Below are positions 1 through 43,909 of a stretch of DNA of 43,909 bases, in pieces. Made by a program: the position numbers and the translations under genes. The number at the start of each line of letters is the position of its first letter. Positions within the stretch are counted from its first letter, which is position 1. Source of the stretch: Prevotella sp. (GTDB lineage: Bacteria; Bacteroidota; Bacteroidia; Bacteroidales; Bacteroidaceae); NCBI GenBank assembly GCA_017615355.1, contig JAGAAJ010000132.1, positions 1-43,909 on the forward strand, in the 5' to 3' direction. The notes beneath the pieces were generated by a model. The model was not told the DNA's origin and did no database searches. It saw only the letters and a list, made by a program, of their open reading frames with translations.

Positions 1-2
1 CC

Positions 3-1673
3 CTGATGGCTCGTATCGTTGAGCTGAAGGAAAAAGGCTTTGCTGATGCAAAGGAATATGACTACGCTCCCGTTGACCTGGGCGATGCCATCGAGAACTA
101 CAAGCAGATTCTCGACATCACCGGCGACGTGGCTGCCAATATCATCGAACCCAATTCTGAGAGCGTTGACCTCGAAGGTCCGCACCTCGAGAACGGCCGT
201 ATGATCTACGCCTCTAAGACCTACGAGAACCTCGACGCCACCCGTAAGGCTGGCCTGTGGGGTGTCTCGATGCCTCGCCGTTACGGCGGTCTGAACCTGC
301 CCAACGCCATCTTCTCCATGCTGAGCGAGATGATTTCAGCTGCTGATGCCGGTTTCCAGAACATTTGGAGCTTGCAGAGCTGTATTGATACCCTCTATGA
401 GTTTGGTTCAGAGGAGCAGCGTCAGAAGTATATCCCCCGCGTTTGTGCTGGTGAGGGCATGAGTATGGACTTGACCGAGCCTGATGCCGGCTCTGACCTG
501 CAGCGTGTGATGCTGAAGGCTACCTTCGACGAAAAGGAGAACTGCTGGCGTCTGAATGGTGTGAAGCGTTTCATCACCAATGGTGACAGCGACATCCACC
601 TCGTACTGGCCCGCTCTGAGGAGGGCACCAAGGACGGACGTGGTCTGTCGATGTTCATCTACGACAAGCGTCAGGGTGGCGTCAACGTGCGTCACATCGA
701 GCACAAGCTGGGTATCCACGGTTCTCCCACCTGCGAGCTGACCTATAAGAACGCGAAGGCAGAGCTCTGCGGTAGCACCAAGATGGGTCTGATCAAGTAT
801 GTGATGGCCCTGATGAACGGTGCCCGTCTGGGTATCGCCGCTCAGTCTGTAGGTGTCGAGCAGGAAGCTTACAACGAGGGTCTGGCCTATGCCAAGGAGC
901 GTCAGCAGTTTGGTGACAAGATCATCAACTTCCCTGCTGTTTACGATATGCTGAGCCGCATGAAGGCTAAGCTTGACGCTGGTCGTGCGCTGCTCTACGA
1001 GACAGCTGCCTACGTTGACATCTACAAGTGCCTGGAGGACATCGAGCGTGATCGCAAGCTCACGCCTGAGGAGAAGCAGGAGTGCAAGACCTACAAGCGC
1101 TTGGCTGATGCCTTCACACCGCTTGCCAAGGGTATGAACTCTGAGTACGCCAACCAGAATGCCTACGATGCTATCAGCATCCACGGTGGTTCAGGTTTCA
1201 TCATGGAGTACAAGAGCCAGCGCCTGTTCCGCGATGCACGTATCTTCTCTATCTACGAGGGTACCACGCAGCTGCAGGTGGTTGCTGCCATCCGCTACAT
1301 AACCAACGGCACCATGCTGAACAACATCAAGGAAATGATGAACGGCATGGAGGTACTCGACAGGCTGAAGCCCATGGCCAATCGTGTTATAGCACTCATT
1401 GAGATTTATGAGAAGGCCCTCGCAAAGGTGAAAGCTTTGGAGAATCAGGATGCACAGGACTTCCTGGCTCGCCGTCTCTACGATATGACTGCCGAGCTCG
1501 TGATGTCGATCCTCATCCTCCGCGATGCCACGAAGGCTCCTGAGCTCTTCGAGAAGAGCGCCAACGTCTATGTGCGCATGGCTACCGAGGACATTGCAGG
1601 TAAGGCTGCTTACATCGACATGTTCAAGGTAGAGGACCTGGAGAACTTCAAGGCCGCTCAGGAAGAAGCATAA
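3..1673 (+). CDS. Acyl-CoA dehydrogenase (5'-partial)
   Basis: FAD-dependent acyl-CoA dehydrogenase that oxidises an acyl-CoA to the enoyl-CoA and passes electrons to electron-transfer flavoprotein in the cytoplasm. The middle has the family's flavin/substrate segments (LTEPDAGSDL, KRFITNG). The C-terminal half has the IYEGTTQLQ motif, whose Glu (about residue 418 counted from the Met at 6) is the expected catalytic base. A helical extension of about 130 residues follows, as in the long Bacteroidetes members. The reading frame is open to the window edge and relatives, as I recall them, have a somewhat longer N-terminus, so the Met at 6 is probably internal and the gene is cut by the boundary. 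etfA/etfB often lie upstream in relatives but are outside the window. Two hairpins follow the stop. The family is secure; the chain-length specificity is not readable. Confidence 0.93.
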   Translation: MMARIVELKEKGFADAKEYDYAPVDLGDAIENYKQILDITGDVAANIIEPNSESVDLEGPHLENGRMIYASKTYENLDATRKAGLWGVSMPRRYGGLNLPNAIFSMLSEMISAADAGFQNIWSLQSCIDTLYEFGSEEQRQKYIPRVCAGEGMSMDLTEPDAGSDLQRVMLKATFDEKENCWRLNGVKRFITNGDSDIHLVLARSEEGTKDGRGLSMFIYDKRQGGVNVRHIEHKLGIHGSPTCELTYKNAKAELCGSTKMGLIKYVMALMNGARLGIAAQSVGVEQEAYNEGLAYAKERQQFGDKIINFPAVYDMLSRMKAKLDAGRALLYETAAYVDIYKCLEDIERDRKLTPEEKQECKTYKRLADAFTPLAKGMNSEYANQNAYDAISIHGGSGFIMEYKSQRLFRDARIFSIYEGTTQLQVVAAIRYITNGTMLNNIKEMMNGMEVLDRLKPMANRVIALIEIYEKALAKVKALENQDAQDFLARRLYDMTAELVMSILILRDATKAPELFEKSANVYVRMATEDIAGKAAYIDMFKVEDLENFKAAQEEA

Positions 1674-1686
1674 GTCTCGCCCCTGT

Positions 1687-1769
1687 GCGGCAAAGGTGGA
1701 GAGTGCCGCCCGCATCTTTGCCAACTACCTGAAAAGTACACGATAGGACAACTTCCCTTCGTGTACTTT
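1687..1769 (+). terminator. Two tandem hairpins after the acyl-CoA dehydrogenase gene
   Basis: The first hairpin pairs GCGGCA (1687-1692) with TGCCGC (1704-1709). The second pairs AAAGTACACG (1733-1742) with CGTGTACTTT (1760-1769), a perfect 10-bp stem with a 17-nt loop and A/T-rich flanks. The second stem is the better terminator candidate, although the T-run is short. It separates the dehydrogenase from the next promoter at 1783. Confidence 0.6.
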
Positions 1770-1782
1770 ATTAGTTAAAAAG

Positions 1783-1814
1783 TTTGGAAGATTCAAGATT
1801 ATTGTCTATCTTTG
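1783..1814 (+). promoter_or_regulatory. Bacteroidetes-type promoter for the SGNH esterase gene
   Basis: TTTG at 1783-1786 is followed after 20 bp by TATCTTTG at 1807-1814. This matches the Bacteroidetes -33/-7 consensus (TTTG, 19-21 bp, TAnnTTTG). It lies 25 bp before the ATG at 1840 and just after a terminator-like stem. Confidence 0.7.
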
Positions 1815-1839
1815 CAGAAATTTTTCTGTGCAAAAAACT

Positions 1840-3525
1840 ATGAAACGACTGCTGACAATGATGTTGCTTGCCGTCTTGACGGTGACAGCTGGAGCACAGG
1901 GTTTTGACAACCTGCCTGATCCCACTGCCAATAATGAGAGAGTGGTGGATAATACTCCCGACTCGATTGCAAAGGCATTGTCGGCAAGGCCTGCGCCAGG
2001 CTCCACGAGGGTGGGGGAGAACCCCGTCATGTTTCTCGTGGGTAACAGCACGATGCGCAACGGCACCTTAGGCAATGGCAACAATGGCCAGTGGGGCTGG
2101 GGTTATTTCTTCCCACAATTTTTCAATGCTACGAAGATTACGGTGGAGAATCAGGCCTTGGGTGGCATGTCCACGCGTACTTTTTATACTGATCTGTGGC
2201 CTGCCGTCCGTGATGCGATAAAGCCTGGTGACTGGGTTGTCGTCTCAATAGGCCATAACGACAACGCCGATTTCTTCGATGCTCGAAGGGCCCGTGGCGT
2301 CATTCCTGGCGTAGACCCCGACACAATGGTGGTGGGTTTCAACCAGCGCACGCAGCGTCAGGACACTGTCTACAGCTACGGCCACTATCTGCGCCTGTAC
2401 ATTAATGATGTACGTGCGCGTGGAGCCAATCCTATTCTTATGTCGCTGACTCCTCGCGATGCCTATGACGGGCAGACGGGGCTTATCGTCCGCAAGCCGC
2501 AGACGGAGTGGGCAGCCTACATCGCCGCTGTAGAGGGCGTGCCTTTTGTTGACCTCAACGAGATCAGCGGTGCGAAGCTCGACAGCTATTCGCCGTGGAA
2601 GGAGAAATACCACTTCATGGGTGACCACATCCACACCTCGAAGTTTGGTGCTGAGATGAATGCACGCAGCGCTGCTGGAGGTCTTTTCTATAGCAATAAC
2701 CCGTTGTTGCAGCCCCTGCAGGCTATGATGCAGAACGTGGAGTTGTCGATGTATGAGGTAAAGCGCGAGGAAGGCAAGCCTGTACTCTTCTTTACTGGCG
2801 ATTCTACCGTAAAAAACAAAGATCGCGATGACGACGGCATGTGGGGCTGGGCCTCGCAGGCTTTCACCGTGTTCGATGAGAGCAAAATCACTCTTGTCAA
2901 TGCCGGTCGCGCAGGTCGCTCTACGCGTACCTTCATCAAGGAAGGCTTGTGGGAGAAGGTCTACAACTCGCTGCAGCCCGGCGACTTTGTCACTATCCAG
3001 TTCGGCCATAACGACTTCTGTCCCATTACCGATGCGAAGGGACGCGGTGTTATTCCTGGTACGGCTGACACGTTGCACGTCTATCACATGGACGATGGCA
3101 GCTACGAGGTGGTCTATAGTTTCGGCTGGTATCTGCGCAAGATGATTGACGACTGCCGTGAAAAAGGTGCCACGCCCATCCTCGTCTCGTTAACACCGCG
3201 CAACGAGTGGCCTGATGGTAAGATAGAACGCCGCGATGATACCTATGGCAAGTGGTATCGCGAGGTGGTGGAGCAGACTGGTGTGGCCTTCATCGATATG
3301 CACAACATCTCTGCTGACTTCCTCGACAAGAAGTTCGCCAAGCGCCTCTCCGACGACAAGGAGAAAGCCAAGGCTCAGATAGCTGTCATTAAGGAGAGGG
3401 CTGGCATCTATTTCAAGCAGGACCACACCCATGCCTCGAAGCTCGGCGCACAGATGAATGCCCGTAGCTTCGCCAAGGGGCTGCGTGACAGTGGCTTAGA
3501 ATTAGCAAAATATTTGAAGAAGTAA
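1840..3525 (+). CDS. Secreted tandem-domain SGNH/GDSL esterase (rhamnogalacturonan acetylesterase-like)
   Basis: A 561-residue protein with a signal peptide (MKRLLTMMLLAVLTVTAGAQ) and two homologous SGNH-hydrolase domains. Domain 1 has the nucleophile block VGNSTM (Ser70), a GHND block and a DHIHTSKFGA block with the Asp/His pair. Domain 2 repeats this as TGDSTV (Ser about 322), GHND and DHTHASKLGA. Both domains keep all catalytic residues, so both could be active. The pattern is that of rhamnogalacturonan acetylesterases, which remove acetyl groups from pectin backbones; that substrate is inferred from the motifs. I chose the ATG at 1840 over an in-frame GTG at 1828 because it gives a clean signal peptide and correct spacing from the promoter. 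Single-domain members are about 250 residues, so this is an internal duplication. The later rhamnulose-1-phosphate aldolase is consistent with pectin use but is not adjacent. Confidence 0.85.
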   Translation: MKRLLTMMLLAVLTVTAGAQGFDNLPDPTANNERVVDNTPDSIAKALSARPAPGSTRVGENPVMFLVGNSTMRNGTLGNGNNGQWGWGYFFPQFFNATKITVENQALGGMSTRTFYTDLWPAVRDAIKPGDWVVVSIGHNDNADFFDARRARGVIPGVDPDTMVVGFNQRTQRQDTVYSYGHYLRLYINDVRARGANPILMSLTPRDAYDGQTGLIVRKPQTEWAAYIAAVEGVPFVDLNEISGAKLDSYSPWKEKYHFMGDHIHTSKFGAEMNARSAAGGLFYSNNPLLQPLQAMMQNVELSMYEVKREEGKPVLFFTGDSTVKNKDRDDDGMWGWASQAFTVFDESKITLVNAGRAGRSTRTFIKEGLWEKVYNSLQPGDFVTIQFGHNDFCPITDAKGRGVIPGTADTLHVYHMDDGSYEVVYSFGWYLRKMIDDCREKGATPILVSLTPRNEWPDGKIERRDDTYGKWYREVVEQTGVAFIDMHNISADFLDKKFAKRLSDDKEKAKAQIAVIKERAGIYFKQDHTHASKLGAQMNARSFAKGLRDSGLELAKYLKK

Positions 3526-3531
3526 TCAGTA

Positions 3532-3550
3532 CCCCTCCCTTTGGGAGGGG
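3532..3550. repeat. GC-rich palindrome, CCCCTCCC-TTT-GGGAGGGG
   Basis: A perfect 8-bp stem with a 3-nt loop between the esterase stop and the dnaG start. Related units occur at 29533-29549, 30091-30115, 30150-30181 and 41352-41373, the middle three inside a coding sequence. It may act as a weak terminator or mRNA-stabilising stem, but its recurrence suggests a dispersed repeat. Confidence 0.7.
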
Positions 3551-3564
3551 ATAGGAGTAGGCAT

Positions 3565-5613
3565 ATGATTGACAGGGCGACAGTTGACAAGATTCTAGAT
3601 GCGGCGCGTATCGTCGACGTCGTGGGTGATTTTGTGTCACTCCGTAAGAGCGGCGTGAACTACAAGGGCTTGTGCCCCTTCCACGACGACCGCAACCCAT
3701 CGTTCATGGTGTCGCCCTCGAAGAATATCTGCCACTGTTTCGTCTGCGGTAAGGGTGGTACGCCTGCCGGCTTCCTTATGGAGCACGAGCAGATGACCTA
3801 TCCCGAGGCCCTGCGCTGGCTGGCCAGGAAATACAATATCGAGATTGTTGAGAAGGAGCTGACCGACGAGGAACGTGCCGCACAGAGTGAAAGAGAGTCG
3901 ATGTTCATCGTCAACGAGTGGGCGAAGGACTGGTTTCACAACACGCTGAAAAACGACCCCGACGGCATCGCCATCGGAAAACAGTATTTCCGCAGCCGTG
4001 GCATCCGCGACGACATCATCGAGAAATTCCAGTTGGGTTATGCCCCGCAGAAGCGTGACGCCTTGGCACAGGCTGCCCAGAAGGCCGGCTACAAGGCAGA
4101 GTTCCTGGTGAAGACGGGACTTTGTTTTGAGAGAGGAGACAATGCCAACAGCCAAGAGCCATCAGCTAAAAGCCAATTGGTAGACCGCTACAGCGGCCGC
4201 GCCATCTTCCCCTGGCTGAACGTTAGCGGCAAGGTGGTGGCCTTCGGTGGCCGTGTGCTTGACTCAAGGACGAAGGGCGTGGCACAGAAGTACGTCAACT
4301 CGCCCGACAGCGACATCTATCACAAGGAGCGCGAGCTTTATGGCATCTTTCAGGCGAAGAAGGCCATTGTGAAGGAAGACCGCGTGTTCATGGTCGAGGG
4401 CTACACCGATGTCATCGCCATGCATCAGGCAGGCATTGAGAACGTGGTGGCCAACAGCGGCACGGCGCTCTCCGTCTTCCAGATACATCTGCTCCGTCGC
4501 TTCACGCAGAATATCACCCTGCTCTACGACGGCGACGAGGCTGGTATCCATGCTGCTATGCGTGGTACTGACATGCTGTTGGCTGAGGGTATGAATATCA
4601 AAGTGTTGCTGCTGCCTGACGGCGACGATCCCGACTCATTCGCACGTAAACACTCCATGGAGGAGCTGCGCAAGTATATCGAGGAGAATCAGACCGATTT
4701 CATTACCTTCAAGACACGTCTCACGGTGCAGAACATCGACGATCCCGTAAAGCGTAGTGAGGGTATTGGAGGCATTGTGCAAAGCATCAGCGTCATACCC
4801 GACCAGATACTTCGTTCCACCTATATCAGCGACCTTTCGCGTCGTATCGGCATCAAGGAGCAGACGCTGATTGCTGAGCTGAATAGGAAGGTGCGTAAGA
4901 ACCAGGAGGATAGAGAGAAGGAACGCGATCGTGCGGCCGCCCCGCCTGAAAATATCCCTGACGGTGGCATTGTTGAACAAGTTCAGCCTACACCACGTGT
5001 TGTACCCACGGTCACGCCCTCCTCACAAGGTTCAACCCAAGTGGAACTATTGCTGCTCCGTGAGGTGGTGCGTTATGGTGAGGAGATTATCTTCGACAAT
5101 GTGGAGACCGACAACGGTGGACATGCCAATATCTGTGTGGCGCAGTATATCGACCTCGACCTGAGTCAAGACGGCCTGCACCTGTCGCAGCCGCTCTACC
5201 AACAGATGCTCAGCGAGGCTGTGGCACATTGCGGCGAGCCGGGCTTTAAGGCAATGGACTATTTCTGCGCACACCGCGACCCGCAAATCAGTCAGCTGGC
5301 CATTCGTCTGTCCTTGGACCGCCATCAGTTGGCTGGACGTTTCAAGATTGACGAAGGTGAAGAAGAAAAAAAGGAGGAGGAGAAAGAAAGACTACACCAG
5401 GACAGGATTGCCCGTCTGCGCTTGCGTGTACAGCATCTCATCATGGATTATCGCCTGCACATCATCGACCAGCGCTTGAAGATGCTTCAGCAACAGTTGC
5501 GTCAGGCCGGTGCCGACTTGCAGCAAACCATGCAACTATTGAAAGAACATAAGGAAACCAAAGAGATTCGCGACATGCTGGCCAAACGGCTCGGTAGCGA
5601 TCTCGTTGTTTAA
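3565..5613 (+). CDS. dnaG: DNA primase DnaG
   Basis: Synthesises the RNA primers for DNA replication together with the DnaB helicase. The N-terminus carries the CHC2 zinc finger (CPFH followed by CHCFVCGKGG), then the catalytic core and Toprim domain (VFMVEGYTDVIAMHQAG and LLYDGDEAG, with the metal-binding Glu and Asp residues). A charged linker leads to a C-terminal helical region expected to contact DnaB. About 682 residues from the ATG at 3565, which has an AGGAG sequence upstream; the frame extends to 3541 without a better start. Odd feature: a low-complexity stretch NSQEPSAKSQL (4144-4182, about residues 195-206) sits where the family normally continues directly to the D-R-F/Y-x-x-R core motif. 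It is encoded by AGCCAA/AGCTAAAAGCC-like DNA words and looks like an in-frame repeat insertion. Ten bases separate it from queD. Confidence 0.96.
   Translation: MIDRATVDKILDAARIVDVVGDFVSLRKSGVNYKGLCPFHDDRNPSFMVSPSKNICHCFVCGKGGTPAGFLMEHEQMTYPEALRWLARKYNIEIVEKELTDEERAAQSERESMFIVNEWAKDWFHNTLKNDPDGIAIGKQYFRSRGIRDDIIEKFQLGYAPQKRDALAQAAQKAGYKAEFLVKTGLCFERGDNANSQEPSAKSQLVDRYSGRAIFPWLNVSGKVVAFGGRVLDSRTKGVAQKYVNSPDSDIYHKERELYGIFQAKKAIVKEDRVFMVEGYTDVIAMHQAGIENVVANSGTALSVFQIHLLRRFTQNITLLYDGDEAGIHAAMRGTDMLLAEGMNIKVLLLPDGDDPDSFARKHSMEELRKYIEENQTDFITFKTRLTVQNIDDPVKRSEGIGGIVQSISVIPDQILRSTYISDLSRRIGIKEQTLIAELNRKVRKNQEDREKERDRAAAPPENIPDGGIVEQVQPTPRVVPTVTPSSQGSTQVELLLLREVVRYGEEIIFDNVETDNGGHANICVAQYIDLDLSQDGLHLSQPLYQQMLSEAVAHCGEPGFKAMDYFCAHRDPQISQLAIRLSLDRHQLAGRFKIDEGEEEKKEEEKERLHQDRIARLRLRVQHLIMDYRLHIIDQRLKMLQQQLRQAGADLQQTMQLLKEHKETKEIRDMLAKRLGSDLVV
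4141..4182 (+). repeat. Low-complexity AGCCAAGAGCC/AGCTAAAAGCC insertion in dnaG
   Basis: Short imperfect tandem words encode NSQEPSAKSQL just before the conserved DRYSGR segment of primase. I see no family counterpart for the peptide. It belongs to the same class of in-frame word-like insertions as those in queE, prmC, cysS, terC, the helicase and mutS2. Confidence 0.5.
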
Positions 5614-5622
5614 AACGGAAAT

Positions 5623-5955
5623 ATGTACTATATTCAGAAGAAGTTAGAGATTTCAGCCAGCCATCAGCTGACTGTCAATTATGAAAGTAAATGCACACGG
5701 GTGCATGGTCATAACTGGGTCATCACGCTCTATTGTAAGGCCAAGGAGCTGGACGAGAATGGCATGGTGGTGGACTTCACGCGGGTGAAGCGTCTCATCA
5801 AAAGCCGCCTTGACCATCAGCACCTGAACGACGTGCTGCCCTTCAACCCCACAGCGGAAAACATTGCCCGTTGGTGCACGGAGCAGATACCACAGTGCTA
5901 TAAATGCACCGTGCAGGAGAGCGAGGGCAATGTAGCGTGCTATGAGGAAGACTAA
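5623..5955 (+). CDS. queD: 6-carboxytetrahydropterin synthase QueD
   Basis: Converts 7,8-dihydroneopterin triphosphate to 6-carboxy-tetrahydropterin, an early step of queuosine (7-deazaguanine) synthesis. The 110-residue protein has the fold's zinc-ligand histidines in ASHQL and RVHGHNW, the DFTRVK segment after the strand pair, and the DHQHLND motif typical of QueD/PTPS. Length is normal for the short bacterial form. The ATG at 5623 follows the dnaG stop by ten bases and queE follows by about 15 bases, so queD-queE are likely co-transcribed and functionally paired, since QueE uses the QueD product. Confidence 0.93.
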   Translation: MYYIQKKLEISASHQLTVNYESKCTRVHGHNWVITLYCKAKELDENGMVVDFTRVKRLIKSRLDHQHLNDVLPFNPTAENIARWCTEQIPQCYKCTVQESEGNVACYEED

Positions 5956-5970
5956 AGGGTTAAAGAGTTG

Positions 5971-6624
5971 ATGAGCTATCGCGTAAACAATATCTTCTAC
6001 TCGCTACAGGGCGAGGGCTGCAACACAGGACGTGCTGCGGTGTTCGTGCGCTTTGCCGGTTGCAATCTGCGTTGTCCCTTCTGCGACACCGAGTTTGATA
6101 CCTTTACCGAGATGACCGCCGAGGAGATTCTTGCAAAGGTGTCCTCGTCCCACCTCTCAAAGGCTACGGGTAGGCGCCTCAGCGGGAATCCTCTCACCTC
6201 TCACCTCCCACTTGTCGTCCTCACCGGTGGCGAGCCTACGCTGCAGGTGGATGAGGCTTTCGTCGACCAGCTGCATAGTGCTGGCTATGAGGTGGCGATG
6301 GAGAGCAACGGCACCCGCCCTGCTCCTGCCAACCTCGACTGGCTGGCGGTGTCGCCGAAAGACTGTGGAAAGTGGAAGGTGGAAAGTGGAAAGAGATTGC
6401 CAGACGAAATCAAGGTGGTGTTTGATGAACATACCACCGAAAAACTATCCTCCTTCCACTTTCCACTTTCTACCTTCCACCGTCCTCTCCTTTTCCTCCA
6501 ACCCTGCGACACAGGCGACGCCCAACGTAATAGGGCCATCATAAAGGCCTGCGTGGATTATATCAAGCAGCACCCGCAGTGGCGCCTCTCCCTCCAGACT
6601 CACAAGCTCATCGGTATAGAGTAA
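5971..6624 (+). CDS. queE: 7-carboxy-7-deazaguanine synthase QueE with repeat-derived insertions
   Basis: Radical SAM enzyme that contracts 6-carboxytetrahydropterin to 7-carboxy-7-deazaguanine in queuosine synthesis. Visible motifs are YSLQGEG near the N-terminus, the 4Fe-4S ligand set C-x3-C-x2-C in GCNLRCPFCDTEFD, VVLTGGEPTLQ, and the C-terminal FLQPCDTGD block. The ATG at 5971 is preferred over TTG at 5968. Three stretches do not look like QueE: a Ser/His-rich segment before VVLTGGEP (about 6150-6212), KWKVESGK (6366-6393) and SSFHFPLSTFHRP (6446-6484). Each is encoded by repeat words also seen elsewhere in the window, and the last two are near-perfect reverse complements of each other. 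The frame remains open and all core motifs are intact, so the enzyme is probably functional. Confidence 0.92.
   Translation: MSYRVNNIFYSLQGEGCNTGRAAVFVRFAGCNLRCPFCDTEFDTFTEMTAEEILAKVSSSHLSKATGRRLSGNPLTSHLPLVVLTGGEPTLQVDEAFVDQLHSAGYEVAMESNGTRPAPANLDWLAVSPKDCGKWKVESGKRLPDEIKVVFDEHTTEKLSSFHFPLSTFHRPLLFLQPCDTGDAQRNRAIIKACVDYIKQHPQWRLSLQTHKLIGIE
6181..6212 (+). repeat. CACCTCTCACCTCCC word repeat inside queE
   Basis: The words CTCACCTC/TCACCTCCC encode LTSHLP just before the conserved VVLTGGEP. The same words fill the queE-pld spacer at about 6634-6658. In the helicase gene they appear in reverse complement at about 30355-30375 and 30781-30800. Confidence 0.6.
6366..6480. repeat. Inverted pair of GGAAAGTGGAAAG repeats inside queE
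   Basis: The left arm at 6366-6393 is built of GGAAAGTGGAAGGTGGAAAG-type words. The right arm at 6452-6480 is close to its reverse complement (CCTTCCACTTTCCACTTTC). The 58-bp spacer encodes the family-typical LPDEIKVVFDE, so the arms flank a conserved strand. Related words occur in terC (24773-24806). Confidence 0.7.
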
Positions 6625-6631
6625 TTACGAA

Positions 6632-6659
6632 TTCCCACCTCACACCTCTCACCTCCTAT
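6632..6659 (+). repeat. CACCTC/CACCTCTCACCTCC words in the queE-pld spacer
   Basis: This short spacer is made of the same words found in frame inside queE and the helicase gene. It leaves no purine-rich ribosome-binding site before the ATG at 6661. Confidence 0.5.
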
Positions 6660-6660
6660 C

Positions 6661-8091
6661 ATGAGCGTCCTTGGCATACTCTACTGGCTATCGCGAATCA
6701 TCGCTATCGGAGCGATCATTCACGTCATGCTGGACAATCGCCAGCCGGCGAAGACGATGGCGTGGGCGCTCATCATCTATTTCCTGCCCATCTTTGGCGT
6801 CATCGCCTACATCTTCTTCGGTGTCAACCGTCGCAAGGAACGCTTCATCAGCAGTCGTTCTATGGACATGCTGACGAAACGCTCGATGCTGGAGTTTGTG
6901 GAGCAGCGGCATACCGACATCCCCGTGGCGTATGAGAGCACCATCAACCTCTTCTCGCGACAGAGTTCCTCGATGCCGTTCATCAACCGTCGCACAGACA
7001 TCCTGACCGACGGCTATGAGTTCTTCCCCATGCTGCTGCGCGACATCGCCGCCGCCAAAAGCCATATCCACATCGACATGTATATCTTCGAGGACGACGC
7101 CCTCGGCCTGTTGGTCAGCGATGCCCTCATTGCCAAGGCCCGTCAGGGTGTGGAGGTGCGCATCATCTACGACGGCGTGGGCTGTTTGAAGGTGAAGAAA
7201 CGTTTCTGGGAGCGGATGCGAGAAGAGGGCATCGATGCCGAGCCGTTCATGCCTGTGCATTTCCCGCGTTTCACCAGCCGCGTCAACTACCGCAACCACC
7301 GCAAGATTATCGTCATCGATGGCAGCGTGGGCTATATCGGCGGCATCAACATCGCCCTGCGCTATGTGAAGGGGATGAAGAGAAAGAGGAAAGAGGAAGG
7401 AGGAAAGTGGCGCGACACGATGCTTCGCATAGAGGGCGGTGCCGTCAACGGCCTGCAGCAGACGTTCCTCCTGGACTGGTACTTCGTAGACCGTACGCTG
7501 CTCTCCGACCGCAAATACTATACGAAACCAACCGACGGCGGCGGTCTGATGCAGACGGTGACCAGCGGCCCTGTGGGCAAATACCCTGAGATCATGCAGG
7601 GCTATCTGAACATCATCATGTCGGCACGCCGCTACATCTATTTTGAGACGCCCTATTTCCTGCCGCCCGATGCCCTGCTCATGGCCATGAAGACGGCCGC
7701 TGCCTCGGGTGTCGACGTGCGCCTTCTGGTGCCCCGCGACAACGATGCCTACCTAGTAGACTGGGCCAGCCGCAGCTATCTGCGCGAGGCCAGCGAGGCG
7801 GGCATCACGGTGAGCCTCTACGAAGGAGCGTTCCTGCACTCCAAGCTGATGGTGTGCGACGATGCGGTCTGCACCTGTGGCTCCACGAACCTTGACTTCC
7901 GCTCCTTTGAAAACAACTTCGAGGCCAACACCTTCATCTACGACGAAGACGTGGCCCGCCGCATGTGTGCCGTCTTCCTCGACGACGAGCGCCAGGCCGT
8001 AGCCTTTACCTCGCTGCCCGACCGTGTCTCGCCCTCCTTCCTCCAGCGGGTATGGGATTCCCTCACACGCCTCTTCTCGCCCTTGCTGTAA
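6661..8091 (+). CDS. Cardiolipin synthase-type phospholipase D family protein
   Basis: Likely cardiolipin synthase, which transfers a phosphatidyl group between phospholipids at the inner membrane. Two N-terminal hydrophobic helices (about residues 1-22 and 36-56) match the PLDc_N membrane anchor. They are followed by two PLD catalytic domains, each with an HKD motif: HRKIIVIDG (about residues 213-221) and HSKLMVCDD with GSTNLD downstream. The length of 476 residues is normal. A Lys/Arg/Glu-rich stretch, KRKRKEEGGKW (about 7378-7410), sits between the first HKD block and the conserved W-R-D segment. The family often has a short KYG-like loop there, so this may be a small repeat insertion. The start follows queE by 36 bp of repeat words. 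Confidence 0.9.
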   Translation: MSVLGILYWLSRIIAIGAIIHVMLDNRQPAKTMAWALIIYFLPIFGVIAYIFFGVNRRKERFISSRSMDMLTKRSMLEFVEQRHTDIPVAYESTINLFSRQSSSMPFINRRTDILTDGYEFFPMLLRDIAAAKSHIHIDMYIFEDDALGLLVSDALIAKARQGVEVRIIYDGVGCLKVKKRFWERMREEGIDAEPFMPVHFPRFTSRVNYRNHRKIIVIDGSVGYIGGINIALRYVKGMKRKRKEEGGKWRDTMLRIEGGAVNGLQQTFLLDWYFVDRTLLSDRKYYTKPTDGGGLMQTVTSGPVGKYPEIMQGYLNIIMSARRYIYFETPYFLPPDALLMAMKTAAASGVDVRLLVPRDNDAYLVDWASRSYLREASEAGITVSLYEGAFLHSKLMVCDDAVCTCGSTNLDFRSFENNFEANTFIYDEDVARRMCAVFLDDERQAVAFTSLPDRVSPSFLQRVWDSLTRLFSPLL

Positions 8092-8161
8092 GTAAGAGGG
8101 GGCAAGTCAAATATTACTGACTAAAAATCAAATAATGTGGTCGGGTGCACAGAATTTGGAA

Positions 8162-8169
8162 TATCTTTG
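8162..8169 (+). promoter_or_regulatory. -7 element TATCTTTG upstream of rhaD
   Basis: TATCTTTG lies 30 bp before the rhaD ATG. A TGTG at 8136-8139 stands at roughly the -33 distance, a weak match to TTTG. Confidence 0.5.
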
Positions 8170-8199
8170 CAGCATCTTTTAAAAACGAACAGTAACAAC

Positions 8200-9009
8200 A
8201 TGAAGAGTATTCTTGAAGGAAGGCCCGCATTGAAGGCCGAGATTGAGAAGATAGCCGAAGTGGCAGGCTACCTGTGGCAGAACGGGTGGGCCGAGCGCAA
8301 CGGCGGCAACATCACCGTAAACATCACCGAATATGTAGATGACGACATCAAGGCAATGCCTGCCATCAGCGACGTGAAGCAGATTGGTATCACCCTGCCC
8401 GCCTTGAAGGGCTGCTACTTCTATTGCAAAGGCACGGGCAAGCGTATGCGCGACCTGGCCCGCTGGCCCATGCAAAACGGCAGCGTTATCCGCATCCTCG
8501 ACGATTGCGCCTCCTATGTCATCATTGCCGACGAGGCCGTCATGCCTACGAGCGAATTGCCCAGCCATCTCATCGTCCACGCCAAGCAGATAGAGAAGGG
8601 CACGGGCTACAAGGCCACCGTCCACACCCATCCCATCGAGCTGGTGGCCATGAGCCATAAGCGCGAGTTCCTGGGCAAGGATGTGCTGACACGCATCCTC
8701 TGGTCGATGATTCCCGAGACGAAGGCCTTCTGTCCCTTAGGCCTGGGCATCGTGCCCTACACCCTGCCGGGCAGCAACGAGCTGGCTGAGGCCACGCTGA
8801 AGGAGCTCGAGGACTACGACGTGGTGATGTGGGAGAAGCATGGCGTCTTCGCCAAGGGCACCGACGTGATGGATGCCTTCGACCAGATCGACGTGCTCTC
8901 GAAGAGTGCCAAGATCTACATCGATGCCCGTTGCATGGGCTTCGAGCCCGAGGGCATGAGCGACGAGCAGATGGCCGAGATGACGCGTGCCTTCAACCTG
9001 CCCCGATAA
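8200..9009 (+). CDS. rhaD: Rhamnulose-1-phosphate aldolase RhaD
   Basis: Zinc-dependent class II aldolase that splits L-rhamnulose 1-phosphate into dihydroxyacetone phosphate and L-lactaldehyde. The 269-residue sequence has the family's N-terminal WAERNGGN segment, the zinc-site HTHP (about residues 145-148) and a second His in MWEKHGVF near residue 212, in the expected order. I set the start at the ATG at 8200, which gives MKSILEGRPAL, the usual family length and correct spacing to the -7 element; the frame extends further upstream but only into AT-rich leader. No other rhamnose gene (rhaA, rhaB, rhaT) is in the window, so the gene appears detached from an operon. A strong terminator follows. 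Confidence 0.93.
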   Translation: MKSILEGRPALKAEIEKIAEVAGYLWQNGWAERNGGNITVNITEYVDDDIKAMPAISDVKQIGITLPALKGCYFYCKGTGKRMRDLARWPMQNGSVIRILDDCASYVIIADEAVMPTSELPSHLIVHAKQIEKGTGYKATVHTHPIELVAMSHKREFLGKDVLTRILWSMIPETKAFCPLGLGIVPYTLPGSNELAEATLKELEDYDVVMWEKHGVFAKGTDVMDAFDQIDVLSKSAKIYIDARCMGFEPEGMSDEQMAEMTRAFNLPR

Positions 9010-9054
9010 ATTGAAAAAACAACTACTGACTACATATATCTTAGAAAATGGTTG

Positions 9055-9088
9055 GGCTCCCGCTGCTGTGAAGCAGTAGGAGCCTTTT
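9055..9088 (+). terminator. Rho-independent terminator after rhaD
   Basis: GGCTCC (9055-9060) pairs with GGAGCC (9079-9084) and CTGCT (9063-9067) with AGCAG (9072-9076) around a GTGA loop. Four T follow at 9085-9088. It is 46 bases past the rhaD stop. Confidence 0.85.
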
Positions 9089-9154
9089 GCGTGATGGGTA
9101 GCGATTCGCTAGTAAAAAAAGTGCGAAATAATTTCCTGATTCAAAATCTTTTCG

Positions 9155-9162
9155 TATCTTTG
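9155..9162 (+). promoter_or_regulatory. -7 element TATCTTTG for the MNT-HEPN pair
   Basis: TATCTTTG has TTTC at 9132-9135 nineteen bases upstream, close to the TTTG -33 element. It stands 20 bp before the ATG at 9182. Confidence 0.6.
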
Positions 9163-9181
9163 CCAATGAAATGTGAAGAGT

Positions 9182-9496
9182 ATGAATAAGGCTGCAGTAA
9201 TAAGTAACATTAAGGAGATAGCCGGCAAGACACTGCCGGCCAGAAGTTCGTTGTTGCTTTATGGCTCAAGAGCCCGTGGCGACAACCGTCCAGACAGCGA
9301 CTGGGATTTGCTGATATTGTTAGACAAGCCAAGCCTGACATTCAAGGATTATGACTACGGCTATCCGTTTAGTGAGCTGGGATGGGAAATTGATGAGGAG
9401 ATTAATGCGCAGGTCTATTCTAAGAAGGAATGGGCCAAATATCAGTTTACTCCATTCTACAAGAATGTTGAACACGATAAAATAGTACTAATATGA
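9182..9496 (+). CDS. MNT-type nucleotidyltransferase, MntA-like antitoxin
   Basis: A 104-residue minimal nucleotidyltransferase. The catalytic signature GS-x10-D-x-D is complete: Gly28-Ser29, then Asp40 and Asp42 in SDWDLLI. In characterised MntA-HepT modules the nucleotidyltransferase adds AMP to the HEPN toxin and silences it; that role here is inferred from the motif and the partner gene. The ATG at 9182 gives MNKAAVISN; an in-frame GTG at 9173 is the alternative. The last four bases (ATGA at 9493-9496) overlap the start of the HEPN gene, implying translational coupling. The pair sits in an AT-richer accessory block. Confidence 0.87.
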   Translation: MNKAAVISNIKEIAGKTLPARSSLLLYGSRARGDNRPDSDWDLLILLDKPSLTFKDYDYGYPFSELGWEIDEEINAQVYSKKEWAKYQFTPFYKNVEHDKIVLI

Positions 9497-9897
9497 GCCT
9501 GACAAACGAAGATCGGCAGACTTTGGTTCTGCGTGAACTGAAAAAGGCCCATGAAGCCTATGAGGATATAGAAATCTTGAAGGCGTCTGAGCGTTGGAAC
9601 GGTGCGGCCAATCGCCTCTACTATTCTGTATTTCATGCTGTCAATGCATTGTTCATCAGCGATGGCTTGGAGGCTGGTCGTCATAAGAGTTCCCACTCTC
9701 TTTTCAGCATGCATTACGTTAAAACGGGTGTGTTACCAATAGACTATGGCCGCCTGTACAATAATCTCCAAAAACTGCGTGAAAAAAGTGACTACAACTG
9801 TTTTTTCGATGTGTCAAAACAGGATATTGAAGACGGTATCACCATCGCTGCAGACTTCATTAAGGCAATAGAAAAACTTATTAGCGAGAAGAAATAG
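9493..9897 (+). CDS. HEPN-domain protein, HepT-like toxin partner
   Basis: A 134-residue all-helical HEPN-family protein. The segment AANRLYYSVFHAVNALF holds the Rx4-6H signature as Arg41-x6-His48, the putative RNase active site. In studied MntA-HepT modules the HEPN protein is a ribonuclease toxin neutralised by AMPylation of a tyrosine near the motif. The two tyrosines directly after Arg41 are obvious candidates, but that is inference. The start overlaps the MNT stop by ATGA. Many such pairs are of unknown function, so toxin activity should be treated as probable only. Confidence 0.83.
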   Translation: MSLTNEDRQTLVLRELKKAHEAYEDIEILKASERWNGAANRLYYSVFHAVNALFISDGLEAGRHKSSHSLFSMHYVKTGVLPIDYGRLYNNLQKLREKSDYNCFFDVSKQDIEDGITIAADFIKAIEKLISEKK

Positions 9898-9966
9898 TAA
9901 CAAACAAAATGTTGAACACTTAAAACCGGAAATGCCTATGGGCTGAGATAATTTTTCAAGACATAT

Positions 9967-10147
9967 ACGTTGAAGCGTCCGCTTTGATTCTTGCTCTCCC
10001 CGAAATCGCCAAATTTCACAAGAGCATACAAGAGTAAAGTTGACGGTTCGCGCCTGATGGCGTGGGCCTTTACTCGTTTAAGTATGCGATGGTGTTTGGC
10101 GATACCTGGGAGAACGTAAGCGAAGTAATTGCTCACGTTTTCTTTTT
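9967..10147 (+). ncRNA. Long multi-segment fold-back element ending in a terminator-like hairpin
   Basis: A series of nested complementary segments converges on a TGAT loop at 10055-10058: CGCGCC/GGCGTG (10049-10054 with 10059-10064, one G-T pair), GAGTAAAG/CTTTACTC (10032-10039 with 10068-10075), GCATAC/GTATGC (10024-10029 with 10082-10087), ATCGCCAAA/TTTGGCGAT (10005-10013 with 10095-10103), TCTCCC/GGGAGA (9995-10000 with 10108-10113) and CGCTT/AAGCG (9980-9984 with 10118-10122). A second hairpin pairs ACGTAAGC (10114-10121) with GCTCACGT (10131-10138; one mismatch) and runs into TTTTCTTTTT. Its left arm overlaps the outermost stem, so the two cannot form together at the base. It could be a small RNA, a leader attenuator for the next gene or a mobile fold-back element. 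I do not recognise a named family. Confidence 0.55.
10114..10147 (+). terminator. Terminator-like hairpin before the BspA-like gene
   Basis: ACGTAAGC and GCTCACGT form seven of eight pairs around a nine-base loop, followed directly by TTTTCTTTTT. It ends about 35 bp before the BspA-like ATG, so it could end the MNT-HEPN transcript, end a small RNA, or attenuate transcription into the next gene. Confidence 0.65.
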
Positions 10148-10181
10148 GTATATTATAAACAACTAAAAAATGACTATAAAT

Positions 10182-13100
10182 ATGAAAAAAACATTTGCCA
10201 TATTCGTGCTAACCCTACTTATGAGTATGCTTGGAGCAAAGGGGTTTGCCTATGATGCCAAGATTGACGGTATCTATTACAACTTTTCAGGAACTAACGC
10301 GACAGTTACTTGTCGTTATAATAATGCCTACGATAACAGGAATGCTTATTCTGGTAATGTTGTTATTCCTGAGTCCGTCACATACAATGGAGCGACTTAC
10401 ACCGTAACGAGCATCAGCAGCTATGCGTTTAATGGATGCTCTGGCCTGACAAGTGTCACCATTTCGAACTCAGTAACGAGCATCGGTGAATATGCGTTCT
10501 ATGGTTGCTCCGGCCTGACAAGCATCACCATACCTTACTCCGTGACGAGCATCGGTGAATATGCGTTCTATGATTGCTTCGGCCTGACAAGCGTGAATGT
10601 ATCTGTTTCTGACAAATCTGCTTTCTGTAATAATTCTGTTGTGGGTTTAATTGCTTCATATATTAATAAGCCAGTCCATTTAATTGATGAAAATGGAAAA
10701 GAGATAACAGAATATGTAATTCCTGATGATGTAACGAGCATCGGAGACCGTGCGTTCTATAACTGCTCCGGCCTGACAAGCATCACCATACCTTACTCCG
10801 TGACGAGCATTGGTGAATATGCGTTCTTTGGTTGCTCCAGCCTGACAAGCGTGAATGTATCTGTTACTGACAAATCTGCTTTCTGTAATAATTCTGTTGT
10901 GGGTTTAATTGCTTCATATATTAAAAAGTCAGTCCATTTAATTGATGAAAATGGAAATGAGATAACAGAATATGTAATTCCTGATGATGTAACGAGCATA
11001 GGAAACGGTGCGTTTTATCGTTGCTCCAGCCTGACAAGCATCACCATTCCAAACTCAGTAACGAGCATCGGCTATGATGCGTTCTCTGATTGCTCCGACC
11101 TGAACTTTGTCACGATTCCAAATAGCGTGACGAGCATAGGAAGCAATGCGTTCTATGGAACATCATTGAAAACGTTTATTATTGGTTCGGGGGTATTGAG
11201 TATTGGATCAAATGCTTTTTCAACTCGCCCTGTCAAGACTATTTGGTTAACCAACACCCCACCTCAAAATTATAAGAGTGCCGAGGGAACTGTCAACTAT
11301 GTTGCCAACAATCTATATAGTGGCCTTAGCAATTTGAAAGAATACAAATTTCTCAGTTCTATGTTTGATGTGGATGGCGTGAAATATGTTCCAGTAAGTC
11401 CTTCTGATCGCACTTGCGATGCTATTGACTGTGCGTACGACGAGTCAACTAAAGAAGTGAATATCAACGCTTCAGTGTCATACAAAGGGATTGCAATGAA
11501 TGTACTGAACGTGATGCCCTATTCATTCTGCGGTAACAATTATCTACAGAAAGTCAGTCTCGATGTTGCTGGGAATATAGGTAAGTATAATTTCTATGGC
11601 AACCCCAATCTTCAGACCGCTATCTTGGGTAAAAAAATCACTGGCATTGATGAATATGCTTTCAGTGGATGTACAAAACTAGAAGGTATCGTTGTGCCTG
11701 ACTCAGTTATGGCCATTAGCCAATATGCTTTTAGTGGTTGTTCAAGTATGAAATCAGTCAGTATAGGAAACAGCACAGAGTCGATAAAGAACAACGCCTT
11801 CCAAAACTGTTATGCCTTGCCCCGTATCACTATCCCCGGAACAGTTGGCTATATTGGTGATTATAGCTTTAGTGGATGTAGTAGTTTGAAAGAGGTTATT
11901 ATGGCCAATAGAAAGAATGGTCTAAAGACTATTTCTTTCGATGACTGGAATGTAAATACATACGCATCAATGGTAATAGATTTTGCTGTAGGCGACACTT
12001 TGTCATTCAATTATCAAGTGTCAAATGGAAGGCTAGGCATTTATACCTCTTACGAGAACGATTCATATTATGGTAATGGGACTTTTAAGAAAGATTTCTC
12101 GTACTCAGGAGAAGTAGTTCTTATTTTCGAGCCAAATTATTCTTCCTCAGCATCTTGTAGCATTACCGACGTGAAATTAACAAAAGGTGATATTCTGACA
12201 CTGGGCTCGAACGGCAAAAAACCACTCTTTGAAGATTGTCCGCTTGATTCTGTGTATATTGGTCGCAACATTTTGTACAATAAAATCAGCAATTATGGTT
12301 ACTCTCCTTTCTATCGCAACACATCGCTGCGTTCTGTGGTGATTACTGACAAGGAGGAAGAAATATCTGATAATGAGTTCTATGGTTGTACCAATCTGCA
12401 GAACGTAAAGATAGGCGATGGTGTGACGGCGATAGGCAACTGGGCTTTCTCTGGCTGTTCCGGCCTTCAGAACTTCGCTTTCGGTGCTCAGGTAAAGACC
12501 ATTGGCCAGGAGGCTTTCTCTGACTGTACTAACGTAATGGCCATCATCAGCAAAGCTCAGACACCACCCATCTGTGACTCACAGGCTTTGGACGACATCA
12601 ATAAATGGTCGTGTATGCTCAATGTTCCTACAGGATGCAAGGAGAGCTATGCGGCAGCCGACCAGTGGAAGGACTTCTTCTTTGTTGAGGAAGGTGAAGG
12701 CGGCGGTGACACTCCATTCAATCCCGATGACAAGAAATGTGCCAAGCCAACCATCAGTTACAATGAGGGCGAATTGTCGTTCGCTTCTGAAACCGAAGGA
12801 GTTGAGTTCGTTTCGACCATTTCCGATAGTGACGTTTCTTCATATCATACCAACAGCATACTATTAGGCGTTACCTATCACATCACCGTTTATGCCACCA
12901 AGCCAAGCTATGAAAACTCAGAGACGGCTACTGCCACACTCTGTTGGATAGACGTGGATCCAAGGACAGAGGGCATAGAGAATGGCATAGCCAGTATTCC
13001 CGCCCATGCTGTGCTGATACAAAGTAACGGCAACATCCTAGACATTCAGGGTTTAGAGGAAGGCACTCCTATCAGCATCTTTAACACCGCAGGCCAGCTA

Positions 13101-13214
13101 GTAGGGTTGGCAAAAGCGTCAGCAGGCATCACTAGCATCAGCACGACACTTAGCAAGGGCGAGGTTGGCATCGTTAAGATTTGCGAAAAGGCCGTGAAGG
13201 TGATTATAAAATAG
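10182..13214 (+). CDS. BspA-like leucine-rich-repeat surface protein with probable T9SS sorting tail
   Basis: About 1,010 residues. A signal peptide ([23 protein letters not shown]) is followed by many LRR_5/BspA-type repeats of the form VTSIGxxAFxGCSxLTSITIPxSV. A non-LRR segment follows (about residues 570-680), then more repeats. The C-terminal module (from about 12955) ends in [20 protein letters not shown] and a closing VKVIIK, resembling a T9SS type A sorting domain. BspA proteins of oral Bacteroidetes bind host or matrix proteins; the ligand here is unknown. Two near-identical 258-bp units lie in tandem at about 10511-11026. I prefer the ATG at 10182 because it starts the signal peptide; the ATG at 10170 is possible. 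It is a plausible cargo of the PorP-GldKLMN system encoded later. Confidence 0.88.
10511..11026 (+). repeat. 258-bp tandem duplication inside the BspA-like gene
   Basis: Two copies with a period of exactly 258 bp (86 codons) are nearly identical in DNA. For example, GCGTGAATGTATCTGTT occurs at 10591 and again at 10849, and the segment encoding [17 protein letters not shown] recurs. Low divergence points to a recent expansion. Confidence 0.85.
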
Positions 13215-13332
13215 CATCTTCAATTGCCTTGCAATGATATCCTCGGAATTCCTTTGTGAGTTCCGGTGATTTTGGTACTATATTTAGATTGACGATTGCC
13301 ATTGGCACCTTGTTCTTGGCTTCCAATTTCAT
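13204..13332 (-). CDS. Possible 42-residue ORF opposite the BspA-like 3' end
   Basis: An ATG at 13332 (- strand) opens a frame starting [15 protein letters not shown] and ending at TAA 13204-13206. The composition is protein-like (mixed Lys/Glu with hydrophobics), yet I recognise no family and see no clear promoter. It overlaps the last 11 bases of the BspA-like gene. It may be a gene remnant or chance. Confidence 0.25.
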
Positions 13333-13372
13333 TATTATCCTGCAAACTCATATCCATATCAATTTTATTTCG

Positions 13373-13380
13373 TATCTTTG
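13373..13380 (+). promoter_or_regulatory. -7 element TATCTTTG for the KAP NTPase gene
   Basis: TATCTTTG lies 26 bp before the ATG at 13406. No clear TTTG is at the -33 distance, so only the -7 half is supported. Confidence 0.5.
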
Positions 13381-13405
13381 CCACAAATTCTAATCAAATT
13401 GATAT

Positions 13406-15865
13406 ATGAAAAAGATTGTACTCTACCCCATATACATTGCCACACTCCTGGCCCTGCTCTATTTCGACAAGGTGCTCAGTCTTATCCTGTCTGCCATCAA
13501 CTATGCCTGTGCACCCATCAAATGCAGCGGAATTCTCCTTCTTGGCTTTGGTATTGCCATCATTATTCTCATTGAATCTCTTCGTTATAAGCGAGATACG
13601 AACAAACCTTATCGTAAACCACAAGTTACAGAAACCTTTCCGCTATATAACGATCAGCCCAACAACGATGACACATATGGCCGAGATTCTTCCGCCAGGC
13701 TACTTATTTCAAAAATCTTCTCTACATTCAATGCTGAGAAAGATAAAGGATCCGAAGGTTCTCTTGTCATCAACATCAACGAAGCCTATGGCTACGGCAA
13801 GACTACATTTCTTAAAATCCTTGAGCATGAGTTGCAGTCCAGCCATGCAGGCGAATACTATCTCATCAACTACCGCCCGTGGCTTTGCGATTCCGAAAAA
13901 GCCATTATCCGTGAATTATTCACTCTTCTCAGAAACAGCATTGGGATTGCTGGCATCAGGGATGACATACAAGATTATCTCTACATGCTCCTGCTACAGT
14001 CTGAGCAGATAACCCCCTCTGAAATCAAACCATTCTATGTGCTCATGCCCAGAAAACTAAAAAGCAAGACACTTCAAGAACTACATGACGACATAAAGGA
14101 CAAACTAAAAGAAATTGAGCATCCCATCATCATTACCATCGATGATGTTGACCGCCTTCACGAAAAGGAACTTGTAGCCGTACTGAAACTCATTCGCGAC
14201 ACTGCCGACTTCCCTAACATCTTTTACATCTTAGCTGCCGACGATGCTCACCTTGAAGTTATGCTCAAACGTCAAGGCATTGAGCAGCCTCATCTATTCT
14301 TGCAAAAGTTTTTCAATCTCGACTATCTCCTGCCAGCACATGAGAACGTGCCTACACAAGCGCTTAAGAATGAGATGGAGAGAGTTCTGAAAATCTACGG
14401 TTATTCCCCCAAGGATGTCAGTTCATCAATAAACCGACTAAGCCATCTTCTTTATCTCAGCAAGGTTTTTACAAACATGCGCGTCGTATATCGCTTCCTA
14501 AATATCTATACATCCTCGCTCGACCTCTTAAAATCAAACAATAATATAAAACTCATTGACCCTTATGAGCTATTCTGTCTGACCATCATCAGGTACCTCA
14601 GCACCAAGACATACAAAATCCTCAGAGAGCGTAATGATGAGTTCTTAGAAGTCGACAGTAACCATCTGGATGCACGGTATCGACTCAAGAAAGAAATTAA
14701 CCTTGAATATATCAAACGACAGGAGGAAATGGATTTCCATTTTGAAGAACAACAATATAAGAATGATCCTCAAAATAATGAAAAGCCTCAAAGGCCAAAG
14801 CCTAAATCTGAGGGATTAACCATAGAATCTGCTATCCAACAGACGGATGTGACAAGCGACCAGATAGCATTCTTCCTACTCGACCATCTTTTCGGAAGCA
14901 CAACTTATCTTGATGAGCATAGTATTTGCCGCTGCAATACCTATTTTATCTATTTCTCGGGCAAGGTTGAATCCGACAAACTAACAACGGCCCAAACTAT
15001 TGACATCCTTAAAATGAACGTAAACGATTATGAGAAGCAAATGGAGATACTGTTTGTTGAAGGTAAAGGCACTGCCTTCATGAGCAATTTCGACTATGCA
15101 TACAAAAAGTCAGACATTTCAAGAGAATATGCCATGAAAAAGGCATATATCTATCTCGAAAAGAAATACTACCATACAGAAGACATACATCACGAAATCT
15201 TTGAAACATTCGAAAACTACATAAACAGCGATACTCAGCCCTTCATGAACTTCCTCTATGGCCTATATGGCAATAATCATAATCCCAATATTGAAAGGCA
15301 CCTTAGGGATGTTGAAAAGCAACTGGAAGAATTCTGCATGAAAGAAGATAATATACACATGCTCGTTTTAGCCTTTTATGAGTTCTCCCGGCGTTTAAGT
15401 GATTTCTGCTTCGGAAGACAATTTATTTCGAAAATGCTTGGAGTTTTGGCAGATAGGATCATTACAGAACGCATGGAAGGTAAAACCTATTCCCAAGTTA
15501 AAGAACCTACTTACGACACGATATACCTACTGAGGGATGAATTCTCGACCAAAGATCAATGGATGAGCAAGTTTGAAGCATTCCTTTGCAAAGATGCCTC
15601 GTATATGAAGCAATGGTTAGGTAGTACTATTCGTTTCTATTCAGATGGCCGCTTTGATTGGAACAATAGGCATCGTAATGCAATAATCGGCGAAGGATTC
15701 AATTCAAGTGAAGCAATGCTTGACTCCTTGAAACAAAAACACCCCGACTTCTCAGAAACAATCGAGGATTTAAAACACCTGCAACACTACACCTCTCTAA
15801 GAGAACAAGAGTCTATGGGGTCCACATTTATTCAAATGGCTCGTGATGTTCAAGATAATAGCTGA
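13406..15865 (+). CDS. Membrane-anchored KAP-family P-loop NTPase
   Basis: An 819-residue protein. Two hydrophobic segments at about residues 5-30 and 41-57 suggest an N-terminal membrane hairpin. The NTPase domain has a Walker A-like NEAYGYGKTT (Lys132; the first Gly of the usual GxxxxGK is replaced by Glu126) and Walker B IIITIDDVDRL (Asp246-Asp247). The family segment DFPNIFYILAADDAHLE follows. The C-terminal 450 residues are charged and helical, with no domain I recognise. KAP NTPases are frequent in mobile and defence loci (PifA of plasmid F excludes phage T7), so a conflict role is plausible but inferred. It is AT-richer than the flanking housekeeping genes and lies near an MNT-HEPN module. 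Confidence 0.82.
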   Translation: MKKIVLYPIYIATLLALLYFDKVLSLILSAINYACAPIKCSGILLLGFGIAIIILIESLRYKRDTNKPYRKPQVTETFPLYNDQPNNDDTYGRDSSARLLISKIFSTFNAEKDKGSEGSLVININEAYGYGKTTFLKILEHELQSSHAGEYYLINYRPWLCDSEKAIIRELFTLLRNSIGIAGIRDDIQDYLYMLLLQSEQITPSEIKPFYVLMPRKLKSKTLQELHDDIKDKLKEIEHPIIITIDDVDRLHEKELVAVLKLIRDTADFPNIFYILAADDAHLEVMLKRQGIEQPHLFLQKFFNLDYLLPAHENVPTQALKNEMERVLKIYGYSPKDVSSSINRLSHLLYLSKVFTNMRVVYRFLNIYTSSLDLLKSNNNIKLIDPYELFCLTIIRYLSTKTYKILRERNDEFLEVDSNHLDARYRLKKEINLEYIKRQEEMDFHFEEQQYKNDPQNNEKPQRPKPKSEGLTIESAIQQTDVTSDQIAFFLLDHLFGSTTYLDEHSICRCNTYFIYFSGKVESDKLTTAQTIDILKMNVNDYEKQMEILFVEGKGTAFMSNFDYAYKKSDISREYAMKKAYIYLEKKYYHTEDIHHEIFETFENYINSDTQPFMNFLYGLYGNNHNPNIERHLRDVEKQLEEFCMKEDNIHMLVLAFYEFSRRLSDFCFGRQFISKMLGVLADRIITERMEGKTYSQVKEPTYDTIYLLRDEFSTKDQWMSKFEAFLCKDASYMKQWLGSTIRFYSDGRFDWNNRHRNAIIGEGFNSSEAMLDSLKQKHPDFSETIEDLKHLQHYTSLREQESMGSTFIQMARDVQDNS

Positions 15866-15925
15866 TAGTTTTTGTTTATAATACCCTACACATACGGGTT
15901 CATGAGATCAGTGGGCTTATAGTAT

Positions 15926-16087
15926 ATGGGCCGAAACATCTATGGCATTAGTAAGACTGAGAAAGATACGGTGGCGATGAATGGAAGAGATTATTACTTC
16001 AATCATCTGGAAAAGATAGATGAAAAAAAGTATAATGCCGATAAACACAGGCTGTTCACCCACTTTTTGAGGGTGTCACAAGGGTGA
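15926..16087 (+). CDS. Possible 53-residue ORF, MGRNIYGISKTEKDTVAM...
   Basis: An ATG-initiated frame with a polar, protein-like composition (GRDYYFNHLEKIDEKKYN) ends at TGA 16085-16087 within a hairpin. I cannot assign a family. It may be a small gene or a remnant of a longer accessory gene. Confidence 0.3.
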   Translation: MGRNIYGISKTEKDTVAMNGRDYYFNHLEKIDEKKYNADKHRLFTHFLRVSQG

Positions 16088-16286
16088 CACGCTTACTGAC
16101 GCATTTCAAGCGGCTGCAAAAAAGTCGTAAGGACCTCCTGACGATTCTAAGGCGTTGACTTAGCGTTGAATTCTCGAGAGAAATTGATGCTAAAGAGGCT
16201 CCGCAGATTTTTGGGGGGGGGCTCCAAAATTTCGTGGGGAGCCTCCGGAGGAATTTTCGGAATGGGGAAAATATCCTGCTGATAGC

Positions 16287-16317
16287 TTTGGTATTCTGGA
16301 AATAATGCTTAAATTTG
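16287..16317 (+). promoter_or_regulatory. Bacteroidetes-type promoter for nudC
   Basis: TTTG at 16287-16290, 19 bp, then TAAATTTG at 16310-16317 match both halves of the consensus, 20 bp before the first ATG at 16338. Confidence 0.75.
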
Positions 16318-16337
16318 CAGCGTAGAAGAGATTTTTA

Positions 16338-17114
16338 ATGATGAAGAGATATTATTTTGTGTTCTGCAAGGACAGCCTGATGTTGGAGGAACAGGCTGAC
16401 GGCACGTGCACGGTGCCCTGCTGCGAGGAGCCGCCCACGGAGGTGAAACCTTGGACGACGATGCTCAGCGTCACACCTATGGATGATGGCACGGAGGTGA
16501 GAACTTACGCCATCGACGCCATTCCCACATCACCATCCACCATCATCCCCTTGCGGCAGAGCTATTACAAGCTGCCTTGGGAGCTCTATCTGAAGGCGGG
16601 CAAGTGCGCCGAGCTGCTCTACTGGGACCAGAATACGAAGTTTTGCGGCGTCTGCGGCGCACCGATGAAGCTGCACACCGCCATCTCGAAACGCTGCGAG
16701 AACTGCGGCAAGGAGATATGGCCGCAGGTGGCGCCTGCCGTCATTGTGCGCATCACTCGTGGCGATGATGAGATTCTGATGGCCCGCGCCCGCAACTTCC
16801 GCGGCGACTTCTATGGCCTTATCGCCGGCTTCGTCGAGACGGGCGAGACGCTGGAGGAGGCTGTCGTTCGCGAGGTGAAGGAGGAAACGGGCCTGGAAGT
16901 AAAAAACATCCGCTACTTCGACTCGCAGCCCTGGCCCTATCCCAGCGGAGTGATGGTGGGCTTCACGGCTGACTATGCCGGAGGACAGATTCACATCCAG
17001 CACGAGGAGCTGCAGAACGTGGCGTGGTTTCATCGCGACCATCTGCCCAAACTGCCTGAGAAACTGTCTATCGCCCGCCGTCTGATTGACGACTGGCTGG
17101 GGGAAGAATGTTGA
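16338..17114 (+). CDS. nudC: NAD(H) pyrophosphatase / deNADding enzyme NudC
   Basis: Nudix hydrolase that cleaves NADH to NMNH and AMP and, in E. coli, removes NAD caps from RNA. The 258-residue sequence shows a four-Cys zinc ribbon (Cys103, 106, 120, 123), a complete Nudix box from Gly164 (GFVETGETLEEAVVREVKEE), and the NudC-specific SQPWPYPSG motif at residues 196-204. Two adjacent ATGs (16338, 16341) are possible starts. It has its own promoter and heads a run with prmC, recX and comF, separated from prmC by about 110 bp of tandem repeat words. Confidence 0.95.
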   Translation: MMKRYYFVFCKDSLMLEEQADGTCTVPCCEEPPTEVKPWTTMLSVTPMDDGTEVRTYAIDAIPTSPSTIIPLRQSYYKLPWELYLKAGKCAELLYWDQNTKFCGVCGAPMKLHTAISKRCENCGKEIWPQVAPAVIVRITRGDDEILMARARNFRGDFYGLIAGFVETGETLEEAVVREVKEETGLEVKNIRYFDSQPWPYPSGVMVGFTADYAGGQIHIQHEELQNVAWFHRDHLPKLPEKLSIARRLIDDWLGEEC

Positions 17115-17222
17115 GAGTTGAGAGTTTAGAGTTGAGAGACTTTTGTTGAAAGTTGAGAGACTTTTGTTGAGAGTTTAGAGTTTAGAGTTGAGGGTTGAGA
17201 GACTTTTGTTTAGAGTTGAGAG
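17111..17222 (+). repeat. TTGAGAGTT/TTTAGAGTTGAGAG word array between nudC and prmC
   Basis: Imperfect repeats of TTGAGAG, TTTAGAG and GAGACTTTTGTT fill the whole intergenic gap. The same family in the opposite orientation occurs at 21415-21446 before cysS and in frame inside cysS at 22752-22780. The spacers vary in length, so this is not a CRISPR array. Confidence 0.8.
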
Positions 17223-17225
17223 AAG

Positions 17226-18068
17226 GTGACGTTCCGTGAATTCTGGCAACCGCTGACAACTATCTATCCAGAGGATGAGGCCCGCTGGATAGGCCGCTTC
17301 GTGTTCGAAGAGAAATACGCTTTGACTCACGCCGACCTGCTGATGGGCAAGGAAACGGACATCGAAGAAGGTGAATTGCGGGAGCTGCAACAGCGTCTGC
17401 TGACAGGCGAGCCTGTGCAGTATGTCCTTGGCGAGGCGCCCTTTGGCGACCGTCTGTTCAAGGTGTCGCCTGCCGTGCTCATCCCCCGGCCTGAGACGCT
17501 GTGGCTCTGTCAAGGCATTGACCATCAACCCTCCACCCTCCACCATCCACCATCAACCATCCTCGACATCGGCACGGGCAGCGGCTGCATCGCCGTCACC
17601 ATCGCCCTCAATGCTCCGGCTACTCACGTCACCGCTTGGGACATCAGCGATGAGGCGCTGGCCATCGCCCGTGCCAATGCGGAGCGACTGCAGGCCGACG
17701 TGACCTTCGAGCAGCAGGATGCCCTCAACCCTCCCGATGATACCCGTCGCTGGGACGTTATCGTGAGTAATCCGCCCTATATCTGCGAGCAGGAGAAGGC
17801 GGCGATGGAGCACAATGTGCTCGATTTCGAACCTCACCTGGCGCTCTTCGTCCCGAATGACGATCCGCTGCGCTTCTACCGCGCCATCGGAAAGTATGCC
17901 GTGAAGGCCCTGCGCCCTGCAGGCCGCCTCTACTTCGAGATCAACCCCCTTTATGCAGAAGAGTTGTCGGAAATGCTGCAGGCGCAGGGCTTTGATGAAG
18001 TCCGCATCTGTCAAGACGACAACCAAAAAGACCGATACATCGTAGCATGGAAACAAAGAAACCAATGA
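17226..18068 (+). CDS. prmC: Peptide chain release factor N5-glutamine methyltransferase PrmC
   Basis: Methylates the GGQ glutamine of release factors RF1/RF2 using S-adenosylmethionine. Motifs: the N-terminal helical domain ending in GEPVQYVLGEAPF, LIPRPETLWL, the SAM-binding DIGTGSGCIA (residues 114-123), and catalytic NPPY (182-185). The start is a GTG, since no in-frame ATG precedes the conserved N-terminus. Between RPETLWL and DIGTGSG the family has only a few residues. Here about 13 extra residues (DHQPSTLHHPPST) are encoded by CCATCAACC/CCACCATC words, an apparent in-frame repeat insertion. The 3' end overlaps recX by 22 bp, indicating co-translation. Confidence 0.94.
   Translation: MTFREFWQPLTTIYPEDEARWIGRFVFEEKYALTHADLLMGKETDIEEGELRELQQRLLTGEPVQYVLGEAPFGDRLFKVSPAVLIPRPETLWLCQGIDHQPSTLHHPPSTILDIGTGSGCIAVTIALNAPATHVTAWDISDEALAIARANAERLQADVTFEQQDALNPPDDTRRWDVIVSNPPYICEQEKAAMEHNVLDFEPHLALFVPNDDPLRFYRAIGKYAVKALRPAGRLYFEINPLYAEELSEMLQAQGFDEVRICQDDNQKDRYIVAWKQRNQ
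17519..17563 (+). repeat. CCATCAACCCTCCACC word insertion inside prmC
   Basis: Tandem imperfect words (ACCATCAACC, CTCCACC, ACCATCC) encode DHQPSTLHHPPST directly before the SAM-binding strand. The reading frame is kept and the flanking conserved motifs are intact. Confidence 0.7.
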
Positions 18069-18535
18069 CAGGCCAGGAGGCCTTTTCGAAGCTCGCAGCC
18101 CTCTGTGCCCGCTCTGAGCATTGCCAGCACGACATGCTGGAGAAGATGCGCCAATGGGGCGTCAGCGACGAGGAGCAGGCCGAGGTGATGCAGCGCCTCG
18201 TCAATGGGCGCTATGTCGACGACAGCCGTTTTGCCCGTGCCTTCGTGATTGACAAGGTACGCTACAACAAATGGGGTCGGCGCAAGGTGGAGCAGGCCCT
18301 GTGGTTGAAGCATATCGACAAGTCTGTCGCCAACGAGGCACTCGATGACATCAGCGACGAGGAGTATCTCTCCGTGCTGCGGCCCCTGCTGAAGCAGAAA
18401 CGCAGGAGCACGAAGGCCCGGAGCGAGTACGAGCTGACGATGAAGCTCATCAAGTTCGCCCTCAGCCGCGGCTTTACGATGGACATCATCAGGCGATGCA
18501 TCGAAGTGGACGATGAGGACGAGTTTATGGACTAA
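18047..18535 (+). CDS. recX: Regulatory protein RecX
   Basis: Small helical protein that binds RecA filaments and modulates recombinase activity. The 162 residues show the three-helix repeats of the family: an early DMLEKMRQWGVSDEEQAEVMQ block, the hallmark GRYVDDSRFARAFV, KWGRRKVEQAL, and a C-terminal GFTMDIIRRCI block. It starts within the end of prmC and overlaps the start of comF by 23 bp, so prmC-recX-comF look translationally coupled. Confidence 0.93.
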   Translation: METKKPMTGQEAFSKLAALCARSEHCQHDMLEKMRQWGVSDEEQAEVMQRLVNGRYVDDSRFARAFVIDKVRYNKWGRRKVEQALWLKHIDKSVANEALDDISDEEYLSVLRPLLKQKRRSTKARSEYELTMKLIKFALSRGFTMDIIRRCIEVDDEDEFMD

Positions 18536-19211
18536 GCTGCTCGACGTCATCTCGCCACGTCCCTGTGCCATTTGCGGCGAGCGTCTCTCAGCCAACGAGC
18601 TGGTGCTCTGCGGCGTTTGCCACATGCACCTGCCCGTGACGCATTTTGAGCAAAAGCCCTTGGACAATCCTATGGCACGGCTCTTCTGGGGACGCTTTCC
18701 TGTGGAGCGTGCCGCCGCCCTGTTCTTCTACGAGCCGCAGGCCCCTGTCAGCCGGATCATCTATGACATGAAGTATCACAACATGCCCGAGGTGGCCCGG
18801 AATATGGGCATCATCACGGCACGCCGCTTTGCCGCCAGCGGATTCTTCGACGGTATTGATGCCCTTGTGCCCATGCCCATCACGTGGCGAAGGAAATGGA
18901 AGCGCGGCTACAACCAGAGCTATGAGATAGCGCGAGGCATCAGCGAGGTCACCCGCCTCCCAATATTTAAAGATGTGGTGAAGCGCGTCCGCTTCAAGCA
19001 GAGCCAGACACGCCAGCACGCCTGGGAGCGCCTGCACAACGTCGACGATGCCTTCCGCCTCGTCCGTCCTGAGAAGATAGGCGGCCTGCATCTCCTCCTC
19101 ATCGACGACATCGTCACTACCGGTGCCACCGCCACCGCCTGTGCCTGCGAGCTGGCGAAGGCTTCGGGCGTGCGCATCAGCATCCTCTCCCTCGGGCTTA
19201 CAAAGTCGTAG
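18513..19211 (+). CDS. comF: ComF-family amidophosphoribosyltransferase-like protein
   Basis: A 232-residue ComF/GntX-type protein. An N-terminal zinc finger (Cys18, 21, 33, 36 in CAICGE and CGVC) precedes the phosphoribosyltransferase fold with VPMPITWRRKWKRGYNQ and the PRPP-binding loop LLLIDDIVTTGAT (about residues 193-205). ComF proteins are linked to DNA uptake in competent bacteria; in Bacteroidetes the role is unclear. It overlaps recX. The only in-frame ATG is at 18513. Three tandem palindromes follow the stop by about 50 bases. Confidence 0.9.
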   Translation: MRTSLWTKLLDVISPRPCAICGERLSANELVLCGVCHMHLPVTHFEQKPLDNPMARLFWGRFPVERAAALFFYEPQAPVSRIIYDMKYHNMPEVARNMGIITARRFAASGFFDGIDALVPMPITWRRKWKRGYNQSYEIARGISEVTRLPIFKDVVKRVRFKQSQTRQHAWERLHNVDDAFRLVRPEKIGGLHLLLIDDIVTTGATATACACELAKASGVRISILSLGLTKS

Positions 19212-19260
19212 GCCGTTTTCGGGGCTTTGCCTATCGTTTTTTTTGCTTTTCCCAGAAAAA

Positions 19261-19317
19261 TCCCAAGGCCTGGGAAAAAAGTCCCACGGCCTGGGACAAA
19301 AGTCCCAAGGCTTGGGA
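19261..19317. repeat. Three tandem palindromes TCCCAAGGCCTGGGA
   Basis: Units at 19261-19275, 19281-19297 and 19302-19317 each form a perfect or near-perfect palindrome (TCCCAAGGCCTGGGA, GTCCCACGGCCTGGGAC, TCCCAAGGCTTGGGA), separated by A-rich linkers at a period of about 20 bp. The last runs into TTTTTC, so it could end comF transcription. The tandem arrangement is unlike a simple terminator. Confidence 0.8.
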
Positions 19318-19334
19318 TTTTTCTCGCTTATTCG

Positions 19335-19342
19335 TATCTTTG
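19335..19342 (+). promoter_or_regulatory. -7 element TATCTTTG after the palindrome array
   Basis: TATCTTTG lies 18 bp after the last palindrome and 118 bp before argD. No good -33 element is seen; it may be a second, upstream promoter. Confidence 0.4.
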
Positions 19343-19395
19343 CCGCTGTCGTGGCTAAGTTACTACGTCTCGGAAGAAAAAACAAACGAATTTGT

Positions 19396-19426
19396 TTTGT
19401 TCTTCTCTCGACTTTTCGTACCTTTG
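19396..19426 (+). promoter_or_regulatory. Bacteroidetes-type promoter for argD
   Basis: TTTG at 19396-19399, 19 bp, then TACCTTTG at 19419-19426, both matching the consensus, 34 bp before the argD ATG at 19461. Confidence 0.75.
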
Positions 19427-19460
19427 CACCCAAAGAATCTCACAAAAGAAAGGAAACAAC

Positions 19461-20603
19461 ATGAAACTATTCGACGTTTATCCCCTCTTCGACGTGAACA
19501 TTGTCAAGGGCAAAGGCTGCCGCGTCTGGGACGACAAGGGGCAGGAGTATCTCGACCTCTATGGCGGTCATGCGGTCATCAGCATCGGACATTCGCATCC
19601 ACATTATATAGAGAAGGTGACGGAGCAGTTGAACAAAATCGCCTTCTACTCGAACTCTGTAGTCAACAAGCTGCAGGTGGAGCTGGCTGAGCGTTTGGGC
19701 AAGGCCAGTGGCTATGAAGACTATCGGCTCTTCTTGATCAACAGCGGCGCCGAGGCCAACGAGAACGCGCTGAAGCTGGCGTCGTTCAAGACGGGCAACG
19801 TGCGTGTGCTCTCCTGCGAGGGCGCTTTCCACGGACGTACCTCTCTGGCCGTGGAGGTGACACACAACCGTAAGATTGTGGCACCCATCAACGACAACCA
19901 CCATGTGCGCTTCCTGCCGCTGAACGACCTGGAGCCGTGGATTCGTGAGTTGTCACGCGGTGGCATCGCCGCCGTCATCCTCGAGTGCATTCAGGGCGTG
20001 GGTGGCATCCAGATGGCTACGCCCGAGTTCGCGCAGAAGCTGTCCTATGCCTGCAAACGCTACCACGTGCCCCTCATCGCCGACGAGATTCAGTGCGGCT
20101 ACGGACGTAGCGGCAAGTTCTTCGCACACCAGTGGCTGGGCATCAAGCCCGACATCATCACGATGGCGAAGGGCATTGCCAACGGCTTCCCCATGGGCGC
20201 TGTGATGATCAGCCCTGAGTTTGAGGCCGTCTATGGTCAGCTGGGCACCACCTTCGGCGGCAATCACCTGGCCTGTGCAGCCGCCTTGGCTACGCTCGAT
20301 GTGGTGGAGGACGAAGGACTGATTGAGAACGCCCGTGTCATCGGCGACTATCTGATGGAGGGCATCCGTAATATCGGCAGTTCGCATATCAAGGAGGTAC
20401 GTGGTCGCGGCCTGATGATTGGCATCGAGCTCGACATGCCGCATAAGATGGTGCGCAAGCCCCTCATCAAGCACGAGCATTGCTTCACGGGCGCTGCCGG
20501 CCAGAACATCCTGCGCCTGTTGCCGCCGCTGTGTCTCACCAAGGCCGATGCCGATGATTTCATCGAAAGACTGATTAGAGTACAACCAGAGGAGGATGAG
20601 TAA
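19461..20603 (+). CDS. argD: Acetylornithine/N-succinylornithine aminotransferase
   Basis: Class III PLP-dependent aminotransferase that makes N-acyl-ornithine from the N-acyl-glutamate semialdehyde in arginine synthesis. The 380-residue sequence has FLINSGAEANENALKLA, AFHGRTSLAVEVT, the LIADEIQCGYGRSGKFFA block with the cofactor-binding Asp, and TMAKGIANGFPMG, where Lys237 should hold PLP. The start is the ATG at 19461, behind a clear promoter; the frame extends further upstream across that promoter. It overlaps proC by eight bases. Whether the acyl group is acetyl or succinyl is not readable here; Bacteroides species use the succinyl route. Confidence 0.92.
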   Translation: MKLFDVYPLFDVNIVKGKGCRVWDDKGQEYLDLYGGHAVISIGHSHPHYIEKVTEQLNKIAFYSNSVVNKLQVELAERLGKASGYEDYRLFLINSGAEANENALKLASFKTGNVRVLSCEGAFHGRTSLAVEVTHNRKIVAPINDNHHVRFLPLNDLEPWIRELSRGGIAAVILECIQGVGGIQMATPEFAQKLSYACKRYHVPLIADEIQCGYGRSGKFFAHQWLGIKPDIITMAKGIANGFPMGAVMISPEFEAVYGQLGTTFGGNHLACAAALATLDVVEDEGLIENARVIGDYLMEGIRNIGSSHIKEVRGRGLMIGIELDMPHKMVRKPLIKHEHCFTGAAGQNILRLLPPLCLTKADADDFIERLIRVQPEEDE

Positions 20604-21384
20604 GATGAAGATAACGATGATAGGCGCTGGCGCTATGGGCGGCGCCACCGTTGAAGGCCTGCTGAAGGCTGGCCACGAAGGGAAGGATATCTGCGTAAGC
20701 GACCCGTCGGCCGCTGTGCTCGATAAGTTCGCTGCCAAGGGTGTTTGCACTACCACAGACAACGGCAAGGCCGTCAGTGAGGCCGACGTGGTGATGGTGG
20801 TCGTAAAACCTTGGCTGGTGGAGCAGGTGCTGACCGGCATCAAGGATGTCCTGCAGCCCAATAGGCAGACGCTGGTGGTGATCGCTGCCGGCGTGAAGTC
20901 GGAGAGCATCAAGGGCTGGCTGGGCAATCAGTGCCCGCCGCTGTTCCTCTGCATCCCCAATATCGCCATTGCGCAGCTGCAAAGCATGACCTTCCTCGTC
21001 CCGTGTGTTGCGACTCAGCCGCAACAGACAGAACAGGTGAAGACCCTCTTCGAGGAGATGGGCCAGGTGCTCATCACCGACGAGCAGCACCTCGCAGCCG
21101 GTACGACGCTGGCCTCTTGCGGCATTGCCTACGCTATGCGCTATATCCGTGCGGCCTCTGAGGGCGGCGTGGAGCTGGGCTTCAAGGCCGACGATGCCAA
21201 GAACATCGTCATGCAGACGATGAAAGGCGCCGTGGAGCTGCTGCAGAGCAGCGGTATGCACCCCGAGCAGGCCATCGACCTGGTGACGACTCCTGGCGGT
21301 GTGACCATCAAGGGCCTTAACGAGATGGAGCACGCAGGCTTCACCTCCGCCGTCATCCGCGGACTGAAGGCAGGAGCGAAATAA
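20596..21384 (+). CDS. proC: Pyrroline-5-carboxylate reductase ProC
   Basis: Last enzyme of proline synthesis, reducing pyrroline-5-carboxylate with NAD(P)H. The 262 residues start with the Rossmann motif MIGAGAMGGA, continue with VVVKPWLVEQVL, and end with the family signature for proline/substrate binding (LVTTPGGVTIKGLNEME). The ATG at 20596 overlaps the argD stop; an ATG at 20605 is an alternative. Together with proA and proB on the opposite strand at 26.4-28.4 kb it completes the proline pathway. Confidence 0.95.
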   Translation: MSKMKITMIGAGAMGGATVEGLLKAGHEGKDICVSDPSAAVLDKFAAKGVCTTTDNGKAVSEADVVMVVVKPWLVEQVLTGIKDVLQPNRQTLVVIAAGVKSESIKGWLGNQCPPLFLCIPNIAIAQLQSMTFLVPCVATQPQQTEQVKTLFEEMGQVLITDEQHLAAGTTLASCGIAYAMRYIRAASEGGVELGFKADDAKNIVMQTMKGAVELLQSSGMHPEQAIDLVTTPGGVTIKGLNEMEHAGFTSAVIRGLKAGAK

Positions 21385-21446
21385 CGAAAACGAATACGAA
21401 AACGAAAGGAAACGTCTCTCAACACTAAACACTCAACTCTCAACAA
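21385..21446 (+). repeat. AACGAAAACGAATACG and CTCAACACTCAACTCTC words before cysS
   Basis: The gap between proC and cysS holds imperfect AACGAAAACG repeats, then CTCTCAACACTAAACACTCAACTCTCAAC-type words. The latter are the reverse complement of the TTGAGAG family at 17111-17222. Confidence 0.7.
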
Positions 21447-21450
21447 AACA

Positions 21451-22950
21451 ATGGAATCAAGACTTGTCATCTACAATACACTGACACGACAGAAAGAACG
21501 CTTTGAGCCGCTGCACGCCCCCAACGTGGGCATGTATGTCTGCGGCCCCACCGTCTACGGCGACCCGCATCTGGGCCACGCCCGTCCTGCCATCACTTTC
21601 GATATTCTCTTACGCTACTTGAAGCACTTGGGCTACAAGGTGCGCTATGTGCGTAACATCACCGACGTGGGCCACTTGGAGCACGACGCCGACGAGGGCG
21701 AGGACAAGATTGCCAAGAAGGCCCGCCTGGAGCAGCTGGAGCCGATGGAGATAGCGCAATACTACACCCGCCGCTATCATCAGGCTATGGACTCGATGGG
21801 CGTGCTGCGTCCCAGCATCGAGCCCTGCGCCACCGGTCATATCATCGAGCAGCAGCAGCTGGTGCAGCAGATTCTCGACAATGGCTTTGCCTACGAGAGC
21901 AACGGCAGCATCTACTTCGACATTGAGGCTTACAACAAGCAATATCAGTACGGCATCCTCAGCGGACGCTCTTTGGAGAACGTGAAGGACGCCAGCCGCG
22001 AGTTGGACGGGGTGGGGGAGAAACGCCATCAGGCTGACTTCGCCCTGTGGAAGAAGGCTCAGCCCGAGCACATCATGCGCTGGCCTTCGCCTTGGAGCGA
22101 CGGCTTCCCTGGCTGGCATTGCGAGTGCACCGCAATGGGCCGCAAGTACCTCGGCGAGGAGTTCGATATTCACGGCGGCGGTATGGACCTCGTCTTCCCT
22201 CACCATGAGTGCGAGATTGCTCAGGCGCAGGCCGCTATGGGGCATCAGGCCGTGAAGTATTGGATGCACAACAACATGATCACCATCAACGGGCAGAAGA
22301 TGGGTAAGTCGCTCGGCAACTTCATCACCTTGGAGCAGTTCTTTACGGGAAAGCATGAGCTGCTGACAAAGCCCTACTCGCCCATGACCATCCGCTTCTT
22401 CATCCTCTCTGCCCATTACCGCGGCACCGTCGACTTCAGCGACGAGGCACTGCAGGCCGCTGAGAAAGGCTTGGAGAAACTGACCAACGCCATCGCCGAC
22501 CTCGAGCGCATTGCGGTTTCCCCGCAATGTGACGCCGAAACGGAGAAGGTGGTCAAGTCCCTCCGCAACCGCTGCTACGACGCCATGAACGACGACCTGG
22601 CCACGCCGCAGGTTATCAGCATCCTCTTCGAGGCTGCCACCGTCGTCAACCGTCTCGTCGATCACAAGGCCACCATCTGCGCCGAATGCCTGAAGGAGCT
22701 GAAAGAGGTGATGCACCTCTTCGCCGAGGACATCCTCGGACTGCAAAGTCACTCAACTCTCAACTCTCAACACTCAACAGACCGCGAGGAGGCTTTTGGC
22801 AAGGTCGTTGACATGGTGCTCGACCTCCGCGCCAAGGCCAAGGCCGCCAAGGACTGGGCCACCAGTGACCAGATTCGCGACGCCCTCGCCCAGGCCGGCT
22901 TCGAGGTGAAGGACACCAAGGACGGCGTCACTTGGAAGCTGAATGTTTGA
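21451..22950 (+). CDS. cysS: Cysteinyl-tRNA synthetase CysS with a repeat-derived insertion
   Basis: Class I aminoacyl-tRNA synthetase charging tRNA-Cys. Motifs in order: zinc ligand Cys31 in [18 protein letters not shown] with the HIGH-type HLGH at 40-43, the [12 protein letters not shown] and [10 protein letters not shown] zinc-site blocks, and KMGKS (residues 283-287). A DALR helical domain follows. At about residues 432-445 the sequence [11 protein letters not shown] interrupts the C-terminal region; it is encoded by CACTCAACTCTCAACTCTCAAC words identical in type to the upstream spacer. The remainder ([33 protein letters not shown]) is family-typical, so the insertion lies in a linker. 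Confidence 0.96.
22750..22780 (+). repeat. CACTCAACTCTCAACTC word insertion inside cysS
   Basis: Words of seven to eight bases (ACTCAACT, CTCAACT, CTCAACAC) encode [10 protein letters not shown]. They match the intergenic words at 21415-21446, only 1.3 kb upstream. Confidence 0.75.
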
Positions 22951-22957
22951 CGAAGAG

Positions 22958-23008
22958 AATGTTCCCAATCCCCAAACGACCAAACGCCCAATCCCCCAAA
23001 CGACCAAC
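22958..23008 (+). repeat. CCCAATCCCCAAACGACC word repeat before the TonB-like gene
   Basis: Two imperfect copies of CCCAATCCCC(C)AAACGACCAA(A/C) fill the spacer between cysS and the next ATG at 23010. Confidence 0.65.
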
Positions 23009-23009
23009 C

Positions 23010-23720
23010 ATGAAACAAGGACAGCACACTTGCAACACGCTGAAGGCTATCCGCAAGCAGATAGCTGAGGCCAATGAGATAGAGTACGAACCGGTTGAGT
23101 GCACCCACGAAGGCGACTGCGCCGGCACCTGCCCTGCCTGCGAGGCTGAGGTGCGCTATCTGGAAGGCGAGCTCAGCAAACGCAGCCGCCTGGGAAAGAA
23201 GGTGGCTGTAGTCGGTATCGCCGCCGGTATGGCTTCGCTGGCAAGCTGCGGCATCGTCAGGGTTTTCCAGCCGCCCCTTGCCGGCATCCCCGTGATGCCA
23301 AATGACCCGTCAGTCATGGCCAATGACAGCACACAAGAACAGCTGACAGGCAAACAGCTTGTAACTACCGTTGACAGCATCCAGCCTGTAAAAGCCAACG
23401 AAACGGTGCTGGATGGCGTCGTAGAGGAATCCGCCCATTTCCGTGGGGGTAAAACAGCTCTGCAGGAATATCTGAAAGCCAACATCCGATATCCCGACGG
23501 GGAATGTGTCCAAGGCCGAGTTGTTGTCAGCTTCAATGTAGGAAAAGACGGCTCGATCAGCAATGCGAAAGTGGTAAGATCACTTAGTCCGGCTTATGAT
23601 AAGGAAACCCTGCGTTTGGTGAATGCAATGCCTAAATGGCATCCCGGCAAACAGCTCGGCCAGGCGGTGGATACCAAGTATACCATGCCCATCGAGTTCA
23701 CCTATCACACTCAACCTTGA
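23010..23720 (+). CDS. TonB-like energy-transducer family protein with Cys-rich N-terminal module
   Basis: A 236-residue protein. The N-terminal 50 residues contain a four-Cys cluster (Cys31, 37, 41, 44 in CTHEGDCAGTCPAC), probably metal-binding. A hydrophobic segment (about 64-83: VAVVGIAAGMASLASC) could be a membrane anchor or uncleaved lipoprotein-like signal. The last 80 residues look like a TonB C-terminal domain: ANIRYPDG, GRVVVSFNVGKDGSI, and AMPKWHPGKQLGQAV. TonB links proton-motive force to outer-membrane transporters. This one lacks the long Pro/Lys spacer of classical TonB, so it may act in another envelope role. The start is the ATG at 23010; the longer frame covers repeat words. 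Confidence 0.8.
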   Translation: MKQGQHTCNTLKAIRKQIAEANEIEYEPVECTHEGDCAGTCPACEAEVRYLEGELSKRSRLGKKVAVVGIAAGMASLASCGIVRVFQPPLAGIPVMPNDPSVMANDSTQEQLTGKQLVTTVDSIQPVKANETVLDGVVEESAHFRGGKTALQEYLKANIRYPDGECVQGRVVVSFNVGKDGSISNAKVVRSLSPAYDKETLRLVNAMPKWHPGKQLGQAVDTKYTMPIEFTYHTQP

Positions 23721-24329
23721 GTGAAGGCTCCGCTCATAGCCATCGCCCGCCATCGGCTCACCGTCGATGGAGAGGGTGTCACTACGCTGGTGGCCTTTCA
23801 TGGCTGTCCTTTGCGTTGCCGCTATTGTCTGAACCGCCAATGCTGGGAGCCGGAAGGCATTAGTCAATGGATAACGCCCGAGGAGCTGGTAGACGAGCTG
23901 ATGAAGGACAACCTCTATTTTCTTGCTACAGATGGCGGCGTCTGCTTTGGCGGCGGTGAGCCCCTGCTCTACAGCGATTTCATTGTACAATTCTGTCAGC
24001 TCTGCCCGAAGGAGTGGCATATCTATTTGGAGTCGTCGCTCAACGTGCCGAGTGAGCGACTTGAGGCCGTCATCCCCTACGTACATCATTATTATATAGA
24101 TGTGAAGGACATGAATCCCGACATCTACCACCGCTACACGGGCGGCACTCCTGCCCTTGTTCAGCAGAATCTTCGTCTCTTGGCCGACAGGCATCTGCAG
24201 GAGCGTATCACTCTCCGCCTGCCCCTTATCAAGGACTATAACAATGATGGCGACCGCCAAAGCAGCCGCCATCAGCTCGGGGTCATGGGCTATACCCGTT
24301 TTGACCTTTTTGAATATGTGACCCTCTAA
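23721..24329 (+). CDS. Radical SAM protein, glycyl-radical-enzyme activase-like
   Basis: A 202-residue radical SAM enzyme. The 4Fe-4S ligands are C-x3-C-x2-C in HGCPLRCRYC (Cys29, 33, 36). GVCFGGGEPLL is the GGE SAM-binding block, and IDVKDMNPDIYHRYTG is typical of pyruvate formate-lyase activases. No glycyl radical enzyme is adjacent, so the substrate protein is unknown. The start is a GTG placed directly after the TGA of the TonB-like gene (23718-23720), suggesting coupled translation. It is shorter than PflA (about 245). It converges with terC, eight bases away. Confidence 0.85.
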   Translation: MKAPLIAIARHRLTVDGEGVTTLVAFHGCPLRCRYCLNRQCWEPEGISQWITPEELVDELMKDNLYFLATDGGVCFGGGEPLLYSDFIVQFCQLCPKEWHIYLESSLNVPSERLEAVIPYVHHYYIDVKDMNPDIYHRYTGGTPALVQQNLRLLADRHLQERITLRLPLIKDYNNDGDRQSSRHQLGVMGYTRFDLFEYVTL

Positions 24330-24337
24330 GTAGGGAT

Positions 24338-25372
24338 TTATTGCTGCGCTTTCTCCTTCTTCTTTGATACCAGCACGGACAAGCCCATCGACAGCACCAG
24401 CAAGCCGAAGATGATGGCCAGCGACAGCGGCGTGGGCACCTCGATGTGGGGCATGTTCAGGTCGAGGCCCAGCCACGAGCCAATCTGGTTGATGTACTCG
24501 TTCATGGCCAGCAGCATCTTGATGCCTACGAAGATGAGGATGATGCCCAGACCGTATTTCAGATAGGTGAAATACTTGGCCACGGCGGCGAGGGCGAAGT
24601 AAAGGGCTCGCAGACCGAGGATGGCGAAGATATTCGACGTCAGCACGATGAATGGGTCGCGGCTCACGGAGAACACGGCGGGGATGCTATCCACGGCGAA
24701 GGCCACATCGGTAGTCTCGATGACTATCAGCGCGATGAACAATGGCGTGGCCACACGACGCAGTTTCTTTCCTCCTTCCTCTTTCCTCTTTCCACTTTCC
24801 TCCAAGACGAAGAACTTGTCCTCGTGCATCTTGTCGGTGACGGGGAAGAATCGCTTAAAGAGCTTGACGATGAAGTTGTTGCCTGGGTCGGTCTGTGCCT
24901 CCTCGTCGTGGGTGAACATCTTTGAGCCGGTGTAGAGCAGGAACAGGCCGAAGAGGCCAAGTATCCACTCGAAGCGCTCCACCATAGCGGCGCCGGCGAA
25001 GATAAACACGCTGCGCAGCACCAACGCGCCGAAGATGCCCCAGAAGAGCACCTCGTGCTGGTATTTCCTCTTGATGGCGAAATAGGAGAAGAGCATGAGG
25101 AAGACGAAGAGGTTGTCCATCGACAGCGACTTCTCTATCAAGTAGCCCGCCAGAAACTCCATCGCCTTCTCATGCGGCTCTTCTGGATAGAGGAAGTAGA
25201 TGCCGGCGCAGAACACGAGCGACACGCCAATCCACACGGCGGTCATCTTCAGCGCCTCCTTTACACCCACCTCGTGCTGGCCTTTCTTGCCGAACATCTT
25301 CAGGTCGGCAATCAGCATGATAAACACCAGTACGTAGAACAGGATCCACGCCCAAAGAGGAAGAATATCCAT
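24338..25372 (-). CDS. TerC/Alx-family integral membrane protein
   Basis: A 344-residue TerC-family protein with about nine hydrophobic helices. The family signatures are SLSMDNLFVFLMLFSYF and ATPLFIALIVIETTDVAFAVDSIPAVFSV; the Asp residues in the helices are the likely metal-contact sites. TerC/Alx proteins are associated with manganese export and metal handling. A Lys/Glu-rich segment (ESGKRKEEGGKKLRR, about 24764-24810) lies in the cytosolic loop before the ATPLFIALI helix, encoded by CCTCTTTCCTCTTTCCACTTTCC words, another in-frame repeat. It is the last gene of proB-proA-argF'-terC, three bases after argF'. Confidence 0.88.
   Translation of the reverse strand: MDILPLWAWILFYVLVFIMLIADLKMFGKKGQHEVGVKEALKMTAVWIGVSLVFCAGIYFLYPEEPHEKAMEFLAGYLIEKSLSMDNLFVFLMLFSYFAIKRKYQHEVLFWGIFGALVLRSVFIFAGAAMVERFEWILGLFGLFLLYTGSKMFTHDEEAQTDPGNNFIVKLFKRFFPVTDKMHEDKFFVLEESGKRKEEGGKKLRRVATPLFIALIVIETTDVAFAVDSIPAVFSVSRDPFIVLTSNIFAILGLRALYFALAAVAKYFTYLKYGLGIILIFVGIKMLLAMNEYINQIGSWLGLDLNMPHIEVPTPLSLAIIFGLLVLSMGLSVLVSKKKEKAQQ
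24773..24806 (-). repeat. CCTTCCTCTTTCCTCTTTCCACTTTCC words inside terC
   Basis: Read on the gene strand these are GGAAAGTGGAAAGAGGAAAG words, the same family as the inverted pair in queE. They encode GKRKEEGGKK in a cytosolic loop. Confidence 0.65.
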
Positions 25373-25375
25373 ATC

Positions 25376-26338
25376 TTATAGCGCCTCTAACATTCTTTTA
25401 AGTACAACGGAGCAGCTGATTTCGCGGTTGGCGGCCTCAGGAATGACCAAGCTGTTGGGCGATTCGATGACGTCGTCGGTAACGATGAGGTTGCGGCGCA
25501 CGGGCAGGCAATGCATAAACTTGCCGTTTTTTGTCCACGACATGTGCTCGGTGTCAACCGTCCACGAACGGTCTTCGCAGGTGATCTTGCCGTAGTCGGC
25601 AGGATTCGTCACGCCCGGGTTCGACCAGTTTTTCGCATAGATGAAGTCGGCACCCTCGAAGGCTTTCCTCTGGTCGTACTCCACGATGGCGTCACCCACA
25701 AACTGCGGGTCGAGCTCGTAGCCTTTCGGATGGGTGATGACCAGGTCGACGTCTGCGGCGTTCATCCACTCTGCGAAGCTGTTTGGCACGGCCTGCGGCA
25801 GGGCGCGGCAATGCGGAGCCCAGGTAAGAACGACCTTTGGACGCTTCGTGGCCTTGTGCTCCTCGATAGTGATGAGGTCGGCAAATGCCTGGAGGGGATG
25901 CACGGTAGCCGTCTCCATAGCGAAGACGGGACGGCCGCTGTATTTGATAAACTGCTGCAGCACCGTCTCGGCATAGTCGTAGTCGCGGTCGGTGAGGCCT
26001 GCAAAGCTGCGGACGCCGATGAGGTCGCAGTAGCAGCCCATCACGGGGATGGCCTCCAGCAGGTGCTCGCTCTTGTCGCCGTCCATGATGACGCCGCGCT
26101 CGGTCTCCAGCTTCCAGGCGCCAGCGTTGACATCGAGCACGATGACGTTCATGCCCAGGTTCATCGCTGCCTTCTGGGTTGACAGGCGGGTGCGCAAAGA
26201 GTTGTTGAAGAAAATCATCATCAGGGTCTTGTTCTTGCCTAGATGCTGATACTTGTAACGGTCGTTCTTAATCTCGAATGCCTCGGCCAGGGCCTTTTCC
26301 AACGGGCCGATATCGTTCACATTGATAAAACTCTTCAT
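25376..26338 (-). CDS. argF': N-acyl-ornithine carbamoyltransferase (succinyl/acetyl type)
   Basis: Transfers a carbamoyl group to N-succinyl- or N-acetyl-ornithine, the Bacteroidetes/Xanthomonas variant of arginine synthesis. The 320 residues show the carbamoyl-phosphate site FFNNSLRTRLSTQ (about 43-55), the GAWKLETERGVIMDGDK block special to this subfamily, HPLQAFADL, and the C-terminal HCLPVRRN. The start at 26338 gives MKSFINVNDIG; an 18-codon upstream extension overlaps repeat words and is unlikely. As I recall, the succinyl-specific Bacteroides fragilis enzyme has Pro90 and the acetyl-specific Xanthomonas enzyme has Glu at that site. Here position 90 is Ser (GDKSEH), so acyl preference is uncertain. 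Confidence 0.9.
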   Translation of the reverse strand: MKSFINVNDIGPLEKALAEAFEIKNDRYKYQHLGKNKTLMMIFFNNSLRTRLSTQKAAMNLGMNVIVLDVNAGAWKLETERGVIMDGDKSEHLLEAIPVMGCYCDLIGVRSFAGLTDRDYDYAETVLQQFIKYSGRPVFAMETATVHPLQAFADLITIEEHKATKRPKVVLTWAPHCRALPQAVPNSFAEWMNAADVDLVITHPKGYELDPQFVGDAIVEYDQRKAFEGADFIYAKNWSNPGVTNPADYGKITCEDRSWTVDTEHMSWTKNGKFMHCLPVRRNLIVTDDVIESPNSLVIPEAANREISCSVVLKRMLEAL

Positions 26339-26383
26339 ATTCTTTGAAATTTGAACTTTATGATTATTGCCGGGCGGCAGCAA

Positions 26384-26417
26384 ATTCTTCATTCTTCATT
26401 TTTCACTCTTCATTCTA
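26384..26417 (-). repeat. ATTCTTCATTCTTCATTTTTC words between proA and argF'
   Basis: Tandem TTCTTCATTC words fill this spacer. The same words appear in frame inside mutS2 at 41970-42003. Confidence 0.7.
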
Positions 26418-27602
26418 TGGCCTTGTCTGGCCTTCGCCCTCGATGAGCCACTTGTAGGTGGTAATCTCTTCCAAAGCCATAGGGCCGCGCGGACCAAGCT
26501 TCTGCGTGCTGATGCCAATCTCGGCACCAAGGCCGAACTGGGCACCGTCGGTAAAGGAGGTGGGCGCGTTCCAGTAGACACAGGCAGCATCGACATGAGC
26601 CTGGAATTTGCGGGCCGCTTGCTCGTTCTCTGTGACGATGGCCTCGCTGTGGCCGGAGCCGTGCCGGTCGATGTGAGCCAGGGCCTCGTCGAGCGAAGCG
26701 ACGGTGACCACATTCATCTTGTAGTCCATGAACTCTGTGTCGTAGCGGCTCTCGTCGTTGAAGAAGAACTCCACCTTCCCCTCCATCGGAGCCAGCAGTT
26801 GGGGAAGGTCCGACTCGCGATCCTTGTGGATGAGCAGGGTGTCGAGGGCGTTGCACACCGATACACGGCGTGTCTTGGCATTGTTGATAATAGCGCGGCC
26901 CTTCTCCAAATCGCCATCCTTGTCGAAATACACATGAACCACACCGGCACCGGTCTCGATGACGGGGATGCGGGCGGTGTCGCGAACGAAGTCGATGAGC
27001 TTCCTGCCGCCGCGGGGGATGCAGAGGTCGACGTAGCCCACGGCGTTGAGCATCTCGCCAGTAGCCTCATGGGTGGCAGGCAACAGGGCGACGACATCAG
27101 GATTGACGCCGTATTTCTCTAAGATTTCATGGATGATTGCCACCTCCTCGCGGTTCGAGCAGTCGGCATCCTTGCCGCCTTTCAGCACACAGGCGTTGCC
27201 GCTCTTGAAACAGAGGGAGAAAACGTCAAAGGTGACGTTGGGCCGTGCCTCGTAGATCATACCGATAACGCCGAATGGCACGCTGACTCGGCACAGACGC
27301 AGGCCGTTGGGCAGGGTCTTCTGTTTGGTGATGTGTCCTAGGGGAGTGGGCAACGTTGCCACGTTGCGCATATCGGCGGCGATGTCTTCCAGACGCTTTT
27401 CCGTCAGCTGCAGGCGGTCGTACAGCGGGTTGGCCTTGTCCATCTTTGCCAAATCCTCGCCATTGGCTTTCAGGATGCGCTCCTTATGATTGACGATGGC
27501 GTCGGCCACAGCGTTGAGAATGTCATTGCGCTGTTTGTCGCTAAGCAACGCCAGTTCTCGGCTGGCTCGCTTTACTCGTTCAAAAGTCTCTTTTAGTTGC
27601 AT
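26415..27602 (-). CDS. proA: Gamma-glutamyl phosphate reductase ProA
   Basis: Reduces gamma-glutamyl phosphate to glutamate semialdehyde with NADPH, the second step of proline synthesis. Of aldehyde-dehydrogenase fold, 395 residues. Visible motifs are [17 protein letters not shown], the nucleotide-site [13 protein letters not shown], the CIPRGGR loop and the catalytic cysteine Cys250 in [14 protein letters not shown]. The C-terminal [17 protein letters not shown] is family-typical. The start overlaps the proB stop by ten bases, consistent with the enzyme pair that channels the labile phosphate intermediate. Confidence 0.95.
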
Positions 27603-28366
27603 GGTATGAATTCTGTGTGTGGGGTTTCGTCTTTGTGCTCTATCAGATTGACAAGGATATTGTCGCGTTCACCATTGGCGATGATGACACGGATGCCGGC
27701 CTGCTGCACCTTTTGAGCGGTGGTATACTTTGAATGCATGCCGCCGCGGCCGAAGGCGCTCTTCTCCTCTTTGATGTATTGTGAGAGGTCGCTGCCGGGC
27801 TCCACCTGTGGGATGAGGTGAGAAGCAGGGTTGTCGGGGTGACCGTCGTAGATGCCGTCGATATTCGACAGCAAGATGAGTGTGCCGGCCTGCATCATCT
27901 GTGCGATGAGGCCTGAGAGCTCGTCGTTATCGGTGAACATCAGCTCAGTCACGCTGACCGTGTCGTTCTCGTTGACGATGGGCAGCACGTCGTTCTCCAG
28001 CATCACCGTCATACAGGCTCTTTGGTTGCGGTACTGCTCGCCGGGCTGGAAGTTCTCCTTCATGGTGAGTACCTGGCCTACATGGATGCCATATTCGCGG
28101 AAAAGGTCGTAGTAAAGGCCTACGAGCTTCACCTGCCCGAGGGCGCTGAAGAGCTGTCGCTGTTCTACGGAGTCTAATTCGTGTTCCACTTGCAGCTCAC
28201 GTCGTCCGCAAGCCACAGCACCGCTTGAAACAAGGATCACTTCGTAACCATGACGGCGCAACCATGCCACCTGGTCGACGATGGCCGACATACGCGTCAC
28301 GTCCAACTTGCCGTCTGCACGTGTGAGCACGTTGCTGCCCACCTTGATGACTATTCTTTTTTCCAT
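27593..28366 (-). CDS. proB: Glutamate 5-kinase ProB, short form without PUA domain
   Basis: Phosphorylates glutamate to gamma-glutamyl phosphate, the first committed step of proline synthesis. The 257 residues contain the amino-acid-kinase features [32 protein letters not shown] and the C-terminal [20 protein letters not shown]. The C-terminal RNA-modification-type PUA domain of the E. coli enzyme (367 residues) is absent, as in several other lineages. A consensus promoter lies just upstream, partly inside the helicase 3' end, so proB heads its own operon. Confidence 0.94.
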
Positions 28367-28385
28367 TGACGTTTTTATTCGGTTG

Positions 28386-28417
28386 CAAAATTACGTTTTT
28401 TCTGCGATACGTGCAAA
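28386..28417 (-). promoter_or_regulatory. Bacteroidetes-type promoter for proB-proA-argF'-terC
   Basis: On the - strand TTTG (28417-28414) is followed after exactly 20 bp by TAATTTTG (28393-28386), matching -33/-7. The ATG of proB is 20 bp downstream. Most of the element lies within the last codons of the helicase gene. Confidence 0.75.
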
Positions 28418-31400
28418 TTTCTTGGCAGAAAAGGGCATCGCGTAGTCGCTGATGAGCTGGCGGAAGAGTGGCACATGGTTGAGAATATCCGGCTGTCCTA
28501 CGATTATCATTTGTTTGCGTGCGCGCGTGAGGGCTACGTTCAGCTTGCGGTCGATAGCTGTGCCATTGGCATCAGTGAAGGTCGTGGCGGTGAGGAAGTC
28601 GAGCTGATAGCGATGACTGACGCCGAGGGCATAGATGATGACATCGCGCTGGCTTCCTTGGAAACGTTCCACCGTGTCGATGGTGATGTCCGAGAGAGGG
28701 AAAGTGAGAGTAGAGGGGTGGGAAATCGCCTGACGGATGAGGGCTATCTGCCGACGGTAGGGTACGATGACGCCTACAGTCTTCGTAGGGTCGAAGTGGT
28801 CTTTCGTGAAGCGGTAGATGCGGCGCAGTAGGTCGGCCACGAGCTGGGCCTCAGCATCGGGTTCATTAGTCTTATGAGACTCACAAGCCTCATTGGCGAG
28901 GAATAGCACACGACGAGTCTTCAACAGCTCGTCGAGGGCATCCTCAGCAGGCAAATCATAGTCGATGGCCGTCTCCTGCTGATGAGGCAGGGGCACAGCA
29001 TGCAACTGCTCTTCCTGATAAAAATGCTGCAAGGGGAAGGATGCTACGTCGGGGTGCATACGGCCATGTGAGTGCAGCACGCCTGTAAACTGCGTGCGCC
29101 CTTGGCGATGTTCCCAACGCAGGAAACGTTCAAAGAGACTCTGCCGACAATCTTCCAGTCCGATATCGCGCAGACACGGCTCTGTGACCACGCTCTGCTC
29201 GGGTGGCTGTTGCACTACGGCGGGCAACTGCTTGTAATCACCCACGAGGACGAAGCGTTCCACCGATGCGCTGCTCAGCAAACCGATTAGCGACGGCTCA
29301 AGTATCTGCGAGGCCTCGTCGATGATGGCCAGCGAGAAATGTTTCAGCTGCAGTATCCAAGGTTGTGCCTGCAGCATTGATGTGGTGCTGACGATGATGG
29401 GCGTGCGGCTGATGAGTTGGCGGGCATCGTCGAGGTGGCGTGTGTCAGCCAGCGCCGTGTCTAAAAGGTGGTCGTGGAAGCGTGCGTCGCACGAGGCGGC
29501 CTTGCCTATGCGCAGAAAGGAGCCTCCCCCTGCCCCTCCCAAGGAGGGGAGAGTGGTCAACATGGCGCAGATTTCGTCTACGGCGCGATTGGTGTAGGCG
29601 GCAAGGAGAACGTTGCTGACAGGTGAGGTCTGTAATTCTTCCTCCACCATGAATCTCAGCGCCATCGAGGTCTTGCCCGTTCCTGGCGGGCCGACCAGCA
29701 TGAAATAGTCACGGGCCTGTTTCACCTTCAGCAGCACGTCATCGTAGTCGGGATGATAGCTGCGTGAGAGTACCTGCGACGTGTCGGCCTCAGGAGCACG
29801 CAGTCCTAAAAGCAGGTCCTTGCGGCGTTTGTCGGCGGTGACGAAGGCATAGAGCGCACGGATGTCGGCGCTGCAGGTGTCGCTTCCGCCGTGCTCGATG
29901 GCCCAGCGACGTCCTTCGCCAGCGTTGAAAAGGGCTTCGGGCTGACTGTCGTTGAGCACAACGACGGCCTCCTCGCCGTCCAGTCGCTGCAAGGTGCCCT
30001 TAAAGAGAATGCTGCGGCATACGTCGGGCTCGTCAGTAAAGCTGTAGAGGTAGACCAAATCGCCTGGGCGGAAGTTCAAAGGCCTCACCATCTGCTCCTC
30101 TCCAAAGGAAGAGGGGTGTGAATTGTACTGAAGACTGAGTGTGGTTGCTCCCCTCTCATTCTGGAGAGGGGTAGGGGGTGAGGTTGCTAAGATGATATTT
30201 CCCGTCTCTATCTTCTCCTGCAGCGACATCTGCCACAAGTCGGCAGTACAGCCGCCTGAGTGGTGCAGGCTCGTCTCGCTGCTACCCACCTTCTGTGCCC
30301 GCTGCTCACGATAGACAAACGTGAGCATACGTTCCACGTAGGCCCGCTCTATGGAGGTGAGATGTGAGAGGTTGGAGGTGAGCAGATCTATTTGGGGCTG
30401 GATATAGTGGTGGAAGAAACCGTCGCGTGCGACACCCTGATAGATGACGTCGGCATTGAGCAATGGCAGAATGCGTTGGAAACCGTCGCGTGCGATGAGC
30501 AATTCGGTAGCAACAATCTGATTGCGCAGTTTCAAGGCTTCGCGCAAAAGGGTGCGATAGTAGTTGACGGTGAGCAGTCCCTGTGCGGCGGGGTAGCGTG
30601 AGTAGAGCAGACGGATGTCTACCTGTCTGTCGCTGAGTCCGAAATTATAGCGCAGCACACCGTAATACAACAGCAGCTGGACGTAGTGACTCTCCAACTG
30701 CAGACCGTGACTGTCGTGACTTTGGTACTCAATCTTCCTGTTGCGGCCCGACTTCTGCTCAACGAGGATAGTGGTCAGGGGTGAAGGGTGGGAGGTGAGT
30801 GATGTGGTCATCAAGTCGACACGGCCCTGTAATCCCAAGCGCTCGCAAACGAAAGAGGCCTCGAGCAGGGTTTCGTTACGCTTGAGGTTCAACACATCCA
30901 CAGCTCCTCTGATATTCTGCATCTGCTCTGCGGCCTGCTCGCGGAAGGTCTCAGGGTTGAAGTCTTCGCAGGCACAGAAACATAGGGCCTGTTCGCGGAA
31001 ACTTCGTTGCAGCGAGTCGGCCAGCGTGGCCTCGCCGCCGCGACTGATGACATCGTCGAGGGCGGTGCCAGCGAAGTTACCCAGCAGCGTAGCTTGTGAG
31101 TTTGGCTTTGCCTTCAGTCTGTTGACGGTGTACAGTAGCGTGTGGTGGCCGTAATCGGTAAAGCAAGATGCTAATGATGAGATGTCGATGAGGAAGTCGG
31201 GTTCCACGATGACGACACCAGGAATGATGATGTGGCTTTCTCCGTTCTCCTTGGGAGATGGCTCCGGCGAGAGGGCGTTGTCTAGCAGGTTGAGTTGCAT
31301 CCCAGGACGGAGCACTTTCTGCAGATAGGCGAAGTCGCGTCCCTGCGTGGTATCGCGATAGTCGATGGTGATGGGGCCGTCGGAGGTGTCGGCCAGGATG

Positions 31401-31828
31401 ACGTTGGCATCAACGTGGCTGACGATGCATCGCACATAGTCCTTGTTGATGCGATGACCATGTTCGCGCTGTCTTTCTCCTGCAGGCAACAAAGGAACCA
31501 GCTTTGACGGGATGTCGGTGGCGAAGACAGCGGAGATGAGGCGCGCTACTGCCTTCACGTCGTATTTCCAGTCGGCAGAACCGATTGGCTCACTGGCGTT
31601 GGTGTGGCGGCGCGCGTCCTGCAGGTCGTGGGTTTGGGCGGGCGTCAAGCCTAACTGCTTGCACAGATAATCTACCTGTGCAAACAAATTGCCGAAGGCA
31701 CCGCCCTGACGGCGGCAACCTTCGGCACAGCATAGTTTAAGCACCTCATGCAGGCGCCTGGTGGCGTCAGCTGACGGCTCTCCGCTAATTAGCTCGACGC
31801 AGATGTCAAAGAATTCCGAAGCATCCAT
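28391..31828 (-). CDS. Dna2/UPF1-like superfamily I helicase with nuclease-like domain and several repeat insertions
   Basis: An 1,145-residue protein. The C-terminal half is an SF1B helicase: Walker A VGPPGTGKTS (Lys719), Walker B AIIDEAS (about 837), GDYKQLPAVV, TVERFQGSQRDVIIYALG and ALTRARKQMIIVG. The N-terminal half has a PDDEXK-like nuclease pattern, GRVDLM (Asp338) and VEQKSG (Glu357-x-Lys359), followed by the LQLESHYVQLLLYYG helix, as in Cas4/Dna2 nucleases. Its role is probably DNA end or flap processing. Unusual segments encoded by repeat words are SPEPSPKENGES (about 31245-31275), SLTSHPSPLTT (between the nuclease Asp and Glu-x-Lys), LTSNLSHLTS, SPPTPLQNERGATT plus SHPSSFGEE, and LPSLGGAGGGS. 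All keep the frame. It lies 24 bp after the acyl-CoA synthetase gene. Confidence 0.85.
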   Translation of the reverse strand: MDASEFFDICVELISGEPSADATRRLHEVLKLCCAEGCRRQGGAFGNLFAQVDYLCKQLGLTPAQTHDLQDARRHTNASEPIGSADWKYDVKAVARLISAVFATDIPSKLVPLLPAGERQREHGHRINKDYVRCIVSHVDANVILADTSDGPITIDYRDTTQGRDFAYLQKVLRPGMQLNLLDNALSPEPSPKENGESHIIIPGVVIVEPDFLIDISSLASCFTDYGHHTLLYTVNRLKAKPNSQATLLGNFAGTALDDVISRGGEATLADSLQRSFREQALCFCACEDFNPETFREQAAEQMQNIRGAVDVLNLKRNETLLEASFVCERLGLQGRVDLMTTSLTSHPSPLTTILVEQKSGRNRKIEYQSHDSHGLQLESHYVQLLLYYGVLRYNFGLSDRQVDIRLLYSRYPAAQGLLTVNYYRTLLREALKLRNQIVATELLIARDGFQRILPLLNADVIYQGVARDGFFHHYIQPQIDLLTSNLSHLTSIERAYVERMLTFVYREQRAQKVGSSETSLHHSGGCTADLWQMSLQEKIETGNIILATSPPTPLQNERGATTLSLQYNSHPSSFGEEQMVRPLNFRPGDLVYLYSFTDEPDVCRSILFKGTLQRLDGEEAVVVLNDSQPEALFNAGEGRRWAIEHGGSDTCSADIRALYAFVTADKRRKDLLLGLRAPEADTSQVLSRSYHPDYDDVLLKVKQARDYFMLVGPPGTGKTSMALRFMVEEELQTSPVSNVLLAAYTNRAVDEICAMLTTLPSLGGAGGGSFLRIGKAASCDARFHDHLLDTALADTRHLDDARQLISRTPIIVSTTSMLQAQPWILQLKHFSLAIIDEASQILEPSLIGLLSSASVERFVLVGDYKQLPAVVQQPPEQSVVTEPCLRDIGLEDCRQSLFERFLRWEHRQGRTQFTGVLHSHGRMHPDVASFPLQHFYQEEQLHAVPLPHQQETAIDYDLPAEDALDELLKTRRVLFLANEACESHKTNEPDAEAQLVADLLRRIYRFTKDHFDPTKTVGVIVPYRRQIALIRQAISHPSTLTFPLSDITIDTVERFQGSQRDVIIYALGVSHRYQLDFLTATTFTDANGTAIDRKLNVALTRARKQMIIVGQPDILNHVPLFRQLISDYAMPFSAKKFARIAEKT
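29533..29555. repeat. GC-rich palindrome inside the helicase gene (copy 1)
   Basis: CCCCTCCC-AA-GGAGGGG, flanked by a CCTCCCCCTG tail, encodes LPSLGGAGGG in the - strand gene. The unit matches those at 3532 and 41352. Confidence 0.7.
30091..30184. repeat. Two GC-rich palindromes inside the helicase gene (copies 2 and 3)
   Basis: CTCCTCTCC-AAA-GGAAGAGGGG (about 30095-30115) and CCCCTCTC-ATTCT-GGAGAGGGG (30150-30171) with the tail TAGGGGGTGAGG. Together they encode TSPPTPLQNERGA and SHPSSFGEE in one insertion region of about 35 codons. Confidence 0.7.
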
Positions 31829-31852
31829 CCGCGATTTGACTTCCCGCTGACA

Positions 31853-33520
31853 TTACTTGCCCGCATCTTTCTTACGAATCTCAACACGGCGGATTTTTCC
31901 GCTGATGGTCTTCGGCAATTCATCGACGAATTCCACGATGCGCGGGTATTTGTAGGGTGCCGTCACTTTCTTGACGTGCTGTTGCAACTCCTTGACGAGG
32001 TCGTCGCCGGCCTTGTCCTTCCACTCCTTACCGAGTACGACAGTGGCTTTCACCACCATACCGCGAATGTCGTCAGGAACACCCGTGATGGCACATTCCA
32101 CCACAGCGGGGTGAGTCATCAGCGCGCTCTCCACCTCGAATGGGCCGATGCGGTAGCCTGAGCTCTTGATGACATCATCTATGCGACCTTCAAACCAGTA
32201 GTAGCCGTCCTCGTCGCGCCACGCCATATCACCTGTGTGGTAGATGCCATCGTGCCAGGCCTCGCGTGTCAGCTCCTCGTCGCGGTAGTAATATTTGAAC
32301 AGGCCGAGAGGCTTGCGGTCGCCTACCCTGATGACGATTTCTCCTTTTTCGCCGTCCTCGCAAGGCGTACCGTCAGCGCGCAGCAAATCGATGTTGTACT
32401 GTGCATTGGGCATACCCATCGAACCGGGCTTCGGTGTCATCCAGGGGAAGGTACCCAAACTCATCGTCGTCTCCGTCTGACCGAAGCCTTCCATGATATT
32501 GAGGCCGATCAGTTCCTTGAGTTTGTCGAAGACGGCGGGATTCAGAGCCTCGCCAGCCGTGGTGCAGTATTCGAGTGACGAGAGGTCGTACTTCGACAGG
32601 TCTTCGCGAATCATAAAGCGGTAGATGGTGGGCGGCGCGCAGAAGCTCGTCACCTTGTATTTCTCTATCTGGCGCAGCAGCGTGTCAGCATTGAATTTCT
32701 CGTGGTCGAAGACGAAGACCGTAGCGCCGGCGAACCACTGACCGTAGAATTTTCCCCAGACGGCCTTTCCCCAGCCCGTATCGGCTACGGTGAGGTGCAG
32801 AGAGCCCTCATGCAGGTTGTGCCAGAACACACCCGTCGTCAGGTGTCCCATCGCGTAGAGGTAGTCGTGGGCCACCATCTTCGGCTCGCCACTGGTGCCA
32901 GAGGTGAAGTACATCAGCATGGTGTCGTCGTTTTCGTTGACGAAGGCAGGACGCACGAACTTGGGGGCGTTGCGCCACTCCGACTGCCAGTCGCGGAAAC
33001 CCTCAGGGATGGGCTTGCCGTGGTCAGTGACGGTGATATAGACCTTCACCGTAGGACTGTCGGCCATTGCCAGCTTGATCTGCTCAGTCACGTAGGCATC
33101 ATCTACACAAATGATGGCCTTCACGCTTGCGCGCGTATTCCGATAGATAATGTCCTTCTTCGTCAGCATGTGTGTGGCAGGAATGACGATGGCTCCTATC
33201 TTGTGCAGGGCCAGCATGATGACCCACCACTCGTAGCGGCGCTTCAGGATGAGCATCACAGGATCGTTCTTGCCGATGCCCAGCGACATGAGGTAGGCGG
33301 CAGCCTGGTCGGACTGCTCTTTCAGTTCGGCGAAAGTGGTGCGAATCTCCTCGCCCTGATCGTTGGTCCAAAGCAGGGCCAGTCCGTTGGGCTTCTCCTC
33401 GGCCCACACGTCCATCACGTCGTAGGCGAAGTTGAAGTTTTCGGGAATGATGTACTCTAAGTTTTTGTTGTAGTCCTCGACGGATTCAAAGTGCGTCTTC
33501 TTCAGAAATCTTTCTACCAT
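31853..33520 (-). CDS. Acyl-CoA synthetase (AMP-forming, medium-chain/ACSM-like)
   Basis: Activates a carboxylic acid to its CoA thioester through an acyl-adenylate. The 555 residues show the adenylate-forming family motifs: YFTSGTSGEPKMVAHD (P-loop-like A3), MEGFGQTETTMS (A5), YHTGDMAWRDEDGYYWFEGRIDDVIKSSGYRIGPFEVES (A7-A8), and PKTISGKIRR with the A10 catalytic lysine. Length is normal. It is nine bases downstream of an XRE-cupin regulator and probably co-transcribed with it. The chain length of the substrate is not evident. Confidence 0.92.
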   Translation of the reverse strand: MVERFLKKTHFESVEDYNKNLEYIIPENFNFAYDVMDVWAEEKPNGLALLWTNDQGEEIRTTFAELKEQSDQAAAYLMSLGIGKNDPVMLILKRRYEWWVIMLALHKIGAIVIPATHMLTKKDIIYRNTRASVKAIICVDDAYVTEQIKLAMADSPTVKVYITVTDHGKPIPEGFRDWQSEWRNAPKFVRPAFVNENDDTMLMYFTSGTSGEPKMVAHDYLYAMGHLTTGVFWHNLHEGSLHLTVADTGWGKAVWGKFYGQWFAGATVFVFDHEKFNADTLLRQIEKYKVTSFCAPPTIYRFMIREDLSKYDLSSLEYCTTAGEALNPAVFDKLKELIGLNIMEGFGQTETTMSLGTFPWMTPKPGSMGMPNAQYNIDLLRADGTPCEDGEKGEIVIRVGDRKPLGLFKYYYRDEELTREAWHDGIYHTGDMAWRDEDGYYWFEGRIDDVIKSSGYRIGPFEVESALMTHPAVVECAITGVPDDIRGMVVKATVVLGKEWKDKAGDDLVKELQQHVKKVTAPYKYPRIVEFVDELPKTISGKIRRVEIRKKDAGK

Positions 33521-33529
33521 AAGTCTAGT

Positions 33530-34087
33530 CTATTCTACTGTAAATGCCAAGAATTTCACGGGTTTGTCACCCACGGCGAGCATCCCGTGCGGCTTCGTGG
33601 AGTCGAAATAGATGCTGTCACCCTCCTCAAGTACGATGGTCTTGCCTCCGATGTAGAGCTCCATGCTGCCTTCGAGCACGAGGTTGAACTCCTGCCCCGG
33701 GTGCGAGTTCTTGTAGATGGTGCGTGCGCCAGGCTTGGGCTCGACGGTGACGATGAAGACGTCGGCCTTGTGGTTGACGAAACCTGAGACGAGGCTCTGG
33801 TATTTGTAGGCTTTTGTGCGCTCCACGCTCATGCCCTGTCCTTTCCTGACAACGAAATAACCCTTCATATGGGGTGCTTCTGCAAACATCAGCTCCTCGG
33901 CAGAGATACCGTATTTATGGGCTATCTTCATCAGGTTGGAGATCGTGATATCCACCTCGCCCTTCTCTATTTTCTCATACTTCTCCACATCGATGCCGAT
34001 GGTTTCAGCCATCTCCTCAACGGGCACATCAAGCACGTCGCGCAGTCCGCGCAGACGCTCGCCTATCTGTTTCAGTTGGTCTTCCAT
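33530..34087 (-). CDS. XRE-cupin transcriptional regulator
   Basis: A 185-residue regulator. The N-terminal helix-turn-helix spans about residues 8-62 (GERLRGLRDVLDVPVEEMAETIGID and ITISNLMKIAHKYGIS). The C-terminal cupin (about 110-183) has SHPGQEFNLVLEGSMELYIGG and GDSIYFDSTKPHGML, with His/Glu positions that could bind a metal or ligand. Such proteins commonly regulate an adjoining metabolic gene, here the acyl-CoA synthetase that follows by nine bases, plausibly sensing an acyl compound. I placed the start at 34087 (MEDQLKQIG), which fits the promoter at 34114-34121; a longer frame reaches 34147. Confidence 0.88.
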   Translation of the reverse strand: MEDQLKQIGERLRGLRDVLDVPVEEMAETIGIDVEKYEKIEKGEVDITISNLMKIAHKYGISAEELMFAEAPHMKGYFVVRKGQGMSVERTKAYKYQSLVSGFVNHKADVFIVTVEPKPGARTIYKNSHPGQEFNLVLEGSMELYIGGKTIVLEEGDSIYFDSTKPHGMLAVGDKPVKFLAFTVE

Positions 34088-34113
34088 ATTCTGTCTGGTT
34101 GATAATTTGCGTG

Positions 34114-34121
34114 CAAAAGTA
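34114..34121 (-). promoter_or_regulatory. -7 element TACTTTTG for the XRE-cupin/acyl-CoA synthetase pair
   Basis: TACTTTTG on the - strand lies 26 bp before the ATG at 34087. No clear TTTG is at the -33 distance. The region is shared with the divergent porP leader. Confidence 0.45.
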
Positions 34122-34236
34122 CAAAGATTTCTCCGATTTCTATACATTTTGTAGGCAAAAAGTGCAGAATGATAGAAAAAAAGTCACAAGTAGGCATCGA
34201 TGTATAATAAAACCCCGAGAGAAACGTTATAATAGC

Positions 34237-35175
34237 GTGTTAAGGCGAAGTCTGCTGATTTTGGCCGTCCTGTTTGTGGCCTGCTACGAGGCCCGTGCGC
34301 AGTACGACCCGTCGCTCAGTCATTACTGGGCGATACAGACGGCATATAACCCTGCCGCCGTGGGTAAACAGGACAAAATCAACATCAACGCCACCTACTC
34401 GATGTCTTTGCTGGGCTTTGACCACAACCCCAAGACGATGTTCTCCGTAGGCGATATGCCGTTCTATCTGCTGGGTGCCTATCATGGCGTGGGTGTGCGC
34501 TTTATGAGCGATGCCATCGGCCTCTTCACCCACAACAACGTTGCTGTGCAGTATGCCTACAAGCAGAAACTCTTTGGCGGTACGTTGTCCGTGGGTATTC
34601 AGGGCGGAATGCTCAGCGAGAAATTCGACGGCTCCAAGCTTGAGGTGGAGCAGAGCAGCGACCCCGCCTTTTCCACTTCGGAGGTGGAGGGCAGCTCGCT
34701 GGATCTGGGTGCCGGACTCTATTATCAACGCAAAAACTGGTACGTCGGCGCGTCTGTCCAGCACCTCACAGCACCTACTGTGGAACTGGGTCAGACCAAC
34801 CAGATCAAGGTACCCATGTCGTATTATTTGAATGCCGGATGCAATATTCGGTTGAAAAACCCGTTATTATCGATACAGCCCTCCGTACTCGGACAAAGCG
34901 ACGGTATCAGTCATCGCGCTGACTTTACCACGCGCCTCACCTATACGCACGAGGAAAAGATGATGTACGCGGGCGTGGGCTACAGCCCCTCCAACTCAGT
35001 GACGGTGTTCTTGGGAGGCATCTTTCACGGCATCACACTGGGTTACAGCTATGAGGCCTTCACCAACGGCATCGGCTTGGGCTACGGTTCGCACGAGCTC
35101 TTCATGGGCTATCAGACAGACGTCAACCTCTTTAAAAAGGGAAGAAACAGGCACCAGAGTGTCAGAATATTATAA
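34237..35175 (+). CDS. porP: PorP/SprF-family type IX secretion outer-membrane protein
   Basis: Outer-membrane beta-barrel component of the type IX secretion system. A signal peptide (LLILAVLFVACYEARAQ) is followed by YDPSLSHYWAIQTAYNPAAVG, the family hallmark, and alternating amphipathic strands ending in the ELFMGYQTDVN segment. About 312 residues from a GTG at 34237. No in-frame ATG exists near the signal peptide; the longer frame to 34099 adds a basic, non-signal-like extension. It is the first gene of porP-gldK-gldL-gldM-gldN. PorP/SprF proteins help position and anchor secretion substrates at the cell surface. Confidence 0.9.
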   Translation: MLRRSLLILAVLFVACYEARAQYDPSLSHYWAIQTAYNPAAVGKQDKININATYSMSLLGFDHNPKTMFSVGDMPFYLLGAYHGVGVRFMSDAIGLFTHNNVAVQYAYKQKLFGGTLSVGIQGGMLSEKFDGSKLEVEQSSDPAFSTSEVEGSSLDLGAGLYYQRKNWYVGASVQHLTAPTVELGQTNQIKVPMSYYLNAGCNIRLKNPLLSIQPSVLGQSDGISHRADFTTRLTYTHEEKMMYAGVGYSPSNSVTVFLGGIFHGITLGYSYEAFTNGIGLGYGSHELFMGYQTDVNLFKKGRNRHQSVRIL

Positions 35176-35178
35176 GAT

Positions 35179-36651
35179 ATGAAGAAAAAACTTATCATAG
35201 CGATCTGCGCCATAGCCATCATGGCAATGGCCAGTTGCTTTGGAGGCAAGGAGACGATGGCGAATGGTGGAGAGCTGACAGGCTCCACCGGACGCTCGTT
35301 TGCAGAGCCTGCCCCTTATGGTATGGTGCTCATCAAGCGTGGACACCTGAAGATGGGTATGGAGAAGAACGACTCGCTGTGGGGACGCCAGACACCCACC
35401 CGCGACATCAGCGTGGAGGGATTCTGGATGGACGACACCGAAATCACCAACTCCGAGTACCGCCAGTTTGTGGGCTATGTGCGCGACAGCATCATCCGCG
35501 AGCGCCTGGCCGATCCCAACTACGGCGGCGATGAGAGCTACAAGATTGAGGAGGACAAGGACGGCGAGCCCATCAAGCCCTACCTGAACTGGAAGAAAGC
35601 CCTGCCTCGCAAGCCCAATGAGGACGAGCAGCGTGCTTTGGAGAGCGTCTACGTCACCAACCCCGTGACGGGAGAGAAGATGCTCGACGCCAGTCAGATG
35701 AACTACCGCTACGAGATCTACGACTATACGGAGGCCGCCTTGCGCCGCAACCGTCTCAATCCTGAGGAACGCAATCTGAATACCGACATCACCGTCAATC
35801 CCGATGAGAAGGTGTGGATTTCGAAGGATACCGCCTACATTGACGATGAGGGAAAGATTCACCGCGAGACCATCAACCGCGAGCTGACCGGTCCCTGGGA
35901 TTTCCTCAACACGTACATTGTTAATATATATCCCGACACCACGTGCTGGGTGAACGACTTCCCCAACGCCGACAACGAGATGTATATGCGCAACTATTTC
36001 TCCAACGCCGCCTACAACGACTATCCCGTGGTGGGTGTCACGTGGGAACAGGCCAACGCCTTCTGTGCCTGGCGTACGGAGTATCTGCTGAAGGGACTCG
36101 GCCCTGCCGCACGCTTCGTGCAGCGCTATCGCCTGCCGACCGAGGCTGAATGGGAATATGCCGCACGCGGCAAGAACCAGAACGAGTTCCCCTGGGAGAA
36201 TGAGGACGTGGCCTCGGGCAAGGGATGTTTCTTCGCCAACTTCAAGCCCGACGACGGCAACTACACGAAGGACGGCAACCTCATCACGTCGAAGGTGGGC
36301 ATCTATAGCGCCAACAGCAACGGGCTCTTCGATATGGCGGGCAACGTGGCCGAATGGACCTCGACCATCTATACTGAGGCGGGCGTCGACGCGATGAACG
36401 ACATCAACCCGCAGCTGAAATACAACGCCGCCAAGGAAGACCCCTACCGACTGAAGAAGAAGAGTGTGCGTGGCGGCTCGTGGAAGGATCCCGAGAGCTA
36501 TATCCGCTCGGCCTGGCGCAGCAGCGAGTATCAGAACCAGCCGCGTTCCTTTATCGGTTTCCGCTGTGTCCGCAGCCTGGCCAACACCACCAGCGAGAAG
36601 GCTAAGCCCGTCAAACAGACAAAGGCATCGGCCAAGAAGACAAGGAAATAA
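35179..36651 (+). CDS. gldK: Type IX secretion lipoprotein GldK/PorK
   Basis: Outer-membrane lipoprotein that forms the periplasmic T9SS ring with GldN. The N-terminal signal ends in a lipobox-like MAMASC (lipidated Cys near residue 18). The remainder is an FGE-sulfatase-like fold: GHLKMGMEKND, FWMDDTEITNSEYRQFV, GVTWEQANAFCAW, RLPTEAEWEYAARG, GNVAEWTS, VRGGSWKDPESYIRSAWR and IGFRCVRS. Of 490 residues, with a basic Lys-rich C-terminal tail. It follows porP by three bases. The catalytic role of the sulfatase-modifying fold is thought lost in GldK. Confidence 0.93.
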   Translation: MKKKLIIAICAIAIMAMASCFGGKETMANGGELTGSTGRSFAEPAPYGMVLIKRGHLKMGMEKNDSLWGRQTPTRDISVEGFWMDDTEITNSEYRQFVGYVRDSIIRERLADPNYGGDESYKIEEDKDGEPIKPYLNWKKALPRKPNEDEQRALESVYVTNPVTGEKMLDASQMNYRYEIYDYTEAALRRNRLNPEERNLNTDITVNPDEKVWISKDTAYIDDEGKIHRETINRELTGPWDFLNTYIVNIYPDTTCWVNDFPNADNEMYMRNYFSNAAYNDYPVVGVTWEQANAFCAWRTEYLLKGLGPAARFVQRYRLPTEAEWEYAARGKNQNEFPWENEDVASGKGCFFANFKPDDGNYTKDGNLITSKVGIYSANSNGLFDMAGNVAEWTSTIYTEAGVDAMNDINPQLKYNAAKEDPYRLKKKSVRGGSWKDPESYIRSAWRSSEYQNQPRSFIGFRCVRSLANTTSEKAKPVKQTKASAKKTRK

Positions 36652-36654
36652 TGC

Positions 36655-36706
36655 CGTAATAACGAAATAACGTTATCACGTGATTACGAAAAAAATGAAA
36701 TAACGA
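36655..36706 (+). repeat. AATAACGTTATCACGTGATTACG words between gldK and gldL
   Basis: Repeated TAACGAAATAACG and GTTATCACGTGATTACG words. GTTATCACGTAATTCCG, almost the same word, occurs inside mutS2 at 42980-43005. Confidence 0.65.
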
Positions 36707-36710
36707 AGCT

Positions 36711-37586
36711 ATGACCAAATACAGCAAATTCAATCCCATCTATCGCCTGCAGAAATGGCTCGACAGCGTGCCTGGGCAGACGTTTATGAACTACGCCTAC
36801 AGCTGGGGTGCATCTATCGTCATCCTTGGTGCGCTCTTCAAGCTCACCCACCTGCCAGGCGCCAACACCATGCTCTTCCTGGGTATGGGTACTGAGGTGC
36901 TGGTGTTCTTCATCGCCGGCTTCGACCGTCCCTTCGACAAGACGGAAGACGGCAAGGAGCTGCCTACACATGTTGTGGTAGAAGGAGAGGAAGGCGAGGA
37001 AGCCGCCCTCGTAGAATCCGGCGTTTCCGGCATCTCCGTAGAGAGTGGAATCTCTGGTGGCACAGGTGGCGGCACTATCATCATTGGTGGTGGCGGAGGC
37101 TATGGCCCTGCTGTCCTCGACGGCGATGCGCTGCCTGATGGCGAACAGCCTGCAGTAGGCGAGCAGCAGGTTGCTGCAACAGGTGCCGTTCCCGTTACCG
37201 GTGGCATCGTGGGTGGCGTCGTGGGTGCTATTCCCACTCAGCCTGAGCTGCCCGACATCGATCCTGAGGAGATGGAGGAGGCCACGCAGAACTACGTGGA
37301 GCAGTTGAAGAGCCTCACCGAGACGCTGAAGAAGGTGTCGGAGCAGAGCGAGCGCCTCACCCGCGACAGCGAGGAGATGGAGAACCTCAACCGCACGCTT
37401 ACCGGCATCTGCAAGGTCTACGAGATGCAGCTGAAGGGTGCCAGCCAGCAGATTGGCACCATCGACCAGATCAACGAGCAGTCGAAGCGTATGGCTGAGC
37501 AGATTGCCGAGCTGAATAAGATCTACACCCGCATGATTGAGGCAATGACGGTGAACATGCCTAAAATGAACAACAATGGCAATTAG
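36711..37586 (+). CDS. gldL: Type IX secretion/gliding motor protein GldL/PorL
   Basis: Inner-membrane motor component that with GldM converts proton-motive force into motion. Two transmembrane helices at about residues 27-45 and 50-70 match the family; Glu62 in GTEVLVFFIAGF fits the conserved membrane glutamate needed for proton coupling. A cytoplasmic linker follows that is rich in Gly/Val (about 100-180: repeated SGISVESG and GGGGG runs), then a coiled-coil-like helix (EEMEEATQNYVEQL and on). The 291 residues include this Gly-rich linker, which seems longer than needed. It overlaps gldM by 11 bases. Confidence 0.93.
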   Translation: MTKYSKFNPIYRLQKWLDSVPGQTFMNYAYSWGASIVILGALFKLTHLPGANTMLFLGMGTEVLVFFIAGFDRPFDKTEDGKELPTHVVVEGEEGEEAALVESGVSGISVESGISGGTGGGTIIIGGGGGYGPAVLDGDALPDGEQPAVGEQQVAATGAVPVTGGIVGGVVGAIPTQPELPDIDPEEMEEATQNYVEQLKSLTETLKKVSEQSERLTRDSEEMENLNRTLTGICKVYEMQLKGASQQIGTIDQINEQSKRMAEQIAELNKIYTRMIEAMTVNMPKMNNNGN

Positions 37587-39135
37587 GAAAAGACCCATCT
37601 CTCCGCGCCAGAAGATGATCAACCTGATGTACGTCGTGTTGATGGCTATGCTGGCATTGAACGTCTCCAACGAGGTGCTCAACGGCTTTGCTATCGTGCA
37701 GGAAAGCCTCAACCGCACCACCGAGAACGCCACGCAGGAGAATCAGGTCATCTACGATAACTTTGAGCAGCAGATGGCGGCCAATCCGCAGAAGGTGAAG
37801 GAGTGGTACGACAAGGCCATGCAGGTGAAGGAGATGAGCCAGAAGCTCTACAGCCTCGCTGCTGAGCTGAAGACGGCCATCGCCCGTGAAGCCGACGGCG
37901 AGAACGGCAATGCCGACAGCCTGCAGAACAAGGAAGACCTGGAGGCCGCCAATCAGATCATGCTCGCCCCTGGACGCGGACGCGGCGAGGAGCTGAAGAA
38001 AGCCATCGACACCTACCGCGAGGGCATCCTCGCTATGGTGACTGACACGGTGAAGCGCCAGCACATCGCCAGCGACCTCACCACCGAGGTGCCTAGTGGC
38101 ATCTTGGGCAAGAACTGGCAGGAATACATGTTTGAGGCGATGCCCGCCGTAGCTGCCGTCACGATGCTGACGAAGCTGCAGAACGACGTGCGCAACGCTG
38201 AGAAAGAGGTGCTCCACACGCTGGTGCAGAACATCGACGTGAAGGATATCCGCGTCAACTTGCTCGACGCCTTCGTCATCCCAAACTCGCAGACCATCGT
38301 GCAGGGTGACCGCTTCTCGGCCCGTATCGTGATGGCTGCCATCGACACCACGCAGGTGCCTGAGATCTACATCGGCGACCGCAAGGTGGAGCTGCCCGAC
38401 AATGTCTACGAGACGGTGTGCAACCGCACGGGTGACTTCACGCTCTCCGGCTATATCCAGACCATCAACGGCAACGGCGACCCCATCCGCCGCGACTTCT
38501 CGCAGAAATATACTGTGGTGGAGCCCTCGGCCACCGTCAGCGCCGACCTCACCCGTATGCTCTACGCCGGCTACTCGAACCCCATCAGCGTGTCGGTGCC
38601 TGGTGTACCCCTGAATAAGATTTCGGCCTCGATGACCAACGGCACGCTGACGCCCAACGGCGCCGGCAAGTACATCGCCCATCCCTCGAGGATCGGACAG
38701 GATGCCGTCATCACCGTCACCTCTACGAACACAGGCCGTCCGCAGACGATGGGCACATTCACCTTCCGTGTGCGTAAGCTGCCCGATCCTACGCCCTACA
38801 TCGACATCACCGACGAGGCTGGCAATCCCTCACGCTTCAAGGGTGGCAATATGTCAAAGGGCAGTCTGATGGCAGCTGAGAACATTGGCGCTGCCATCGA
38901 CGACGGCATCCTCGACATCGGCTTCCGCGTGCAGTCGTTCCAAACCGTGTTCTTCGACAACATGGGTAATGCGAAGCCCATCAACAGCGAGGGCTCCCAT
39001 TTCTCGGCAGCGCAGAAGGACCAGATTCGCAAGCTCTCCCGCGGTCGCCGCTTCTACATCTCGAGTGTCGTGGCTGTCGGTCCTGACGGCATCGAGCGCA
39101 CCCTGCAGGCCGCAATGGAAATAAAAGTAAATTAA
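37576..39135 (+). CDS. gldM: Type IX secretion/gliding motor protein GldM/PorM
   Basis: Single-pass inner-membrane protein whose long periplasmic part contacts the GldK-GldN ring. The start MAIRKRPISPRQKMINLMYVVLMAML contains the conserved basic N-terminus and the transmembrane helix (about residues 15-35) that packs with GldL. The 519-residue periplasmic region has the family's helical domain followed by beta domains (SVSVPGVPLNKISASMTNG, FTFRVRKLPDPTPYI). The start lies inside the gldL end, so translation is coupled. Confidence 0.94.
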   Translation: MAIRKRPISPRQKMINLMYVVLMAMLALNVSNEVLNGFAIVQESLNRTTENATQENQVIYDNFEQQMAANPQKVKEWYDKAMQVKEMSQKLYSLAAELKTAIAREADGENGNADSLQNKEDLEAANQIMLAPGRGRGEELKKAIDTYREGILAMVTDTVKRQHIASDLTTEVPSGILGKNWQEYMFEAMPAVAAVTMLTKLQNDVRNAEKEVLHTLVQNIDVKDIRVNLLDAFVIPNSQTIVQGDRFSARIVMAAIDTTQVPEIYIGDRKVELPDNVYETVCNRTGDFTLSGYIQTINGNGDPIRRDFSQKYTVVEPSATVSADLTRMLYAGYSNPISVSVPGVPLNKISASMTNGTLTPNGAGKYIAHPSRIGQDAVITVTSTNTGRPQTMGTFTFRVRKLPDPTPYIDITDEAGNPSRFKGGNMSKGSLMAAENIGAAIDDGILDIGFRVQSFQTVFFDNMGNAKPINSEGSHFSAAQKDQIRKLSRGRRFYISSVVAVGPDGIERTLQAAMEIKVN

Positions 39136-39150
39136 AAAGCCTAAATAGCG

Positions 39151-40248
39151 ATGAAAAGAATCTTGTTATTGACGATGATAACCCTGATGGCAGGGACCGC
39201 TTTGGCCCAGCCGCGCCAGCGTCGCACACAACAGCAGCCGGTGCTGCAGCAGGGTGCTCAGCCGCGCACGGAACCAGGCGTACAGATGCGCATCCAACAG
39301 CCGGCCTCGCAGCCACGCACGCAGCAGAATACGCAGCAGGGCGGTATGACGCAGCGCATGAGAATCCAGTATCCTACGGCGCTCGATATGCCCGAGGATG
39401 TGGTGTGGCGTCGCGACATCTATCGTGAGATTGACCTCACGCAGGAGGAGAACGCCGGCCTCTACGACCCCGTGGAGCCGCAGGGAAAGCGCATGAACCT
39501 CTTTACGTATGTCTTCAAGCTGGCGCTGAACGGCTACATCCCCATCTACGAGTACAACCTCGACGGCAACGAGGTGCTCGAGGCATCGGCGAAGGTCGAC
39601 ATGAAGGGCATCCTCGACAACTACAGCATCTACTATACTGAGGAGGGTGGAAAGGTGAAGGTGGACAACAGCGACATCCCCTCCGCCCAGGTGAAGCTGT
39701 ACTACCTGAAGGAGTGCGCCTACTACGACCAGGCCAACACCACGTTCCACATCAAGCCCATCGCCTTCTGCCCTGTGATGGTGAGCGACGACGACTTCGG
39801 CGACAACACGAAGTATCCGCTCTTCTGGGTGAAGTACAGCGACGTGGAGCCCTACCTCAGCCGTCAGTCCATCAAGATCAGCGACATCAACGACGCTGCC
39901 CAGATGAACCTCGACGACTATTTCACGATGAACAAATACAAGGGAAAGATCTACAAGACCGCCAATCGTCTGGGCAAGACGCTGGCACAGATTGCCGGCG
40001 AGGACAGCACGAAGTATAGTGCTGAGCAGCGCCGCATCGAGGCCGAGCTGGAGGCTTTCCGCCAGAATATCTTCGGCGATCCCGCCCGTCGCGACAGCCT
40101 CGACAGCCTGGCCGCTGCCGACGTGAAGGCCGACAAGGCTACGCGCAAGCCGAAGCGTGAGCGCAGCAGCCGCAGCGAGCGTGCCACCTCTACGTCCAGC
40201 AGCGGTTCGCAGCCGGCACGCGTCTCTGTGCGTCGCGAGCGCCATTAA
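39151..40248 (+). CDS. gldN: Type IX secretion ring protein GldN/PorN
   Basis: Periplasmic partner of GldK. A signal peptide (MKRILLLTMITLMAGTALAQ) is followed by a Gln/Arg/Pro-rich low-complexity linker (about 22-70, QQPVLQQGAQPRTEPG-like). The conserved domain then starts at VVWRRDIYREIDLT and includes LFTYVFKLALNGYI, YLKECAYYDQ and LFWVKYSDVEPYL. The C-terminal 60 residues are Lys/Arg/Ser-rich. At 365 residues it is of normal size. It ends the porP-gldKLMN run; no clear terminator follows. Confidence 0.93.
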   Translation: MKRILLLTMITLMAGTALAQPRQRRTQQQPVLQQGAQPRTEPGVQMRIQQPASQPRTQQNTQQGGMTQRMRIQYPTALDMPEDVVWRRDIYREIDLTQEENAGLYDPVEPQGKRMNLFTYVFKLALNGYIPIYEYNLDGNEVLEASAKVDMKGILDNYSIYYTEEGGKVKVDNSDIPSAQVKLYYLKECAYYDQANTTFHIKPIAFCPVMVSDDDFGDNTKYPLFWVKYSDVEPYLSRQSIKISDINDAAQMNLDDYFTMNKYKGKIYKTANRLGKTLAQIAGEDSTKYSAEQRRIEAELEAFRQNIFGDPARRDSLDSLAAADVKADKATRKPKRERSSRSERATSTSSSGSQPARVSVRRERH

Positions 40249-40296
40249 GGGGCTGTTGACAGGCTTTCATCCAACGACTGATAACGCATCTTCCTC

Positions 40297-40407
40297 ATGG
40301 ATAAGCATCGTAAATTCAATAAGAAGTGGTGGCTCTACGGAGCCCTCACTTCGTTTATTATCGCCATTATTGGCGTCATACTACTCATCATATGGCACGC
40401 AAAGTAA
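40297..40407 (+). CDS. Small single-span membrane peptide, 36 residues
   Basis: An ATG at 40297 opens a frame reading MDKHRKFNKKWWLYGALTSF, then a hydrophobic run (IIAIIGVILLII), then WHAK and TAA at 40405-40407. A basic head, paired Trp and a 20-residue hydrophobic span make a convincing small membrane protein with an N-in orientation. The last 16 bases overlap the start of the PfkB kinase gene, implying translational coupling. It lies 48 bp after gldN and may be an accessory small protein of either neighbour. Function unknown. Confidence 0.6.
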   Translation: MDKHRKFNKKWWLYGALTSFIIAIIGVILLIIWHAK

Positions 40408-41336
40408 TAGGCATTGGCGAGACCGTTCTCGACATCATTTTCAAGAACAACCAGCCCGTGGGCGCCATCCCTGGCGGCTCCGTGTTCAACAGCATCATCT
40501 CATTGGGCCGTTCGGGCGTGAAGTGCGCATTTATCAGCGAGACAGGCAACGACCGCGTGGGTCGCACCATCCTCGACTGCCTCGAGGAGAATGGCGTCGA
40601 TGCCAGCAGCGTCTATGTCTATCCCGACTCGAAGTCGCCCCTCTCGCTGGCGTTCCTCAACGAGCAGAACGATGCCGAGTACATCTTCTATAAGGATCAT
40701 CCCAACGACCGCCTGGAGTTCACTTTCCCCGACATCCAGCCCGACGACATCGTGCTCTTCGGCTCTTATTATGCCGTCAATCCCGTCATCCGTCCGCAGG
40801 TGGTGGGATTCCTCGACTACGCCCGCCAGCACGGCGCCATCCTCTATTACGATGTCAACTTCCGTGCCTCGCACAAGAACGAGGTGATGAAGCTCACGCC
40901 CAACATCCTCGAGAATCTGGAGTATGCCGACATCGTGCGTGGCTCGACGGAGGACTTCGAGGTGATGTTCCACAAGAGCGACCCCGACGTGATCTATCGC
41001 ACGCAGATTGCCTTCTACACCAAGCGTTTCATCTGTACGCAGGGTGCCAAGCCCGTGGAGCTGCGTGCCGAGAACGGGCTGAAGAAGAGCTATGAGGTGA
41101 AGAGCGATGGCGACACCGTGAGCACCATCGGCGCCGGCGACAATTTCAACGCCGGCTTCGCCTACGGCCTCATCCGCTACGGCATCACCCGCGAGCAGAT
41201 AGAGCAGGGCCTCAGCGAGCAGCAATGGGATCAGCTCATCAGCTGCGCCCAGCAGTTCTCGGCCGAGGTCTGCCGCAGCATCAATAATAGTGTCAGCTTG
41301 GAGTTCGGCAAGCGGATGCAAGCTCAGCTCGTTTAA
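40392..41336 (+). CDS. PfkB-family carbohydrate kinase
   Basis: A 314-residue ribokinase-fold sugar kinase. The N-terminus has GETVLDIIF and PGGSVFNSIISLGRSG with the substrate-binding GG. The C-terminal motif TIGAGDNFNAGFAYG carries the catalytic Asp250. Fructokinase is the most likely activity, because this family in gut Bacteroidetes is usually so annotated, but substrate is not readable. The start at 40392 (MARKVIGIGET) is inside the upstream small membrane ORF. It converges with mutS2, with a GC-rich palindrome between them. Confidence 0.9.
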   Translation: MARKVIGIGETVLDIIFKNNQPVGAIPGGSVFNSIISLGRSGVKCAFISETGNDRVGRTILDCLEENGVDASSVYVYPDSKSPLSLAFLNEQNDAEYIFYKDHPNDRLEFTFPDIQPDDIVLFGSYYAVNPVIRPQVVGFLDYARQHGAILYYDVNFRASHKNEVMKLTPNILENLEYADIVRGSTEDFEVMFHKSDPDVIYRTQIAFYTKRFICTQGAKPVELRAENGLKKSYEVKSDGDTVSTIGAGDNFNAGFAYGLIRYGITREQIEQGLSEQQWDQLISCAQQFSAEVCRSINNSVSLEFGKRMQAQLV

Positions 41337-41350
41337 CTCCATGCCGCGAC

Positions 41351-41387
41351 TCCCCTCCCTTGTAGGGGAGGGGCAGGGGTGGGGTCA
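41351..41387. repeat. GC-rich palindrome between the PfkB kinase and mutS2 genes
   Basis: CCCCTCCC (41352-41359), loop TTGTAG region, GGGAGGGG (41366-41373), then the tail CAGGGGTGGGGT. It shares stem and tail with the units at 3532 and 29533. Between convergent genes it may serve as a bidirectional terminator. Confidence 0.7.
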
Positions 41388-41404
41388 GTATTCCCCTCAA
41401 CAAA

Positions 41405-43909
41405 TTACTCGATATCTACGACGGTGATACCAGCACCGCCAAACTGCACGTGCTCATCTCGAAAATGGCTGACGTTGGGCACGGTGGCCAGATACTGGCG
41501 GATGAGCTGGCGCAGGATGCCCGTGCCCGTGCCGTGCAGGATGCGCACACGGCTCATGCCCACGAGGATGGCATCGTCGATGAAATAGGTGACGGCCTGG
41601 ATGGCCTCGTCGCCACGCATGCCACGCACGTCTAAGTCCTGATGGAAGTTGGCCTTGCGCGAGTCGATGGCGGCACGCGTGCCTGAGCCTAGGGTGGCGT
41701 AGCTGCCCGCTATCTGGGCATTGCGCTCCTCCGTTTTCGTCTGCTCCTTCACAGGTGCCTTCGCGGGCTCCAGTCGGTCCAGCCGCATCTTCGTGCGCAT
41801 ACTGCCGAAGACAATCACGGCCTGCTTGCCTTCAATCTTCTCTATCGTGCCAATGCTGGTGAGACCCTTGATACGCACGGTGGAGCCTTCTTGTAGGGGT
41901 GAGGGGTGAGTGGATAGTGAAGAATTACCTTCCGAAGTTCCCGCAGGTGTAGGCTTGGCGGTAGCCGATTCTTCATTCTTCATTCTTAATTCTTCATTTT
42001 TTCTTCTCTCCTCCTTCCTCTTCTTCCTCTCCTCTATCTGCCGCATCTTGCGCTCTATCAGCTCGTCGTTCTGACGGGTGTCGATGCCTTCCACCTCCTG
42101 CTTGAACTGCTCCATCTCCTCGCGGATGCGGCGTGTGGCCTCCTTCTCGGCCTGCTGCTCGCGAATCTCGCGGATGGCGTTCTCAATCCTCTTGTTGGCA
42201 GAGGCCAGCAGCTCCTCGGCCTGCTCCTTCGCACGCCGCAGGATGGCCTTGCGCTCCTGCTCTATCTCCTCGATGCTGGCTTCCAGATGCTCGCCTCTCG
42301 CCTCCAGCCGTTTCTCATGCTGGTGGATGGTCTGACGCTTGCCTTCCCAGTAGCGCTTGTCGCGCACGATATCCTGCAGGTATTTGTCGCTCTGGATGTA
42401 TTCGCGGCCCACGATGTCGCTGGCGTCGTTGATCACCTCCTCGGGCAGGCCCGTCTTGCGGGCTATCTCGATGGCGAAGCTCGAGCCCGGCTGGCCGATG
42501 CTGAGCTGGAAGAGGGCGCGCATCTCACCCCGGTCGTAGAGCATTGCGCCGTTCACCACGCCTTCGTGGCCGTCGGCAAAGTGCTTCAGATTCTGGTAGT
42601 GGGTGGTGATGACGCCGAAGGCCTTCTTCTGCCAGAACTGCTTCAGCACCGCCTCGGCGATGGCGCCGCCGATGGTGGGCTCCGTGCCGCCGCCGAACTC
42701 GTCGATGAGCAGCAGCGTGTGCTCGTCGGCGTGGCGTATCATCTGCTTCATGTTCATCAGGTGCGAGGAGTAGGTCGACAGGTCGTCCTCGATGCTCTGC
42801 TCGTCGCCGATGTCGATCATCAGTTTAGTAAAGATGCCGCAGGTGGAGCGCTCGCTCATCGGCACGCTCAGGCCGCATTGCAGCATATACTGCAGCAGTC
42901 CCACCGTCTTCAGGCACACCGACTTGCCGCCCGCGTTCGGGCCGGAGATGATAAGGAGCCTACCGTTGTTTTCTTTTCTCGTTATATCGTTATCACGTAA
43001 TTCCGTTATAACGTCTAATTTTATATCCAGCGGCACCACCTTCTTCTCCTGCTTCGCCAGCGCGAGGGCCAGCAGCGGGTGCACGGCCTGTATCCAGTCG
43101 ACGTGCGGCTGTTCCCTTACCGCGGGCTCCACCGCCTTCGTCAGGTCGGCCAGCGAGGCCTTGGCGTGGATGAGGTCGATGACGCCGAGGAACTGGTAGG
43201 ACTCGAGAATGTCGCTGACGTAGGGGCGCACCTCGTCGCTGAACACGGTGAGGATGCGGATGATCTCGCGGCGCTCCTCGGCTTCCAGCTCGCGGATGCG
43301 GTTGTTGGCCTCCACCACCTCCGTCGGCTCGATGAACACCGTCTTGCCCGTAGCACTCTCGTCGTGCACGATGCCGCTGATGCGACGCTTCACGCTCGGC
43401 GACACGGGAATCATCAGTCGGCCGTCGCGCACCGTCGGCGCTGCGTCCTTGTCCACCAGGCCGTCGCGCTGGGCAGCGTGCAGGATCGTATATAAGGTAC
43501 GCGAGATGCTGCCCTCCGTCTTCTGCAGCTCGTGGCGGATGCCTGCCAGCGTCATCGTGGCGCCGTCCTTGATGCGTCCGTATTTGTCGATGATGCTGTC
43601 GATGCGCCGTATCATAGCGGGGAAGACAGGCACGTCATGTGCCAGCCGGGCCAGAGCAGGATAAGTCGCCTCATCCTCTCCACTCTCCTCTTTCCTCTCT
43701 CCTCCATTGAGATACTTCACAATGTTGGCGATGGTCTCCAGCGAGCGCCGCAGGTCGAAGAGCTCCTCCTCCTCGAAGTGGGTGTTCGCCATGCGGATGC
43801 GCGTCACAGCCTCGCGCACGTCGAAGAAATATTGCAAGGGGAAGTCGGTGGCCGTTTCCATCAGCTGTCGGAACTCATGCACCTGCATGAGGCGCTCCTG
43901 CACCTCTGC
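41405..43909 (-). CDS. mutS2: Endonuclease/ATPase MutS2 (5'-partial) with several repeat insertions
   Basis: MutS2-family ATPase with a C-terminal Smr nuclease, implicated in limiting recombination and in ribosome rescue. The ATPase has Walker A ISGPNAGGKSVCLKT, LLIDEFGGGTEP and TTHYQNLKHFA; then a long coiled coil; then a KOW-like region (GSTVRIKGLTSIGTIEKI); and the Smr domain with DLDVRGMRGDEA and RILHGTGTG. The N-terminal part runs off the right end; about 50 residues are probably missing. Inserted low-complexity stretches are NGGERKEESGEDE (about 43680-43710), RDNDITRKENNG (about 42965-43010), and RRKNEELRMKNEESATAKP with SSLSTHPSPLQEG (about 41885-42005), each encoded by repeat words. 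Confidence 0.94.
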   Translation of the reverse strand, partial: AEVQERLMQVHEFRQLMETATDFPLQYFFDVREAVTRIRMANTHFEEEELFDLRRSLETIANIVKYLNGGERKEESGEDEATYPALARLAHDVPVFPAMIRRIDSIIDKYGRIKDGATMTLAGIRHELQKTEGSISRTLYTILHAAQRDGLVDKDAAPTVRDGRLMIPVSPSVKRRISGIVHDESATGKTVFIEPTEVVEANNRIRELEAEERREIIRILTVFSDEVRPYVSDILESYQFLGVIDLIHAKASLADLTKAVEPAVREQPHVDWIQAVHPLLALALAKQEKKVVPLDIKLDVITELRDNDITRKENNGRLLIISGPNAGGKSVCLKTVGLLQYMLQCGLSVPMSERSTCGIFTKLMIDIGDEQSIEDDLSTYSSHLMNMKQMIRHADEHTLLLIDEFGGGTEPTIGGAIAEAVLKQFWQKKAFGVITTHYQNLKHFADGHEGVVNGAMLYDRGEMRALFQLSIGQPGSSFAIEIARKTGLPEEVINDASDIVGREYIQSDKYLQDIVRDKRYWEGKRQTIHQHEKRLEARGEHLEASIEEIEQERKAILRRAKEQAEELLASANKRIENAIREIREQQAEKEATRRIREEMEQFKQEVEGIDTRQNDELIERKMRQIEERKKRKEERRKNEELRMKNEESATAKPTPAGTSEGNSSLSTHPSPLQEGSTVRIKGLTSIGTIEKIEGKQAVIVFGSMRTKMRLDRLEPAKAPVKEQTKTEERNAQIAGSYATLGSGTRAAIDSRKANFHQDLDVRGMRGDEAIQAVTYFIDDAILVGMSRVRILHGTGTGILRQLIRQYLATVPNVSHFRDEHVQFGGAGITVVDIE
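41885..42005 (-). repeat. Composite word insertion inside mutS2 (linker before KOW/Smr)
   Basis: Words TGTAGGGGTGAGGGGTGAG (41890-41910) and ATTCTTCATTCTTAATTC (41970-42003) encode SSLSTHPSPLQ and NEELRMKNEE. The second set matches the proA-argF' spacer. Confidence 0.7.
42967..43017 (-). repeat. CGTTATCACGTAATTCCG words inside mutS2, just before Walker A
   Basis: CGTTATATCGTTATCACGTAATTCCGTTATAACG-type words encode about 12 residues (ELRDNDITRKEN) between a conserved DIKLD strand and LLIISGPNAGGKS. The word matches the gldK-gldL spacer. Confidence 0.65.
43672..43712 (-). repeat. CTCTCCACTCTCCTCTTTCCTC words inside mutS2
   Basis: Polypurine/polypyrimidine words encode GGERKEESGEDE between helices of the N-terminal region. 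They are similar to the terC insertion. Confidence 0.55.

Follow-up and report, generated by a model that had tools for sequence, protein, structure and literature searches.

The window, a stretch of 43,909 nucleotides from a Prevotella sp., is contig 71 of the source genome (G000; 3.25 Mb in 147 contigs, 89.7% complete) and carries, among others, dnaG, queE, cls, prmC, cysS, terC, a helicase gene and mutS2. By CysS, the closest named relatives of this genome are rumen Prevotella genomes (best 90% identity, with near-identical CysS records possibly missing from the set), and by MutS2 the closest relatives in the comparison are 86% identical; relatives were compared at the level of one genome per species. 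Host genes are named from Pfam/NCBIfam or solved-structure matches where available, and Mfd, XylB, CTP synthase, TolC-like and other names are readings of translations by eye. An earlier note had described short imperfect words in spacers and, in frame, in dnaG, queE, prmC, cysS, terC, the helicase gene and mutS2; all of them were found at the positions it gave, and a further in-frame array, absent from its list, lies in cls. The sites are the following.

4141..4180, plus strand: heptad arm of the CANNAGC type, in frame in dnaG, reading NANSQEPSAKSQL; read directly.
6185..6215, plus strand: CACCTCT arm in frame in queE; a lag-7 array, missing at the orthologous site of G097.
6365..6393, minus strand: purine arm, on the left, of two inverted heptad arms; in frame in queE, folding with its right-hand partner into a hairpin of z -6.1.
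6444..6485, plus strand: right (pyrimidine) arm, partner of 6365..6393, in queE; from the fold and relatives.
6632..6659, plus strand: CACCTCT arm in the queE-cls spacer; read directly; G097 and G059 have other words here.
7382..7405, minus strand: GAAAGAG arm lying in frame within cls, the phospholipase-D-like gene; lag-7 array and profile match.
17110..17222, minus strand: CAACTCT arms following one another in direct orientation, with AAAAGT at the joints, nudC-prmC spacer.
17521..17561, plus strand: ACCATCC arm in frame in prmC, reading DHQPSTLHHPPSTIL.
21385..21446, plus strand: a CAACTCT arm preceded by AACGAA hexads, in the spacer between proC and cysS; an 18-mer array occupies this place in G097.
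22752..22779, plus strand: CAACTCT arm in frame in a cysS loop (10-residue peptide).
22958..23008, no strand: CCCAATCCCCAAACGACC words in a spacer; 91-98% copies over ~43-54 bp at several places in G059.
24766..24802, plus strand: TCTTTCC arm in terC, in frame when read antisense (EESGKRKEEGGK).
26374..26416, plus strand: half element, GCGGCAGCAA stem and CATTCTT arm (the arm alone at 26384-26416), argF-proA spacer.
30354..30382, minus strand: a degenerate CACCTCT arm, read in frame as LLTSNLSHLTS in the helicase gene.
36655..36706, no strand: octad words (CGAAATAA and variants) in a spacer; read directly.
41957..42000, plus strand: stem remnant GGCGGTAGCCG and CATTCTT arm, antisense in frame in mutS2 (KNEELRMKNEESATAK).
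43676..43704, plus strand: CTCTCCA/CCTCTTT arm, antisense in frame in mutS2, GGERKEESG.

Other repeats lie nearby. The helicase gene (28391-31828) contains further in-frame hairpins that are REP-like by eye (TLPSLGGAGGGSF, LSPEPSPKENGE) and look, again by eye, like a different kind of sequence from the heptad words. The spacer before an aminotransferase gene holds three copies of a 21-bp unit, AAAAAGTCCCAAGGCCTGGGA (19256-19317); the spacer at 19323-19428 has many dispersed 74-92% matches in G092, G059 and G097 and is perhaps a conserved promoter region; and a large repeat-protein gene (10404-11103) has internal repeats of 69 and 258 bp, apparently coding repeats of the leucine-rich type. An Rfam search of the window gave no match at the gathering score.

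The words are organized mainly as tandem heptads. At a score of at least 12, the window contains 12 arrays at lag 7 against 0-1 at other lags from 4 to 15, apart from five at the harmonic lag 14; by eye, the exceptions are the octads at 36655-36706, the hexads at 21385-21407 and the mixed 7/8 spacing at 22958-23008. The same holds in 284,567 bases of the source genome that were unselected for arrays, where 21 period-7 arrays reach a score of at least 14, other periods between 4 and 24 give 0-5 (harmonics 14 and 21 excepted), and a trinucleotide-Markov control gives none at any of these periods, so that the words are commoner than composition predicts. An ATTCTTC 18-mer has 18 exact matches in the source genome and its reversed control none, so that words recur genome-wide; the lexicon of this genome includes CATTCTT, CACCTCT, CAACTCT, CCTCTTT, CACTTTC and others. 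Other periods prevail in some relatives: in G097, the nearest, 180 kb yielded 12 and 13 arrays of periods 9 and 18 against 9 of period 7, and a 400-kb sample of G117 yielded thirteen period-22 arrays against four of period 7.

Genes show little depletion of arrays: at a score of at least 13, 19 of 24 arrays in the unselected stretches lie inside predicted genes and 5 outside, compared with a predicted coding fraction of 80.6%, and 12 of 196 predicted genes hold at least one. Gene calls came from a simple custom gene finder that may miss genes. Of the 91 arrays in the full 651-kb sample, which is in part biased towards ATTCTTC, predicted genes contain 60, a few of these extending over the stop codon, and some of the 31 outside look like signal-peptide starts missed by the gene finder. 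The named isolates at L041 and L043 have heptad or octad arrays, none in genes predicted by the crude finder. At several sites (L098:18798-18965, L101:1428-1580 and L095:14730-14878), the hydrophobic core of a signal peptide (AAFFILHS...) seems to be made of heptad arms; the inverse arm lies ~100 bp upstream, on the far side of the start codon, and the GGTTATT word acts likewise at three sites of L098 (VIGYCLLVIG).

Many of the words are arms, ~30 bp long, of palindromes with a purine arm, a core and a pyrimidine arm, and some are single arms. When pairs are defined as arrays 10-200 bp apart, the purine arm comes first and the pyrimidine arm second in 15 of 20 pairs from 80 relatives fetched only for cysS (25% expected by chance; p=4e-6 with loci treated as unrelated), comprising 8/10 same-word and 7/10 different-word pairs. 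This polarity recurs in the source genome (16/19 same-word, 2/4 different-word), in G059 (6/7 and 1/2), in G097 (2/2) and in further loci chosen by the composite pattern described below (32/37 and 5/9). All six folded pairs or copies, four of which lie outside the modal form or word of the CATTCTT sub-family, form hairpins with z between -6.1 and -15.7. Between the two queE arms lie ~50 bp of gene sequence kept in relatives (DEIKVVFD), so not every pair is one inserted unit. The suggestion that unrelated word types stem from a single generating process is thus upheld in that they have a common architecture (period 7, ~30 bp, inverted pairs of fixed polarity); its corollary, that no one mobile sequence is involved, does not hold for the CATTCTT/CACTCTT family.

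That family, the best defined, consists of a heptad arm, GAATTTGCTRCCGC, a core, GCGGYAGCAAATTC and a second heptad arm, with a modal length of ~107 bp and with stem flanks TTTGCTRCCGC to the left and GCGGYAGCAAA to the right of the core. The 26 complete copies measure 84-191 bp, the commonest arm being 32 bp and the commonest cores 22 and 25 bp. Whole or half, the element occurs in genes as unrelated as those for chorismate synthase, RNase R, a U32 peptidase and beta-galactosidase. A U32 peptidase gene of the source genome (L084) and a glycoside hydrolase gene of G041 (L245) are 86% identical over 100 bp, and this homology covers the element only. Of three G056 copies, all with one core, one is inverted and matches the others at 92-93% over 134-138 bp; two of the three also agree in 15-18 bp of left flank. 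Because homology is confined to the element between unrelated hosts in two species, and because internal variants are common to different loci, this family is a discrete element dispersed as a unit. A composite pattern (up to 2 mismatches) matched 80 of 200 Prevotella genomes, the source genome among them, at most 55 times in any one genome, and its reversed control had none in any of the Prevotella genomes; a somewhat broader pattern allowing at most 1 mismatch found the source genome and one other among 295 genomes drawn from the order. The AAAAGTCTCTCAACTCTCAAC pattern is present in 21 of 200 Prevotella genomes. The CACCTCT pattern is present in 89 of 200, and its reversed control is frequent in some (G034, G047, G145 and a few more), which points to species-specific lexicons and weakens that control.

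Ordinary minisatellites would offer a simpler account, with seven-base slippage in unconstrained loops and spacers, each site being independent and none mobile. The ends of CATTCTT arrays argue otherwise: ATTCTTC opens 18 of 27, in 10 of the 18 directly after GCGG[CT]AGCAA, CATT closes 15 of 27, and their length is largely fixed at ~31 bp rather than variable. When observed pairs of arrays with common internal variants were compared with arrays placing their own variants at random, CATTCTT gave 26 pairs against 10.3 (p=0.0005) and CAACTCT, with a more partial excess, 35 against 22.9 (p=0.005); the cysS arm at 22752..22779 recurs identically, internal variant included, elsewhere in the source genome (contig C82, L091:1947). 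CACCTCT showed no such excess (14 against 12.3, p=0.32), so a local origin of its arms is less well excluded. Copy number, the trait of short tandem (STRR-type) simple repeats, does vary in one case: CATTCTT ends are largely fixed, yet one pair of relatives, L067 and L069, with flanks 95% identical, differs by 14 bp (two heptads) in an AACTATG array. This change and the variable character of the loops fit the minisatellite account, and an identical 31-bp arm, internal variant and stem at unrelated loci, the fixed inverted polarity and homology bounded by the element speak against it, leaving it largely refuted for the CATTCTT family and improbable overall. Slippage, one of the processes put forward earlier, thus explains the length change but cannot account for dispersal.

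The words are probably arms, or what remains of arms, belonging to a superfamily of short palindromic elements that have spread through Prevotella and are tolerated in frame in loops, much as Rickettsia palindromic elements (RPE) are. A classical MITE, whose arms would be terminal inverted repeats for a trans-acting transposase reading the heptad arrays, is compatible with this explanation and possible, if on balance doubtful. Terminal inverted repeats are present as in a MITE, and the inverted ends of the 26 copies, their high copy number and their genus-restricted spread agree with that description. No consistent target duplication was found in the 26 copies, however (7 have chance-like matches of 4-5 bp), the ends are not sharply conserved, and several words per genome would require several specificities. 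The sole transposase family sought, the IS200-type Y1_Tnp, is absent from the source genome as assembled (89.7% complete), by which mobility of REP/BIME type driven by a RAYT was likewise rejected.

Insertions within genes keep the reading frame. The core length is 1 mod 3 in 13/13 complete copies in predicted genes and in 9/13 outside them, so that in the latter either the gene finder missed genes or the cores were inherited. The in-gene peptides that were read use one frame and follow, with small changes, (E/K)LR(M/V)K(N/S)EEFATA, a variable turn and AxANSS(F/L)F(T/I)LH; the right arm in L090 has a different word from the left, and in one G056 copy that overlaps a predicted gene a stop falls within the left arm. 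In this common frame a perfect antisense arm would contain TGA. TTA stands at that codon in 18/24 antisense arms, 0/23 sense arms and 3/84 arms outside predicted genes (18/24, 1/23 and 13/84 by a looser motif count), where one of the 24 is a weak match with no clear arm, several of the counted arms share a gene or genome and so are not independent, and the 84 include many from short loci in which genes may be missed. The mutS2 arm (41968-41998) bears the same stop-removing variant, as TTAA. Recurrence of this TTA across species and words suggests a lineage of the element adapted to open reading frames; the recurrent TTA may also come from mutation bias, and location in an open reading frame by itself forces some stop removal.

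Chorismate synthase of the source genome matches the solved structure 5z9a over residues 3-265 and 303-381, and the 37 residues between, which do not match, stand where the 5z9a match is broken by four residues; this insert agrees with the earlier proposal that in-frame insertions are tolerated, probably in loops, and the sites are variable loops or linkers. Conserved Prevotella proteins bear low-complexity inserts, not domains. Some arrays sit at contig ends in the source genome, and assemblies may break at heptad arrays. An assembly artefact was rejected because elements are also present in G117, a single contig of 3.45 Mb, in which they lie mostly outside predicted genes with one arm in frame, and because in-gene copies keep frame in several genomes.

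The content of these sites turns over between relatives. The chorismate synthase loop, compared at 30 loci drawn from 141 genomes with a match, holds the palindrome in the source genome, an unrelated 9/18-base array in G097, half an element in G110 and a heptad-like peptide, PQTSNLKPQTSNLK, in L338, and the remaining loci have variable loops of other sequence. The queE-cls spacer has three different heptad words in G000, G097 and G059, and the same two queE loops in G092 hold a seemingly differently worded pair (the left arm read as DNA, the right as peptide). At the nudC-prmC spacer of G097, flanking matches leave ~42 bp, and many copies of the CAACTCT-run repeat occur elsewhere in that genome. 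The dnaG site has heptads in G000, in-frame REP-like hairpins in G059 (L159/L167) and only 7 bp in G116; the MutS2 linker differs in all 29 other aligned loci; and among 80 relatives the cysS loop carries detectable arrays of three words in L007, L010 and L021. Segments conserved in length and sequence across homologues, which would have told against insertion, were therefore not what cysS, queE, dnaG and mutS2 displayed against their relatives. Such differences in content at orthologous sites also count against regulatory hairpins, that is, terminators or translational controls selected for RNA structure, as do the many single arms and the location of 19 of the 24 unselected arrays inside predicted genes, a share like the coding fraction. 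The hairpins are strong, and some arms straddle apparent SusC/SusD-like start codons with the right arm as the signal-peptide core (by eye), but selection for RNA structure is, in our judgement, a very improbable general explanation.

Words also change around a single stem, which is found with CATTCTT, CACTCTT, ACTCTAC or CAACTCT-type arms; at L247:7637-7739 the stem is kept and both arms have switched to ACTCTAC. The left and right arms of a copy covary: in 19 copies, treated as unrelated, double-change cells numbered 26, compared with 13.1 in shuffles (p=0.004), and arm pairing was 85.6% against 82.0% (p=0.003). Arms are more similar within than between copies at p=0.027, mostly owing to G041, with no difference in G000, G059, G022 or G142. 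We propose that a recombination or copying activity would insert a unit or a single arm, that selection would retain insertions keeping frame in loops, and that seven-base slippage together with hairpin-templated copying could homogenize units within a copy; a new word would then be carried to both arms, and words would diverge between species while the stem is kept. A bolder version, which we regard as rather unlikely, is a coding palindrome with a conserved stem whose arms are wholly re-synthesised on both sides with a new word and whose ORF-adapted lineage adds in-frame loops; each species would then have its own lexicon, and that lineage would give core enzymes new protein loops.

New words might instead be written directly, by a telomerase-like or other templated enzyme that extends the 3′ ends of short DNA pieces with G-poor heptads, the pieces then being captured at breaks. 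The purine-core-pyrimidine polarity fits repeats on both 3′ ends, different-word pairs (7/10) included, and so does one main period with many words. Conservation of the stem while words change opposes such templated addition, and the reverse transcriptase domain RVT_1 is absent from both G000 and G101, which have the element; it occurs in all 10 other genomes looked at, with or without the element, including the 7 that lack a composite match. With the domain absent in two carriers and present in 7/7 non-carriers checked, no link between reverse transcriptase and the element emerges, by which reverse transcriptase was rejected as the mover, and we give templated addition very little credence.

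The reading preferred here, dispersed palindromes tolerated in frame, finds its closest counterpart in RPE. NCBIfam contains RPE models, and nine host proteins, searched against it to E 0.1, gave no hit to an RPE-named family; the comparison is one of behaviour. We know of no mover identified for RPE. RPE are short palindromes of ~150 bp that lie in frame in unrelated metabolic genes, with nearly half of the copies in open reading frames and a conserved peptide, according to part of the account in PMC10969869; a further account is given in part in PMC2635572. The Prevotella element is likewise palindromic (z -6 to -16) and in frame in unrelated conserved genes; it differs in its ~107-bp unit, in period-7 arms that carry different words in different species on a conserved stem, and in its gut Bacteroidales hosts. 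The contrast with Rickettsia palindromes drawn in the earlier note was too strong, since complete Prevotella copies are near-perfect palindromes.

Other known repeats resemble the element in part. The TAACTGA heptamers of Beggiatoaceae, cyanobacteria and some Bacteroidetes form dispersed arrays, mostly intergenic with some in genes, but consist of one word that, in the part of PMC4679880 concerned, is nearly always direct and in the main genome mostly just upstream of starts, whereas the Prevotella arrays have many words, inverted pairs and a location mostly inside genes. BrickBuilt of Porphyromonas gingivalis, a MITE holding tandem 23-bp repeats and described in a portion of PMC4596501 as always intergenic, also places tandem repeats in a Bacteroidales element; the Prevotella repeats are heptads and often in genes. 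PARCELs, also palindromic and coding, are believed to move inside genomes as well as from one to another, but they form tandem tracts of 25-residue repeats in open reading frames without assigned function, many of them membrane-targeted, as part of PMC2996958 relates, unlike the single inserts in housekeeping enzymes found here. PINSR of the Prevotella intermedia group, a lineage-restricted, high-copy, 188-bp repeat that the relevant part of PMC4755523 gives as intergenic, non-coding and without terminal inverted repeats, was rejected as identical because size, inverted arms and location differ. A literature search, with most subscription papers outside its coverage, found no report of these elements in Prevotella. 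Part of the account in PMC10969869 treats RPE-like coding palindromes as peculiar to Rickettsia and its kin; a genus-wide, multi-word version in gut bacteria would provide many natural insertions in known enzymes, making the movement of such DNA and its tolerance in proteins testable by strain comparison and enzyme assays.
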